Part shown: in pieces, positions 1 through 64,000 of the stretch
Layout: every line of letters begins with the position of its first letter
Position numbering within the stretch: the stretch's first letter is position 1
Assembly: GCF_001721685.1 (NCBI RefSeq)
Contig: NZ_CP012502.1
Location: 620,001-684,000 of the forward strand
Length of the DNA stretch: 64,000 bases
DNA from: Salisediminibacterium beveridgei
Lineage (GTDB): Bacteria; Bacillota; Bacilli; Bacillales; Salisediminibacteriaceae
Direction of reading: 5' to 3'
Made by a program: the position numbers and the translations under genes
The notes under the pieces: model-generated
Seen by the model: only the letters and a program-made list of their open reading frames with translations
Told to the model about the DNA's origin: nothing
Database searches by the model: none

Positions 1-12
1 GGGTCGGTTAGT

Positions 13-24
13 GCAATCGTTTGC
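13..24. promoter_or_regulatory. LacI-family-type operator palindrome
   Basis: GCAATCGTTTGC is a near-perfect palindrome with the central CG typical of operators of LacI-family sugar repressors. It overlaps a second palindrome, TTTGCGCAAA (21-30). It lies about 40 nt downstream of a leftward promoter at 69-97, so it would sit in the leader of a gene beyond the left edge. The regulator and target are not visible. Confidence 0.45.
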
Positions 25-68
25 GCAAAAGTGGCAATCCTATCACCCGTGAAATCGAATATGTTTGC

Positions 69-97
69 ATTATACCATGCAGCTGAAAGCGTGTCCA
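69..97 (-). promoter_or_regulatory. sigma-A promoter firing out of the left edge
   Basis: On the minus strand TGGACA (97-92), a 17-nt spacer and TATAAT (74-69) form a near-consensus vegetative promoter. It points left, away from the ssb operon, whose terminator-like hairpin lies just upstream at 120-145. Its gene is outside the window. Confidence 0.6.
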
Positions 98-119
98 CGG
101 CGGAATAAAGTAAAGGATA

Positions 120-150
120 CCCGCCACTACTACCGAAGTGGCGGGCGTTT
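120..150 (-). terminator. hairpin ending the ssb operon
   Basis: CCCGCCACT and AGTGGCGGG form a perfect 9-bp stem with an 8-nt loop, just after the stop codon of the small ORF at 157. The T-run is imperfect on both strands, so termination strength is uncertain; it may also serve rightward transcription. Confidence 0.55.
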
Positions 151-156
151 TGGTTG

Positions 157-450
157 TCATTCCGGGTGAGGATTCAACAAGAGCGCACTCATCGGATCAT
201 TCTTTACATCCTCTAACGTGCGTTTACTGCCTTGGCATTCAATACAGCTGATCAGATGATGCATCATGTAGTTCATTTCGGATAAATGAGACTCGCATTT
301 ACTCAGCCGTTTATGAATGAAGGCCATATCAGCAACCGTATCGTCGCTGTTATTCAGGCTGTTTACCCTGTGAATCAAGGCTTTTGTCAGAAGGATCTGT
401 TCTTGCTGACTTTTGGAAACGGACTGGATGATCTGCAGTTGATCCATCAT
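157..450 (-). CDS. small hypothetical protein coupled to ssb
   Basis: A 97-residue ORF of unrecognised family. Its ATG overlaps the ssb stop in an ATGA arrangement and is preceded by a G-rich ribosome site inside the end of ssb, so it is almost certainly translated with ssb. The product is hydrophilic and mostly helix-forming, with heptad-like Leu/Ile/Met spacing in its first half and a CIEC cysteine pair near residue 70. It has no signal peptide or membrane segment. Location next to an SSB paralogue suggests, but does not prove, a DNA-uptake or DNA-processing role. A second ATG follows immediately, so the true start may be one codon later. Confidence 0.6.
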   Translation of the reverse strand: MMDQLQIIQSVSKSQQEQILLTKALIHRVNSLNNSDDTVADMAFIHKRLSKCESHLSEMNYMMHHLISCIECQGSKRTLEDVKNDPMSALLLNPHPE

Positions 451-923
451 TGCAAAGCCCCCTCTTTTGCAACAGTTTTGTAGGGCATCCGGCTTTCCTT
501 CACGGAGTCGGCGCCGCCGAATGAATCGGGAGCTTCCTGACTATGCGGGTCGAGCGCCTCATTGATCAGTGCCTGAGGTTCGTTATCCGCGCCACGACCT
601 GGTACCCGTTTCAGGTACTGGAATCCGACGCTTTCTGCAACGAGTTCGATGCTGTTGTAACGGGCATGGCCTTGCGGTAAATAAGTCATCGGCATCATTC
701 GCCCGTTTATGGTCACGATGGAGCCTTTTCCGCAGTAGTCATGAATTCTTTCTGCAGTGGTGCGCCAGGCAACTACAGGGATGAAGTCTGTTTTATACTC
801 ATTGTCTTTGCTTTTGAAATCACGTCTGACAGCGACATGGAACCGAACATAATGCTTTCCATGAGCGGTTGTACCGAGTTTTGGATCATTTGCTATTCTT
901 CCGACAATTGTGAACTGATTCAT
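447..923 (-). CDS. ssb: single-stranded DNA-binding protein, short-tail paralogue
   Basis: An OB-fold SSB of 158 residues. The start at 923 is chosen because AGGAGGA lies just upstream and the protein then begins MNQFTIVGRI, as in the family; the longer upstream reading adds an unrelated leader. Residues 1-110 carry the SSB fold (VGRIANDPKL, VRFHVAVRRDF, FIPVVAWR). The C-terminus ends in KEGALQ and lacks the acidic DDDIPF-like tip that housekeeping SSBs use to recruit repair and replication partners. That matches the B. subtilis SsbB (YwpH) type used in natural transformation rather than the essential SsbA; this paralogue assignment is inference. It is the first gene of a two-gene leftward operon. 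Confidence 0.85.
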   Translation of the reverse strand: MNQFTIVGRIANDPKLGTTAHGKHYVRFHVAVRRDFKSKDNEYKTDFIPVVAWRTTAERIHDYCGKGSIVTINGRMMPMTYLPQGHARYNSIELVAESVGFQYLKRVPGRGADNEPQALINEALDPHSQEAPDSFGGADSVKESRMPYKTVAKEGALQ

Positions 924-1014
924 GAATGATTCCTCCTGAGTAATGGTTTTGAATCCATGTCGTAACTGATGAACTGATGTCATCGTCAAACACCGTCACA
1001 TCCTTTTGAAGTAT

Positions 1015-1044
1015 TTTATATAGCTGAGAAGTGAGCGGATTCAA
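1015..1044 (-). promoter_or_regulatory. possible ssb promoter
   Basis: On the minus strand TTGAAT (1044-1039), an 18-nt spacer and TATAAA (1020-1015) resemble a sigma-A promoter about 90 nt before the ssb start. A weak ComK-box-like motif lies just upstream, as expected for a competence gene, but the match is partial. Confidence 0.35.
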
Positions 1045-1176
1045 ACTTCAGAAACGGCTATTTTTGCTGTTTCACTCAGGTATAAGAAGTAATATTACGG
1101 CAAATGAGAGCGCTTTACAATAGCAAAACGAGCTGACATGTGACGGATTTGTGTCGGAAATAATCTGACGATCGAT

Positions 1177-1205
1177 TTGACGGAAGCGCTTCCAATTGGT
1201 ATATT
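1177..1205 (+). promoter_or_regulatory. csp promoter with palindrome in spacer
   Basis: TTGACG, a 17-nt spacer and TATATT make a strong sigma-A promoter. The spacer contains most of the perfect palindrome GGAAGCGCTTCC (1182-1193), a likely repressor-binding site; it resembles but does not match a CcpA cre site. The leader would be about 60 nt. Confidence 0.65.
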
Positions 1206-1271
1206 TGAGTTAGACTACGCCCAGTATAACTTGGGGGTATCAGATTTTATAACGAAGGGATTGTTCACACC

Positions 1272-1469
1272 ATGCAGGGAAAAGTCAAATGGTTTAATGC
1301 AGAAAAAGGATTCGGATTTATCGAGCGGGAAGATGGAGAAGATGTCTTCGTTCACTACTCAGCAATTGACCAGGAGGGCTTCAAATCACTGGATGAAGGA
1401 CAGCACGTAGAGTTCGAAATTGTTGAAGGCGCAAGAGGACCTCAAGCATCCAATGTCGTCAAAGTCTGA
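1272..1469 (+). CDS. csp: cold-shock protein, CspA/CspB family
   Basis: A 65-residue single cold-shock domain covering the whole protein, the normal family length. RNP1 (KGFGFIE, residues 13-19) and RNP2 (VFVHYSAI, about 26-33) carry the aromatic residues that stack on single-stranded RNA or DNA, and the start [13 protein letters not shown] is canonical. The protein acts in the cytoplasm as an RNA chaperone that melts secondary structure. An AAGGGA site lies 10 nt before the ATG. It is a single-gene unit with its own strong promoter and terminator. Which B. subtilis paralogue (CspB, CspC or CspD) it matches cannot be decided by eye. Confidence 0.95.
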
Positions 1470-1514
1470 GTACACGTTATAAAATAATGAGATGCCAAAA
1501 CGTCAAGCGCGTTT

Positions 1515-1548
1515 AACCCGTTTTCAGATTAATGGAAACGGGTTTTTA
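1515..1548 (+). terminator. csp intrinsic terminator
   Basis: AACCCGTTT (1515-1523) pairs with AAACGGGTT (1536-1544), followed by TTT. It lies 46 nt after the csp stop. A copy of the dispersed repeat begins 16 nt after the stem. Confidence 0.85.
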
Positions 1549-1560
1549 TCAAATTTCACA

Positions 1561-1650
1561 GGATTGATTACGTTCGCTAAGGGATTGAAGTGTAAGTACA
1601 ACGAAGGCTTTCGTTACCCGAATGGGAATTTCAACTTCTGTGAAAGGTGG
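1561..1650 (+). repeat. terminator-associated dispersed repeat, copy 1
   Basis: Starts GGATTGATTACGTTCGC and contains ATTGAAGTGTAAGTACAAC and CGAAGGCTTTCG. It aligns end to end with copies at 9678, 39388 and 43058 (minus). It lies in the direction of csp transcription, just after its terminator. Further downstream (1657-1708) a nested hairpin TGAATCGG/CCGATTCA with inner CCATG/CATGG may belong to the same element. Confidence 0.65.
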
Positions 1651-1751
1651 GTACATTGAATCGGCCCATGCTTTTGTCACGACAGACATGGCAGTAAAAT
1701 CCGATTCATCTGAGCACAGATAAGTTTGTGAAAATCAAAAAAGATTTTTTG

Positions 1752-1778
1752 GTTTTAGCAGGAGATCGATGTGGGAAT
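1752..1778 (+). promoter_or_regulatory. possible sigma-B-type promoter of hpf
   Basis: GTTTTA (1752-1757), a 15-nt spacer and GGGAAT (1773-1778) match the general-stress consensus GTTTAA/GGGTAT with one mismatch in each box. It is about 40 nt before the hpf start. The B. subtilis orthologue is known to be under sigma-B and sigma-H, which makes this reading plausible. The rest of the 349-bp csp-hpf gap holds the csp terminator and repeat copy 1. Confidence 0.45.
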
Positions 1779-1818
1779 GACGAAACATATATACATACCC
1801 GAAAGGAGGAATTTGTCT

Positions 1819-2370
1819 ATGAATTTTAATATTCGAGGCGAAAACCTGGAAGTTACTTCAGCATTGAAAGACTACGTAGAAAAAAAGGTGGGTAAACTTG
1901 AGAAGTATTTTGAAACGACTCCGTCTTCCGATGTCCATGTGAAGATGAGTGTTCTGAATACCGAACAAAAGGTGGAAATCACCATACCAATGCCTAAATT
2001 ACTCCTTCGAGCAGAAGAGAAACATGCGGATATGTACGCCGCGATTGATCTGGTCATTGAAAAGCTAGAGCGACAGATCCGTAAGCATAAAACGAAAGTG
2101 AACCGAAAATTCCGTGGGGAAGACAGCTTGAAGTATATGTTCAAAAATGAGCTGGAGCCACTTGCGGAAGAAGAGATATCCGATGATGAGCTCGAGATCG
2201 TGCGCACAAAGCGCTTTGATCTGAAGCCGATGGATGCCGAGGAAGCGATTTTGCAAATGGATATGCTCGGCCACAGTTTCTTTGTCTTCTCGGACGCGAT
2301 CAGCGGGATTACAAGCGTTGTCTACCGAAGAAGTGATGGCAAATACGGCCTGATCGAACCGGAAGGGTAA
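1819..2370 (+). CDS. hpf: long-form ribosome hibernation promoting factor
   Basis: A 183-residue long-form HPF, which binds the 30S decoding region and drives formation of inactive 100S ribosome dimers in stationary phase or stress. The N-terminal YfiA/HPF domain (about 1-100; starts MNFNIRGENLEVTSALKDYV) is followed by an acidic linker and the C-terminal dimerisation domain (about 125-183; VRTKRFDLKPMDAEEAILQM and a VVYRRSDGKYGLIEP end). Length fits the family. The start is set by AAAGGAGG nine bases upstream; the longer upstream reading begins before this ribosome site. Single-gene unit with its own terminator and a possible stress promoter. Confidence 0.95.
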   Translation: MNFNIRGENLEVTSALKDYVEKKVGKLEKYFETTPSSDVHVKMSVLNTEQKVEITIPMPKLLLRAEEKHADMYAAIDLVIEKLERQIRKHKTKVNRKFRGEDSLKYMFKNELEPLAEEEISDDELEIVRTKRFDLKPMDAEEAILQMDMLGHSFFVFSDAISGITSVVYRRSDGKYGLIEPEG

Positions 2371-2393
2371 ACCCAACTAAAGCGAAACCAACT

Positions 2394-2424
2394 GCACCCC
2401 TGGACTTTTGTCCAGGGGTGCTTT
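2394..2424 (+). terminator. hpf intrinsic terminator
   Basis: GCACCCCTGGAC and GTCCAGGGGTGC form a perfect 12-bp stem with a TTTT loop, followed by TTT, 23 nt after the hpf stop. The next 115 bp to the ptsG terminator hold nothing I can identify. Confidence 0.9.
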
Positions 2425-2537
2425 CAGGTTCATGCTTTTTGATTCAGTCAATTATCCGGGGCCTTTGCCAATCATTCAGACATCCGTGTGAACTAATGGC
2501 TGCCACGGCGAATGCAAAACCGTGAATCGGAAACGGA

Positions 2538-2570
2538 AAAAGGGCCTGAGCGCTTTGCTCAGACCCTTTT
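2538..2570 (-). terminator. ptsG intrinsic terminator
   Basis: On the minus strand GGGTCTGAGC and GCTCAGGCCC pair around a short loop and are followed by TTTTTCC, immediately after the ptsG stop. One G-T pair; A-rich on the other side, so possibly bidirectional. Confidence 0.85.
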
Positions 2571-2575
2571 GTCTG

Positions 2576-4600
2576 TTACGAAATCGTTATTCTTCCTGTT
2601 TCGGTACGGGTGACTGCACCTTCTTTTGTGATCGTGACTGTTTTTTGTTCTGCGAGATTCGTAAAGATAACAGGCGTTGTTGCAGCTTTCGCTTCACGCT
2701 TGACTTTGTCGAGGTCGAAACGGATCAGTTCATCGCCAACTTCCACCTTGTCACCTTGTGAAACGAAGGCTTCAAAACCGTCTCCCTTCATATTTACGGT
2801 GTCTACACCGATATGAACAAGCACTTCCGTTCCGTCTTCTGCGAGAAGACCGACCGCGTGCATCGTCGGGAACAGGTTGACGACTTCACCTTTTACCGGA
2901 GAAACAACGAGGCCGTCTGTCGGTTCAATGGCAAAACCGTCGCCCATCATTTTTTCTGAGAACATTTTATCTGGAACAGTGTCCAGGCTGACAAGAGTCC
3001 CTTCGAGAGGCATTGCCAGATCAAGGCTCGATTCAACTTGGGAAGGAGCAGTTGAAACGTTGGGATCTTCGTATTCAGACGGGGATTTCCCGTTGATGAT
3101 GTCGCGCATCTGTCCTTTAATCGTTTCAGAACGGGGACCGAAAATCGCCTGAATGTTTTTATCAATGACCATCACGCCGGATGCGCCAAGCTGTTTCAGA
3201 CGTTCTTTATCGACTTGGTCTGTGTCATCGACGGCCATACGCAGACGTGTGATGCAAGCGTCTAGATAGGTGATGTTCTCTTTTCCGCCCATCGCCTTCA
3301 ACACTTCATACGGCAGTTCTGTGTTTCCTCCGCTTGCTTTTGCGGAAGATCCGTTACCGTTATCCTTTTCGCGACCTGGTGTCATCAGGTTGAATTTCGT
3401 AATCGCGAATCGGAACCCGAAGTAATAGATGACAGCAAAGACGAGACCGACAGGAATGACGAGCCACCATTCGGTGCGCCCAGGCAGGATGCCGTACAAG
3501 AAGAAGTCAATGACACCGCCGGAGAACGTCATCCCGATCTGTACATCGAGAAGGTGCATGGTCATGAACGATAAGCCGGCAAAGATCGTGTGAATACCGA
3601 ACAACAACGGCGCAACAAACAGGAAAGAGAACTCAATCGGTTCAGTGATCCCTGTCAAAAAGGACGTCAATGCCGCTGAACTCATGATACCGGCAACGAC
3701 TTTTTTGTTCTCAGGACGTGCACAGTGATAAATCGCAAGTGCTGCAGCAGGGAGACCAAACATCATGAACGGGAATTTACCGGTCATGTAGGCACCGGCA
3801 GTAACCTCGGCACCGTCGCGGATCTGGTTAAAGAAGATCTGCTGGTCCCCGCGGATCACTTCGCCTGCGGCATTTGTATACGAACCGAATTCAAACCAGA
3901 ACGGTGAATAGAAAATGTGGTGCAGACCGAACGGAATCAACGCACGTTCAATGACACCGAAAATGAACGTGGACAATGTCCGATTGGCTTCCGTCATGAA
4001 ATACGCCAGGTTATTAAGCCCGTCCTGGGCAAACGGCCAGACGAGGTGCATGGCAACACCGAGCAAAATCGCGGTAGCAGCCGTGACGATGGGAACGAAA
4101 CGCTTTCCGGCAAAGAAACCGAGGTAAGAGGGTAGTTCAATGTTATAAAACCGGTTGTACATATACGCACCCATCAGACCGGCGATGATTCCGCCGAATA
4201 CCCCTGTCTGAAGGGTTGGTATACCGAGCACGTTGGCCAGATCCGGGCTGCCTTCAATGGCCGAAGCGTCAATGCCGCCGATGACACTCATCGTGACATT
4301 CATGATCAGGTAACCGATAATCGCAGCGAGACCGGCGACACCGTCCCCGTCAGAGAGCCCGATGGCAACACCAACAGCGAATAAGAGCGGCAGGTTGGCG
4401 AAGACGATATCCCCGGAAGCCTGCATCATTTCAGCAATCAGGGCGATGATGTTGGAATCAAGAAAAGCAAAACGGGCGATCATGTCCGGGTTTTGCATGG
4501 CGTCACCGAAGGCGAGCAGAATCCCTGCTGCCGGGAGAAGTGCCACTGGAAGCATCAATGAGCGACCGACTTTTTGTAAAATACCAAATGCGTTTTTCAT
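2576..4600 (-). CDS. ptsG: glucose PTS permease EIICBA
   Basis: A 674-residue fused glucose-specific enzyme II that imports and phosphorylates glucose using phosphate from HPr. The membrane EIIC domain comes first (about 1-410, roughly ten hydrophobic segments, starting MKNAFGILQKVGRSLMLPVA). EIIB follows (about 440-515, phospho-Cys in YLDACITRLR), then EIIA (about 545-665, with the VHIGVDTVNMKGDGF active-site region). The start at 4600 is fixed by AGGAGG nearby; the in-frame extension upstream runs back into the regulatory leader. It is preceded by a GlcT-responsive RAT/terminator, a strong promoter inside the end of glcT, and glcT itself, the same arrangement as glcT-ptsG in B. subtilis. 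Confidence 0.95.
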   Translation of the reverse strand: MKNAFGILQKVGRSLMLPVALLPAAGILLAFGDAMQNPDMIARFAFLDSNIIALIAEMMQASGDIVFANLPLLFAVGVAIGLSDGDGVAGLAAIIGYLIMNVTMSVIGGIDASAIEGSPDLANVLGIPTLQTGVFGGIIAGLMGAYMYNRFYNIELPSYLGFFAGKRFVPIVTAATAILLGVAMHLVWPFAQDGLNNLAYFMTEANRTLSTFIFGVIERALIPFGLHHIFYSPFWFEFGSYTNAAGEVIRGDQQIFFNQIRDGAEVTAGAYMTGKFPFMMFGLPAAALAIYHCARPENKKVVAGIMSSAALTSFLTGITEPIEFSFLFVAPLLFGIHTIFAGLSFMTMHLLDVQIGMTFSGGVIDFFLYGILPGRTEWWLVIPVGLVFAVIYYFGFRFAITKFNLMTPGREKDNGNGSSAKASGGNTELPYEVLKAMGGKENITYLDACITRLRMAVDDTDQVDKERLKQLGASGVMVIDKNIQAIFGPRSETIKGQMRDIINGKSPSEYEDPNVSTAPSQVESSLDLAMPLEGTLVSLDTVPDKMFSEKMMGDGFAIEPTDGLVVSPVKGEVVNLFPTMHAVGLLAEDGTEVLVHIGVDTVNMKGDGFEAFVSQGDKVEVGDELIRFDLDKVKREAKAATTPVIFTNLAEQKTVTITKEGAVTRTETGRITIS

Positions 4601-4727
4601 CAGTGTGTTCCTCCTGTTTTGTAATTTGGGTGGCTTTCGTTTGTCATACAAGATGCGAGGCCTCATGCAGGGTGATCCCTGCGGCATCAGTGTATCAGGC
4701 CGTATTCCGGAAAAATGCAAACAAAAA

Positions 4728-4835
4728 GGCATGAGGGAAAAAGATACAGCTCTCCCGACGTCCCGTACAGTGCGTCCACTGCGGGTCAGGTTTACTGCGA
4801 TCCTTTTCTCTCATGCCTGCATAACCAGTAACACG
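4728..4835 (-). promoter_or_regulatory. GlcT antiterminator target (RAT) overlapping terminator
   Basis: On the minus strand the leader contains GTGTTACTGG...CAGGCATGAGAG (4835-4808), the recognisable GlcT binding element. Its 3' part GGCATGAGAGAAAAGGAT (4817-4800) also forms the left arm of a terminator whose right arm is ATCTTTTTCCCTCATGCC (4745-4728), followed by TTTTT. RAT and terminator therefore share bases and exclude each other. GlcT binding would stabilise the RAT and let transcription reach ptsG. A further hairpin lies in the long loop. Confidence 0.88.
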
Positions 4836-4870
4836 GAAAAAGAAAGCGTGTTTCAATTGATTTCGTAATC

Positions 4871-4899
4871 ATATTAATTGATCTTGCGAACGTTGTCAA
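4871..4899 (-). promoter_or_regulatory. ptsG promoter
   Basis: On the minus strand TTGACA (4899-4894), 17 nt and TAATAT (4876-4871). The promoter sits within the last codons of glcT, about 35 nt before the RAT, so ptsG can be made without glcT read-through. Confidence 0.8.
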
Positions 4900-5719
4900 C
4901 AATTCTTTGCAAATGAAGCGTCAGATAAACGGCTTCTGCATCCGGTACAGCTTTTTTCAGCCGGCGTTGCATCACTTTCATCAATTTCCACGACAGGTTG
5001 TAGCAGACAGGGTACTGTTGTTGCAAGACATCTTTCAGAGCATCCTGATTCTCCACATAGTTCTCAAACTGAATCCGTTCAATCGCGTGATGCAAGTGCC
5101 TGACAAGTCGCAAGTAATTCATATCCCTGCGATCGATCTGCATGGCGAGGTTCTCCTCGATGATGTCGACCAGTTCCCCGACCATCTGGGTATGCCGGTT
5201 CACTTCCGCAAGATTCCGATTCGTCAGGGCACTGTGGATATGAAGTGTAATAAAGCCGATTTCGCCAGCCGGGATCCGGACACCGACTTGATGACCAAAC
5301 CATTCGGTCAATTCAGTTGCTACGGCATATTCCTGCGGATAGGCAAGTTCGGTTTCCTGCAGGAACGGGTTATTGATCCCCTGCCCTTGCTGAATCCGCT
5401 TGACGGCGAAATGCAGGTGGTCGGTGAGGCCGACGTGAATGTGTTCGTTCAGTCTCGCACCAAAGCGGTCTTCGAGTTTATCGATGAACTCATTCATAAC
5501 CCCGATGAAGTCCTCCTCCACGTATTCAAGCAGGCTCATATACTGTTCCTGTTCTGCCTGATCCTTTAAGACAAAAAATTTTTCCGCCTGGGTTCCGGCA
5601 ATCTCGTCCCCGGGCTTTTTCCCGAATCCAAGCCCTTTGCCAATAAGCACCACTTCTTCGTACGCCTCGTGGTTGGCGATGACGACATTATTATTCAGTA
5701 CTTTCGTCACACTGAGCAT
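4874..5719 (-). CDS. glcT: PtsGHI transcription antiterminator GlcT
   Basis: A 281-residue BglG/SacY-family antiterminator. The N-terminal RNA-binding CAT domain (about 1-55, MLSVTKVLNNNVVIA) is followed by two PTS regulation domains. PRD1 (about 65-170) has conserved His in HVGLTDHLHFAV and FITLHIHSA. PRD2 (about 175-281) has His in LVRHLHHAIERI and LTLHLQRIV. PtsG phosphorylates such proteins on PRD His to switch them off without glucose. The start at 5719 is set by AAGGAGG; about 47 upstream in-frame codons have no ribosome site. Adjacency to ptsG and a GlcT-type RAT identify it as GlcT rather than LicT or SacY. Confidence 0.92.
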   Translation of the reverse strand: MLSVTKVLNNNVVIANHEAYEEVVLIGKGLGFGKKPGDEIAGTQAEKFFVLKDQAEQEQYMSLLEYVEEDFIGVMNEFIDKLEDRFGARLNEHIHVGLTDHLHFAVKRIQQGQGINNPFLQETELAYPQEYAVATELTEWFGHQVGVRIPAGEIGFITLHIHSALTNRNLAEVNRHTQMVGELVDIIEENLAMQIDRRDMNYLRLVRHLHHAIERIQFENYVENQDALKDVLQQQYPVCYNLSWKLMKVMQRRLKKAVPDAEAVYLTLHLQRIVDNVRKIN

Positions 5720-5771
5720 GTACGTTGGCCTCCTTTTCGTTTTACTGGTCAATTGAGCGTGTGACAGCTTC

Positions 5772-5800
5772 AGTATATCGACAGTCTTCGACAGATTCAA
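5772..5800 (-). promoter_or_regulatory. glcT promoter
   Basis: On the minus strand TTGAAT (5800-5795), 17 nt and TATACT (5777-5772), about 50 nt before the glcT ATG. Confidence 0.65.
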
Positions 5801-5850
5801 GGCATGATGACGGATATTTCCCACTTGAAATGGTTTTATTGAACCGATTC

Positions 5851-5879
5851 TTGTAAGCATGCAGACAAACTGATAAAAT
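5851..5879 (+). promoter_or_regulatory. secA promoter
   Basis: TTGTAA, 17 nt, TAAAAT, about 50 nt before the secA start and divergent from glcT. Confidence 0.6.
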
Positions 5880-5927
5880 CAAGAGTAGCGTTAAAAACGA
5901 GAATATGAAATAAGGGAGTCATGTCCA

Positions 5928-8480
5928 ATGCTCGAATTACTGAAAAAAGTCATTGGCGATTCAGATGGTCGATACTTAAAAAAACTGGAACGCGATAAGA
6001 GAGCAGTAGAAAGTTATCATGAAGAATACAAGCTGTTAAGTGACGAAGATTTAAAGAAAAAGACCGATGAATTTAAAGAGCGGTACCAAAATGGTGAAAA
6101 AGTGGATGACCTGTTGCCGGAAGCCTTTGCTGTCGTACGTGAAGCATCTGCCCGTGTCACAGGAATGACCCACTTCCCGGTACAGATCCTGGGCGGGATC
6201 GTCTTGAACAAAGGCGACATTGCCGAGATGAAGACGGGTGAAGGGAAGACCCTCGTTGCCACCATGCCGGTGTATTTGAACGCGATTACCGGTAAAGGAG
6301 CGCACGTCGTGACAGTGAACGAATACCTCGCGAAACGTGACGCACACGATATGGGCAAGATTTATAATTTCCTTGGGTTGACCGTCGGACTGAATGTTTC
6401 CGGAATGACGAAAGAAGAGAAGCGTGACGCCTACCTTGCGGATGTGACGTACGGAACGAATAATGAATTTGGATTTGACTACCTTCGTGACAACATGGTT
6501 GCGCATAAAGAAGAGATGGTCCAGCGTAAACTTCATTTCGCAATCGTCGATGAAGTGGACTCCATCCTCATTGATGAAGCCCGGACGCCGCTGATTATAT
6601 CCGGAACAGCCCAGCGCCAGAGTGAACTGTATACCGCGGCGAATTCATTTGCACGTATGCTGAAAGATGAGAAAGATTACGTTTACGATGAAAAGACCAA
6701 TAACGTGCAGCTGACAGAAGAAGGCGTCAACCGTGCGGAGCGTGTGTTTAACATCGAGAACCTCTTCGACTCTGAGCATGTGCAGTTAAATCACAACATC
6801 AACCAGGCTTTAAAGGCACATATGACGATGGTTCGTGATGAAGACTATGTGGTCGAAGACGGTCAAGTGGTCATTATTGATCAGTTTACCGGACGTCTGA
6901 TGAAAGGGCGCCGCTTCGGTGATGGCCTCCATCAGGCGATCGAAGCGAAGGAAGGTCTCGAAATCAAGCGCGAAAGTATGACCCTTGCATCGATTACGTT
7001 CCAGAACTTCTTCCGCATGTACGAAAAGCTTGCCGGGATGACGGGTACAGCGAAGACGGAGGAAGAAGAGTTTACAAACATCTATAATATGAATGTCTAT
7101 GCGGTTCCAACAAATGAAGAGATCATTCGTGATGACCGTGCGGATCTCGTCTACAAAACGATGGACGGGAAGTATAAAGCGATTGTTGAGCTGATCAAAG
7201 AACTGAATGAAAAAGGACAGCCTGTCCTTGTTGGTACAGTGAATGTGGATACGTCCGAACTGATTTCCAAAATGCTGAAAAAGCATAAAGTCCCTCATGA
7301 AGTGCTGAACGCAAAGAATCATGCGAAAGAAGCAGATATCATTGCCAACGCAGGGCAAAAAGGGGCCGTTACGATCGCCACCAACATGGCAGGCCGTGGT
7401 ACCGACATTAAGCTTGGCGACGGGGTTGTTGAGCTCGGCGGTTTATTCGTCCTCGGTACTGAACGTCATGAATCCCGCCGGATTGACAATCAGCTCCGCG
7501 GGCGTTCGGGACGTCAAGGGGATCCGGGTGAATCCCGCTTCTGCCTCTCACTCGATGACCCGCTCATGCGGCGTTTCGGTTCTGAGAACATGACGAAGAT
7601 GATGGAACGACTCGGCATGGACGAAGACCAGCCGATTGAGAGCAAGATGGTGTCCCGTGCTGTGGAACAGGCGCAAAAGCGAGTGGAAGGAAATAACTTC
7701 GATGCCCGTAAACAGCTGTTGCAATATGACGATGTCATGCGTGAACAGCGTGATGTGATCTATGAACAGCGCATGGAAGTCCTTGAATCAGACAACCTGC
7801 GCCCTGTTGTTGAGCAAATGGTGGAATCTTCTGTGTCCCGGATCGTAGCTCTTTATGCGCCGGAAGAGGAAGTACCTGAAGACTGGAACCTTGAAGGAAT
7901 GGTCGAGCAGCTCAATCAGATGTTGTTCACAGAAGAAGAAGTGACGCTCGAAGAAGTCACTGGACTTGAGGGAGAAGAAATCGAAGAAACCGTGATGGAG
8001 AAGGTGCAGCGTGAATATGATCGCCGCGAGGAACAATTCACATCTAAAACGATGCGGGAATTCGAGCGCGTCATTCTGCTGCGCACAGTGGATACAAAAT
8101 GGACCAGTCACATCGACCAGATGGAACAGCTGCGCCAGGGCATTCATCTCCGTGCCTATGGACAGATCGACCCGCTGCGTGAATACAAGTTCGAAGGATT
8201 TGAAATGTTTGAGGAAATGGTGGCAAGCATTGAGGATGAGGTCACCCGTTATGCGATGAAAGCACAAATCCGAACCAATCTCGAACGAAAACAGGTGGCT
8301 GAAGAGAGTCAGGCGGTCCATCAGTCTGCAGCCGCGGCGAGCGCCAATCCGCAAGAAGCACAGCAGCAACAGCAGCAAGGTCAGAAAAAACCGTACGTGA
8401 AAGAGGAAGAAGTGGGCAGAAATGAGCCATGTCCTTGCGGTTCCGGTAAGAAATATAAAAACTGCCATGGCAGGAATTGA
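5928..8480 (+). CDS. secA: preprotein translocase ATPase SecA
   Basis: An 850-residue SecA, the motor that pushes unfolded preproteins through SecYEG; close to the usual 840. Walker A is MKTGEGKT (101-108) and Walker B lies in [12 protein letters not shown] (about 207-218). The second helicase half carries [10 protein letters not shown] and [13 protein letters not shown]. After a Gln-rich linker (about 810-830) the protein ends in the zinc-binding [13 protein letters not shown], which in relatives contacts SecB-like factors or ribosomes and phospholipid. An AGGGAG site precedes the ATG. It is probably co-transcribed with prfB, 33 nt downstream, as in B. subtilis. SecG is encoded near 54 kb. 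Confidence 0.98.
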
Positions 8481-8513
8481 TACGAGTAGACAATTCAGAG
8501 GAGAGTGACATTC

Positions 8514-9615
8514 ATGGAAATGAATGAAATGAAAACAGAGATACACAATATGGCTAAGCGATTAGCGGACTTCAGGGGGTCTCTTTGACCTCGAAGAAAA
8601 AGAGGCCCAAATCGCATCCCTGGAAGACCGCATGGCAGATCCGACTTTTTGGGACAATCAGGAAGAAGCCCAGAAGGTCATCGGTGAAACCAATGCATTA
8701 AAAGAGTATGCACACAGCTACCGTGACATGGAAAAAGAGCACGAAGATCTCGAAGTGCAATTCGGGCTTCTGGAAGAAGAGAAGGACCCGGAAATGATGG
8801 CAGACCTGGAGAGCGGTATCAAGACATTGCAACAGAAGCTGAATCAATTCGAGCTGCAAATGCTGTTAAGTGGCCCATATGATGCCAACAATGCGATCCT
8901 TGAACTTCATCCGGGTGCCGGTGGAACCGAATCACAGGACTGGGTATCGCTGCTCCTTCGGATGTACACCCGTTTTTCTGAGCAGATGAATTATAAAGTC
9001 GAGACCCTCGATTATCTCCCCGGCGATGAGGCTGGTGTAAAAAGTGTAACCCTGCAGATTACCGGGCATAACGCTTATGGCCATCTGAAAGCGGAAAAGG
9101 GCGTTCATCGTCTCGTCCGGATCTCACCTTTTGATTCTTCGGGACGGCGCCATACGTCTTTCGCTTCTTGTGACGTGATGCCGGAACTGAACGAAGACAT
9201 CGAGATTGACGTGAAACCCGATGAACTGAGAGTGGATACGTTCCGCTCCAGCGGTGCCGGTGGTCAGCACGTCAATACGACCGATTCAGCCGTTCGACTG
9301 ACGCACCTTTCGACCAATACGGTTGTCAGCTGTCAGTCTGAACGCTCGCAGATTAAGAACCGTGAAAAAGCGATGAAGATGCTGAAGTCGAAACTATTCC
9401 AGCTGGAAATTGAACGCCAGCAGCGGGAAGCGGACGAAATCCGCGGTGAACAGTCGGAAATCGGCTGGGGTTCACAAATCCGCTCCTATGTCTTCCATCC
9501 TTACAACATGGTGAAAGATCACCGCACCGATAAGGAAACAGGAAATGTACAAGGGGTGATGGACGGTGATCTGATGCCGTTTATTGACGCCTATCTGCGT
9601 TCACAAATCGAATAA
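8514..9615 (+). CDS. prfB: peptide chain release factor 2, programmed +1 frameshift
   Basis: RF2, about 366 residues after a +1 frameshift. The first frame encodes 24 codons ([12 protein letters not shown] ... FRGSL) and stops at UGA 8586-8588. Skipping U8586 continues as [12 protein letters not shown] through to 9615. Specificity motif SPF (RISPFDSSG) recognises UGA, and GGQ (SGAGGQHVN) triggers peptidyl-tRNA hydrolysis. The start at 8514 is preceded by GAGGAG at good spacing. The frameshift is the known autoregulatory device: low RF2 leaves UGA unread and favours the shift. Annotations beginning at the in-frame ATG 8632 miss the N-terminus. A terminator follows. Confidence 0.97.
8574..8589 (+). 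promoter_or_regulatory. RF2 programmed frameshift site
   Basis: AGGGGG (internal Shine-Dalgarno-like stretch), three bases, then CUU UGA C. The zero-frame UGA is 8586-8588 and the +1 codon GAC is 8587-8589. This is the conserved bacterial prfB slip site. Confidence 0.95.
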
Positions 9616-9628
9616 GTTTCAGACATTT

Positions 9629-9667
9629 GAGAGCCCCGGGAGAAGCGATTCCCGAGGGCTCTCCTTT
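9629..9667 (+). terminator. prfB intrinsic terminator
   Basis: GAGAGCCCCGGGA (9629-9641) pairs with TCCCGAGGGCTCTC (9650-9663) with one mismatch, then CTTTG. Repeat copy 2 begins 14 nt after the stem. Confidence 0.85.
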
Positions 9668-9677
9668 GTACTTGTTG

Positions 9678-9770
9678 GGAATGGTTAAGTTTGTTAAAGA
9701 AATAAAGTATAAGTGCAACGAAAGCTTTCGCCACCTTCTTGGCGATAAGTCAAGTTTTCTTTACAGAATG
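9678..9770 (+). repeat. terminator-associated dispersed repeat, copy 2
   Basis: Begins GGAATGGTTAAGTTTG and contains AAGTATAAGTGCAACGAAAG, the palindrome CGAAAGCTTTCG, and CGCCA/TGGCG arms. It aligns closely with copy 4 (reverse complement of 42970-43058), including the trailing TTTTCTTTA/GTTTCTTTA. Structured sequence continues to about 9835: CGGAC/GTCCG and GCCAAAT/ATTTGGC inverted repeats. The element may therefore be 150 bp or more here. The longest reading frame across it (to 9818) has no ribosome site and I do not call it a gene. Confidence 0.7.
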
Positions 9771-10036
9771 GGGTTTTGGCGAAATAAACGGACTCGTGTG
9801 GCCAAATGTGTCCGCTGAGCCCAATTTGGCGTAAAACACAATAGATGTGAACGAAGAGCGGGCAAATAAAGCGGGTTCAGCAACTGAATTTCATATTGAC
9901 ACTACTGGAAAGGGTGTTGATTCCTCGGTGCATTTTTTGCGATTGGCCTCGGTTTATCCACAGAACCACGGGACTCAGGCCAAACCCCATTTCAACAACG
10001 ATAACTTCATCCTGTTAAAGCGGTGCTCCGCTCGCG
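9771..10036 (+). other. gene-free stretch before yvjA
   Basis: The prfB-yvjA gap is 492 bp. After the terminator and repeat copy 2, this stretch contains two inverted repeats that may extend the repeat (to about 9835). The remainder has short unsupported reading frames only. I see no gene or known RNA in it. Confidence 0.5.
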
Positions 10037-10065
10037 TTTACAGCCTGTATAGGCAGTGATATACT
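10037..10065 (+). promoter_or_regulatory. yvjA promoter
   Basis: TTTACA, 17 nt, TATACT, about 40 nt before the yvjA start. Confidence 0.65.
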
Positions 10066-10107
10066 ACGGAAGGATTTACATAGAATGAGCTGGCAGGTGA
10101 CGTCGTA

Positions 10108-11004
10108 ATGATGAAAGAATTTAACCGGAAACGGGCGCGAAAGCCGCTTCCTCCGGTCTTACAAGTCATGTATGAATTTGCCCATGTCGTTTTGGGTTCG
10201 GCTATCGTGGCGATTGCGTTTAATATTTTTCTTTTGCCGAACCAGATTGCTTCTGGAGGGGTATCAGGTATTTCAACGATCACGCTTCACGTTTTCGGTT
10301 TTGAACCGGCGTTTGTCCAATGGGCTTTGAACATCCCGCTCTTTGTGGCCGGTGTCCTTCTATTGGGAGGCAGTTTCCGCGGAGGGCTGCTCTATGGTAC
10401 AAAAACACTGGTCGGCACAGTATTCCTGCCGTTTGTCGTCTATTTGACCCGGGACTGGGAAGCGGCCACAATGGATCCTTTATTGGCAGCCATTTTCGGT
10501 GGCATTGGTGTAGGACTCGGTCTTGGCATTGTTTTCCGCTCCAATTCATCGACTGGAGGAACTGATCTTGCAGCGCAGATTGTCCACAAATATACCGGTA
10601 TGTCTCTCGGGGTTTGCGTTTTTTTCATGGACGGTCTCGTCGTGACGGCAAGTGCCGCGGTATTCGGGTTTGAATTTGCACTGTATGCGCTGATCGGACT
10701 GTTTACAACCGGGAAGACGATCGATCTTGTGCAGGTCGGATTTGGCTATTCGAAAATGGTCATGATCATTTCCGATTACGAAGAAGAAGTGAAGCAGGGG
10801 CTCCTGACGAAGGTGGACCGGGGAGTCACAAAACTCACAGGTTTCGGTGGTTACACGGATGAGGAGCGTTCTGTCCTGATGTGCGTGGTGGGACGTAATG
10901 AAGTCACAGGACTGAAGCGTGTCATACAGACCATTGACCCAAATGCCTTCGTCATTGTGAGTAATACGTCGGAAGTTCTTGGTGAAGGTTTCAAAAAACC
11001 GTAA
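10108..11004 (+). CDS. yvjA: YitT-family membrane protein
   Basis: A 298-residue YitT/DUF161 integral membrane protein with a cytoplasmic C-terminal DUF2179 domain. About five hydrophobic segments occupy residues 25-205, with conserved Gly-rich parts such as GGVSGISTI and FRSNSSTGGTDLAAQI. The soluble domain (about 215-298) includes LLTKVDRGVTKLTGFGGYT and a VIQTIDPNAFVIVSNTSEV end. The molecular role of the family is not established; a transport role is only suspected. GGCAGGTGA precedes the ATG pair at 10108/10111. Same position as yvjA between prfB and cccB in B. subtilis. Confidence 0.9.
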   Translation: MMKEFNRKRARKPLPPVLQVMYEFAHVVLGSAIVAIAFNIFLLPNQIASGGVSGISTITLHVFGFEPAFVQWALNIPLFVAGVLLLGGSFRGGLLYGTKTLVGTVFLPFVVYLTRDWEAATMDPLLAAIFGGIGVGLGLGIVFRSNSSTGGTDLAAQIVHKYTGMSLGVCVFFMDGLVVTASAAVFGFEFALYALIGLFTTGKTIDLVQVGFGYSKMVMIISDYEEEVKQGLLTKVDRGVTKLTGFGGYTDEERSVLMCVVGRNEVTGLKRVIQTIDPNAFVIVSNTSEVLGEGFKKP

Positions 11005-11016
11005 ATGGGTTATAAT
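10989..11016 (+). promoter_or_regulatory. possible cccB promoter
   Basis: TTTCAA, 16 nt, TATAAT spanning the end of yvjA. The -10 is consensus, the -35 weak. Confidence 0.45.
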
Positions 11017-11064
11017 GAAAGGGCAAGGAATAAAGTTGTACTGTGAAATTAAGGGGGATTTTGT

Positions 11065-11409
11065 ATGAAGAAGTACATGATGGCATTGTTGGGAACCGCT
11101 TTTATTTTGGGCGCCTGTGGCGGGAATGACAATACGGAGATGGAGAACGAAGCACCGGCAAACAATACCAATAACGCGGAAGAAGCGTCCGGAGATTACG
11201 ATCTCGCAGAAGGAGAAGAATTGTACGTCGGGAATTGCCAAACCTGTCACGGTGGCGACCTGGCCGGCAGTGGTTCGAATCCGTCCATCCAAGGTCTTAG
11301 TTACGATGAAGTCATGGACGCGATTGAAAACGGACCCGGAAGTATGCCCAGTAATATTCTAACCGGGGAAGACGCAGAGAACGTTGCAGCCTGGGTGTCA
11401 GAACAGTAA
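11065..11409 (+). CDS. cccB: membrane-anchored cytochrome c551 lipoprotein
   Basis: A 114-residue small c-type cytochrome that shuttles electrons outside the membrane. The signal peptide ends in a lipobox (ILGAC, Cys about 18), so it is lipid-anchored, followed by an Asn/Glu-rich linker. The haem site is CQTCH (about 55-59) and a distal Met ligand is probably in GPGSMPSN. It matches B. subtilis CccB in size and place. AAGGGGGA precedes the ATG. Own weak promoter and a strong terminator suggest a single-gene unit. Confidence 0.93.
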   Translation: MKKYMMALLGTAFILGACGGNDNTEMENEAPANNTNNAEEASGDYDLAEGEELYVGNCQTCHGGDLAGSGSNPSIQGLSYDEVMDAIENGPGSMPSNILTGEDAENVAAWVSEQ

Positions 11410-11454
11410 AGGAATGGGTTGAACACAACACTATAGCGACATAAGAAATGAAAG

Positions 11455-11506
11455 TGGATTGATTCTGAAATGAGCCGCACAGTGGTTCTGAATCAATCCA
11501 TTTTTT
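11455..11506 (+). terminator. cccB intrinsic terminator
   Basis: TGGATTGATTC and GAATCAATCCA form a perfect 11-bp stem with a long loop, followed by six T. Confidence 0.9.
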
Positions 11507-11558
11507 GTGTTTATGTCCGCGTGTAATGATCTGAAACACAAATGTAATGAAATTTATC

Positions 11559-11586
11559 TTTTTATGTCGAAAAATGATGATATAAT
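11559..11586 (+). promoter_or_regulatory. ftsEX promoter
   Basis: TATAAT at 11581-11586, with a weak TTTTTA 16 nt upstream, about 55 nt before ftsE. Confidence 0.45.
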
Positions 11587-11639
11587 AAACGTTGAAGTGC
11601 GATTGAATAAAATTCGAGAATAAATGGGAAGTGATTAAC

Positions 11640-12326
11640 TTGATTCAGATGCAGGATGTTTGGAAAACCTACCCGAACGGCGTTATGGCCGTCAATGGCA
11701 TCACGATCAACATTGAAAAAGGCGAGTTTGTCTATGTCGTTGGTCCCAGTGGTGCAGGTAAATCCACCTTCATTAAAATGATGTACAGAGAAGAAAAACC
11801 GACAAAAGGTGAAATATATATAAATAACAAGGCATTGTCGCAAACGAAAGAGCGTCATATTCCTTATGTCAGAAGAAATATCGGCGTCGTGTTTCAGGAT
11901 TTCAAACTGTTGCCGAATCTGACGGTATTTGAAAATGTTGCGTTTGCCATGGAAGTTATCGAAGAATCGAAGGCCAATATCCGTAAGCGGGTAATGAATG
12001 TTCTGGACATTGTCCGGTTGAAAAACAAGGCGAGGTTCTATCCCCATGAATTATCAGGCGGGGAACAGCAGCGTGTGGCCATTGCCCGTGCGGTTGTGAA
12101 CAGTCCGTCAGTTATGATTGCGGATGAACCGACAGGAAATCTTGATCCGGATACGTCTTGGGAAATCATGCACATCCTCGAAGAAATTAATGACCGGGGA
12201 ACGACCGTTGTTATGGCGACACACAATCGGGACATTGTGAATGCGATGCGCAAGCGTGTTATCGCTGTCGAAAATGGTCGAATAGGCAGAGATGAGGTTA
12301 GGGGGACCTACGGGTATGAAAGTTAG
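11640..12326 (+). CDS. ftsE: cell-division ABC ATPase FtsE
   Basis: A 228-residue ABC ATPase that works with FtsX at the membrane to switch on cell-wall hydrolases. Walker A GPSGAGKS (35-42), signature LSGGEQQR (about 138-145), Walker B VMIADEPTGNLD (about 157-168), H-loop in VVMATHN. I choose TTG 11640 because the earlier GTG at 11631 is part of the ribosome site GGGAAGTGA; this gives MIQMQDVWKTYPNG, as in relatives, and the B. subtilis length. The end overlaps ftsX by 11 bases. Confidence 0.95.
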   Translation: MIQMQDVWKTYPNGVMAVNGITINIEKGEFVYVVGPSGAGKSTFIKMMYREEKPTKGEIYINNKALSQTKERHIPYVRRNIGVVFQDFKLLPNLTVFENVAFAMEVIEESKANIRKRVMNVLDIVRLKNKARFYPHELSGGEQQRVAIARAVVNSPSVMIADEPTGNLDPDTSWEIMHILEEINDRGTTVVMATHNRDIVNAMRKRVIAVENGRIGRDEVRGTYGYES

Positions 12327-13209
12327 AACACTGGGACGCCATGCAAAAGAAGGCGGTAAGAATATTATACGAAACGGCTGGATGACCTTTGCTTCCATCA
12401 GTGCGGTGGCAGTGATGCTGATGGTGGTAGGCGCATTCACCCTGCTTATTTTTAATATCAATCATTTTGCAAATTCACTTGAAGATGATGTTGAAATCCG
12501 GGCCTTTGTGGAACGGACAGCGTCTGAAACCGATCAGGAGATCCTTCTTGAAGAAATGGACTCTCTCTCAGGGATTGATGAGATTGCTTATGTCCCTCGA
12601 GATGAAGGACTCGAACAATTTCTGGACAGCCTTGGTGAACAGGGGGCTTACTTCCAGGGGCTGCGTGACGAAAATCCTTTGAATGATGTTTTCGTTATCC
12701 GTGCTGAAAATCCTGCAGAAACCGATCTGCTGGCAGGACAAATTGAAGAGTTGAACCACGTTGAAGGCGTTGAATATGGTCAGGATATTTTTGAACAGCT
12801 CTTCTCTGCTACGGATTTCGTCCGTATTGTTGGGATCGTTCTGATATTCGGACTGATTTTCACTGCCGTATTTCTGATCGCCAACACGATTAAGATCACC
12901 ATTATCGCACGAAAACGGGAAATTCAGATCATGAAGCTGGTTGGGGCAACCAACGCCTTTATTCGCTGGCCGTTTTTCATTGAAGGCTTGTTATTAGGCG
13001 TTTTCGGTTCCATTGTACCGATCGTTGTATTATCCTATGGGTATGACCAGTTTTATACAGCGATGGGACAAAATACAGGGCTTGAATTCTTTGATTTTCT
13101 GTCTACCTATCCACTTGCCTTTCAAACGTCTGCCTTGCTGTTAATCATCGGGGCGACGGTAGGAGTCTGGGGCAGTCTGATGAGTGTTCGTAAGTTCCTG
13201 AAAGTATAA
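12316..13209 (+). CDS. ftsX: cell-division membrane protein FtsX
   Basis: A 297-residue type VII ABC membrane subunit. One transmembrane helix (about 22-45) precedes a large extracellular domain (about 50-165), which in relatives grips the hydrolase. Three more helices (about 175-290) follow, with the conserved cytoplasmic ARKREIQIMKLVGATNAFIR segment. The ATG at 12316 follows AGGGGG and lies inside the end of ftsE, so the two are translationally coupled. A coiled-coil M23 enzyme is encoded 45 nt downstream, its probable client. Confidence 0.95.
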   Translation: MKVRTLGRHAKEGGKNIIRNGWMTFASISAVAVMLMVVGAFTLLIFNINHFANSLEDDVEIRAFVERTASETDQEILLEEMDSLSGIDEIAYVPRDEGLEQFLDSLGEQGAYFQGLRDENPLNDVFVIRAENPAETDLLAGQIEELNHVEGVEYGQDIFEQLFSATDFVRIVGIVLIFGLIFTAVFLIANTIKITIIARKREIQIMKLVGATNAFIRWPFFIEGLLLGVFGSIVPIVVLSYGYDQFYTAMGQNTGLEFFDFLSTYPLAFQTSALLLIIGATVGVWGSLMSVRKFLKV

Positions 13210-13253
13210 CGTATCATGATCAAGTTACCAGAGAGAGAAAAGGGGGGCTGCTG

Positions 13254-14675
13254 ATGTCCAGGGTATTCAGTCTCCCTCTGTTTCTTCTGATCTTCGTCCT
13301 CGTCTTGACCGCAGTTTTTTCGTCGGTCCATGCCAATGAGGGAGAAGAACTCGAAGAAGAAATTGAGGGATTAGAGGAAGAACGGGAAGAAACACTTGAA
13401 GAACAGCAAGAAAGAGAGGCTGAACTCGAGGAAGTCCAGTCCGAAATGAGTGACGTGGAAGCAGAACTCCAGCGATTGGATGATGAGATGGCTTCTACAA
13501 ATCGTCAAATCGATGCCAAACAAGAAGAGATCGACCTGACGATGGACCGCGTAGCTGATCTTGAGGAACAGATCCGGGAGCTTGAAGAACGGATCTCGGA
13601 CCGGGATGAACTGTTAAAAGAGCGCGTGAGACAGATGTATCAAAATGGGGGCTCCATTAATTACATAGAAGTCATTCTCGGAGCACAAAACTTCGGGGAT
13701 TTAATCGAAAGAATTTCAGCGCTGAATTCGATCGCTCAGCAGGACCAAAATATCCTTGATGAGCATGTTGCCGATATGGAAGCGGTGGAAATCGCAAAAG
13801 AGGACCTTGAATCTGAACTCGCTTTTCTTGAAGAACAGATGACCGATCTGGAAACGTTGCGTGCTAATTTAGAGGCGCAGTCCGCAGAGAAAGATGGCTA
13901 CCTCGAAGAATTAGCGGACATGGGCTATGTACTTGAAGAGGAATTGATTTCGCTTGATGAGAAAGAAGAATTTCTGATTGCCCAAACGCAGGCAGCCGAG
14001 CAGGAACTTGCCGAATGGGAAAAGGCAGAAGAGGAACGTCGCCGCAAAGAAGCGGAAGAGCAGCGACGTAAAGAGGAAGAAGCAGCTCGACGGGCAGCCG
14101 AGCAGGCAGCTGCAGAAGAGGCAGCCGCAGAAGAAGCCGCTGCAGAGGCGGCCCGGCAAGCAGCCGCAGAAGAAGCCGCGGCTGAAGAAGCTGCCCAGGA
14201 ATCATCATCGAACAACCAGACCGATAGCAGTAATTCCGGTGGGAATTCGGCACCTGCAGCATCAGGCGGCATCTTCCACAGACCGGCAGATGGGCGTGTT
14301 ACGTCTCACTTTGGAATGCGGACGCATCCGGTCCATGGGGGACAGCGGCTCCATGCCGGCACTGATTTCGGAAGAGACGGGGGTCGTAATATTTACGCTG
14401 CAGAATCCGGGACCGTGATTTCTTCAGGCTGGTTCGGTGGGTATGGCAATACCATTACCGTTTCCCATGTCGTTAACGGCTCATCTGTGACAACATTATA
14501 TGCCCATCTTTCAGGCTCAAATGTATCAAAAGGACAGCGTGTCAGCCGTGGACAGGTCATTGGAACCATGGGGACAACCGGAACCTCCACAGGTGTTCAC
14601 CTTCACTTTGAAGTCCATCCTGGCGGTTACAGCGGCAGCAGTTCAGCTGTGAATCCAATGGGTTATTTGAATTAA
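13254..14675 (+). CDS. coiled-coil M23 (LytM) murein hydrolase, probable FtsEX client
   Basis: A 473-residue exported peptidoglycan endopeptidase. The signal peptide ends near VHAN (about 28). Very long acidic coiled coils (about 30-240) contain a PcsB/CwlO-like segment (RVRQMYQNGGSINYIEVIL). An Ala/Glu/Arg low-complexity linker (about 250-320) and a Ser/Asn spacer lead to the LytM domain (about 340-473). Its zinc ligands are present: HAGTDFG, YAHL and HLHFE, so it should be catalytically active. In other bacteria FtsEX directly controls CwlO, PcsB or EnvC through such coiled coils; position right after ftsX supports that here. AAGGGGGG precedes the ATG. Confidence 0.92.
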   Translation: MSRVFSLPLFLLIFVLVLTAVFSSVHANEGEELEEEIEGLEEEREETLEEQQEREAELEEVQSEMSDVEAELQRLDDEMASTNRQIDAKQEEIDLTMDRVADLEEQIRELEERISDRDELLKERVRQMYQNGGSINYIEVILGAQNFGDLIERISALNSIAQQDQNILDEHVADMEAVEIAKEDLESELAFLEEQMTDLETLRANLEAQSAEKDGYLEELADMGYVLEEELISLDEKEEFLIAQTQAAEQELAEWEKAEEERRRKEAEEQRRKEEEAARRAAEQAAAEEAAAEEAAAEAARQAAAEEAAAEEAAQESSSNNQTDSSNSGGNSAPAASGGIFHRPADGRVTSHFGMRTHPVHGGQRLHAGTDFGRDGGRNIYAAESGTVISSGWFGGYGNTITVSHVVNGSSVTTLYAHLSGSNVSKGQRVSRGQVIGTMGTTGTSTGVHLHFEVHPGGYSGSSSAVNPMGYLN

Positions 14676-14681
14676 TCGATC

Positions 14682-14720
14682 GAAACCTCATCCGTTTATA
14701 TTCCGGATGAGGTTTCTTTC
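14682..14720 (+). terminator. terminator after M23 hydrolase
   Basis: GAAACCTCATCCG and CGGATGAGGTTTC form a perfect 13-bp stem, followed by TTTC TT. It starts 6 nt after the stop codon. Confidence 0.9.
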
Positions 14721-14796
14721 TTATTTTCTGTACCTCTGATAGAATGAATATAGTTAAAAGGAAAAAGGGAATTCCAAAAATGAAGAGGTGTAAAAG

Positions 14797-16287
14797 ATGG
14801 GAAATAAAAAACTGTTCCTGCCGTTGGCGTTTGTATTGGCAGTGATGATAGGATCGATCGGAACGCTTGTGACGATGGAATTGCTGACAGAGGAAGAACC
14901 TGCAGCACAGGATCTTTCAGAAGAAGAGATCAACGAGATTGTGATGGAAGAACTCGAAAATCAGCAAGCAGCAGACCTGGGTGATCTGGAAGAGGAAATG
15001 GAAAAAATAGCGCAAACCTATAACCTCCTGCTGGATCGTTATGTGGATGAACCGGACCAGGATAAGCTGATTGAAGGTGCAGTAAACGGCATGCTGGAAA
15101 CACTGGATGATCCTTATTCGGTTTACATGGATGCGGATACGGCAGCAGAATTTTCGGAGTCACTGGACTCATCGTTCGAAGGCATCGGTGCTGAAGTGAG
15201 TATGGTTAACGGTGTGGTGACAATTGTGGCACCATTCAGAGACTCCCCTGCTGAAGATGCAGGCCTTCGGCCGAATGATCAGATCGTTGCGATTGACGGA
15301 GAGGATATCGAGGGGTTATCGCTTTACGAAGCTGTCCTTGATATCCGCGGTGAGAAAGGAACGACGGTGACGTTAACAATTGAAAGACCAGGTGTTTCGG
15401 ACCCGCTTGATATTGATGTGGTCCGAGATGAAATTCCAGTTGAAACCGTGCACAGTGAACTCCTGGAAGAAGAAGGACAGCGCATTGGTTACCTGGAAGT
15501 GACATCTTTTTCTGAAAATACAGCGGAACGCTTCGAAGAAGAGTTGACAGCTCTTGAGAGCGAAGGGATCGACAGTCTTCTGATCGATGTCAGAGGGAAT
15601 CCAGGCGGTTACCTGCAGAGTGTCGAGGAGATTGGAAACCTGCTGATCCCTGGCGGATCACCGATTCTCCAGTTTGAAGGCCGGGACGGAGAACGAAGCA
15701 GGACGATTTCCAATCTCGAGGAGGAGAAAGACTACCCGATGGCGGTAATCACGGATGAAGGAAGCGCTTCGGCTTCAGAAATTCTTGCCGCTGCTCTGAA
15801 GGAAGCCGGAGGGCATGAGGTTGTTGGTGAGTCGACCTTCGGAAAAGGCACTGTCCAGCAGACGATTCCCCTTGGCGATGGCAGTGAACTGAAGCTGACC
15901 ATGTTGCGCTGGCTCACATCCGACGGTAACGATGTGAACGAAGTTGGCGTGCAACCGACGGTGGAAGTATCGCAGCCCGAGTACTTTTATGTATCGCCAA
16001 TCAATACCGACGAAACGCTGTCACTCGACATGAATAATGAGTATATCAGCAATGCACAAATCATGCTCGAGGCAGTCGGATACAATCCGGGCCGCGACGA
16101 CGGTTATTTTGATGAAGGAACGGTGGAAGCAGTTGAAGCATTTCAATCAGCTGAAGACATCGAGGTAACGGGAACGATTGGCGAAGAGACGGCGGATCGT
16201 TTACAGGAGCTCTTGATTGAACAGGTCCGTGATCGTGAAAATGATGCGCAGTTTGATCGCGCCATCGAAGTGTTGACAGAAAACTGA
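14797..16287 (+). CDS. ctpB: S41 carboxyl-terminal processing protease
   Basis: A 496-residue secreted or membrane-anchored S41 protease. An N-terminal signal anchor (about 5-28) is followed by an acidic helix, a PDZ domain (about 110-190, VAPFRDSPAEDAGLRPNDQIV) and the protease core. The catalytic Ser lies in DEGSASASEILAAAL and the Lys in GESTFGKGTVQ. A C-terminal peptidoglycan-binding repeat (about 410-480) includes YNPGRDDGYFDEGTVEAV. The B. subtilis relative CtpB cuts SpoIVFA during sporulation. Same gene order (ftsX-ctpB-minJ) supports orthology. GAGGTG ribosome site; own terminator. Confidence 0.93.
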   Translation: MGNKKLFLPLAFVLAVMIGSIGTLVTMELLTEEEPAAQDLSEEEINEIVMEELENQQAADLGDLEEEMEKIAQTYNLLLDRYVDEPDQDKLIEGAVNGMLETLDDPYSVYMDADTAAEFSESLDSSFEGIGAEVSMVNGVVTIVAPFRDSPAEDAGLRPNDQIVAIDGEDIEGLSLYEAVLDIRGEKGTTVTLTIERPGVSDPLDIDVVRDEIPVETVHSELLEEEGQRIGYLEVTSFSENTAERFEEELTALESEGIDSLLIDVRGNPGGYLQSVEEIGNLLIPGGSPILQFEGRDGERSRTISNLEEEKDYPMAVITDEGSASASEILAAALKEAGGHEVVGESTFGKGTVQQTIPLGDGSELKLTMLRWLTSDGNDVNEVGVQPTVEVSQPEYFYVSPINTDETLSLDMNNEYISNAQIMLEAVGYNPGRDDGYFDEGTVEAVEAFQSAEDIEVTGTIGEETADRLQELLIEQVRDRENDAQFDRAIEVLTEN

Positions 16288-16298
16288 TTCAAGGTTTC

Positions 16299-16332
16299 AA
16301 GAACCGGACGATAACCGTCCGGTTCTTCTTTT
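16299..16332 (+). terminator. ctpB intrinsic terminator
   Basis: AAGAACCGGACG and CGTCCGGTTCTT form a perfect 12-bp stem followed by CTTTT. Confidence 0.92.
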
Positions 16333-16459
16333 ACAATAGAAAATCATTTTTCCGTCAATTCGCACTTATCATTTCACTGGAATTCGATTACAATAAAGGA
16401 TAGAAGTATTTTCACAGAGATAGAAAGTTTTTTCATGAAGAACGGGGAGGTTGGTCGTA

Positions 16460-18091
16460 TTGCAGGACGCAGGCTTGGAACTGATTTACGGTGCAGGACG
16501 TTTCCTGATGCACCCTTATACATATCTGTTTATCGTCATCGCCATGTTCGGCGCATGGCGGATTGTGAAACGGCAGCGGCAGGATTTCCATACAAGACTC
16601 TTTAAAATCTCGGAACAGGTTACACACCCTCTGCCGGCAGCACTTCTGGCAGGGCTCTTGGTCTCGGTTGTGCTTGTCGGTGTCGGGGTTACCATTCCTG
16701 CAGGTGTGATTGCATTACTTGCTGTGATCTGGCTGCCGTTCCTGTTGTTCGGGAATCCGAGGTGGATGAGTGCGACCATCGCAGGCGGCCTGACATTACT
16801 GGTTTTGCCCTGGATACCGGGTGGTGGAACGGGCGTCACGTTCGTGGATGACTGGCTCGGCCAGGCCGCGGCTTTTGATCCATGGCACTTAGCGGTTTTA
16901 ATCAGCGTATTATTTTTTGCTGAGGCACTGCTTGTGAAAGTCGACGGGCATCGGATGTCGTCTCCAAGAGTGGTGACCAGCTCAAGAGGTAAGAAAGTAG
17001 GCGAACATTTAGCCCGGAGATTGTGGTTCATGCCCGTGGTGGTCCTGTTTCCTCTCGGCAGCTTGGCTCTGACGGATTATTGGCCCCTGGCACAAGACGC
17101 TATGTCTGTCAGTGCATTCGGGTTTGTGATCATACCGGTGATGCTCGGTCATCACCTGAGAGTTCACGGGGAATACGTGAAAGCAGGTACCAAAAAAGCC
17201 GCAAACCGTCTCGTTTTCCTTGCTGTTGTGAGTCTGGGTATCGCAACCGGAGCATTCTGGATGGAGGAACTGATCTGGCTGCTGCCGATTCTTCTGATCA
17301 TTGGCCGGCTTTTGATTTTCATCGCCTATGAAGCAGCAGACAAACGTAAATTAAGCATGTTTTCAAGGCGCGAGGATGGCTTGAAAATACTCGGTATACT
17401 GCCGGGATCCATTGCGGAAAAAATGGGTGTTGAAATTGGTGAAGTCATCGTCAAAGTCAATAAACGACCGGTTGCCTCACAGCGGGAATTCTACGATGCC
17501 CTGCAGACAAACCCTGCCTATTGTAAGCTTGAGGTGCTGGATGAAGACGGCGAGTTGCGGATCACGCAAGCCTCGGTGACCCATAAAGACCATTATCTGC
17601 GGGGCTTCATGTTTGTCCCTGATGATGAATTCGGTAATTTATCCTACCGGGCTCTTCGTTCAGCTGCCGTCATTGGCAGTGACCGTTCCAGTATCGAAAC
17701 GCAGTTGTCAAAAGAGACCGAACCGGCCGCACTTCCGCCAAAGATGCTTCAAAACACGCAGGCGGGCTACGCGGGACCAGGCATTTATGATGATTCGTCG
17801 GTCGTTTATCTGAAGGATATCCAACCGCTTATTGAAAAAAAGGCGAACCCGGAAATGCCGGTTGAAATCGAGCGAAATGAAGTGCTCGTCCATGATGAAG
17901 CACGTGCTGAAGAGGCATCGCAACGGACTGAACATGTGGAAAAGCCTGATGAGCAAACCACGTTTAAATCAGGTGGTGCATATGGTCAGGCTGCAGGTCT
18001 TTCCGAGTTTTATAAGGAATTCAAGGAAATGAACCGTCAAGAACCGTCGGTGAAACGAAGACGTTCCGATGGCGGCGATCAAGAAGAATAA
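16460..18091 (+). CDS. minJ: division topological determinant MinJ
   Basis: A 543-residue polytopic membrane protein with a PDZ domain, matching MinJ (YvjD), which links DivIVA at poles and septa to MinD. About seven to eight hydrophobic segments fill residues 15-300. The PDZ (about 310-375) contains KILGILPGSIAEKMGVEIGE. The tail (about 400-543) is charged, unlike a typical enzyme, and less conserved. I start at TTG 16460 because the in-frame TTG at 16451 directly abuts the GGGGAGG ribosome site. Same locus as in B. subtilis. A terminator follows. Confidence 0.88.
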   Translation: MQDAGLELIYGAGRFLMHPYTYLFIVIAMFGAWRIVKRQRQDFHTRLFKISEQVTHPLPAALLAGLLVSVVLVGVGVTIPAGVIALLAVIWLPFLLFGNPRWMSATIAGGLTLLVLPWIPGGGTGVTFVDDWLGQAAAFDPWHLAVLISVLFFAEALLVKVDGHRMSSPRVVTSSRGKKVGEHLARRLWFMPVVVLFPLGSLALTDYWPLAQDAMSVSAFGFVIIPVMLGHHLRVHGEYVKAGTKKAANRLVFLAVVSLGIATGAFWMEELIWLLPILLIIGRLLIFIAYEAADKRKLSMFSRREDGLKILGILPGSIAEKMGVEIGEVIVKVNKRPVASQREFYDALQTNPAYCKLEVLDEDGELRITQASVTHKDHYLRGFMFVPDDEFGNLSYRALRSAAVIGSDRSSIETQLSKETEPAALPPKMLQNTQAGYAGPGIYDDSSVVYLKDIQPLIEKKANPEMPVEIERNEVLVHDEARAEEASQRTEHVEKPDEQTTFKSGGAYGQAAGLSEFYKEFKEMNRQEPSVKRRRSDGGDQEE

Positions 18092-18103
18092 CAATGTTTA
18101 CTC

Positions 18104-18131
18104 CCGGCGGGCGCTGCACTCGCCGGTTTTT
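18104..18131 (+). terminator. minJ terminator
   Basis: CCGGCG (18104-18109) and CGCCGG (18121-18126) with an 11-nt loop, followed by TTTTTCT. Confidence 0.75.
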
Positions 18132-18145
18132 CTCTGGTTAAAATC

Positions 18146-18159
18146 AGAATGTACGTTCT
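18146..18159. promoter_or_regulatory. probable LexA (SOS) box of uvrBA
   Basis: AGAATGTACGTTCT is a perfect 14-bp palindrome. It differs at three positions from the Bacillus LexA consensus CGAACRNRYGTTYC and overlaps the uvrB -35 region. uvrBA is SOS-controlled in B. subtilis. Confidence 0.6.
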
Positions 18160-18184
18160 TATCAACGCGTATATTTGCTATAAT
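18156..18184 (+). promoter_or_regulatory. uvrBA promoter
   Basis: TTCTTA, 17 nt, consensus TATAAT. The -35 is inside the LexA-like palindrome, the expected arrangement for repression. Confidence 0.65.
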
Positions 18185-18255
18185 AAACAGAATCGGATAA
18201 TCTGTGCATAGAAAGCTGTAAATGAGGGAATTGGATCGACGGAGGAGTGTGTTAA

Positions 18256-20253
18256 ATGGGTGTGGAAACGATGGAAAAATTTGAACTGGTATCAGCCTAT
18301 GAACCTGCCGGTGATCAGCCGAATGCCATCAGACAGCTCGTGACAGGCATTGAGAATAAAGAAACCTACCAGACGCTTTTAGGGGCAACCGGGACCGGGA
18401 AAACCTTTACGGTGTCGAATGTTGTAAAAGAGATTAACCGGCCAACCCTGGTCATTGCCCACAATAAAACGCTCGCTGGTCAGTTGTACAGTGAGTTTAA
18501 GGAGTTCTTCCCGAATAACCGGGTCGAATATTTTGTCAGCTACTATGATTACTATCAGCCGGAAGCGTATATTCCACATTCAGATACGTACATTGAAAAG
18601 GATGCGAGTATCAACGATGAAATTGATAAACTGCGGCATTCGGCCACCAGTGCACTGTTTGAACGTAACGATGTATTGATCGTGGCCAGTGTGTCGTGCA
18701 TCTACGGCCTCGGTTCACCGGAAGATTACCGGGATCTGGTCGTGTCTCTTCGTACAGGGATGGAGCGGGACCGCAATCAGCTGTTACGCCAGCTCGTTGA
18801 CGTGCAGTATGAACGAAATGATATTAATTTTACCCGGGGAACGTTCCGGGTCAGAGGCGACGTTGTGGAAATCTTCCCGGCTTCACGGGATGAGCACTGC
18901 GTACGCGTTGAGTTTTTCGGGGATGAAATCGACCGGATCACCGAAGTCGACGCCCTCACCGGTGAAGTGCTCGGGGAACGCGAGCACGTGGCAATCTTCC
19001 CGGCATCTCACTTCGTGACCCGTGAAGAAAAATTAAAACGTGCGATCGTCAACATCGAAGCGGAGCTTGAAGAGACATTGAAGAAGCTCAATGACGAGAA
19101 CAAACTGCTCGAAGCCCAGCGCCTCGAACAGCGCACACGCTATGATATCGAGATGATGCTCGAGATGGGGTACTGCTCCGGGATCGAAAACTATTCCAGG
19201 CATTTGACCTTCCGGGAACCCGGAGCGACGCCTTATACGTTGATGGACTATTTTCCCGATGATTTCCTGATCGTTGTGGATGAATCGCACGTGACCCTCC
19301 CGCAGGTGCGGGGGATGTATAACGGGGACCAGGCGAGAAAGCAGGTGCTGGTGGATCATGGGTTCCGTCTGCCATCAGCCAAAGATAACCGTCCGCTTAA
19401 ATTTGAGGAGTTTGAGGACCATGTCCATCAGGCACTCTTTATCTCAGCGACGCCAGGCCCGTACGAACTCGAAAAAAATCCGGAAATGGTGGAACAGATC
19501 ATCCGTCCGACGGGACTGTTGGATCCGACAATTGACGTACGGCCGATTGAAGGGCAAATCGATGATTTAATTGAAGAAATCCGCATCCGTTCTGAACGAA
19601 GTGAACGGGTACTCGTCACCACGTTAACGAAGAAAATGTCCGAGGATCTGACGGACTATCTGAAAGAAGTAGGGATCCGGGTCAAATACCTGCACTCGGA
19701 TATCAAGACCCTGGAGCGGATCCAGATCATTCGGGACCTTCGAAAAGGGGAGTTCGATGCCTTGATCGGGATCAACCTGCTCAGAGAAGGGCTCGATATC
19801 CCGGAAGTCTCCCTTGTTGCGATTCTGGATGCCGATAAAGAAGGATTCCTGAGAGCAGAGCGTTCCCTGATCCAGACGATGGGGCGGGCTGCGCGGAATG
19901 CTAACGGGCACGTGGTGATGTATGCCAACAAGATCACCAGGTCCATGGACGTTGCGATCAAGGAAACCGAACGCCGTCGCACGATTCAAAAGGCACACAA
20001 CGATAAATACGGCATCACGCCGGCTACGATCCAAAAAGCAATTCCGGAGCTGATTCAGGCGACACGTACCGCCGGAGAAGATGAGGCATTCGAAGCCTTC
20101 ACGAAAGCACCGGATCAGAAGATGAGTAAGAAAGACCGTGAAAAAGTCATCGAACGGATGGAAAAAGAAATGAAGGAAGCAGCGAAGGAGCTGGAATTCG
20201 AGCGGGCTGCGGAGCTGAGAGATATCGTAATGGAATTGAAAGCGGAAGGATGA
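18256..20253 (+). CDS. uvrB: excinuclease ABC subunit B
   Basis: A 665-residue UvrB, the helicase-like damage verifier of nucleotide excision repair. Walker A GATGTGKT (43-50), the DNA-gripping beta-hairpin around [13 protein letters not shown], helicase motifs in the second half ([14 protein letters not shown] and QTMGRAARN), and the UVR motif at the end ([15 protein letters not shown]), which contacts UvrC. GGAGGAG precedes the ATG. uvrA follows after 7 bases, forming one operon. Length fits the family. Confidence 0.98.
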
Positions 20254-20260
20254 ATCATGC

Positions 20261-23134
20261 ATGGCACTGGAAAATCTGAAAGTCAAGGGAGCACGCTCTC
20301 ATAACCTGAAAAATATTGATGTGACCATACCGCGGGATCAGCTGGTGGTCATGACCGGCCTGTCCGGCTCAGGGAAATCATCCCTCGCGTTTGATACGAT
20401 CTATGCTGAAGGACAAAGACGCTACGTGGAATCACTGTCCGCCTATGCGAGGCAGTTCCTCGGTCAGATGGACAAACCGGATGTGGATGCCATCGAAGGC
20501 CTCTCTCCGGCGATTTCCATCGATCAAAAAACGACGAGCCGAAACCCGCGCTCGACGGTGGGGACCGTGACGGAGATCTACGACTACCTGCGTCTGCTTT
20601 ATGCCCGTGTCGGTCGACCGGTCTGTCCAAAGCACGGCATTGAAATCTCGTCACAGACGGTTCCGAATATGGTGGATCAGGTACTCGACTATCCGGACCG
20701 CACGAAGCTGCAGATCCTTGCCCCGGTGATCGCCGGTCGCAAAGGGCAGCATAAAAAGCAGCTTGAAGAATTGAAAAAAGCAGGCTATGTCCGCATTCGT
20801 GTGAACGGCGAGATGATGGAAGCGGCAGCGACAGATGAGCTGGATCTCAATAAGAATCAAAAACATAATATCGAAGTGGTCATCGACCGGATTGTCATCA
20901 AAGACGGCATTCGTTCGCGCTTGACCGACTCCATCGAAACCGCTTTGAAACTGGGAGACGGCCAGGTGATTGTCGATGTCATCGATGATGAAGAACTGCT
21001 CTTCAGCCAGCGCCACGCCTGTCCGCACTGCGGATTTTCCGTTGGTGAACTGGAACCAAGAATGTTTTCGTTTAACAGTCCATTCGGCGCCTGTGACAGT
21101 TGCGACGGACTCGGTATGCGTCTGGAGGTGGACGAGGAGCTGGTGATTCCGAACCGAAACCTGAGTCTCTCTGATGATGCGATCCTCGCCTGGAAGCCGA
21201 CCAGTTCAAACTACTATCCGTCACTTCTCGCATCGGTTTGTGATCATTTCGGGATTGATATGACGATTCCGGTCAATGAGCTGCCAGAGGACCACCTGAA
21301 CCTGATTATGAACGGCAACCGTGAAGAATCATTCATCTTCCGCTACGAGAATGAGTTCGGAAAAGTCAGGGAAAAAGAAATGTTTTTTGAGGGCGTAATG
21401 CAAAATATCGCCCGCCGTTACCATGAAACGTCCTCGGATTACATTCGTGAACAAATGGAAAGTTATATGGCCGAACATGCCTGTCCAAAGTGTCACGGGC
21501 GGCGATTGTCCCCCGAGGCCTTGTCTGTTAAAGTCGCCGGACGGCATATTGGAGAGGTGACCCAGCAGTCCATTCAGGAAGCGAAAGTTTTTTTCAGTGA
21601 CTTGGAACTGTCCGAAAAGGACATGACCATCGCAAGGATGATTTTGCATGAAATTCATGAACGGCTCGGCTTTTTGGTCAATGTCGGATTGGAGTATTTG
21701 ACATTGTCCCGATCAGCGGGAACCCTCTCCGGCGGTGAAGCGCAGCGGATCCGCCTCGCAACGCAAATCGGTTCTTCATTAATGGGCGTACTCTATATTC
21801 TGGATGAACCGTCGATCGGTCTGCATCAACGGGACAATCACCGGTTGATCGAGACGTTAAAACGGATGCGGGATTTGGGCAATACCCTGATCGTCGTTGA
21901 GCATGATGAAGATACGATGCTCGCAGCCGATCATCTGATTGACGTAGGACCGGGTGCAGGCGTTCACGGTGGAGAAATCTGTGCCACCGGAACACCGGAA
22001 GAAGTGATGGCGACAAAGGGCTCCTTAACCGGCGAATACCTCTCGGGAAAACGGTTCATCCCGCTGCCATTGAAGCGCCGGCCTGTCACAGACCGGAAAC
22101 TGATCATCGAAGGAGCAGCGGCGAACAACCTGAAACAAGAGACGGTGGAAATCCCGCTCGGTGTTTTCCTGACCGTCACCGGGGTGTCCGGATCGGGAAA
22201 GAGTACGCTGATTAACGACATCCTCTTCAAATCCCTGGCCCAGCGGCTCACCGTCGCCAAAGACAAGCCGGGTAAGCATAAACAGATCAAAAACATGGAT
22301 TTACTCGATAAAGTGGTGGACATTGACCAGTCACCGATCGGAAGGACCCCAAGGTCGAATCCCGCCACATACATCGGCGTGTTTGACCATATCCGGGATG
22401 TTTACGCGATGACAAATGAAGCGAAAGTGAGAGGTTACAAGAAGGGCCGTTTCAGCTTCAATGTAAAAGGCGGGCGCTGTGAAGCCTGCCGCGGTGACGG
22501 TATCATCAAAATCGAAATGCACTTTCTGCCTGATGTCTACGTTCCGTGTGAGGAGTGCGACGGGAAACGTTATAACCGGGATACCCTGGAAGTTCTCTAT
22601 AAAGGCAAAAACATTGCGGAAGTATTGGAGATGACCGTGGAAGATGCGATGACCTTTTTTGAGAACATCCCGCGCATCAAGCGGAAAATCGATACGCTCT
22701 TCGATGTGGGGCTCGGTTACATGAAACTGGGTCAGCCGTCCACGACCCTCTCCGGCGGTGAAGCGCAACGGGTGAAACTGGCCAGCCAGTTGCACCGGCG
22801 CTCAACGGGCAAGAGTCTGTATATCCTCGACGAGCCGACGACCGGCCTGCATGTTCATGACATCGACCGCTTGCTCCACGTCTTGCAGCGACTCGTGGAG
22901 AACGGAGACACCGTGCTTGTGATTGAGCACAATCTGGATGTTATTAAGACAGCGGATTATATCATTGACCTGGGTCCTGAAGGCGGCGATAAAGGCGGGA
23001 GCCTCGTTGCTGAAGGGACGCCTGAAACGGTGGCGGAAGTGAGTGGTTCGTACACAGGGAAGTATTTGAAACCTGTCCTTGAGCGGGAACGTAAACGTAT
23101 GGAAGAGCGCATTCAGAAGAAAGCAGCCAGGTAG
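20261..23134 (+). CDS. uvrA: excinuclease ABC subunit A
   Basis: A 957-residue UvrA that scans DNA for damage and loads UvrB. It contains two ABC ATPase units: Walker A GLSGSGKS (33-40) and GVSGSGKS (about 640-647), each with an LSGGEAQR signature. Zinc modules are CPHCGF ... CDSC and CEAC ... CEEC. The start is ATG 20261 after GGAAGGATG. No clear terminator follows in the 127-bp gap to yvlB. Confidence 0.98.
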
Positions 23135-23261
23135 CTCTCCGTGATCTACGTCCCTGGTCTTAGCTCTTTCTCGACTGCGGCCTTACGACAACATGAGAGT
23201 CTCCTTGTTATACTGTAGGTGGAAGCTGAAAAGTGATGATATCCTGAGGAGGGAATGAATC

Positions 23262-24395
23262 ATGCAGGAAGAACAAAAGATGATTTTAAAGATGATTGAA
23301 GACGGCAAAGTCAGTGCAGAAGAGGGACTGGAATTACTCAAAGCATTGAAGGAGTCTCCGGAGAAAAAAGCGGATATCCGTCAAGAGGCCAATGAACGGG
23401 CCAAAGAAGATGGAAAAAGCCGGGAGAATCACTATCCGTCGAAGGACGTCAAATGGGAAGAACGCCGGGATTTCAGCGGGACGGAAGACAAGTTCAGAAG
23501 TTTTGCATCCAAATTCACCGATTTTCTGGACGATGCGTTTCATAAAGTAAAGGACCTGGATCTGGATTTCAATTTCGGTAGTGCTGTGGAAGTGGAGCAC
23601 ATCTTTCAGCATCACGTATCCGCGATTGAAAAAGTGGATGTACACATTGAAAATGGCAGCATCACGTTTATCCCGACAGACGATGACTACGTCAAGGTGG
23701 AGAATCACGTCAAGGTCTATCGGGTGAAGGATGCGGAAGAAGCCAGAAAAGCATTTCTCGATGAAGTGGATTTCCGTGTTCGGGATGGTCTCTTGAAATA
23801 TGTAGTCAATCGAAAAACGATGAAAGTGGACACAAAAATTCACGTGCCAAGAGCGGAACTGATGAAAATCAAGCTCTACACCTTCAACGGGCACATCAAG
23901 AGTGAGCCGTTGAGTTGCCGGAAGGTGGAAGTGAAGACCATCAATGGCAAGATTCATGTAAGTGAACTGAAAGGTGAGTACGCCAAACTGGAGACCGCAA
24001 ACGGCTCCGTCAAGATTGATCAGCTGAACGTGGATCAGACGGATGTGAAAACAATCAACGGAACGGTTGACGTTACGACGATCGGCGGCGATTTCGATGC
24101 GGAAACGTTGAACGGGACGATCTATCTCCACGTGGCCGCACCTAACCGCGGCCGGGCCTATCTGAAGACATCCACTGGAAGCATTCAGGCGAAAATCCAT
24201 GAAAGCCTGCGAACAGAAGGTGAGTTCAGAACAGCAGTCGGCGCGATCCGAAATGAGTTGCCGGCATGCAATATTCTCGAAGAAAAAAAAGAATTCGGCA
24301 GCAAGAAAATCACGTTTATTGCCAATAAACACGTGGAACCGAATTACTATATCGAAGCAGAATCCCATACCGGATCGGTTACTGCCCGGTCCTGA
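23262..24395 (+). CDS. yvlB: DUF4097-domain protein, YvlB-like
   Basis: A 377-residue protein. The N-terminal helical motif (about 1-30, KMILKMIEDGKVSAEEGLELLKAL) is the short element found at the start of YvlB-type proteins. A charged linker follows, then a C-terminal beta-helix-like DUF4097 region (about 120-340) with repeated TINGKI, TANGSV, TINGTV and TLNGTI strands. No membrane segment. The biochemical role is unknown; the B. subtilis yvl operon is tied to cell-envelope stress. Operon with yvlC and yvlD. Ribosome site GAGGAGGG. A long antisense frame lies opposite it, which I reject. Confidence 0.88.
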   Translation: MQEEQKMILKMIEDGKVSAEEGLELLKALKESPEKKADIRQEANERAKEDGKSRENHYPSKDVKWEERRDFSGTEDKFRSFASKFTDFLDDAFHKVKDLDLDFNFGSAVEVEHIFQHHVSAIEKVDVHIENGSITFIPTDDDYVKVENHVKVYRVKDAEEARKAFLDEVDFRVRDGLLKYVVNRKTMKVDTKIHVPRAELMKIKLYTFNGHIKSEPLSCRKVEVKTINGKIHVSELKGEYAKLETANGSVKIDQLNVDQTDVKTINGTVDVTTIGGDFDAETLNGTIYLHVAAPNRGRAYLKTSTGSIQAKIHESLRTEGEFRTAVGAIRNELPACNILEEKKEFGSKKITFIANKHVEPNYYIEAESHTGSVTARS

Positions 24396-24439
24396 GGAGT
24401 TATTGACTGAGGTCGGAGCAACGAAAGGATGAAGATAAA

Positions 24440-24631
24440 ATGAAGAAATTGACGCGTTCGATCGAAAACAGGAGAATCGCAGGTGTATGTGGCGGGATTG
24501 GAGAGTATTTTAATATTGATCCGACCATCATTCGATTAGTGTGCTTGATCCTGCTTTTCCCATCCTTCTTTCTGGTGAGTGTCGGTTATGTGATTGCCGT
24601 TTTGACCATCCCGATGGAAGGGGAGGTCTAA
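24440..24631 (+). CDS. yvlC: PspC-domain small membrane protein
   Basis: A 63-residue PspC-family protein. The soluble start RSIENRRIAGVCGGIGEYFNID is the PspC signature and one transmembrane segment (about 34-57) follows. PspC proteins sense or counter membrane stress in other bacteria; here the role is inferred from family and operon only. It lies between yvlB and yvlD with a proper AAAGGATG site. Confidence 0.92.
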   Translation: MKKLTRSIENRRIAGVCGGIGEYFNIDPTIIRLVCLILLFPSFFLVSVGYVIAVLTIPMEGEV

Positions 24632-24635
24632 GCTG

Positions 24636-24992
24636 ATGGGCTGGATTATACAACTGGTTGTCAATGCTGCGGCGTTAATGATTGTCGCCCATTTTTTTCA
24701 GGCAATTGATGTTAACGGATTTGGCTATGCGGTCCTTGCTGCATTTATTCTTGCCGTGGTGAATATGATCGTGAAACCGATCCTCCTGGTGTTGACATTA
24801 CCGATCACAATCATTACGCTCGGCCTGTTCTTATTTGTTGTTAATGCGATCACCCTGATGCTCACCTCGGCGATCATGGGGGATCATTTTCAGATCGATG
24901 GCTTTGGCTGGGCGATCGTCGCTGCGATTATCATTTCGCTGTTGACGGCTTTGATTCAGTCGTTTCTCGTTGATCCGTTTACGAAAAGGTAA
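24636..24992 (+). CDS. yvlD: YvlD-like membrane protein (phage-holin-4/superfamily)
   Basis: A 118-residue, almost entirely hydrophobic protein with four predicted membrane segments (about 5-22, 27-47, 52-78, 88-112), the YvlD/holin-family-4 pattern including NMIVKPILLVLTLPITIITL. Starts 4 nt after the yvlC stop behind GGGGAGG, so the two are coupled. Function unknown; in B. subtilis the group belongs to the envelope-stress response. The stop codon is inside the terminator stem. Confidence 0.9.
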   Translation: MGWIIQLVVNAAALMIVAHFFQAIDVNGFGYAVLAAFILAVVNMIVKPILLVLTLPITIITLGLFLFVVNAITLMLTSAIMGDHFQIDGFGWAIVAAIIISLLTALIQSFLVDPFTKR

Positions 24993-25018
24993 GAGACGTT
25001 TCGTCTCTTGCCTTTTTT
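24984..25018 (+). terminator. yvlBCD terminator
   Basis: AAAAGGTAAGAGACG and CGTCTCTTGCCTTTT pair with one mismatch around TTT, then more T. It includes the yvlD stop. Confidence 0.9.
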
Positions 25019-25112
25019 CTTTCTGGACGGAAGGGATTTTTCATCCGGCGAATCCGGAAGGTTTATGCTAAAATAGGAGTGTTGTAAGTGTAAGGAATGA
25101 AGGAGGAGACTA

Positions 25113-26051
25113 ATGGCAGATATTACTGCGAACGAACTGATGAAAGAATTTGATCTGCAATTGTTAAATGATAATGACGATGTATCGCTCAGACCGATTA
25201 CGACCAGTGACATTTCGCGACCCGGCATGGAGATGGCTGGATATTTCACCTACTACCCGGCGCAGCGGATTCAGCTGCTCGGAAAAACGGAGATGTCGTT
25301 TTTCCATGAACTGAGTTCAGAAGAACAAGAAGACCGGATGCAGGGGCTGTGTACATATGATACACCTGCGATCATCCTCTCAAGGGGATTGAATGCACCG
25401 GATGCACTGCTCAACGCAGCGAATGAAGTGGGTGTTCCCGTTTTACAGTCGATGCTGACAACAACGCGCTTATCGAGTTTACTGACAACGTATCTGGAGA
25501 GTCACCTCGCGCCGATCACGGCGATGCACGGGGTACTGATTGATATCTATGGTATTGGCGTCCTGATTACAGGTTCGAGTGGCGTAGGGAAAAGTGAAAC
25601 CGCACTTGACCTTGTAAGGCGAGGTCACCGGCTCGTCGCGGATGATTCGGTGGAAATCCGTCAGGAACACCCAGGTGTTCTGGTCGGTACCTCGCCGGAA
25701 CTGATCCGGCATCTTCTTGAAATCCGCGGATTGGGCATCATCAACGTGATGACCCTGTTTGGTGCCGGTGCAGTTCGTTCCTACAAGCGCCTTGGCATGA
25801 CGATTGATCTGGAAATATGGGATCAGAAAAAGCAGTATGACCGGCTCGGGCTGGATGAAGATTTCATACGGATATTCGATACGGATCTGCCGAAAATCAG
25901 TGTACCTGTTCGTCCAGGCCGGAACCTTGCGGTCATTATTGAAGTGGCTGCGATGAATTTCAGGTTGAAACGCATGGGGATTAACGCGGCGGAACAGTTT
26001 TCCGAGCGGCTCTCCAGTGTAATCGAAGACGGCGACAGAGATGATTTTTAA
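25113..26051 (+). CDS. hprK: HPr kinase/phosphorylase
   Basis: A 312-residue bifunctional enzyme that phosphorylates HPr and Crh on Ser46 using ATP or PPi and reverses this with phosphate, setting carbon catabolite repression with CcpA. The N-terminal domain is about 1-128. The C-terminal catalytic domain has Walker A GSSGVGKS (about 153-160), [11 protein letters not shown] and the HprK signature [20 protein letters not shown] precedes the ATG. Operon with lgt, yvoD and ppaX; its targets Crh (42.7 kb) and PPi scavenger PpaX are also in the window. Confidence 0.97.
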
Positions 26052-26105
26052 CAGAGTCCATCAGTATTAAAATCTACGTAAACTGTAAAAAAAGAGGTGC
26101 AAATG

Positions 26106-26975
26106 ATGCTTTTATCAATACAACCCATGGACCCCGTGTTTCTTGAACTGGGTCCGCTCACGATTCAGTGGTACGGCCTGTTGATCGGCCTTGGTGCCTT
26201 GTTCGGGTATCTACTTGCGAACCACGAAGCCAAAAAACGGGGCCTGCCGGATGATCTCATTGCAGATCTGCTGCTTTGGATGCTGCCGATGGGGATTATC
26301 GGCGCGAGGATATACTACGTGATCTTCCGCTGGGAACAGTTTGCGGATAACCCTGTCAGCGTCTTCTTTATATGGGAAGGCGGTATCGCGATTCATGGCG
26401 GACTCATTGCCGGTACGATTACGGGGTTGGTGTTTGCCAAAAAGAAGGGATACTCATTCTGGAAACTGGCTGATATCGCCGGCCCGAGTGTGCTTTTGGC
26501 ACAGGCTATCGGACGCTGGGGTAACTTTGTCAATCAGGAAGTGTACGGTCATGAAGTGAGCCGTCAGTTCCTCGAGAATCTGTTTTTGCCTGAATTTATC
26601 ATTAATCAGATGTTTATCAACGGCGCGTATTACCAGCCGACTTTCCTGTATGAATCGATCTGGAACCTGCTCGGTGTGGCGTTTTTATTATACTTGCGGA
26701 AAGTGAATCTGCGTCAGGGCGAAATCTTCATGTCGTATGTGATCTGGTACTCTGTGGGACGATTCATCATTGAATACATGCGAACAGATCAGCTGCTCTT
26801 CTTTGGCATTCCAACGGCGATGCTTTTATCTGCGGCGCTGATTATTGGTGCGCTTGCCCTGATCTATTACCGGCGGAAAAACGGGCTGGCAGAAGCCAGG
26901 TACCTCGACGATCCGTCACCTAAATCGAAAGGCAAGTCGAATAAAGGAACAACCAAAAAGAAAAGCAAAAAGTAA
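26106..26975 (+). CDS. lgt: prolipoprotein diacylglyceryl transferase
   Basis: An integral membrane enzyme (289 residues) that transfers diacylglycerol from phosphatidylglycerol to the lipobox Cys of preprolipoproteins such as CccB here. It has about seven membrane segments, the Lgt signature GRWGNFVNQEVYG (about 138-150), and essential-region residues IAIHGGLIAG and HGGL. The basic C-terminus is unusually Lys-rich (KSKGKSNKGTTKKKSKK). AAAGAGGTG places the start at ATG 26106 or the adjacent 26103; the upstream GTG is part of the ribosome site. Confidence 0.95.
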   Translation: MLLSIQPMDPVFLELGPLTIQWYGLLIGLGALFGYLLANHEAKKRGLPDDLIADLLLWMLPMGIIGARIYYVIFRWEQFADNPVSVFFIWEGGIAIHGGLIAGTITGLVFAKKKGYSFWKLADIAGPSVLLAQAIGRWGNFVNQEVYGHEVSRQFLENLFLPEFIINQMFINGAYYQPTFLYESIWNLLGVAFLLYLRKVNLRQGEIFMSYVIWYSVGRFIIEYMRTDQLLFFGIPTAMLLSAALIIGALALIYYRRKNGLAEARYLDDPSPKSKGKSNKGTTKKKSKK

Positions 26976-27008
26976 GTGGACAGATGATACAACAGAGGAG
27001 GGCTTCGG

Positions 27009-27995
27009 GTGCAAACGATCAAAAACGGCTTACTTGTCGGCTTATTGACAACCTGGAAACTGGGTAAGATCATTTTTCCCATCACGTTGATCATTACGAT
27101 GCTTAGTCAAACCGTTCTGATGGACTGGCTGACCCGGATGCTCTCCCCGATGATGAGCTGGATCGGCCTTCCGGGAGAATCGGCCATCGTACTGGTTCTC
27201 GGGAATCTGTTAAATCTCTATGCGGGCATCGGTGCCATGCTGACCATGGATTTGTCGGTCAAAGAGGTGTTTATTCTCGCAGTCATGCTCTCTTTTTCCC
27301 ACAATCTGTTCGTCGAATCCGCCGTGGTCCGGCAGATCGGCCTCAGTGTCACGGTCGTTCTGGTCGTCCGTATTGGTCTGGCACTTGTCTCCGCCTGGCT
27401 GATTCATTTGATCTGGCAAGGTGGCGGGGAACAGGCGTCGTACGGGTTTGTGCCGTCTTCTGCGGGGGAGACCATCGATGGCTGGTGGCCGATTGCCCTT
27501 CACGGGATGGAGAGCGCGATCATCGGGATTTTACAGCTTGCTGTGATTGTCATCCCGATTATGCTGTTCATTCAGATCATGAAAGATTTGAACTGGCTGA
27601 GGCACTTCGCCAATCTGATGGGGCCGTTCACACGGCTGTTGGGTGTGGATAAGAATACCTCCACGACGCTTGCTGCAGGAACGGTATTCGGACTCGCGTA
27701 TGGTGCCGGGGTCATGATCCAGGCGGTGAAGGACGATCAGGTGAAGAAGAAGGATCTGTATCTGGTGTTTATCTTCCTCGTGGCCTGTCACGCGGTGATT
27801 GAGGATACGCTGATCTTCGCACCACTCGGGATTCCCCTTTGGCCGCTGCTTCTGGTCAGACTGGTCACGGCCGTCCTTCTGACGATTGCCGTTGCAGTCA
27901 TCTGGAACCGGATCGATGGCACACATAAAGGACACAAACAACCATACGAAGAGGAAGAAACGGGATGGGAAGCGTCCCGCTCGGTTATGAAATAA
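27009..27995 (+). CDS. yvoD: nucleoside-recognition (Gate) domain membrane protein
   Basis: A 328-residue polytopic membrane protein with two nucleoside-recognition/Gate-domain halves and about eight hydrophobic segments. It matches YvoD, found between lgt and ppaX in B. subtilis. The substrate is unknown; Gate domains occur in nucleoside and ion transporters and in the spore-maturation SpmA/B proteins. It starts with GTG 27009 behind GAGGAGGG. The first 25 residues are basic, then MLSPMMSWIGLPGESAIVLV enters the first Gate region. Confidence 0.87.
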   Translation: MQTIKNGLLVGLLTTWKLGKIIFPITLIITMLSQTVLMDWLTRMLSPMMSWIGLPGESAIVLVLGNLLNLYAGIGAMLTMDLSVKEVFILAVMLSFSHNLFVESAVVRQIGLSVTVVLVVRIGLALVSAWLIHLIWQGGGEQASYGFVPSSAGETIDGWWPIALHGMESAIIGILQLAVIVIPIMLFIQIMKDLNWLRHFANLMGPFTRLLGVDKNTSTTLAAGTVFGLAYGAGVMIQAVKDDQVKKKDLYLVFIFLVACHAVIEDTLIFAPLGIPLWPLLLVRLVTAVLLTIAVAVIWNRIDGTHKGHKQPYEEEETGWEASRSVMK

Positions 27996-28025
27996 TTCTT
28001 TTAGAGAGAAAGGAATGTCAGATAC

Positions 28026-28679
28026 ATGACACGTAAAATCGATACCATCCTGTTTGACCTGGACGGAACGCTGATTAATACGATCGACTTGATTATCGCT
28101 TCTTTCCAGCACACGTTGAAGGTTTATTTTCCGGAACGGACTTATCCAAGAGAAGAGGTGGTTTCGTTCATTGGTCCGCCACTATCTGAAACATTCGGGC
28201 GGCTGAATCCGGGCCATGAGGAAGAAATGATTCACGAATACCGTTCGTTTAACCATGCGAATCACGATAGACTGGTTACAGAATATGAAGGGGTACAGGA
28301 AACCCTGGACACGTTAAAGGACGCCGGTTATCAGATGGCGATTGTCACTTCAAAGCGAAGGGATACAGCGTTTCAGGGCATTGAACTGATGAAGCTGAAC
28401 GCATATTTTCCCGTTGTCATCAGTCTCGATGAAGTGACCCGCTACAAGCCTGATCCGCAGCCGGTCGACTTGGCACTCGAAGGTCTCGGCGCCACTGCAG
28501 AGCATGCCATTATGGTTGGTGACAGCCAGCACGATATTCTTTCAGGTAAGAATGCCGGTACATTGACCGCAGGCGTTGACTGGACAGTACAAGGAGCCGA
28601 TCACCTGGCATCCTTTGAACCGGATGTGATGCTTACTTCAATGAGAGATCTCCCCGAGTATCTGAAAGCCTTCAAGTAA
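28026..28679 (+). CDS. ppaX: pyrophosphatase PpaX
   Basis: A 217-residue HAD-superfamily hydrolase. Motif I FDLDGTLIN (about 9-17) gives the nucleophile Asp; motif II is in AIVTSKRRD, motif III Lys in RYKPDPQPV, and motif IV in MVGDSQHDI. PpaX hydrolyses the PPi that HPr kinase/phosphorylase releases when it dephosphorylates HPr-Ser-P; its place in the hprK operon supports this over other HAD functions. AAAGGAATG precedes the ATG. Confidence 0.93.
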   Translation: MTRKIDTILFDLDGTLINTIDLIIASFQHTLKVYFPERTYPREEVVSFIGPPLSETFGRLNPGHEEEMIHEYRSFNHANHDRLVTEYEGVQETLDTLKDAGYQMAIVTSKRRDTAFQGIELMKLNAYFPVVISLDEVTRYKPDPQPVDLALEGLGATAEHAIMVGDSQHDILSGKNAGTLTAGVDWTVQGADHLASFEPDVMLTSMRDLPEYLKAFK

Positions 28680-28700
28680 ACCAAAAGCGAGGTGAAGTCA

Positions 28701-29195
28701 ATGGGTCGCCGGACAGAACGCTATCCCGTCACAGAAGCCAACTCCCTTTGGCAAATCTATCAGACTGTTCCTTTTTGGAAAGTGATGCGGAATTTCATCG
28801 TTATTCAGCTTGCGAGATACACCCCGTTTTTGCCGATGAAAAACTGGCTTTACAGGACATTCCTCGGTATGAAGGTAGGAGATAAGACGGCATTTGCCCT
28901 GATGGTGATGCCGGATATTATGTTTCCGGAGAAAATCTCAGTCGGAACGAATTCGGTTATCGGGTACAATACGACGCTTCTCGCCCACGAATACCTGATT
29001 GATGAATACCGGATCGGCGAGGTGCACATTGGCAATGAAGTGATGATCGGTGCAAACACAACGATCCTGCCCGGGGTGTCGATCGGTGACGGTGCCGTGG
29101 TTTCGGCTGCGACACTCGTTCATCAGGACGTGCCGGCAGGGGCATTTGTCGGCGGGAACCCGATGCGTATGATCCGGGAGCCTGAAACAACATAG
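28701..29195 (+). CDS. yvoF: acyltransferase, left-handed beta-helix family
   Basis: A 164-residue protein. The N-terminal helical part (about 1-65) is followed by hexapeptide repeats (about 80-150, VSIGDGAVVSAATLVHQDVPA and GGNPMRMIR), as in LbetaH acetyltransferases. It matches YvoF by position between ppaX and hisZ. The acyl acceptor is unknown. The start is ATG 28701 after GAGGTGA; the in-frame GTG at 28692 is within that ribosome site. A short terminator follows. Confidence 0.88.
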   Translation: MGRRTERYPVTEANSLWQIYQTVPFWKVMRNFIVIQLARYTPFLPMKNWLYRTFLGMKVGDKTAFALMVMPDIMFPEKISVGTNSVIGYNTTLLAHEYLIDEYRIGEVHIGNEVMIGANTTILPGVSIGDGAVVSAATLVHQDVPAGAFVGGNPMRMIREPETT

Positions 29196-29205
29196 GATAC
29201 GATGT

Positions 29206-29231
29206 GACCAGCGGTTCTCCGGTGGTCTTTT
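29206..29231 (+). terminator. terminator before his operon
   Basis: GACCAGCGG and CCGGTGGTC pair with one mismatch around TTCT, followed by TTTT. It separates the hprK operon from hisZ. Confidence 0.65.
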
Positions 29232-29236
29232 CTGTC

Positions 29237-29265
29237 TTGACGGCTGTGGATGGAACCTGTAAACT
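29237..29265 (+). promoter_or_regulatory. histidine operon promoter
   Basis: TTGACG, 17 nt, TAAACT, about 80 nt before hisZ. The leader is too short for a T-box and contains no obvious His attenuator. Confidence 0.6.
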
Positions 29266-29349
29266 ACAGATTATATTCTTTATTGCTCTATCACGTTAGC
29301 AGGGTAAAGCGTCAATAATCATCGATTACGATTGAGAGGCGGGTTATAG

Positions 29350-30537
29350 ATGTCAAAGCTGTTTATGTTTGAGAAACCTCTCGGGATGCGCGATACGCTC
29401 CCGGAGTTGCACGACATGAAAGCGAGGGTAAGAGGCGCGATTGCAGAGGAAGTGACGAAATGGGGCTACGAGCGGATCGCCACTCCAACGCTGGAATTTT
29501 ACGAAACGGTGGGACAATCCTCAGCGATCCTCGATCAGCAGCTGTTTAAACTGCTGGATCAGGAAGGGAATACCCTTGTACTGAGACCGGATATGACAGC
29601 ACCGATTGCACGGATTGCAGCGTCGACCCTGAAAGAAAGCCAGCGGCCGCTGCGGTTGACGTACGACGCACCGGTTTTCCGCGCCCAGCAGCGCGAAGGG
29701 GGGAGACCGGCGGAATTTGAACAGATCGGAAGCGAGCTGATCGGGGACGCCACATCAAGCGGCGATGCGGAAATCATTGCCTTGATGACGTCTTCGATGA
29801 AAGAAGCCGGACTTGAGGCGTACCAGGTTGCCGTAGGGCATATCGGTTTTGTGAATGCCCTTCTTGAAGAAGTGCTGGGTCACCCGGAACGAACGGCGGT
29901 ATTCAGACGCTACTTATATGAGAAGAACTACGTCGGTTTCCGGAAAGCCGTGGAGGAGTTGTCTCTCAGCTCCATTGACAAAAAGCGGCTGACCGCACTT
30001 CTGCGGCTGAAAGGCGACGCTTCGGTCATTCAGGAAGCGAAAAAGCTGGTTGCTTCAAAAGAAGGCATCGCTGCGTTAAAGCAGCTCGAGGAACTCGTCG
30101 CTATCCTTGAACAATACGAACTCATGGATCAGACCATTCTCGATTTGAACCTTGTTATGCATATGAGCTATTACACCGGAGTCGTGTTTGAAGCCTACAG
30201 CCGGGGTCTTGGGTCACCTGTCGGGAGCGGCGGACGCTATGATCAGCTGCTTGGACAATTCGACCACGCCGAACCGGCAACAGGATTTGGTCTCAGACTC
30301 GATAAACTTACGGAAGCGCTCGGTAAAAGCACGACAGCCGGAACGAAAGATTTATGCCTCGTATACAGCGCCAATCGCCGCAAAGAAGCGCTCGGTGCAG
30401 CGGAAAAAGCCCGGAACGAAGGGCGTAACGTTGTGATGCAGGATGTATCCGGTGTCCGTGACGTGGATCGCTTCACCGGTGAATTTCAAGAAGTGGTTTA
30501 TTTCATTGGCAGCAATGGGAACGGAGGTGCGAGATGA
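29350..30537 (+). CDS. hisZ: ATP phosphoribosyltransferase regulatory subunit
   Basis: A 395-residue paralogue of histidyl-tRNA synthetase that lacks aminoacylation and allosterically supports short-form HisG. It has the class II core (motif 2 [22 protein letters not shown] and motif 3-like [30 protein letters not shown]). It shows no C-terminal anticodon-binding domain, which separates it from HisS. The first gene of the his operon, overlapping hisG by 4 bases. A short hisG lies next to it, as the HisZ/HisG pairing requires. Confidence 0.95.
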
Positions 30538-31190
30538 TGCAGGAAGATCTATTGACAGTGGCGATGCCGAAAGGGCGCATTTTTGACGAAGCGGTGGACT
30601 TGCTTCGAAAAGCCGATTATCCGATCCCCCCTGAATTTGAAGATTCGAGAAAGCTGATCATCGATGTCCCTGAAGCAAATTTGCGCTTTATCCTCGCCAA
30701 ACCGATGGACGTTCCGACCTATGTCGAGCATGGGGTGGCCGATGTGGGCGTTGCAGGCAAAGATGTGATGATCGAGGAAAAGCGTGACATCTATGAAGTG
30801 CTTGATCTGAAAATCAGTGCCTGTTACATGGCCGTCGCAGCGAGGAAAGGGTACAATAAAAGCCATGAAGTGGCACCGAAAATCGCTTCCAAATACCCGA
30901 ATCTGACCAGTGAGTATTTCCGGCAGAAGGGTGAGCAGGTGGAAATCATTAAATTAAACGGTTCAATTGAGCTGGCTCCGATCGTGGGCCTCGCAGACCG
31001 CATCGTGGATATCGTCTCCACTGGCCAGACGTTAAAGGAAAACGGGCTGGTTGAGATTGAAGAAATGATTCAAATTACATCGCGTTTCATCGTCAACCCC
31101 GTCAGCTATCGCACGAAAGCGGCTATGATTGATACGATGGTGGACCGGCTCGATGAGGTCATCAATGGAAAAGGACGTGAAGCGGAATGA
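30534..31190 (+). CDS. hisG: ATP phosphoribosyltransferase catalytic subunit, short form
   Basis: A 218-residue short HisG lacking the C-terminal regulatory domain. It condenses ATP with PRPP, the first step of histidine synthesis. It shows [15 protein letters not shown] at the start, [15 protein letters not shown] and the PRPP loop region [16 protein letters not shown]. It depends on HisZ for regulation. GGAGGT ribosome site inside hisZ, ATGA overlap; its own stop overlaps hisD by 4 bases. Confidence 0.96.
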
Positions 31191-32458
31191 AAATTACACC
31201 GGTTACTGCAGATCTCTCCATTAAACGAACGATCGACCAGGGAACAGAAGAGCAAAGAAAAGCCGTACTGAACATTTTAGAAGACGTCAAACAAGACGGA
31301 TTTTCAGCCGTGAAGCGCTACACGTTGCAGTTTGATGGCGTCTCTCCTGATGCCTTCAAGGTGACGCAGGAAGAGCTCGATGCGGCGTACAGGAAGGCAG
31401 ACAATCGAACGATCGCGATTATTCAAGAAGCGATCCAGAATATCCGTGCGTTTCATGAACGCCAGGTACAGCAGTCCTGGTTCACGACGAAGCCTGACGG
31501 TACGATTCTCGGTCAGAAGGTTACCCCTCTCGATGCCGCAGGTGTCTATGTCCCGGGTGGTCTTGCCGCTTATCCGTCGTCGATCATCATGAATGTCGTC
31601 CCGGCACAGGTGGCTGGTGTCGAACGGATTGTGATGGTGTCCCCGCCCCAAAAAGACGGGAACCTGACGGATATCGTCCTCGTCACAGCGAAGGAACTGG
31701 GCGTGGAAGAGATCTGGAAAATCGGTGGAGCGCAGGCCATTGGCGCGTTGACTTACGGTTTTGAAGGACTCGAACCGGTGGATAAAATCACCGGCCCTGG
31801 CAACATTTTTGTGGCGCTGGCCAAGCAGATCGTCTTCGGCACGGTGGATATTGACATGATTGCCGGCCCCAGTGAAATTGCCGTCCTCGCCGATCATACG
31901 GCGAAGGCGTCCTATGTAGCCGCAGACATGCTGAGTCAGGCCGAACATGACAAGATGGCGTCTGCCGTGCTGGTGACCACTGACCGGACCCTGGCAGAAG
32001 CGGTATCTGTCGAAGTGGAAGCGCAGTTGAAGACTCTGCCAAAGCGTGAGATTGCCGGGGCGTCGATCCGGGATTACGGCGCGATTTATCTGGCAGAAAC
32101 GATGGATGATGCCTTACAGGCGATCAATGACCTGGCGGCAGAACATCTTGAAGTCCAGGTGGAAGACCCATGGGCCGTCTTGCCGAACATCCGTCATGCC
32201 GGTGCGATTTTCCTCGGCAGTCAGAGTTCGGAGCCTGTAGGGGATTATTTTGCGGGACCGAATCACATCCTGCCGACAAACGGTACGGCGCGGTTTTCAA
32301 GCCCGCTGACTGTGGAGGACTTTACGAAGAAATCGAGCATTATCTCGTACAGCAAAGAAGCCGTGAAAGCCCACGGGGATAAAATCGCCTCCTTTGCCCG
32401 CATGGAAGAACTCGAAGCCCACGCGAGGGCTGTGGAAAAACGATTGGAGGAAGACTGA
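31187..32458 (+). CDS. hisD: histidinol dehydrogenase
   Basis: A 423-residue zinc enzyme that oxidises L-histidinol to L-histidine in two NAD-dependent steps, the last of the pathway. Signature regions include [20 protein letters not shown], the zinc ligand area [13 protein letters not shown], catalytic [11 protein letters not shown], and [17 protein letters not shown]. Length is standard. Overlaps hisG by 4 bases and hisB by 1. Confidence 0.97.
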
Positions 32459-33051
32459 TGACGAATCGACAGGCAACGAAAAAACGCATCACCAACGAAA
32501 CGCAGATTGAACTGACCTTTTCAATTGACGGTTCCGGGGAGAGTCATCTCGCAACCGACGTCCCGTTTATGACGCATATGCTGGATCTCTTTACCCGTCA
32601 TGGGCTCTTTGACCTGACCCTCGAGGGCAAGGGAGACACAGAGATTGACGATCACCACACGACCGAAGATATCGGAATCGTTCTTGGCGAGGCGATCAGG
32701 GAGGCCGTCGGCGACAAAAAAGGCATCAAGCGTTACGGGAATGCCTTTGTGCCAATGGACGATGCGCTGGCGCAAGTTGTAATTGACCTCAGTAACCGCC
32801 CTCACTTCGTTTTGCAAGGAGCGATCCCGGCGACGAAGGTCGGCACGTTCGATACGGAACTGATTGAAGAATTTCTTTGGAAACTGGCACTCGAAGCCCG
32901 CATCAATCTGCACGTCATCGTGCATTACGGCTCGAACGTGCATCACATTATCGAAGCGATTTTCAAAGCGCTCGGCCGGGCCCTGGATGATGCCACACAG
33001 CTCGACCCAAGAGTCAAAGGCGTCCCGTCAACGAAAGGAAGTTTGTCATGA
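32458..33051 (+). CDS. hisB: imidazoleglycerol-phosphate dehydratase
   Basis: A 197-residue monofunctional HisB that dehydrates imidazole-glycerol phosphate using two Mn ions. Metal-binding HHTTEDIGI and [16 protein letters not shown] repeats are intact. No fused phosphatase domain, unlike enterobacterial HisB; a histidinol-phosphatase gene is not in this operon. TGATG overlap with hisD, ATGA overlap with hisH. Confidence 0.97.
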
Positions 33052-33668
33052 TTGGTATCATCGATTACGGTATGGGAAACCTGCACAGTGTCACAAAGGC
33101 CGTGGAACGGCTCGGGCGGGACTGTTTTCTGTCCGAATCCCCTGAGGAACTGGCAAAAGCGGATAAGCTGATCTTGCCGGGGGTCGGTGCGTTCCGCGAT
33201 GGCATGGAAGAGTTGAACAGCCGGAAGCTGGTGGCATTTATCCAGCAGTGGATTCAGGACGGGAAGCCCCTTCTTGGTATTTGCCTCGGCATGCAGCTCC
33301 TCTTTGATGAGAGTGAAGAGAACGGATCGACTCAGGGGCTGGGTATCCTTCCCGGTAAAGTGAAGAAATTCCCCGGCGGTGACTACAAGGTACCGCACAT
33401 GGGCTGGAATGACCTCCGGTTCAAACAATCGGGGCATCCGATTTTGAACGGTCTCGATGGCGGGCATGTGTATTTTGTCCACTCCTACTTTGTGAAGCCG
33501 GACCGGGCAGAGATTCTGATCGCGTCGACGGAATATGGCGGGGAACTGGTGACGGCGGTTGCCGGGCGTAAAAATGTCTGGGGCACCCAGTTTCACCCGG
33601 AAAAAAGCAGTACCGTCGGCATGACGATGCTGAAGAATTTCATTGATCATCAGGGAGGTGAAAGCTGA
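33048..33668 (+). CDS. hisH: imidazole glycerol phosphate synthase glutaminase subunit
   Basis: A 206-residue class I glutamine amidotransferase that feeds ammonia to HisF. Nucleophile Cys in [11 protein letters not shown] (about residue 80) and His/Glu in [10 protein letters not shown]. Begins [14 protein letters not shown], as in the family. Overlaps hisB by 4 bases and hisA by 1. Confidence 0.97.
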
Positions 33669-34411
33669 TGCCCCAGTTCCATGTTTATCCGGCCATCGAT
33701 ATACGCGGTGGCAAATGCGTCCGCCTTCTGCAAGGGGACTACGATCAGGAAACCGTATACGGGGATTCGCCGTTTGATATGGCGAAATCCTTTGTGGAAA
33801 AAGGGGCAACCTGGGTACATATGGTGGACCTGGACGGCGCCAAAGCAGGACAGCCTGTGAACCACGAGGCTGTCATGAAAGCGGCACGTGATCTGGATGC
33901 AGCCATTCAGGTTGGCGGAGGCATCCGCACGCGGGAGGATATCATTCAGTATCTCGACGCAGGCGTGGACCGGGTGATTTTAGGCAGTGCTGCGATCTCC
34001 GACCCTGCATTTGTTCAGGCGATGTTACAGGAATTCGGCGGGGAACGGATTGCCATCGGGATCGATGCCCGGGACGGCTACGTGGCGACCCACGGCTGGC
34101 TCGAGACATCCACCGTAAAAGCGGAAGAGCTCGGCCGGACACTGGCCGCCCACGGTGCAGAAACATTTATTATGACGGACATTTCAAGGGACGGCATGCT
34201 GACGGGTCCGAATGTGGAGGCCATTGCCGCATTGGCGAAAGTGACCGGCAAAAACGTGATTGCTTCAGGGGGGGTCAGTGAACTTTCGGATCTGACAGAA
34301 CTGAAGGAAAAATGTCGGGACGGCGTGTCCGGCGCCATTGTCGGTAAGGCGATTTACACCGGACGGATCGATGTCACTACTGCTTTACAGGAGGTGCAAG
34401 GCCCATGCTGA
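33668..34411 (+). CDS. hisA: ProFAR isomerase HisA
   Basis: A 247-residue (beta-alpha)8 barrel performing the Amadori rearrangement of ProFAR to PRFAR. Catalytic Asp in [14 protein letters not shown] and second Asp in [13 protein letters not shown]; phosphate-binding VGGGIR and [16 protein letters not shown] ribosome site in hisH. Overlaps hisF by 7 bases. Confidence 0.96.
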
Positions 34412-35163
34412 CGAAACGGATTATCCCATGTCTGGATGTAACGGAAGGCCGCGTGGTCAAAGGGGTTCAATTTGTGAACCTGCAGGACGCCGGAGACCCG
34501 GTGGAGCTGGCTGCTTTTTACGATCAGCAAGGTGCAGATGAACTGGTTTTCCTCGATATCTCTGCGTCTCATGAAGGACGCGAGACGATGGTCGACGTCG
34601 TGGAACAAGTGGCCGGAAAACTGGCGATCCCGTTCACTGTCGGTGGCGGAATCAACGCGTTGGAAGACATGAAACGGATCCTGAGGGCCGGCGCGGACAA
34701 AGTATCCCTCAACACCGCCGCAGTCAACCGCCCGGAGCTGATTACGGAAGGCTCTGACTTTTTCGGTGCCCAGTGCATCGTGGTCGCAGTGGATGCGAAG
34801 CGTGATCCGAAACGGGGTTCCTGGACTGTTTATACGCACGGCGGTCGAAGAGAAACCGAGTGGGACGTGATCGACTGGGTCAAGGAAGCGGTAAAGCGTG
34901 GAGCCGGCGAAATTCTTCTTACCAGTATGGATCAGGACGGGGAGAAGACCGGATTCGATAATGCCCTGACCAGAGCCGTCAGTGAAGCGGTGCCGGTCCC
35001 GGTGATCGCAAGCGGCGGAGCCGGAGGGCAGGAAGACTTTTACGATACGTTCACTGAAGGCAAAGCGGATGCGGCGCTCGCGGCGTCGATTTTCCATTAC
35101 AAAGAGACGTCCGTCGCGGCTGTGAAAGATTATCTGAAGACGAAGGGACTGGCGATACGATGA
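34405..35163 (+). CDS. hisF: imidazole glycerol phosphate synthase cyclase subunit
   Basis: A 252-residue barrel that joins PRFAR with ammonia delivered by HisH, giving IGP and AICAR. Catalytic Asp in [14 protein letters not shown] and in [14 protein letters not shown]; phosphate sites VGGGI and ASGGAGG. Clearly paralogous to hisA just upstream. ATGA overlap with hisI. Confidence 0.97.
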
Positions 35164-35795
35164 CCACGATACAATTTGACGACAAAGGTCTGGTACCGGC
35201 GATCGTGCAGGACGCCCAGTCCAAACAGGTGCTGACCCTGGCCTATATGAACGAAGAATCCTTAACGAAAACAAAGGAAACCGGAGAAACCTGGTTCTAC
35301 AGCCGTTCCAGGCAGGAACTGTGGCATAAAGGTGGGACTTCCGGGAACACGCAGCGCGTGACGGAAATCCGCTACGACTGCGATCAGGATGCACTGGTCA
35401 TTCTGGTGGAGCCGGCGGGACCAGCGTGTCATAAGGGAGATGTCAGCTGCTTCAGTGATGTCCTCTGGAAACAGGAGTCTACGGGTACGCCTGAACAAAA
35501 CCGGTATGCGATTATTGAAGAGCTGGAGGCACTTCTGGCAAAACGGGAAGCGGAGCGTCCGGAAGGGTCGTACACCACGTATTTGTTTGACGAAGGCGTG
35601 GATAAAATTCTCAAGAAGATCGGTGAAGAAGCAGGCGAGATCATCATCGCTGCGAAGAACCGCGACAAGGAGGAGCTGACGTGGGAAACGGCGGATTTTC
35701 TCTTTCATCTTCTCGTTCTTCTCCGGGAGCAAAAGCTGCCGCTGGACGCCGTTTTACAGCGGTTGCAAGACCGCCATGCCGGGAAAAAAGAGTAG
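35160..35795 (+). CDS. hisI: bifunctional PRA-CH hydrolase / PRA-PH pyrophosphatase
   Basis: A 211-residue HisIE fusion performing the second and third steps of the pathway. The HisI cyclohydrolase domain (about 1-108) carries metal-binding [24 protein letters not shown]. The HisE pyrophosphohydrolase domain (about 115-211) has [18 protein letters not shown] and [14 protein letters not shown]. Last gene of the operon, followed by a strong terminator. Confidence 0.96.
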
Positions 35796-35810
35796 GATCA
35801 ACGCACAGAG

Positions 35811-35844
35811 AAATCCCGTATGGCGAACGCCATACGGGATTTTT
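35811..35844 (+). terminator. his operon terminator
   Basis: AAATCCCGTATGGC and GCCATACGGGATTT form a perfect 14-bp stem with a short loop and T-run. The A-run on the other side means it may also stop the convergent carotenoid gene. Confidence 0.92.
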
Positions 35845-35892
35845 GCGATCAAACAGATTGGTTGTCAGAGCCGGTATCGCCGCCGCTGTCCT

Positions 35893-37401
35893 CTATTTCT
35901 TGACGGTATCAGTCAGCTGTTCACTGATCAGATCCGCCGTCAGCTGACCGCTCAACGTGACCATCGGTACACCGCCGCCGGGGTGTGTGCTGCCCCCGGT
36001 GAAATACAGCCTGTCATAAATCTTGCTCTTGGCGGGGATCTTAAATCCGCCGTTGGTCGCTTTGTTGGAGGCAATGCCGTAGATGGAACCGCCGTTTGCG
36101 CCGTAGAGTTCTTCGAGGTCATCCGGCGTGAACCGGTATTCGAACTCGATGCTGTCGCGAAGGCCGGTCATTCCCATCCGTTCAAGTTTATCAAGCACCA
36201 CTTCCCGGTACTCGTCCCAGTCCGTTTCGACTTTCTGGAGCGTCTTCGGCGGAACGTGGGTGAGGACAAACAGATTTTCTTTGCCCTCCGGTGCCTGCCC
36301 TGGATCTGATTTACTTGAGATGCCGATGTATACGGTCGGATCCTCAGCCGGAATACCTTCATCGTAAATCTGTCTGAACTCTTTCTCCTGGTCTTCAGAA
36401 AAGAAGAAGTTATGGTGTGTCGTCATATCGAATGTCCGGTCTGTACCGAGCAGTAAAACGAGTCCGGATACCGTTGGTTCATAGGTTTTCGACAGCTTCT
36501 TTGCCTCTTTTTTCGCAGGGCCCTTTTGCGGCAGGAGGGTCTGGTAAGCCGGAATGGCTTCCAGGTTCGAGACGACGAGGTCCGCCTGATGGAAGGAACC
36601 ATCTGCAGTCACTACCCCTTTTGCCTCGCCATTGTCCACATGAATATGAGCGATTGGCATGTTTGTTGTCACGGGCACACGCAGCTCAGCAAGAAGTTTT
36701 TCCATGCCTTCTGCGATCCCATACATGCCGCCTTTGACGTAATGAATGCCCAGACCGAGCTGCACGTAAATGAGCTGGTTCAAAATAGCCGGAGACTGAT
36801 AAGGATTGGAACCGACGTACATGACGAAAAAATTGAACAACTGTTCAAGGTGGGGGTTGTCAAAATATTTTTTCGTATGATCTGCCACGGTGTGAAAGGG
36901 GTCCATCGCCATCAATTCTTTGAACTGATGGAGTTTCCGGAATTCATTCAACCCGGAGATGCTGGTCTTATAGAAACTTTTCATACACAGCTGATACATC
37001 GACTCGGAGTAGGATAAAAACTGAGAAAATGATGCGCCGGCATCCGGGGCAACTTTGCCCATCTCCTGGATCATATCCGGTAAATCGCCGGTAACATCGA
37101 GGCTGGTGCCGTCTTCGAAGAACGTCCGCCACTGCGGCTCGATGCGTTCAATCGTCATATAATCTTCTACGCGGCGATGCACCCGCTCAAATAACTGATC
37201 AAGTACCCACGGCATCGTCAAAATCGACGGACCCGTATCAAACGTAAACCCCTTTCCGGAACGGCGGTTCAATTTACCACCCAGATTCTCATTTTTTTCG
37301 AACAGCTCAACGTCATACCCTTTCCCTTTCAAGGAAATGGCTGCCGATAAGCCGCCGAGTCCTCCACCAATGACAATCGCTTTCGTTTTCTTTCTTTCCA
37401 T
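35893..37401 (-). CDS. carotenoid desaturase/oxygenase family protein, CrtP/CrtNb-like
   Basis: A 502-residue FAD-dependent amine-oxidase-fold enzyme of the phytoene desaturase family. Dinucleotide-binding IVIGGGLGGLSAAISLK is at 10-26 and FDTGPSILTMP follows. The C-terminal signature FTGGSTHPGGGVPMVTLSG resembles the terminal-oxidase branch (CrtP/CrtNb, acting on 4,4'-diaponeurosporene or apo-lycopene ends) more than the desaturase branch; that is a judgement by eye. It lies on the minus strand, downstream of a methyltransferase in the same direction, interrupting the conserved gene order. GGAGGTG ribosome site. The carotenoid synthase is not in this window. Confidence 0.85.
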   Translation of the reverse strand: MERKKTKAIVIGGGLGGLSAAISLKGKGYDVELFEKNENLGGKLNRRSGKGFTFDTGPSILTMPWVLDQLFERVHRRVEDYMTIERIEPQWRTFFEDGTSLDVTGDLPDMIQEMGKVAPDAGASFSQFLSYSESMYQLCMKSFYKTSISGLNEFRKLHQFKELMAMDPFHTVADHTKKYFDNPHLEQLFNFFVMYVGSNPYQSPAILNQLIYVQLGLGIHYVKGGMYGIAEGMEKLLAELRVPVTTNMPIAHIHVDNGEAKGVVTADGSFHQADLVVSNLEAIPAYQTLLPQKGPAKKEAKKLSKTYEPTVSGLVLLLGTDRTFDMTTHHNFFFSEDQEKEFRQIYDEGIPAEDPTVYIGISSKSDPGQAPEGKENLFVLTHVPPKTLQKVETDWDEYREVVLDKLERMGMTGLRDSIEFEYRFTPDDLEELYGANGGSIYGIASNKATNGGFKIPAKSKIYDRLYFTGGSTHPGGGVPMVTLSGQLTADLISEQLTDTVKK

Positions 37402-37462
37402 GTCTTTACACCTCCAGAATTATTAAAACAGCTGCTTTCACGTATCGTTTTTCTTTATGGGA

Positions 37463-37535
37463 CTGTTATCGTTCATTGTTCATTTCTTACGCTCACGGCG
37501 GACGCCTGCCACAGGAGTCGCCCGCGGATCGGCTC
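37463..37535 (-). repeat. fragment of a GC-rich Bacillales-type intergenic repeat
   Basis: The gap between the two carotenoid-region genes contains CCGCGGGCGACTCCTGTGGC and GGCGTCCGCCGTGAGCG (minus strand), with an imperfect internal hairpin. This resembles the start of GC-rich intergenic repeats seen in many Bacillaceae genomes. Only a fragment appears present, and no second copy is in the window. Confidence 0.4.
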
Positions 37536-37574
37536 ATTGCAACGATCTTCAGTAACACACTGTATGAAAGGAAA

Positions 37575-38126
37575 CTAATAGATAAACGGGATCAGCCGGT
37601 AGCGGCTTTTCATCCATTCTTGATACCGGATGCCAAATGCCTGAATCAAAAGGGTTTCTTCTCCTTTAATCCGGCGGATCAGCGCCGGCAGAGCCGTGAA
37701 GAGAACCAGGATGCTCGCAAGGATGCTTCCTGTGTAAAGAGTGAAGCCCATGACCGTAAAAAGCAGCCCGGAATAAAGGGGGTGACTCAGGATCCGGTAG
37801 GGTCCTGTACCGACCAGGGTATCCCCGTCGCGCACCTGAACGTCTCGGGTGAATTGTCTGCCGAGGTGGAGAATGCCCCAGTACCGAAGCATAATTCCGC
37901 TACCGTAGCAAAACACACCCGCGCCTTGAATAACGGCTGCTTCATATGTCCAGAAGGCAAATTCCCTGGTCACTGCAGCCGTGAAAATGACGAGCAAAAC
38001 CGATGTCAGGATCAGCGGAAAGGAACGCTTTTCGTCGCCCTCAGCTTTTGAGCGGCTTTTGAAGAACAAAAATTCACCGATCCATACTGCTGTAAAAAGA
38101 ATGATCATCCAGTCAGCCCAGTTCAT
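37575..38126 (-). CDS. isoprenylcysteine carboxyl methyltransferase (ICMT) family protein
   Basis: A 183-residue membrane protein with about four to five hydrophobic segments and the ICMT/PEMT signature GPYRILSHPLYSGLL (about 108-122), which binds S-adenosylmethionine, plus the conserved Glu in RRIKGEETLLIQAFG and a YQEWMKSRYRLIP end. Bacterial members methylate lipophilic acids. Bacteria lack prenylated CAAX proteins. Being upstream of a carotenoid oxidase in the same direction suggests it could methylate a carotenoid carboxylate; that is inference. GAGGGGGCC ribosome site. Confidence 0.85.
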   Translation of the reverse strand: MNWADWMIILFTAVWIGEFLFFKSRSKAEGDEKRSFPLILTSVLLVIFTAAVTREFAFWTYEAAVIQGAGVFCYGSGIMLRYWGILHLGRQFTRDVQVRDGDTLVGTGPYRILSHPLYSGLLFTVMGFTLYTGSILASILVLFTALPALIRRIKGEETLLIQAFGIRYQEWMKSRYRLIPFIY

Positions 38127-38239
38127 AAATGGCCCCCTCAGTAAAATTTGGAAATGAACATTGAACTTTACCCGAATTTACAAGTTCTTAACCTGAAGGC
38201 TCGACAAAGTGTGTTAAAATAAGGGGGAAGGCATTGACG

Positions 38240-38268
38240 TTGACAAAGTGCTCTCAGTGCGTTAATAT
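38240..38268 (+). promoter_or_regulatory. trxB promoter
   Basis: Consensus TTGACA, 17 nt, TAATAT. The predicted start lies inside the inverted repeat at 38266-38283. The leader would be about 115 nt. Confidence 0.75.
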
Positions 38269-38283
38269 ACCTAGTAGGGTATA
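38266..38283. promoter_or_regulatory. TATACC-N6-GGTATA operator at trxB start site
   Basis: TATACCTAGTAGGGTATA has perfect 6-bp arms around 6 bases and overlaps the -10 and the predicted +1. The shape resembles operators of the CsoR/CstR repressor family (ATACC...GGTAT). CstR members sense persulfides, so control of a thioredoxin reductase is plausible, but the regulator is unproven. Confidence 0.45.
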
Positions 38284-38385
38284 CGGGCGGCGGCTTTTCT
38301 GAGCAGGAAAGTGGACGAAGTTGGCCGTTATCTATATGATGAATTGAAGATTGATTGTAATTTTTAAAGATTCCAAGGAGCGTGA

Positions 38386-39348
<963 letters not shown>

Positions 39349-39354
39349 CCGAAA

Positions 39355-39380
39355 AAGAAGGGGAACCCCCTTCTTTTTTT
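39355..39380 (+). terminator. trxB intrinsic terminator
   Basis: AAGAAGGGG and CCCCTTCTT pair around AAC, followed by five T, 6 nt after the trxB stop. Repeat copy 3 begins 12 nt after the stem. Confidence 0.9.
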
Positions 39381-39387
39381 GTTCATC

Positions 39388-39460
39388 AGAATGTTTAAGT
39401 TTGCCAAAGGATTGAAGTATCAGTGCAACCCGGTTTTTCATCAAAGCTTCCATGATCAGC
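39388..39460 (+). repeat. terminator-associated dispersed repeat, copy 3
   Basis: AGAATGTTTAAGTTTGCC and AAAGGATTGAAGTATCAGTGC match the first 40-45 bases of the other copies almost base for base; the later part (TTTTTCATCAAAGCTTCC) is strongly diverged. Same orientation as trxB, right after its terminator. Confidence 0.65.
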
Positions 39461-39657
39461 CGCTGTGTCACCTGCGGAAAATAACCGCTTTCATAAACTG
39501 TATTACACTTTTAAATCGTCTGTTATATAAATTGAAAATGCGTTTTGATTCAAGGAATATAAATCGTAACGTCCTCTTAATTCATCTGTAACACAGGTGA
39601 AATAGAAACGCGTTATGATAGAAATAGTAATTGACCCCCTTTTTATTTATATTTTCT
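39461..39657 (+). other. gene-free stretch upstream of an orphan terminator
   Basis: Part of the 436-bp trxB-rapZ gap. It is AT-rich, with a possible TATGAT -10 at 39614-39619 but no clear -35. No reading frame with a ribosome site. Transcription from this region into the hairpin at 39658 would make a short RNA. Confidence 0.4.
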
Positions 39658-39690
39658 GCACGGACGAACGATGTCCGTGCTCTTTTTTTT
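39658..39690 (+). terminator. orphan intrinsic terminator
   Basis: GCACGGAC and GTCCGTGC form a perfect 8-bp stem with a 7-nt loop, then TC and eight T. It is 280 nt beyond the trxB terminator, with no gene between them, so it probably ends a small RNA or backs up trxB termination. Confidence 0.85.
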
Positions 39691-39698
39691 GTGCAGGA

Positions 39699-39728
39699 TT
39701 GGTTATGAAACAAAAGATGTAGTATACT
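39699..39728 (+). promoter_or_regulatory. rapZ-glmR-whiA-crh promoter
   Basis: TTGGTT, 18 nt, TATACT, about 55 nt before rapZ and right after the orphan terminator. Confidence 0.55.
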
Positions 39729-39784
39729 TAGCAAAAGAACTGTTACATGTGTTCTAGTACCCTGACGGTTAGGAGCGTTGCCGC

Positions 39785-40684
39785 ATGAACGAGAAAACAA
39801 CGGGTCATTCAACCATTGATTTAGTGATCATCACCGGGATGTCCGGAGCGGGGAAAACCGTTGCCGTGCAGAGCTTTGAAGATATGGGTTACTTCTGTGT
39901 AGACAACCTGCCACCCGCGCTGATGCCGAAATTCATCGACCTTGTGGAAGGATCCGGTGGAAAAATGAATAAAGTGGCATTGGTCATCGACCTGCGGGCA
40001 CGTGAATTTTTTGACCATTTATTCCAGGCCATCGACGCCATGTCCTTGGAATCCCACGTATCTCCGCGGATTCTGTTTCTCGATGCCGAGGACGGGAAAC
40101 TGGTTTCAAGATACAAGGAAACAAGACGAAATCATCCGCTTGCTGACGGTGGCGGACCTTTGGAAGGCATCCAGGCGGAGAGAGACATGCTCGATGAAAT
40201 GAAGGGACAGGCTCAGACGATCATTGATACAACCGATATGAAGCCGCTCCAGTTGCGTGAGCGGATCATTGAACAGTTTTCCAGTGGAGAAACCGATACG
40301 TTTTCGATTCATCTGCTGTCATTCGGCTTTAAGCACGGTATTCCGATTGATGCGGACCTGGTTTTTGATGTCCGGTTCTTACCGAATCCGCACTACATCG
40401 ATCATATGCGCTCCTTAACAGGACTCGATGATGAAGTGTACAATTATGTGTTGAAATGGAATGAAACCAGAATGTTTATCGACAAATTGGATGATTTGCT
40501 GCAGTATATGGTCCCGCAGTACCAGCGGGAAGGGAAGCAGCAACTGGTGATCGCGATCGGCTGTACCGGAGGGAAGCATCGTTCAGTGACCCTGGCTGAG
40601 TATTTCGATAAAGTATTCTCGAAGATGGACTATCAAACCTTTGTCACTCATCGTGATATTGAAAAAGGGCGAAAAGAAGGATGA
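39785..40684 (+). CDS. rapZ: RapZ/YvcJ nucleotide-binding protein
   Basis: A 299-residue P-loop protein. Walker A GMSGAGKT (18-25), Walker B-like LFLDAEDG, and the C-terminal domain with [11 protein letters not shown], which in E. coli RapZ binds the small RNA GlmZ and glucosamine-6-phosphate. In Bacillus (YvcJ) it hydrolyses nucleotides and affects competence; no GlmZ is known there. TTAGGAG precedes the ATG. Overlaps glmR by 4 bases. Confidence 0.94.
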
Positions 40685-41631
40685 GTCTGAATAAAGCGAA
40701 AGTCGTTGTCATCGGGGGAGGCACCGGCTTATCCGTATTGCTCAGAGGACTGAAAACATTTCCTGTAGATATTTCGGCCATCGTCACGGTTGCTGATGAT
40801 GGTGGCAGTTCGGGAAGGCTCCGGGAAGAATTGAATATCCCCCCACCAGGAGATATCCGCAATGTCCTGGTGGCTTTGTCTGAAGTGGAACCGTTATTTG
40901 AAGACTTGTTTCAGCACCGCTTTGATCAAGGCGCAGGGCTGAGCGGTCATTCGCTTGGGAACCTTCTCATCGCTGGGATGAGCTCAGTGATGGGCGATTT
41001 TTCAAGAGGGGTACAGGAGATCAGCCGGGTGTTGAATGTCAAGGGCACGGTGATTCCTGTGTCAAACCAGCATTTGACACTCCATGCCAGGTTTCGGGAC
41101 GGGAGCACATGTGCGGGTGAATCAAAGATTCCTTTGATCGGAAAACCCATTGAGCGGGTTTATCTTGAACCCGCTAACCCGATACCAAGCTCGGAAGCCA
41201 TTCAGGCACTTGAAGAAGCAAACCTGATCATTTTGGGCCCTGGCAGTCTTTATACCAGTATTATTCCAAATTTGATGGTTCCGGGGATTCGTGAAGGGCT
41301 GATGGAATCCAAAGCACCAAAAGTCTATATCTGTAATGTCATGACCCAACCAGGAGAAACGGATGGGTATACCGTCGGAGATCATATTCAGGCGATTGAT
41401 GATCATCTTCAGGCAAAAGTCATCGACTCGGTGATTATGAACACACAGACCATTCCATTCTCTTACCGTGAACGGTATATGGGGGAAGGCGCCGAACCAG
41501 TTGCGATTGATCAGGCGAGACTTGATGAGTGGAAGATTAGAACAATCGATGATGAATTATTATCCTTTGAGAACGAGCTGCTCCGGCATAATGCCATCAA
41601 ATTGTCCCAACGGCTATTGTCTTTGATGTAG
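40681..41631 (+). CDS. glmR: GlmR (YvcK) UDP-GlcNAc-binding regulator
   Basis: A 316-residue YvcK/CofD-superfamily protein. It starts [18 protein letters not shown], with [21 protein letters not shown] and [14 protein letters not shown] typical of the family. In B. subtilis it binds UDP-GlcNAc and stimulates GlmS to send carbon to cell-wall precursors on gluconeogenic carbon. ATGA overlap with rapZ; whiA follows after 40 nt. Older name: gluconeogenesis factor. Confidence 0.95.
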
Positions 41632-41671
41632 GCATTGTGAACGCAGCAGCAGGTGGGGGTGAAAGAGAACG

Positions 41672-42613
41672 ATGTCATTTGCTTCAGTAACAAAAAAAGA
41701 ATTAACGCAATTGGATTCTGATGATTGCTGTGCAAAAGCGGAACTTGCGGCAATCATCCGGATGAATGGATCGGTTCATATCCGGAATATGCAGATATCT
41801 CTGGATGTGCAGACTGAGAATGCCGCGATTGCCAGAAGAATCTATACGTTGTTAAAGAAAATTTATCAGGTACACGTCGAACTTCTCGTCCGGAAAAAGA
41901 TGAGGCTGAAGAAAAATAATGTGTACGTTGTGCGTATTGGTCGTGAGGCGAGAAACCTCCTGGAAAATATGAAAATTGTTGATGAATCTTTTTCGTTTAC
42001 AAGGGATATTGATAGGGAATTGGTAAGAAAAGACTGTTGCAAACGGGCCTATATCCGCGGGGCTTTTCTTGCGGGCGGGTCGGTCAATCACCCGGATACG
42101 TCCTCGTATCACCTTGAAATCTTCTCCTTTTATGAAGAACATAATGAATCGCTTTTGCAGCTGCTTGATTATTTTGGGATTAAAGGCAAATTGATCGAAC
42201 GGAAAAAAGGATTCGTGCTCTATTTGAAAGAAGGCGAACGGATTAGTGAATTCTTGAATGTTGTCGGTGCGCATCAGGCACTGCTGAAATTTGAAGATGT
42301 CCGGATTATGAAGGATATGCGGAATTCGGTTAACCGGCTTGTAAATTGTGAAACAGCAAACTTGAATAAAACCGTGGGCGCCGCCATGCGTCAGGTGGAA
42401 AATATTAAACTGATCCGCAACACGGTGGGCATAGATGCATTACCTGAACGTCTGCAGGAAATTGCTGAAAAACGTTTGGACCATCAGGATATATCACTCA
42501 AAGAACTAGGTGAAATGCTCAAGGGGAACGTCAGTAAATCCGGCGTCAATCACAGAATGAGGAAAATTGAGGAATTTGCAAACGAAATCCGGGCAGGAAA
42601 GCGTACAAGCTGA
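41672..42613 (+). CDS. whiA: DNA-binding protein WhiA
   Basis: A 313-residue WhiA. The N-terminal degenerate LAGLIDADG homing-endonuclease-like domain (about 1-200; [29 protein letters not shown]) has lost nuclease use in the family. The C-terminal helix-turn-helix (about 225-313; [21 protein letters not shown]) binds DNA. In Streptomyces it controls sporulation; in Bacillus it affects chromosome segregation and division. Conserved cluster with glmR and crh. AGGTGGGGGTG ribosome region. Confidence 0.95.
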
Positions 42614-42697
42614 TACGTTATTTCCTGTCCGTCAGAACTGAAAGCGTTTAAACGACCAGGCAGAGTAGATGACAATAAACCAGAGAGGATGACGAAT

Positions 42698-42955
42698 ATG
42701 ATCGAGAGAACAGTTACCGTGAATCGGAAAGCAGGTTTGCAGGCGAGGCCTGCAGCACTTTTTGTACAGGAGGCAAACCGGTTTGCCTCAGAGATTTTTA
42801 TCGAAAAGGATGGTAAAAACGTCAATGCAAAGAGCATTATGGGGATCATGAGCCTGGCTGTAGGAGCCAATAAGGACGTGACCTTGAAAGTGGACGGGCC
42901 GGATGAGGAAGATGCAATCAATGCACTGGTGGCTTTTGTGGAGAAAGAAGAATGA
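42698..42955 (+). CDS. crh: catabolite repression HPr-like protein Crh
   Basis: An 85-residue HPr paralogue. The PTS phosphorylation His15 is replaced by Gln (AGLQARPAALF), the mark of Crh, while the regulatory Ser46 region is kept (NAKSIMGIMSLAV). HprK phosphorylates Ser46 and Crh-Ser-P acts as a CcpA corepressor; without His15 it cannot take part in sugar transport. The start is ATG 42698 after GAGAGGA; the earlier in-frame ATG 42689 is inside the ribosome site. The length equals that of B. subtilis Crh. Confidence 0.95.
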   Translation: MIERTVTVNRKAGLQARPAALFVQEANRFASEIFIEKDGKNVNAKSIMGIMSLAVGANKDVTLKVDGPDEEDAINALVAFVEKEE

Positions 42956-42969
42956 GTGATTTTGAACAG

Positions 42970-43058
42970 CGATAAAGAAACCCTGTTTTTCGCCAAGCTT
43001 TACTGGCGAAAGCCTTCGTTGCCATAGACTCCAACCCTGTAGCGAACTTCAACATTCC
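42970..43058 (-). repeat. terminator-associated dispersed repeat, copy 4
   Basis: On the minus strand it starts GGAATGTTGAAGTTCGC, then GGCAACGAAGGCTTTCGCCA, TTGGCGA and GGTTTCTTTA, closely matching copy 2. It begins 14 nt after the clpP terminator stem and lies in clpP's direction, filling the gap to the end of crh. Confidence 0.7.
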
Positions 43059-43069
43059 TGTTCCGTATG

Positions 43070-43108
43070 AAAAAAGATCCGAACCCAACACAGCGGGCTC
43101 GGATCTTT
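43070..43108 (-). terminator. clpP intrinsic terminator
   Basis: On the minus strand AAAGATCCGAGCCC and GGGTTCGGATCTTT pair with one G-T, followed by TTT. Confidence 0.9.
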
Positions 43109-43121
43109 GTTATTCTATTGC

Positions 43122-43715
43122 TTATTTTGAATCCGGTGTCTTGTCCATGACTTCATCGATCAGACCATACTCTTTTGCTTCAGCCGCACTCAGGAAATTG
43201 TCCCGGTCCGTGTCTTTTCGAACGGTCTCGATATCCTGACCCGTGCGCTCTGCAAGAATCCGGTTTAATTTTTCTTTCATTTCCACGATTCGTTTTGCGT
43301 GAATTTCAATATCAGAGGCCTGCCCCTGGGTTCCTCCGAGCGGCTGGTGAATCATGACTTCACTGTTGGGCAGTGCATAGCGTTTACCCGGCTCGCCGGC
43401 GGTCAAGAGAAAAGCACCCATGGAAGCTGCCATACCGATGCAGATGGTTTGTACTTTCGGTTTGATAAACTGCATGGTGTCGTAGATAGCCATGCCGGCA
43501 GTGATCGAACCACCTGGACTGTTAATGTAAAGTGAAATATCTTTGTCCGGGTCGTCCGCTGCCAAAAACAGAAGCTGGGCGACAATGGAATTTGCCACGT
43601 TGTCGTCAACCGGTGTACCAAGCATAATAATACGGTCTTTCAGAAGACGTGAGTAAATGTCATACGCACGCTCGCCGCGGTTTGTTTGTTCAATGACTGT
43701 AGGGACTAAGTTCAT
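43122..43715 (-). CDS. clpP: ATP-dependent Clp protease proteolytic subunit
   Basis: A 197-residue ClpP serine protease that forms a 14-mer chamber fed by ClpX, ClpC or ClpE. Catalytic Ser in [13 protein letters not shown], His in [10 protein letters not shown], Asp in [10 protein letters not shown]; the N-terminal [18 protein letters not shown] is typical. The start at 43715 follows AGGAGGAGT. It removes tmRNA-tagged proteins; ssrA and smpB are also in the window. Upstream lies a CtsR box, so heat-shock control is likely. Confidence 0.97.
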
Positions 43716-43806
43716 AATGTTACTCCTCCTTTGATTTACCTGTTTCATTCAGATTCGATTTCATCACAGAGTAAGTTGGCTTAACCATGTCTGTATCTGC
43801 AAGTTC

Positions 43807-43836
43807 ATTTTACACTTAAAGGTCAATGAAGGTCAA
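43807..43836 (-). promoter_or_regulatory. clpP promoter
   Basis: On the minus strand TTGACC (43836-43831), 18 nt, TAAAAT (43812-43807), overlapped by the CtsR box. Confidence 0.7.
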
Positions 43837-43837
43837 A
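43821..43837 (+). promoter_or_regulatory. CtsR operator
   Basis: GGTCAAT-GAA-GGTCAAA is the CtsR heptad direct repeat (consensus RGTCAAA-NAN-RGTCAAA) with one base off. It covers the clpP -35 and part of the spacer, the standard place for repression until heat shock. The rest of the 284-bp clpP-rpoN gap shows nothing else clear. Confidence 0.85.
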
Positions 43838-43999
43838 TAGGAATGCTTAAAAGATATACACTACGAACCATAACCTGAAATCGCGTGATTTAAACCTGAA
43901 ATACGTCCGGAAATCTTTCAGGGTAGCCCCACCATCCTGATCCATCATGTATAATAAGAGGCAAAGCTCATTGAATGACATGGAAGGAGGCGATGAGAG

Positions 44000-45346
44000 T
44001 TGAATATGGACTACGGATTACACCAGCATCAGTCCATGAAGCTTGTCATGACAACTGAACTCAGGCAGGCGATCACGATGCTGCAATTCTCCACGCAGGA
44101 TCTGACTGATTATCTGCACGAACAGCAGCTCGAGAATCCACTCATCGAAATCCGCGATCCGGTGATGTATGAAGAAGTCACCCGGAGAGAAACAGCCGAC
44201 TCCTTTCGTCAACTCGATCGCAACTCAGGTCAGAAACGCCAGGAAACCAATGTGACAGCACTGGATTATCTGACTGAACCGGAGGAAGGATTAAAGGACC
44301 ACCTCTTGCATCAGATCCGGATGATGGACGCTGAAAACGAAACGAAGCAAGTCATGACATATTTGGCACTGAGCCTGAACGAGAATGGGTACCTCGAACA
44401 TGGGACGGACGTGTATGCACAGGAATTGAACGTTTTGGAAAAACGGACAGAGCACGCTTTGCAGATGCTTCAAACTCTGGATCCTCCCGGGATTGCTGCA
44501 AGAAATCTCACGGAATGCCTCATGATCCAACTCACTCAATTGGCGACGAAAGATCCGCTTGCAGAAGCGGTGGTGGCAGATCATCTCGATCAGCTTGCTG
44601 AGCGGCAGTTCAAAAAAATTGCGAAAGCACTGGACGTGGGTGTTGAAGACGTCGAGGCGGTAGCCGATTTTCTGAAGACGCTGAACCCGAAACCCGGTGC
44701 GAGCTTTCATTCTGAACCGGCCGAGTATGTCGCGCCGGATGTTCATGTGATTGACGTGAACGGCTCGTTGCACGTCAAGCTTGCAGAAAACCACCTCCCC
44801 AAGCTGACGATGAACAAGCAGTACGAACAGTTGCTCAGCGATGGCGGATCTGAAGTGGCTCACTATATGAAACAAAAGCATGAGCAGTTCCAATGGTTGA
44901 AAAAAAGCATCCGGCAGCGCCAGGAGACGATTTTAAAAGTGACAGAAGCGATCGTCCGCCATCAGGAAGCTTTTTTCCTTCACGGTGCAGAGTATCTGAA
45001 CCCGTTGAATTTAAAGACCATTGCCGAAGAGCTTGATATTCATGAATCAACGGTTTCGAGAGCGACGAGCAAAAAGTATGTCCAGTCTCCCCGCGGTTTG
45101 TATGAACTGAAGTATTTTTTCAAAAGCGGGATTGCCGGTTCAGACGGTACGGGGGATTCGGCAGATAAGATCAAAGTGAACATGAAGCGTCTCATTGACG
45201 AAGAAGAGAAGAAAAAGCCATTGTCAGATCAAAAACTGGCGGAATTATTGGCATTGAAAGAGATTCATGTATCCCGCAGAACCGTTGCGAAATACCGTGA
45301 AGAGCTGTCTATCCCCTCATCATCAAAGCGGAAACGATTCTCTTGA
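44000..45346 (+). CDS. rpoN: RNA polymerase sigma-54 factor
   Basis: A 448-residue sigma-54 (SigL in B. subtilis). The N-terminal activator-responsive region (LHQHQSMKLVMTTELRQAI) is followed by an acidic stretch, the core-binding domain, an HTH (LKTIAEELDIHESTVSRATS) and the RpoN box SRRTVAKYREELSIPSS, which reads the -24 element. It needs AAA+ enhancer-binding activators, none of which is in the window. AAGGAGG is ideally spaced to TTG 44000; ATG 44006 is the alternative. No terminator is obvious before cggR. Confidence 0.95.
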   Translation: MNMDYGLHQHQSMKLVMTTELRQAITMLQFSTQDLTDYLHEQQLENPLIEIRDPVMYEEVTRRETADSFRQLDRNSGQKRQETNVTALDYLTEPEEGLKDHLLHQIRMMDAENETKQVMTYLALSLNENGYLEHGTDVYAQELNVLEKRTEHALQMLQTLDPPGIAARNLTECLMIQLTQLATKDPLAEAVVADHLDQLAERQFKKIAKALDVGVEDVEAVADFLKTLNPKPGASFHSEPAEYVAPDVHVIDVNGSLHVKLAENHLPKLTMNKQYEQLLSDGGSEVAHYMKQKHEQFQWLKKSIRQRQETILKVTEAIVRHQEAFFLHGAEYLNPLNLKTIAEELDIHESTVSRATSKKYVQSPRGLYELKYFFKSGIAGSDGTGDSADKIKVNMKRLIDEEEKKKPLSDQKLAELLALKEIHVSRRTVAKYREELSIPSSSKRKRFS

Positions 45347-45358
45347 CCAAATTTGCAC

Positions 45359-45387
45359 TTGATTTGAAGAGCTGTAATTGATATGAT
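45359..45387 (+). promoter_or_regulatory. cggR-gapA operon promoter
   Basis: TTGATT, 17 nt, TATGAT. The CggR operator is about 60 nt downstream of the predicted start, allowing repression by blocking elongation as in B. subtilis. Confidence 0.65.
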
Positions 45388-45451
45388 GAATGTGCAGATC
45401 ATTTGCTGCACTAGTTACATATTGATGATCGTTCTTCTTTTTTATTCGGGT

Positions 45452-45489
45452 GGGACGTAAAATGTCTATAAGGGACAACAATCGTCCCT
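45452..45489. promoter_or_regulatory. CggR operator
   Basis: Two related half-sites: TGGGACGTAAAATGTCT and AGGGACAACAATCGTCCC. The GGGAC...TGTC tandem pattern matches the operator of the glycolytic repressor CggR, released by fructose-1,6-bisphosphate. It lies 36 nt before the cggR start. Confidence 0.8.
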
Positions 45490-45525
45490 TTTCAATGAAG
45501 CCTCATTAACAAAGGAGTATGCCCG

Positions 45526-46551
45526 ATGAATATGGTCCTGGATTTACAAAAAAAATTGCTCCCGGACTTAATTGACATACTGGGCAGGCGATATCGGATC
45601 CTGCGCTACATTCGACTGATGCAACCCATCGGCAGACGCTCTTTAGCGTCAAACATTGAGATGTCTGAAAGAGTGCTGCGAAGTGAAGTCACTTTTTTGA
45701 AAGAACAGGGACTCGTCGACTTTCAGACAATGGGGATGACGCTGACAGAAGATGGACAGGATGTTTTGGCTCAGCTTGAAGTTGTCATGAAAGAAGTTTT
45801 TGATGTCCGCGCAATGGAAGAGGAACTGACTGCAAAGCTCGGGGTCAAGGAAGTCCATATCGTACCAGGTGACAGCGATGACTACCCATGGGTATTAAAA
45901 GAGATGGGGCGCTCGACAGTGAATGTGATCAAGCGGCATTTGCTTCCTGAAAAGAATACAATCGCCGTTACCGGTGGCCGGTCCATTGCCAACGTGGCGG
46001 ATATGCTGATCCCGGATACCGACCTGAAGGAAACGCTGTTTGTCCCTGCAAGGGGCGGACTTGGTGAGCAGGTTGAGAACCAGGCAAATACGATTTGTGC
46101 CACAATGGCCCGTAAAGCCATGGGACGTTACCGATTACTGCATGTCCCCGATCAGCTTGGACGAGATGCTTATGAGTCCTTGATCTATGATCCGATCATT
46201 AAAGAAATTCTGGAACTGATCCGCTCGTCGACGATGGTTGTTCACGGCATCGGTGAAGCGATGGCGATGGCTGAGCGGCGGAATTCGAGCGATGAGGTGC
46301 TTGAGAAGCTGAAAGAAACTGAGGCAGTAGCAGAGGCATTTGGCTATTATTTCAATGCAGATGGTGAGATCGTCCATAAAGTGTTGACGATCGGTCTTCA
46401 ACTCGAAGATCTGAAGAATATCCCGACGGTGATTTCCGTCGCCGGCGGACGGACGAAGGCAAATGCCATTCGTGCCTATCTGAAGCGAAACCCGAATCAG
46501 GTATTGATCACCGATGAAGGCGCAGCAAAAGAAATGTTAACAAAATTGTAA
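45526..46551 (+). CDS. cggR: central glycolytic genes regulator CggR
   Basis: A 341-residue SorC-family repressor. The N-terminal HTH (about 30-85; RRSLASNIEMSERVLRSEVTFL) and C-terminal sugar-phosphate-binding domain (about 90-341; NTIAVTGGRSIANVADML, PARGGLGEQVENQANTI) are intact. It represses its own operon unless fructose-1,6-bisphosphate binds. It heads the cggR-gapA-pgk-tpiA-gpmI-eno operon and sits next to a recognisable operator. AAAGGAG ribosome site. Confidence 0.96.
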   Translation: MNMVLDLQKKLLPDLIDILGRRYRILRYIRLMQPIGRRSLASNIEMSERVLRSEVTFLKEQGLVDFQTMGMTLTEDGQDVLAQLEVVMKEVFDVRAMEEELTAKLGVKEVHIVPGDSDDYPWVLKEMGRSTVNVIKRHLLPEKNTIAVTGGRSIANVADMLIPDTDLKETLFVPARGGLGEQVENQANTICATMARKAMGRYRLLHVPDQLGRDAYESLIYDPIIKEILELIRSSTMVVHGIGEAMAMAERRNSSDEVLEKLKETEAVAEAFGYYFNADGEIVHKVLTIGLQLEDLKNIPTVISVAGGRTKANAIRAYLKRNPNQVLITDEGAAKEMLTKL

Positions 46552-46561
46552 GTTTATTATT

Positions 46562-46614
46562 TTATTCTAACGAGAATAATAGTAAGTGTATGTGATTTCA
46601 GGAGTTTCCTGAAA
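46562..46614 (+). other. paired hairpins in the cggR-gapA spacer
   Basis: TTATTCT-AACG-AGAATAA (46562-46579) and TTTCAGGA-GTT-TCCTGAAA (46596-46614) are two perfect hairpins with no T-run. In B. subtilis the cggR-gapA transcript is cut in this spacer and a 5' stem-loop stabilises gapA mRNA. These hairpins are candidates for the same task. Confidence 0.5.
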
Positions 46615-46673
46615 GCTTGTGAAACTCTTTGAATATAAACTTTGTTTGACTATCTTAAAGGAGGAATTTGATT

Positions 46674-47681
46674 ATGGCTACAAAGATTGGTATTAATGGA
46701 TTTGGACGTATTGGACGGGTAGTATTCCGCGAGGCACTATCTAACCCGGATGTTGAAGTTGTTGCAGTCAATGATTTGACAGATGCAAATATGCTCGCTC
46801 ACCTCTTGCAGTATGATTCTGTTCACGGCAAGCTTGACGTAAAAGTTGAAGCAAAGGGTGAGAACCTGATTGTGGATGGCAAAGAAATTGCCGTTACAGC
46901 AGAAAAAGATCCTGCAAACCTGAAGTGGGGCGAATTTGGCGTTGAAATCGTCATCGAATCCACTGGGATCTTCACGAAGCGTGAAGCGGCAGCGAAGCAC
47001 CTTGAAGCAGGCGCGAAAAAGGTTATCATTTCTGCACCAGCCAATGGCGAAGACAAGACCGTTGTTATGGGTGTTAACCACACGGACTACGATCCGAAAA
47101 ACCACCATGTGGTATCAAACGCATCCTGCACAACGAACTGCCTGGCGCCATTTGCAAAAGTACTGCATGACAAGTTCGGCTTGAAGCGCGGTATGATGAC
47201 GACGATCCACTCCTACACGAACGACCAGGCAATCCTGGATCTTCCTCATAAGGACTACCGTCGTGCACGTGCAGCTGCTGAATCCATCATCCCGACAACA
47301 ACAGGTGCTGCAAAAGCTGTTGCACTCGTATTGCCTGAACTCAAAGGCAAGTTGAACGGTGGCGCGATGCGTGTACCTACACCAAACGTATCCCTGGTGG
47401 ACCTCGTAGCTGAGCTTGATAAGAACGTAACCGCTGAAGAAGTCAATGCAGCATTCAAAGAAGCCTCTGAAGGTGAAATGAAAGGCGTGCTCGGATACAG
47501 TGAAGAGCCACTCGTATCACGCGACTACAATGGCAATAACTACTCTTCCACTGTGGATGCACTTTCCACAATGGTCATGGAAGATAACATGGTTAAGGTC
47601 ATTTCATGGTATGACAATGAAACAGGCTACTCTGCACGTTGTGTAGACTTGGCTGCTTACATGGCGAAACAAGGCCTGTAA
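46674..47681 (+). CDS. gapA: glyceraldehyde-3-phosphate dehydrogenase, glycolytic
   Basis: A 335-residue NAD-dependent GAPDH. NAD-binding [14 protein letters not shown], catalytic Cys in [15 protein letters not shown] (about 152) and the NE-type end [21 protein letters not shown]. It oxidises and phosphorylates GAP to 1,3-bisphosphoglycerate. Its operon with cggR marks it as the glycolytic GapA rather than gluconeogenic GapB. The start at 46674 follows AAAGGAGG; the in-frame TTG two codons earlier is less likely. Confidence 0.97.
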
Positions 47682-47721
47682 GCCGCTCAACAAGTAAGAA
47701 TTGAATAGCAGCCTGAGAAGG

Positions 47722-47755
47722 AAAGGAGGCGGGCACGTGTCCTGTCTCCTTTTTT
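47722..47755 (+). terminator. partial terminator between gapA and pgk
   Basis: AAAGGAGGCGGG pairs with CCTGTCTCCTTT (two G-T pairs) and is followed by TTTT. It lies inside the operon, so it probably attenuates transcription and gives more gapA than pgk message. Confidence 0.7.
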
Positions 47756-47816
47756 CTGTTGCTGAAATCACGATAACCACATGAATATTGTATCCAAACC
47801 AAGGAGGACTGTTCTA

Positions 47817-51319
<3,503 letters not shown>

Positions 51320-51358
51320 ACTGTTCGTTTTAAAAAAGAAATTCAAGACAACATGTAA

Positions 51359-52678
<1,320 letters not shown>

Positions 52679-52687
52679 GTACTACAT

Positions 52688-52724
52688 GACCCCCTGTCTG
52701 TTTTATGCTGACAGGGGGTTCTTC
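52688..52724 (+). terminator. glycolytic operon terminator
   Basis: GACCCCCTGTC and GACAGGGGGTTC pair with an 11-nt loop, followed by TTC; 9 nt after the eno stop. Confidence 0.88.
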
Positions 52725-52809
52725 TGTTGTCTGGCAGCTATTCGCTTTTTGACGTGGAAATCGCTATACTGTAAGCAGTTGGTAGTTGATGAGAGGAGAG
52801 GTGAACAGC

Positions 52810-53865
52810 ATGAGTGCAAAGTGGAAAGTGGCGATCATCGGTCCCGGTGGTATTGCGAGTGGCGCGCATATTCCACATTACATGAGCGATCCCCGTACAG
52901 AAGTGGTGGCCGTCTGTTCCTACACGGAAGAAACGGCTTTATCCGCAGCAAAAGCATTTGATATTAAAAACAGCTTTACGGATGTCGATGACATGCTCAA
53001 AACCATCGAACCTGATCTGGTCAGTGTGTGTAATCCGAATGCGTTTCATCATGATGCCGTTGTGAAGTCGCTGAAGGCAGGCTGTCACGTACTCTGTGAA
53101 AAACCGCCGGCGACTTCGCCCTTAGAGGCGATGGAAATGGAACGCACGGCAAAGGAAACAGGAAAACATCTCTTGTATGCATTCAATCATCGTCATAATT
53201 TAGAGACGAAAGTGTTGAAGCGGGCAATTGAATCCGGGGAACTCGGCACGATTTATCATATGAACGTTACAGCAATGCGCAGAAGAGGTATCCCTGGCTG
53301 GGGTGTGTTCACGAACAAGGAATTGCAGGGCGGTGGACCACTGATCGATATCGGTGTGCATATGCTGGACCTGGCCATGTATCTGAGCGGGTTCCCGAAA
53401 CCGGTGGAGGTGATGGGAGCGACCCACCAGCGTCTCGGAAAAAAACCGGGTGTCGGTCTTCTCGGGAACTGGGATCCCCAGGACTATACCGTCGAAGATC
53501 TTGCGACAGGCATGATTCGTTTTGAGCACGGCCTCACGATGAATCTGACTGCCTCCTACGCGGCGAATATCCGGAAGGATGAGCACCTCAATGTGGAACT
53601 TCTGGGCGATAAAGGCGGTGCAGAGACAGATCCGTTTACGATTTATCAGGAGAAGTACGGGTCGCTTTTTAATATGGAACCTGCCTACCTGGAGCAAACG
53701 GATACCCGTGACAGTTACGAACGGCAAATCGTGCATTTTCTTGATGTGGTAGACAAGAAAACGAGACCGATTATCACCCCTGGACAAGGAACGATGATTC
53801 AGCAAATCGTCGAAGCACTCTACACCTCTGCCAAAAGCAGGCAAGTTGTACGATTGTCCGAATAA
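52810..53865 (+). CDS. Gfo/Idh/MocA-family oxidoreductase
   Basis: A 351-residue NAD(P)-dependent oxidoreductase. The N-terminal Rossmann fold (KVAIIGPGGIASGAHIPHY; about 5-23) and the hallmark CEKPPATSPLEA (about 98-109) identify the family; the C-terminal domain carries GGGPLIDIGVHMLDLAMYL, with the His typical of active members. The substrate, usually a sugar, inositol or sugar acid, cannot be told from sequence. GAGAGGTG places the start at 52810. It stands alone between eno and secG, with a possible TATACT -10 near 52762. Confidence 0.9.
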   Translation: MSAKWKVAIIGPGGIASGAHIPHYMSDPRTEVVAVCSYTEETALSAAKAFDIKNSFTDVDDMLKTIEPDLVSVCNPNAFHHDAVVKSLKAGCHVLCEKPPATSPLEAMEMERTAKETGKHLLYAFNHRHNLETKVLKRAIESGELGTIYHMNVTAMRRRGIPGWGVFTNKELQGGGPLIDIGVHMLDLAMYLSGFPKPVEVMGATHQRLGKKPGVGLLGNWDPQDYTVEDLATGMIRFEHGLTMNLTASYAANIRKDEHLNVELLGDKGGAETDPFTIYQEKYGSLFNMEPAYLEQTDTRDSYERQIVHFLDVVDKKTRPIITPGQGTMIQQIVEALYTSAKSRQVVRLSE

Positions 53866-53932
53866 CCTTGCATCAAGGGGTCTGACGTGGTATATTCTAT
53901 ACAGGCTTAAGAGATGTGTGGAGGTGGAAAGT

Positions 53933-54163
53933 TTGCAAGCATTTGTGTCAGTATTGCTTGTTGTTGTTTCCATTCTGTTGATCGCAGTCGTGCTGTTACA
54001 GTCAGGACGAAGTGCCGGTTTGGCCGGAGCGATTTCAGGTGGGGCAGAACAGATGGTTGGTAAACAAAAAGCAAGAGGACTGGAAGCGGTGTTATCAAAA
54101 GTAACCGTGGTTCTCGGTGTACTGTTTTTTGTACTGACCCTCGTCGTTGCTTACTATATTTAA
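53933..54163 (+). CDS. secG: preprotein translocase subunit SecG
   Basis: A 76-residue SecG with two membrane helices (about 3-25 and 52-75) around the conserved loop SGRSAGLAGAISGGAEQMVGK. It aids SecYE/SecA export. The start is TTG 53933 after GGAGGTGG; the longer in-frame reading lacks a ribosome site and adds an unrelated leader. Followed by a strong terminator; B. subtilis has the same secG-est-rnr-smpB-ssrA order. Confidence 0.95.
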   Translation: MQAFVSVLLVVVSILLIAVVLLQSGRSAGLAGAISGGAEQMVGKQKARGLEAVLSKVTVVLGVLFFVLTLVVAYYI

Positions 54164-54172
54164 TCTCATGGG

Positions 54173-54209
54173 AAACAGCAGGCCTGATGTCTGCTGTTTT
54201 TGTTTTTTT
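54173..54209 (+). terminator. secG intrinsic terminator
   Basis: AAACAGCAG and CTGCTGTTT form a perfect 9-bp stem, followed by TTGTTTTTTT. Confidence 0.9.
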
Positions 54210-54281
54210 CAGGAGAAAAAAGGGAACAGTTGACTATCTTCATGTCTTGAACGAAGGCGAGTAGTCGGGGGAGGTGTTGTC

Positions 54282-55013
54282 ATGATAGGCTGTTTAATTA
54301 TACATGGTTTTGCCGGTACCCGTGACGAAATCACCGATGTCGAAAGGCATTTGAAAGCGAAAAACTGGCTTGTTTATACCCCGGAACTGCCGGGTCACAC
54401 CGGCCTCAAAGAAGACCTGGCAGAGGTCACCTATCAGGAGTGGCTTGCCAAGGCAAAAGCAGGCCTGGAAGAACTTTTGCAGCGATGTGAAAAAGTCTAT
54501 ATCGTTGGTTTTTCCATGGGCGGTGTCATAGCAAGCTATCTGGCTGGCGCCTATCCTGTTGACCGCCTGGTTCTTCTTAGTCCCGCGGCGTACTACTTGA
54601 ATCCGCTGCAGATTGTGCAGGACCTTTCCGGCTGGTTTATGGAAGGGATACGAGGAGAACTGAATGAGGATGAATATTACCAGTTGTACAGAGATAAAAT
54701 CCGGAATACACCTGTGAAGGCGACGTTGGAATTTGCCAAGCTGGTGAAAAAAGTCCGTCCCCTGATCGATCGGGTAGAGGTCCCGACGCTGATTATTCAA
54801 GGGGATAAAGACGGAATGGTGCCACCCAAGAGTGCTGAATATATTTATCAGACCATCAGCAGCGAACAAAAAGAAATTTTTCATTTTCCAAATGCGAAAC
54901 ACTACATCTGGTACAGCGATGCGAAAGAAGAGATGTTCGAGAAAATCGATGCTTTTCTGGACCCGGATCGCTTTTTGGATGAACCATCAGAAGACAATCA
55001 CACAACCGGTTGA
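54282..55013 (+). CDS. alpha/beta hydrolase, carboxylesterase-like
   Basis: A 243-residue alpha/beta hydrolase. It starts at the first strand IGCLIIHGFAGTRDE; nucleophile Ser in IVGFSMGGVIASYLAG (about 81), Asp in IIQGDKDGMVPP and His in NAKHYIWYSD. Paralogous to the next gene, which starts 21 nt after its stop. Related to B. subtilis YvaM-type hydrolases beside secG. The natural substrate is unknown; short lipids or esters are likely from the family. Confidence 0.88.
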   Translation: MIGCLIIHGFAGTRDEITDVERHLKAKNWLVYTPELPGHTGLKEDLAEVTYQEWLAKAKAGLEELLQRCEKVYIVGFSMGGVIASYLAGAYPVDRLVLLSPAAYYLNPLQIVQDLSGWFMEGIRGELNEDEYYQLYRDKIRNTPVKATLEFAKLVKKVRPLIDRVEVPTLIIQGDKDGMVPPKSAEYIYQTISSEQKEIFHFPNAKHYIWYSDAKEEMFEKIDAFLDPDRFLDEPSEDNHTTG

Positions 55014-55034
55014 AACGGAAAGGACGAATAAGAC

Positions 55035-55793
55035 ATGGTGAAAATCAATCAGCCAGAACCTTTTACATTCGAAGGAGGAAATCGGGCGGTCCTCTTGCTT
55101 CACGGCTTCACGGGCAATTCCGCCGATGTCCGCATGCTCGGACGCTATTTAAATAAACAGGGCTATACCTGTCATGCGCCACATATGCGCGGACATGGTG
55201 TACCTCCGGAGGAGCTGGTGAAGTATGGCCCGGATGACTGGTATGATGATGTGAAAGCGGCCTATCAGTTTCTCCTCGATCAGGGGTATGACGAGATCGC
55301 CGTAGGGGGCTTGTCGATGGGGGGTGTCATGAGTCTGAAGCTAGGAATGGAACACCCGGTCAAGGGCATTTTTCCCATGGCCGCACCGATGTTCACCCAG
55401 GGCGAGGAACGGATGCATCAGGGTGTTTTGCACTACGCGAAAGAATACAAACAGCTCAATGGCATGGGCGATGAGCAGGTTGAAAAAGAAATGAGAGCCT
55501 TTGAAGGCACCCCTTTGCCGACGATTCGTGCATTGCATACATTTATTGAAGGGGTCAGGCAGGATATAGATTTGATTTATACACCGACCCTGATTGCCCA
55601 AGGCTTAAAGGATGAGGTTGTCGATCCTGAAAGTGCCAGGTGGATCCATGATCATGTGGAAACGGATCAGAAGGAACTCTTCTGGTATAAAGAATCAGGG
55701 CACGTCGTCACGCTTGATCAAGAGAAAGAACAATTGCACAAAGACGTATACGCCTTTCTGGAAAAACTGGACTGGCAGGATAAATCAAAGTAA
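55035..55793 (+). CDS. est: carboxylesterase, Est30/YvaK type
   Basis: A 252-residue carboxylesterase. Oxyanion-region LLLHGFTGNSADVRML, APHMRGHGVPPEELV, nucleophile Ser in VGGLSMGGVMSLKLG (about 95), Asp in IAQGLKDEVVDPES and His in KESGHVVTLDQEKE. Sequence and place before rnr match YvaK and the thermostable Est30 esterases, which act on short-chain esters. The physiological role is unclear. Same operon as the preceding hydrolase and rnr. Confidence 0.92.
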   Translation: MVKINQPEPFTFEGGNRAVLLLHGFTGNSADVRMLGRYLNKQGYTCHAPHMRGHGVPPEELVKYGPDDWYDDVKAAYQFLLDQGYDEIAVGGLSMGGVMSLKLGMEHPVKGIFPMAAPMFTQGEERMHQGVLHYAKEYKQLNGMGDEQVEKEMRAFEGTPLPTIRALHTFIEGVRQDIDLIYTPTLIAQGLKDEVVDPESARWIHDHVETDQKELFWYKESGHVVTLDQEKEQLHKDVYAFLEKLDWQDKSK

Positions 55794-55825
55794 ACATGTA
55801 AAAAGAGATAAGAGAGGAGCACGTT

Positions 55826-58180
55826 ATGCGTGAACATTTACCGGAGAAAATTCTCCACTATTTAAGACACGATGCATCAAAACCGCAATCCGTCAAAGAT
55901 CTGGAGGAACATTTTGTCCTCGACGGAGCAGAGGAATATAAAATCCTGATTCAGGTCTTAAACGACATGGAAGGCAATGGGGACGTCGTCAGAACCCGGA
56001 CGAACCGCTACGGGGTGCCGGAAAAGATGGATCTGGTCCGCGGGGAAGTCATTATGAACCCCCGGGGATTTGCCTTCATCAAAACAGAAGAAGGCATGGA
56101 TGATGTCTTCGTTCCTCCGACGGAATTAAACAATGCGATGAACAACGACCTGGTCATGGTGCGCTTAATGAGCAAGACAAGCGGTTCAAGACCAGAGGGA
56201 ACGGTCATCCGGATCCTGAAGCGGGGCGTGACACAAACCGTGGGCGTCTACTCCGATGAAAAACATTACGGCTTTGTCATCAGTGATGACAAGCGGATTC
56301 CATCGGATATCTTCATCCCTAAGGGTCAGTCTTTGGGTGCTGTGAATGGCCACAAAGTTCTCGTGGAGATTACCAAATACCCTGAGGGCCGAAAAAGTGC
56401 CGAAGGCCATGTCGTCAACGTCCTCGGTCATAAGAATGATCCTGGCGTCGATATCCTGTCGGTGATTCATAAGCACGGTCTGCCGGGTGAGTTTAATGAA
56501 GAAACGATAGTACATGCTAACGAAGTGCCGGAAACGATAGCTGAAGATGACCTGAAAGGCCGCAGGGACCTGCGCGATGAAGTCATTGTCACGATTGACG
56601 GCGCAGATGCAAAAGACCTTGACGATGCCGTACAGGTGAAAACATTACCGAACGGCAATACAGAGCTCGGTGTGCATATTGCGGACGTATCCCACTATGT
56701 TACCGAAGACTCCCCGATAGACGTGGAAGCAGCGGAACGCGCGACGAGCTGTTATTTGACAGACCGTGTCATCCCGATGATCCCGCACCGATTATCCAAT
56801 GGAATTTGTTCATTGAATCCACAGGTGGACCGGTTGACCCTGTCATGCACGATGGAAATCAATTCGGCAGGCGCAGTGGTGAATCATGACATTTTTGAAA
56901 GTGTGATCCGAACGACGGAACGCATGACCTATGATGCAGTGAAGGAAATTCTCGTGGATGAGAATCCGGAAACGAAGGAACGCTACAAAAACCTTGTACC
57001 GATGTTTCAAGAGATGGAAAAACTGGCAGAACGGCTCCGGCATAACCGTTTTGAGCGGGGGGCAATTGACTTTGACTTTAAGGAAGCGGAAGTTGAGGTG
57101 GATGAACAAGGCAATCCCACGGATGTGGTTATCCGGGAGCGGAGTGTGGCTGAGAAACTGATTGAAGAATTCATGCTTGCAGCGAACGAGACGATTGCTG
57201 AGCATTTTCACTGGATGAAGGTACCGTTTGTATACCGGATTCACGAAGATCCGGATGAAGAGAAACTGCAGACATTTCTGGAATTCATCACGAATTTCGG
57301 TTACACGGTAAAAGGCAAGGCCAATGCGATTCATCCAAGAGCTCTGCAGGAGCTTCTGGAGGAAGTCAAGGGCGAACCGGAGGAAGCGGTCATCAGCCGG
57401 GTCATGCTGAGATCCATGAAACAGGCCCGCTATGAACCGGCAAATGCCGGGCATTTCGGTTTGTCATCGGAGTTTTACAGCCACTTCACATCGCCAATCC
57501 GCCGTTATCCGGACCTGATTGTTCATCGTCTGATCCGGACCTATCTGATTCAGGGCAAAACGGATGAAAAGACGATCAATCACTGGCAGGAGAAACTGCC
57601 GGAGATTACCCGGCATTCGTCTGAGATGGAGCGCCGGGCAGAAGACGCTGAGCGTGAAACAGATGAGCTGAAAAAGGTTCAGTACATGGTCGACAAGGTC
57701 GGTGAAGAATTCACGGGTGTCATCAGTGGCGTGACCGGATTTGGACTGTTTGTGGAACTTCACAACACCATCGAAGGCCTCGTCCATGTGAGCTATCTGA
57801 CGGACGACTATTACCATTATGATGAGAAGCAGTATGTCATGATCGGTGAACGCACAGGCAATGTTTTCCGACTGGGCGATGAGATCGATGTCCGCGTCAT
57901 CAATGTGAATCTCGATGAACGAACCGTTGACTTTGAAGTCATGGGCATGAAACCGCGACAGGCGTCGAGGAAACAGCGGCCGAAAGTCATCGACGGCCAG
58001 AGTAAACCGAAGCCGTCAAACGGGAAGAACAAGAAACCTGAAGCGGCAAAAGCAACAGGAGAACGCGGTAAAGATGCTGAAAAGAAAAAGGCGGCAAAAA
58101 AGAGAAAACGAGGCAAAAAAAAGCCGCCATTTTACAGTGGCGCACCGAAAAAGAAAGCAAAAGATAAACCGAAAGAGTAA
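55826..58180 (+). CDS. rnr: ribonuclease R
   Basis: A 784-residue 3'-5' exoribonuclease that degrades structured RNA and defective mRNAs released by trans-translation. An N-terminal winged-helix region is followed by cold-shock domains (about 65-220). The RNB catalytic domain (about 245-580) carries the Asp cluster in [16 protein letters not shown]. An S1 domain (about 630-710) and a long basic Lys/Arg tail (about 720-784) complete it. It precedes smpB and ssrA, its functional partners. Ribosome site GAGAGGAG. Confidence 0.97.
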
Positions 58181-58198
58181 TACGTGCTTTAACAGGGG

Positions 58199-58231
58199 CA
58201 GTCCGGTGGGAATTCCGGACTGTTCCACCGG
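58199..58231 (+). other. mutually exclusive hairpins before smpB
   Basis: CAGTCCGG (58199) pairs with CCGGACTG (58215), while CCGGTGG (58203) can instead pair with CCACCGG (58225). The two structures share bases. The first lies just after rnr; neither has a strong T-run (TGCTTCTTCT follows). Weak terminator or attenuator of smpB. Confidence 0.5.
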
Positions 58232-58283
58232 TGCTTCTTCTGCTACACTATGAATAGCGACGTGATGAAAGGATGCAGCGATT

Positions 58284-58751
58284 ATGGCAACATTCGACAG
58301 ACCTATTGCCCAAAACAAAAAAGCCAATCATGATTTTCATATTGAAGAAACCTATGAAGCAGGGATTGTATTGACCGGGACGGAAATCAAATCGATTCGA
58401 AACCGGCGTGTCAATCTGAAAGATTCCTTTGCACGGATTTCAGGTGGCGAGGTGTGGCTTTCGAATATGCACATCAGTCCCTATGAGCAGGGGAACCGTC
58501 ATAACCATGACCCTGTGCGTGCACGTAAACTGCTGATGCATCGAAAAGAGATCGACAAACTGGTCGGTATTACAAAAGAAAAGGGTTATACGCTGGTGCC
58601 GCTTAAAATTTATATTAAAAACGGAGTAGCCAAAGTGCTGCTTGGACTTGGCCGCGGGAAAAAGAAATATGATAAACGCGAAGATCTGAAACGAAAAGAT
58701 GCGAAACGTGAAGTCGAGCGGGCGTTCAAAGACCACCAGCTGGGCCGCTGA
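58284..58751 (+). CDS. smpB: SsrA-binding protein SmpB
   Basis: A 155-residue tmRNA partner that brings alanyl-tmRNA to stalled ribosomes. Typical segments: [40 protein letters not shown], and the basic tail [21 protein letters not shown] that probes the mRNA channel. AAAGGATG ribosome site. It lies directly upstream of ssrA. Confidence 0.97.
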
Positions 58752-58770
58752 TAACAAGAGGTTCGGCGAA

Positions 58771-58798
58771 TTGACGTTCGAGCCAGATATGTTATAAT
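58771..58798 (+). promoter_or_regulatory. ssrA promoter
   Basis: TTGACG, 16 nt, consensus TATAAT with an extended TG at -15/-14 (TGTTATAAT). A strong promoter about 65 nt before mature tmRNA. Confidence 0.8.
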
Positions 58799-58865
58799 AG
58801 AAGTAATCGTTAAGGAAAATAGAATCAGATGACTGATTCCTTCATCCTTGGCGTCTCATCAACTT

Positions 58866-59233
58866 GGGGACGTTCTGGATTCGACAGGGATAGGTCGAGC
58901 TTAAGTGGCGAGCCGAGCTGAGTGTCCTCGTAAAAACGCTCACCTTGCCTACAGTTGGCAAACAAGATAACGATTTCGCTTTAGCAGCGGCGTAAAACCC
59001 CTGCTAGCGGTTCCACCCTTCATCGCCCATGTGAAGGAACTGGGACTCACTCTAAGTGGGATACGCAGAATTCTCACCACCTGAGGGAAGACTGAAGAGA
59101 TCAATCAGGTTAGCCTCACAGACGCCTGTTCGTTGGCAGACGTGAAGGCGAAACGCTAATAAACGAACTACGCTCGTAGAAGCTTAAGTTACGTTATCTC
59201 TGGACGCGGGTTCGAGTCCCGCCGTCTCCACCA
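58866..59233 (+). ncRNA. ssrA: transfer-messenger RNA (tmRNA)
   Basis: About 368 nt. The 5' end GGGGACG pairs with the 3' CGTCTCC before ACCA, forming the tRNA-like acceptor. GGTTCGAGTCCC near 59207 gives the T-arm, and the reading frame and pseudoknot regions lie between. It rescues stalled ribosomes by adding a degradation tag with SmpB. CCA is encoded. Its own promoter is upstream and a terminator overlaps the 3' end. Confidence 0.97.
58957..58995 (+). other. tmRNA proteolysis-tag reading frame
   Basis: GGC ... GCG TAA encodes GKQDNDFALAAA and stop. With the alanine carried by tmRNA the tag is AGKQDNDFALAAA, ending in the ALAAA degron read by ClpXP. It is shorter than the B. subtilis tag. 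Confidence 0.93.
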
Positions 59234-59256
59234 TATTATCAATATGGTGGTTTTTT
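59228..59256 (+). terminator. ssrA intrinsic terminator
   Basis: CCACCATATT and AATATGGTGG form a perfect 10-bp stem with a 3-nt loop, followed by six T. It overlaps the encoded CCA, so the mature end must be made by processing. Confidence 0.92.
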
Positions 59257-59349
59257 ATTTTTTTTGGGGGGTTCAAGTGGGGTTGATTAAGAGAGCTTGG
59301 TTATTGACGAGAAGAGTCTGTTTATTGATGAGCATAACCCAAAATTCTT

Positions 59350-59402
59350 TTGAAAAAGCGTGATTCGAAGACCAATCAATGTCTTGAATCACGCTTTTTC
59401 AA
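59350..59402. terminator. bidirectional terminator between ssrA and dipeptidase
   Basis: TTGAAAAAGCGTGATTC (59350) and GAATCACGCTTTTTCAA (59386) form a perfect 17-bp inverted repeat, extended by AAGAC/GTCTT. A5 and T5 flank the GC core, so it can act in both directions between convergent genes. Confidence 0.75.
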
Positions 59403-59479
59403 AAAATCCAGTCTTGAACTTGTTTATAGCCACCAAAAGCAGATGCAATAACACGAATAAGCTTCTTCTGCGTGATGAA

Positions 59480-60850
59480 TCAGTTCAATTTTGCAGCTTT
59501 TGCATAATAATCCACCAATACTTCCATTCCAAGATCAAAATGGTTCACAGGGAAACTTTCGTTTGGCGCATGCAGATTATCTTCAGGCGTTCCAAAACCG
59601 AGAAGAATGACAGGGATGCCAAATAATTGGTCAAAAGATTCCACCACTGGAATCGAGCCGCCAAGACGGACAAAAACCGTTTCTTTTCCAAATGCTGCGC
59701 TCAGGCTTTCTGCGGCGCTTTGAATCAGCGGGTGTGCAGGATCAACCTTGTAAGCTTTGGCGGACAGAGGTTCCCGCTTTACAGATACATGTACCCCTTT
59801 AGGGACGTGTTTTTCAATGTGTTTAACCAGGAGGTCCTGAATGATCATCGGGTCCTGACCTGGTACAAGCCGGCATGTCAACTTTGCTGTTGCTTCAGAA
59901 GGAATGATCGTTTTTGTACCTTCTCCTTGATAGCCACCGAAAATGCCGTTCACTTCAAATGTCGGCCGGGCCATCAAATGTTCATTCACCGTGAAACCAT
60001 CTTCCGGCGTGGTTTCCGGAATATCGAGAGAACGGGTATAGTCCTCACCAGGCGCAGCATTCATCAGGTCACGCTCTTCCTGGTCCAATTCTTCAATCCC
60101 GTCATAGAACCCTTCAATGAGAACTTTCTCATGCTCATTTTTCATACCGGCCAACAGCTGTGAGAGGGCCATGGCAGGATTTTTGACTGCGCCGCCGTAA
60201 AGGCCGCTGTGCAGATCGCGTTTTGCCCCGCGAAGAGTGACTTCCAGACCGGTAAAGCCTTTCAAACCGTAAAGCATCGTCGGCTGTCCGGTTTCCACCA
60301 TGCCGGAGTCGGATACGAGTGCAAAATCTGCTGCTAATTTTTCAAGGTTGTTTTTCAGGTAAGGGTTCAGATTTTCGCTTCCGATTTCCTCTTCTCCTTC
60401 TATGATGACTTTCACATTAATCGGCAACGCACCCTGGGTTTTCATAAAAGCTTCAAAAACTGCAAGGTGCATAAACACCTGCCCCTTATCGTCAGAGGCT
60501 CCGCGGGCGAATATCCGCTCATCCCGAACCTCTGCTTGAAACGGTTCACTGTCCCATAGTTCCAACGGTTCGGCGGGCTGCACATCATAGTGGCCATAGA
60601 ACAAGGCGGTTGGAGCCCCTTCAGCACCCATCCATTCTGCATAAACGAGAGGATGTCCTCCTGTTTCTTCGAGATTCACCTTCTCAAAGCCGATCTCATT
60701 GAGATAATCACGGACAAATTCCCCGGCCTTCAGAACATCTTCTTTATGAGACGATGTCGTACTGACACTTGGGATAGCGAGAAACCTTTTCAGTCGTTCG
60801 AGGTTTTGCTCTCTGTTGTCTTTTAAGTATTGTTTGACGGATACGGTCAT
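59480..60850 (-). CDS. M20 family dipeptidase
   Basis: A 456-residue zinc metallopeptidase. Zinc ligands and catalytic residues: FYGHYDVQPAEP, GASDDKGQVFMH, EGEEEIGSENL, SDSGM and a late LHAPNESF. The lid/dimerisation domain is in the middle (about 180-320, beginning GLKGFTGLEVTLRGAK). Members cleave dipeptides with broad specificity. ATG 60850 is chosen because AAAGGAGTGA lies just upstream and overlaps the earlier in-frame ATG. Divergent from ilvD. Confidence 0.92.
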   Translation of the reverse strand: MTVSVKQYLKDNREQNLERLKRFLAIPSVSTTSSHKEDVLKAGEFVRDYLNEIGFEKVNLEETGGHPLVYAEWMGAEGAPTALFYGHYDVQPAEPLELWDSEPFQAEVRDERIFARGASDDKGQVFMHLAVFEAFMKTQGALPINVKVIIEGEEEIGSENLNPYLKNNLEKLAADFALVSDSGMVETGQPTMLYGLKGFTGLEVTLRGAKRDLHSGLYGGAVKNPAMALSQLLAGMKNEHEKVLIEGFYDGIEELDQEERDLMNAAPGEDYTRSLDIPETTPEDGFTVNEHLMARPTFEVNGIFGGYQGEGTKTIIPSEATAKLTCRLVPGQDPMIIQDLLVKHIEKHVPKGVHVSVKREPLSAKAYKVDPAHPLIQSAAESLSAAFGKETVFVRLGGSIPVVESFDQLFGIPVILLGFGTPEDNLHAPNESFPVNHFDLGMEVLVDYYAKAAKLN

Positions 60851-60957
60851 GGCACGATCACTCCTTTTCAATTCTCATGATCAGTTTACAACAAAATCTT
60901 GCTTGCTGTCTGCTCTGAAATAAAACCCGCTCCGGAAAGTAACGTCTGAAAAGCGTC

Positions 60958-60972
60958 TGTTTTCTGAAAACT
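60958..60972. promoter_or_regulatory. CodY box at ilvD
   Basis: TGTTTTCTGAAAACT matches AATTTTCWGAAAATT at 12 of 15 positions and ends 2 nt before the ilvD -35. CodY represses ilvD in Bacillus when branched-chain amino acids and GTP are plentiful. Confidence 0.7.
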
Positions 60973-60974
60973 TA

Positions 60975-61004
60975 TTGCAATAACGCGTCAAAGTGAGCTA
61001 TCAT
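60975..61004 (+). promoter_or_regulatory. ilvD promoter
   Basis: TTGCAA, 18 nt, TATCAT, about 60 nt before the ilvD start and next to the CodY box. Confidence 0.6.
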
Positions 61005-61063
61005 AGACGTTATAACCGAAATAGTTTGTGAGGAAATGTACGATTCCAGAAAGGGTGAATGAA

Positions 61064-62755
61064 GTGAGTGAGAAAGATCTGCGTCATAAAAGTAAAGTAA
61101 TCAGTGAAGGGGTAAACCGTGTGCCAAACCGCTCCATGCTCCGGGCAGTCGGATTTACCGATGAAGATTTTAAAAAACCAATGATAGGTGTAGCCAGTAC
61201 CTGGAGCGAGGTAACGCCGTGTAATGTACATATCGATGCCCTCGCGAGAGACGCAAAGAAAGGTGCAGCAACCGGTGGCGGCGCGCCGATGATTTTCAAT
61301 ACGATTATGGTCGCAGACGGGATTGCCATGGGTCATGACGGCATGAGCTATTCGTTACCATCGCGTGAAGTGATTGCGGATTCCATCGAAACAGTCGTGG
61401 GTGCTGAAGCTCTGGATGCGGTGATTGCGATCGGGGGCTGCGACAAAACGACCCCAGGGTGCCTGATGTCCATGGGACGGATGAATGTACCCGGTGTATA
61501 CGTGTATGGTGGCACAATCAAGCCAGGCCGCCTCGACGGAAAAGACATCGATATCGTGACGTCCTTTGAAGCTGTCGGTCAGCACCAGAGCGGTAAGCTC
61601 GATGATGAAGGCCTTCATAAAGTTGAATGCTCTGCATGTCCTGGACCAGGTTCTTGCGGTGGTATGTATACGGCGAACACGATGGCTGCGGCCGCTGAAG
61701 CCCTTGGCATGAGTATTCCAGGCTCATCCTCAACGCCGGCTGTGGATGATTACAAGCATCAGGAATGTGAACAAGCCGGAGAATTAACACTAGAACTCTT
61801 GAGACAAGACATTAAACCAAGGGATATCATGACGAAAAAAGCATTTGAAAATGCGATTACGGTTGTTATGGCGCTTGGCGGCTCCACAAATGCGTTTTTG
61901 CATCTTCTTGCGATTGCCAGAAGTGTGGATGTCGATCTGGATTATGATGACTTTGAACGCGTCCGAAAACATGTACCGCACATTGCTGACCTGAAGCCAA
62001 GTGGCCAGTATGTCATGGAAGACCTCTTTCAGGCAGGCGGAGTACCGGCTGTCATGAAGCTTCTTCACGAAGCAGGGCTCCTGCATGGGGATTGTCTGAC
62101 GGTAACCGGTAAGACTATTGCGGAGAATTTGGCTGAAGCGGAGTCCTTGAAAGAAGGCCAAAAGGTCATCTTCCCACTTGATAAACCGATCAAATCGAGC
62201 GGTCCGCTGATCGTAATGAAAGGGAACCTGGCCCCGGAAGGCGGCGTTGCCAAAATGAGTGGCCAGAGTATCAGCCGTTTTGAAGGCACAGTCAAGGTAT
62301 ATGACAGTGAAGCAGATGCAACAACGGCCATTGAAGCGGGTGACATCACGGAGGGAGACGTGCTGGTCATCCGGTATGTCGGACCGAAAGGCGGACCCGG
62401 GATGCCTGAGATGCTGTCCATTACGGCGATGATTGTCGGACGTGGCCTCAATGGCAAAGTTGCGCTCATGACGGACGGCCGTTTCTCCGGGGGCTCTCAC
62501 GGTTTTGTGATCGGTCATATTGCACCGGAAGCGGCAGTCGGCGGACCGATCGCGCTCTTGAAAAACGGTGATCAGGTCACCATCGATGCAGATACACAAG
62601 AAATCACGCTGCAGGTGGATGAAGACGAACTGAATGCCCGTAAAGCGGCTTGGACACCGAAGCCACCGCGCTTCACGTATGGTGTATTGAAAAAGTATGC
62701 AAAACTCGTCTCTTCGTCTTCTTCAGGTGCAATTACTGACGGTTTCGAAGACTGA
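61064..62755 (+). CDS. ilvD: dihydroxy-acid dehydratase
   Basis: A 563-residue iron-sulfur enzyme making the 2-oxo acid precursors of valine, leucine and isoleucine. Cluster Cys in [15 protein letters not shown] and [15 protein letters not shown]; also [10 protein letters not shown] and [15 protein letters not shown] near the end. GTG 61064 is chosen after AAAGGGTGA; the longest frame begins 12 codons earlier without a ribosome site. It stands alone here, away from other ilv/leu genes, with its own CodY-type promoter and terminator. Confidence 0.95.
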
Positions 62756-62783
62756 CAGTTCTTGAACAATCAGCAACAAATCA

Positions 62784-62821
62784 AAGAGCGGCACCCCACA
62801 CACACATGGGGTGCCGCTCTT
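62784..62821. terminator. bidirectional terminator after ilvD
   Basis: AGAGCGGCACCCCA and TGGGGTGCCGCTCT form a perfect 14-bp stem with an 8-nt ACACACAC-type loop. It is shared by convergent ilvD and the anti-sigma-like gene, whose stop codon touches it. No long T-run. Confidence 0.8.
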
Positions 62822-63231
62822 CACGTTGAGGGAGCACTGTTTCCTTTAATATTTTTCACGATAAGCAGTTCATTTCCTCTTTCACTGTGAATGACATGAT
62901 CCATCACTTCCTGAATGATAAAAAGCCCGCGTCCTCGTTCGAGGTCCTTTGCCGGAGGCATTCTTGATGCCAAATCGGGTGTGAATCCGTCACCTTCGTC
63001 AAGAACACGGAAATATATCCGTTTTGAGGAGGCATGAATACGAACGGTGATCGATTTATCGAGAGCCATCTTATTCCCATGTTCCCAGGCGTTGTTGACA
63101 CTTTCAGTGAGTGCAAGATCCACCATGAGGGCATCCAACTCCCCGAAATAAAGAAGCAATTTTGGTGTCAATTCCTGCATAATGATACGGAAATCTTTAG
63201 GTTCATGAAAACGTACCTCCGTGATTTTCAT
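62821..63231 (-). CDS. RsbW-like ATP-binding regulatory protein
   Basis: A 136-residue GHKL/HATPase_c_2 protein of the anti-sigma/serine-kinase class (RsbW, SpoIIAB, RsbT relatives). N-box ESVNNAWEHGN (about 43-53), G1 LDEGDGF (about 78-84), G2-like LERGRGLFIIQEV (about 97-109). Such proteins bind a sigma factor or an STAS-domain antagonist. It follows the PP2C gene by 19 nt on the same strand, forming a partner-switching pair. No STAS anti-antagonist or sigma gene is visible downstream in this window. Ribosome site AGGAG. Confidence 0.85.
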   Translation of the reverse strand: MKITEVRFHEPKDFRIIMQELTPKLLLYFGELDALMVDLALTESVNNAWEHGNKMALDKSITVRIHASSKRIYFRVLDEGDGFTPDLASRMPPAKDLERGRGLFIIQEVMDHVIHSERGNELLIVKNIKGNSAPST

Positions 63232-63250
63232 CCTCTATCACTCCTGACAT

Positions 63251-64000
63251 CTACTTCAATGTAAGCAGAATGGATGTGACATCGTCTTTTGAGCGACCGG
63301 AAAGGCTGACTTGATGCATGAAACGGAGCCAATCATCCCGGTTCCCGGAATCAGGGAATTCATAATGCTCCAAAGCATCGAAGAACCCGTCGGATCCGAG
63401 AATCAGTTGATCCCGGTTTGAGACCTTGAATGAGCGTCTTCTGAACATCGTCTGTTCAAACATGCCAAGCGGTGTTCCGGGAAAATCCCGCTTTCGAACG
63501 GTAGTGCGGTTATCGTGAAGGAGATAAGGAATACCTGCAGAGATGACGTGACACTGCATCTGTTTGAAATCAATTTCCACAATCATCGAAGCCGCGAAAT
63601 CCTCATTATCAAAATGATTCAGGTAATATTGATTCATCCGCTTCAAGATCCCCTCGGCATTGACCCGGTCATTTTGAACAGAGGCCTCAAACAGGGAATG
63701 AAGAGAAGCCATTTGCATGGACGTGTAAATCCCATGCCCCATGATATCGATCAGATAGACAATCAACCGCTGCCTTTTCTGGTCAAAATAATACCCGAAG
63801 GAGTCACCGCTTAACTTAAAATGAGGGTAATAATAATAATCGAGTTCATAGCGGTAATCGGTAATGCGATCAGGCAACATGTTGCGCTGGAGTTTTGCCG
63901 CCTGTTCAAGTTCGAGCAGCAGCTTCACAGACTCTGAGATGTCACGGCCAATATAGAGTACACCGACAACTTCCATCTTGGGACTGTAACGGGGAACCAT
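63251..64000 (-). CDS. PAS/PP2C-type serine phosphatase, 5' end off the window
   Basis: The C-terminal 249 residues of an RsbU/SpoIIE-type phosphatase; the window edge cuts the gene, and the ATG at 64000 is probably internal. The end of a sensor domain (VVGVLYIGRDISESVKLLLEL, PAS-like) leads through a short helix (QAAKLQRNMLP) into the PP2C domain. Metal-binding Asp lie in LSGDSFGYY, VYLIDIMGHGIYTS, ILGSDGFFDAL and SKDDVTSI, so it should be active. It would dephosphorylate an STAS antagonist opposed by the neighbouring RsbW-like kinase; the signal is unknown. Confidence 0.85.
   Translation of the reverse strand: MVPRYSPKMEVVGVLYIGRDISESVKLLLELEQAAKLQRNMLPDRITDYRYELDYYYYPHFKLSGDSFGYYFDQKRQRLIVYLIDIMGHGIYTSMQMASLHSLFEASVQNDRVNAEGILKRMNQYYLNHFDNEDFAASMIVEIDFKQMQCHVISAGIPYLLHDNRTTVRKRDFPGTPLGMFEQTMFRRRSFKVSNRDQLILGSDGFFDALEHYEFPDSGNRDDWLRFMHQVSLSGRSKDDVTSILLTLK

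Follow-up and report, generated by a model that had tools for sequence, protein, structure and literature searches.

A family of short two-hairpin DNA elements behind intrinsic terminators in Salisediminibacterium beveridgei and other Firmicutes

The PATE/REP mini-elements of the IS200/IS605 group have two hairpins, leave no target duplication and enter T-rich targets that resemble their own right end. Group IIC introns, as described in PMC4424553, insert behind intrinsic terminators and in the direction of the gene. Among shorter repeats, bcr1 is a dispersed sequence of 100-400 bp with a TTTAT motif for which PMC6542083 describes a recombination-like mechanism, repeats of B. cereus are called MITE-like and partly transcribed in UTRs in PMC3446304, and Bhal-1 is given in PMC2267715 as a 74 bp sequence with 36 copies in Bacillus halodurans and a conserved structure. 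Here we describe short DNA elements with two hairpins that form a large family in many Firmicutes, apparently one without a name. Our reading, to which we give a probability of about 0.8, is that these are small non-coding mobile elements (~75-110 bp) that insert one-way at intrinsic terminators with no visible target duplication.

The starting point was a window of 64 kb (64,000 nucleotides) from the genome of Salisediminibacterium beveridgei (G000, 3.58 Mb), in which the initial annotation had placed a four-copy repeat at 1561, 9678 and 39388 on the forward strand and 43058 on the reverse. All four copies are present at these positions and on these strands, each behind a hairpin and T tract and co-oriented with the upstream gene (Table 1). 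The names of the upstream genes (for a cold-shock protein, prfB, trxB and clpP) were checked, the cold-shock protein gene being assigned at family level only, below curated cut-offs. A covariance model (R1), for which 26 copies of the genome were used and only one (L001) of those in the window, was run on the window without filters and gave four strong matches (E 5.7e-19 to 5.1e-7), the next having E values of 0.28 and 3.1; chance alignment is ruled out, since the model recovered three copies that had no part in building it. The spacing of 12-16 nt from the terminator stem fits the start at GGAATG that had been assumed, but the element itself begins earlier, at TACTT, ~8 nt behind the stem, and the copies run past the segment first noted into a second hairpin. 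Most of the right hairpin is missing from copies 1 and 3, with R1 matches of 73 nt each and E values of 1 and 0.038 under a further model, R2. The count of four proved a large underestimate, as scoring 150 of 1056 candidates in the genome gave 129 matches at E<=1, of which 111 reach E<=0.01.

Table 1. Terminators and element copies in the window
Feature	Position	Strand	Basis
Intrinsic terminator of cold-shock protein gene, target of copy 1	1515..1549	+	read directly: AACCCGTTT..GAAACGGGTT and T tract
Element copy 1, right hairpin decayed	1550..1619	+	R1 match 1547-1619, E 2.6e-7
Intrinsic terminator of prfB, target of copy 2	9629..9668	+	read directly
Element copy 2, complete, TACTT...TTTTCTTTA	9669..9763	+	R1 9664-9766, E 5.7e-19; R2 E 2.1e-10
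Intrinsic terminator of trxB, target of copy 3	39352..39380	+	read directly
Element copy 3, right hairpin decayed	39382..39446	+	R1 match 39374-39446, E 5.1e-7
Intrinsic terminator of clpP, target of copy 4	43073..43108	-	read directly
Element copy 4, nearly complete, right hairpin and TTTCTTTA end	42973..43067	-	R1 match 42970-43072, E 1.5e-11

The element is ~75-110 nt in length and has two hairpins and a core that is conserved; its right end resembles a terminator, with a hairpin followed by TTTTCTTTA or TTTTCTAA. The arms of both hairpins covary beyond every shuffle, the shuffles ignoring relatedness, while RNAalifold, applied to the S. beveridgei copies, returned a covariation term close to zero and recovered only the right stem. 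No coding capacity was found; a short peptide was considered, as one reading frame through the core stays open in some copies, and was rejected because the frames shift between copies (by eye) and the hairpin arms covary. A MITE of a DDE transposon was likewise rejected, there being no target duplication at empty sites and the ends, TACTATC and TTTTCTAA, not being inverted repeats. As to the family's name, Rfam scans at gathering score (the window and part of the loci) and up to E 1 (ten loci) matched only neighbours of the element, besides one chance-level mir-471 match outside it, and the literature searched contained no description of such a family, in line with the initial annotation, which knew of none.

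Genome-wide, the preference for a terminator-proximal, co-oriented position is upheld. Under a strict rule an intrinsic terminator lies directly upstream of 70 of 109 S. beveridgei copies; in windows shifted by 75-300 nt the count is 1-4 of 109, and random windows give 29 of 2000. An upstream hairpin of dG<=-10 is found at 78 of 108 copies (distance mode 8 nt) against 17-27 of 108 shifted windows. A looser rule (dG<=-8, T tract not required) finds a hairpin at 86 of 108 copies and also in 26-45 of 108 shifted windows. Many of the 39 of 109 copies that fail the strict rule have a hairpin or T tract by eye, and some have neither (e.g. 2177778). A terminator on the opposite strand occurs at the same place in 30 of 109 copies (17 of 108 in a cross-genus set), and the next ORF upstream is on the opposite strand in 21 of 111. 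That the target is the terminator and not a type of gene follows from copies behind TPP (2) and SAM (1) riboswitches and behind 5S rRNA, RNase P RNA and SRP RNA. The element joins ~8 nt behind the terminator stem, which is roughly where transcripts end. Some copies lie between a TPP or SAM attenuator and its gene, or between 5S rRNA and tRNA, and must therefore be transcribed through; a function as terminator was rejected as the element's main role on account of the copies at attenuators.

Orthologous gaps support insertion, as had been proposed from the four copies: relatives without the element were found at all four window sites and at four of the ten Brevibacillus invocatus sites tried (the other six gave no usable empty site), and no target duplication is visible at the empty sites of B. 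invocatus copies. The clearest view of the join comes from B. invocatus, where at least 43 copies of 98-100% identity lie behind different terminators and ends with at most one mismatch number 48 on the left and 46 on the right. At 31 sites of this form the join falls 7-11 nt behind the stem with a mode of 8, the sites being distributed as 7 nt (5), 8 (16), 9 (3), 10 (5) and 11 (1), with one not scored by the rule. The target reads TTTTNTTR before the join and T after it, with T at -7 in 31/31; weak hairpins (-3.6 to -4.6 kcal/mol) occur at 3/31. The right end is TTTTCTAA in 29/31, and tandem copies are joined as TTTTCTAA directly followed by TACTATC. Within the draft genome that holds the most similar copies (G040), near-exact ends pair ~106 bp apart or at contig starts, the single unpaired near-exact left end belongs to an internally deleted copy, and of eight ends with 2-3 mismatches and no partner the two inspected belong to copies that have decayed or diverged. 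This genome, the one tested, yielded no autonomous copy sharing these ends.

The family is widely distributed. An exact 20-mer of the element is found from Brevibacillus to Desulfosporosinus, a second model matches in 26 of 299 genomes of the phylum (the S. beveridgei genome included), and the core is still recognisable in model matches from other families. One genome, G021, has 45 matches. A phage origin was rejected: a degenerate 20-mer gave 0 matches in viral contigs, none of the 44 viral stretches with a 15-mer matches R2, and 0 phage records carry the element. Plasmid carriage was rejected as a route, the evidence for it being one Sporomusa termitida record and two weak 30-nt matches of a window copy to plasmids; the B. 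invocatus form has no plasmid record.

The target is thus a hairpin followed by TTTTNTTR and, after the join, T, with the join ~8 nt behind the stem and roughly at the transcript end. The right end of the element copies this target (a hairpin and ~8 nt, TTTTCTAA or the like), so that new copies can land behind old ones and form head-to-tail arrays. Given that it has no coding capacity and that the one genome tested showed no longer form with these ends, the element is most likely moved in trans, and we infer that the machinery would recognise hairpin and T tract in one strand. Many copies may be tolerated because landing behind terminators does little harm. The leading candidate for the helper would be the reverse transcriptase or ribonucleoprotein of those group II introns that seek terminators (class IIC), though recombination of single-strand DNA rivals it on equal terms; the link to group II introns is a candidate one that draws on few genomes.

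If group IIC machinery moves element RNA in trans, the element would be a SINE-like parasite of a retroelement, its readthrough transcripts ending at the right hairpin and being joined and copied into terminators chosen as the introns choose them. This account, somewhat short of even odds in our estimate, draws on introns that insert at terminator motifs (this class, according to PMC4424553) and on sister genomes whose introns use the same landing place and orientation: in G002 a hairpin, a T tract and RTA joined to GTGTG in 8/8 introns read, and in G003 one family behind terminators in 5/5 by eye, the class IIC label of both being inferred from position. The comparison with group IIC introns made in the initial annotation was thus apt, and the element shares with class C introns a position behind intrinsic terminators, co-orientation and lack of duplication; its 75-110 nt leave no room for an intron-encoded reverse transcriptase. 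At one orthologous gap G002 carries an intron and G000 the element, but at the other intron locus that could be matched in G000 no element is adjacent; in G003 one intron family even sits inside the element. Group II introns occur in G040, G041, G042 and G043, three genomes with introns having similar, presumably young copies, and there are none in G000, where copies are older. Against this account, the element has no group II RNA or domain V (cmscan up to E 1, ten loci), which bears out the remark that no intron hallmark is visible. The introns begin behind RTA, whereas the element appears to begin before TA, and in G021, for all its matches, a relic is all that was found of an intron, and no reverse transcriptase. 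RVT_1 was not found in G000, G021 or the G040 contigs, its absence from G040 not being firm because one of the contigs there starts within a group II intron. ORFs beside arrays at four loci were taken by eye for housekeeping genes, with no driver gene among them.

Equally probable, to our minds, is that an HUH enzyme (IS200/IS605-like), or an integrase that acts on folded DNA, transposes or recombines the element as single-strand DNA, with the host hairpin and the element's right hairpin as equal cut sites and cassette-like movement. The lack of visible target duplication, the T-rich target resembling the right end, the geometry shared by host terminator and right end, the tandem arrays and the two end hairpins all accord with it; known IS200/IS605 targets, however, are short motifs without a hairpin, and neither an autonomous same-ended copy nor, in the draft sequence, a Y1 transposase was found in G040, which has the most similar copies. 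Y1 transposase is also absent from G001 and present in G000 (7), G002 (1), G003, G021 and G041-G043. An immobile RNA or second terminator useful to the host and selected behind genes would account for two covarying hairpins, a terminator-like right end and a core recognisable in other families, but is improbable given the copies that must be read through, the empty sites in relatives, the decayed window copies and the near-identical B. invocatus copies behind different terminators. Least probable is random insertion followed by selection sparing only harmless terminator-proximal copies: other repeats too lie behind terminators, but the spacing in B. invocatus (30/31 at 7-11 nt, T at -7 throughout) is too tight for chance and its near-identical copies are too recent for long selection.

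Insertion at terminators remains our preferred reading, and it means that in many Firmicutes very small non-coding elements, and not group IIC introns alone, have a site-specific target at the end of transcription. The family accounts for many unannotated intergenic repeats, offers a handle on how mobile DNA locates terminators, and may be a bacterial case of a small element that parasitises a retroelement. Through it, transcribed hairpins come to lie downstream of riboswitch attenuators and stable RNA genes, with a possible effect on readthrough. A broader proposal, which we put forward tentatively and consider doubtful, is a class of terminator-homing mini-elements over Firmicutes, comprising two or more families whose cores are unrelated, in which a right end mimicking a terminator would make element and target interchangeable att sites; these would be bacterial counterparts of SINEs spread through RNA by group IIC machinery, some now serving as intron homing sites.

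Compared with described systems, the element shares two hairpins, lack of duplication and a T-rich target with the IS200/IS605 PATE mini-elements and differs in that its target has a hairpin and that Y1 transposase was not found in draft G040, whose copies are the most alike. As described, stem-loop repeat families such as Bhal-1 (PMC2267715) resemble it in size and structure, and bcr1, said to be restricted to the B. cereus group (PMC6542083), resembles it as a short dispersed repeat; neither description, so far as consulted, ties its repeat to terminators. Group IIC introns (B.h.I1-like) form blocks of ~1.9 kb that include domain V and encode a reverse transcriptase, in contrast to an element of 75-110 nt with no group II match, yet the two have the same landing place at terminators and the same direction.

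The genome that holds the window is a single contig of 3,582,268 bases, of which the window is bases 620001-684000, and the copy of the element behind prfB matched 42 places in it by blastn. A covariance model, R1, was built from an alignment of 26 of these 42 places; of 150 candidates scored with it, 129 pass a cut-off of E<=1 and 111 the stricter E<=0.01. The four copies described in the initial annotation, behind csp, prfB, trxB and clpP, are real, since R1 recovers all of them, three having been absent from its training set; as a copy number, however, four was too low by far, given the 111 places. Also in the window are a tmRNA gene at 58866-59233 (Rfam E 5.2e-87) and, close to it on the opposite strand, a sub-threshold R1 match at 59347-59438 (E 0.28).

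The co-oriented, terminator-proximal position proposed from those four copies is a genome-wide preference. Under a strict rule (a hairpin of -8 kcal/mol or lower and, immediately after it, 6 or more T among 9 bases), applied to 109 of the 112 listed matches, a co-oriented terminator lies directly upstream of 70/109 copies, compared with 1-4/109 in windows shifted by 75-300 nt and 29 of 2000 random windows. Opposite-strand terminators at the same place, present by this rule at 30/109 copies, are read as bidirectional terminators. Of the 39 copies that fail the rule, several have an evident hairpin whose T tract is interrupted and several do not; when the T rule is dropped, hairpins are found in 78/108 copies at a dG of -10 and 86/108 at -8, versus 17-27/108 and 26-45/108 in shifted windows. 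Where both a hairpin and an unambiguous TACTT start can be recognised (67 copies), TACTT most often follows the last G:C pair by 8 nt, and by 6-10 nt in 48 copies; a purine precedes TACTT in 59 of 83 copies. Across genera, 108 sites judged by the strict rule have 57 terminators upstream, or 17 when the opposite strand is read, compared with 11 immediately downstream and 4-5 at distant positions. With ORFs called mechanically, the nearest upstream ORF of the 111 copies at E<=0.01 is co-oriented for 75 and opposite for 21, while 13 have none near and 2 lie within a called ORF. Leading-strand copies number 89 of 111, compared with 742 of 1003 ORFs (replication halves assumed), and there is no clear strand bias beyond that of ORFs.

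The target of the element is the terminator, not a type of gene, and Rfam scans of 51 loci in the window's genome place copies behind several kinds of RNA (Table). By eye, a ribosome-binding site and start codon lie downstream of the element at both TPP riboswitch loci, and a ribosome-binding-site-like stretch at the SAM riboswitch locus; two relatives (L068, L087) also resemble T-box leaders by eye. Because RNA polymerase must pass the element at such attenuator/gene loci, it is no strong terminator.

Table. Structured RNAs upstream of the element, identified by Rfam scan
RNA	Locus	Position of element	Spacing (nt)
TPP riboswitch	L003, L005	directly behind	
SAM riboswitch	L010	directly behind	
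5S rRNA, then tRNAs	L016	directly behind 5S rRNA	
RNase P RNA	L028	behind	107
SRP RNA	L110	behind	55

Read from the left, the element has TAC... and then a left hairpin whose length varies, some forms being short and others having an inner stem. Next come a conserved core resembling AGTATAAGTGCAACTAAGGC, a right hairpin of the form AACTaaGGC..GCCaAGTT and an end sequence, TTTTCTTTA or TTTTCTAA. The core seems invariant partly because loci were picked through an exact match to a 20-mer; 15-20 of its 20 bases match in 20 loci taken from the matches of R2, the second covariance model. Both stems covary: against shuffles that ignore the relatedness of elements, the arms pair better with their own partners than in any shuffle. 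For the left arms of 119 distinct cross-genus elements the score is 2.95/5, with a maximum of 2.56 over 1000 shuffles; for 62 distinct right hairpins the inner arms score 2.64/4, with a maximum of 1.92 over 2000. RNAalifold, run on 26 copies from the window's genome, returns the right stem only, with a double change in 2/11 pairs and a covariation term near zero; folded singly, six copies lie 2.1-3.9 standard deviations below shuffles.

Mobility is best seen in Brevibacillus invocatus, where 43 listed copies are 98-100% identical (40 of 68 candidates scored). When up to 3 mismatches are allowed, its genome contains 50 left ends and 53 right ends; with one at most, the counts are 48 and 46. Ends in the latter set either have a partner about 106 bp away or are themselves situated at contig starts, except for one left end, which comes from a copy that follows a terminator and has lost internal sequence; no autonomous version of greater length was seen among them. 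Thirty-one distinct sites with the B. invocatus form, drawn from 30 loci and 8 20-mer loci and all behind host terminators, have differing upstream sequences that end in TTTTNTTR. At 30 of the 31, the spacing behind the last G:C pair could be scored: 7 nt at 5 sites, 8 at 16, 9 at 3, 10 at 5 and 11 at 1. Hairpin stability is low at three sites (-3.6 to -4.6 kcal/mol). Measured in the same way, the element's own right hairpin lies 8 nt from the element end. Where copies stand in tandem the junction reads TTTTCTAA/TACTATC, and both Pseudalkalibacillus and Terrilactibacillus have arrays in which copies repeat about every 94 bp.

The joined flanks of ten B. invocatus sites were searched in 26 Brevibacillus genomes, its own included. 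At four (L269, L275, L264, L277) relatives align across the junction with the terminator present and the element absent; for the remaining six, this set yielded no junction that could be used. The clearest is L275, where two relatives read CTTTTTTTCA/TAAAGG and B. invocatus reads CTTTTTTTA/element/TAAAAG, an alignment with no visible duplication or loss; the precise junction can be placed only to within 1-2 bases around TA. The window sites likewise have empty counterparts: by eye, the csp, prfB, trxB and clpP gaps lack the element in both relatives of the same genus, G001 and the sister species G002 (8/8), with a plain terminator for csp, prfB and clpP, not for trxB. In G001, an unrelated longer repeat (CAGACTGTAGACAAACTATATTTTGATG...) lies directly behind the clpP and prfB hairpins (L394, L400).

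Across 40 genomes, the window's own included, R1 has matches at E<=0.01 in 15, with 27 in the sister species and none in G001. The element's 20-mer occurs in at least 115 stretches; the matches listed (80 titles) include Brevibacillus, Pseudalkalibacillus, Fictibacillus, Virgibacillus, Sporolactobacillus, Evansella and others, and extend to Desulfosporosinus, Formimonas and Desulfitobacteriaceae. Of 299 genomes from the phylum, 26 had matches to R2 with only 16 candidates scored in each; by genus the figure is 20 of 210, again with the own genome included. Searches of viral and phage sets did not detect the element, and matches were scarce in plasmid searches. Judged by identity, copies look young in Formimonas (0.94 for 12 copies, four of which were assigned on likeness alone) and Pseudalkalibacillus (0.95 for 16 copies); those in the window's genome look old, with a mean pairwise identity of 0.63 and a nearest-neighbour median of 0.77 over 80 copies. 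The young sets were picked by exact 20-mer, but the difference stays, because 8 copies from the window's genome picked likewise reach only 0.81. Two copies in that genome, at C1:2181789 and C1:2196425, about 14.6 kb apart, are identical together with their flanks and are probably a segmental duplication, not two insertions.

Candidate helpers were sought in nine genomes. A Y1 transposase is present in seven (not found in B. invocatus and G001), a reverse transcriptase in six (not found in the window's genome, G021 and B. invocatus) and a group II RNA in seven (not found in the window's genome and G001), the B. invocatus copy being cut by a contig start and that of G021 being one relic. In the sister species, group II introns lie at a hairpin, T tract and RTA/GTGTG in 8/8 copies read. 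By eye, G003, another of the genomes compared, has five copies of one intron behind terminators; four copies of another, whose family (L473-L476) carries a 452-aa reverse transcriptase ORF, lie after AGAATTTATA inside the left part of elements of different subtypes, the element being recognisable on both sides in 3/4 and on the left only in L475. One orthologous gap holds an intron in the sister species and an element in the window's genome; in this comparison, which covered 35% of the latter, chosen around elements, 2/8 intron loci had a match, the second without an element. From these shared landing places, the leading candidate is a helper from group II introns, which by their position would be class IIC, with single-strand DNA recombination a candidate of equal standing.

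A second repeat family in Brevibacillus genomes (G045-G067; L274 flank, L371, L372, L453-L472), about 110 nt long (ACGTATAGGAATTTATAAGCG...GAGGTTTTCTTA), has an architecture like that of the element: its start follows a T-rich tract and in many cases a hairpin, and its end is formed by a hairpin with TTTTCTTA or TTTTTTTA. Among the 22 loci read by eye, several lack a plain upstream hairpin. A short GAAGGCTAATACGTGCGAAGACAGTGTC-like repeat is nested in or adjoins the element at L154, L181 (Desulfosporosinus), L241 and L391.

Among known systems, group IIC introns seek terminators (PMC4424553), and dispersed short repeats of bacilli are described in PMC6542083, PMC3446304 and PMC2267715. No terminator-seeking short non-coding element was found in searches of Rfam and of an open-access library, and we therefore place the element with the short mobile repeats, a known kind; it may possibly represent a new class.
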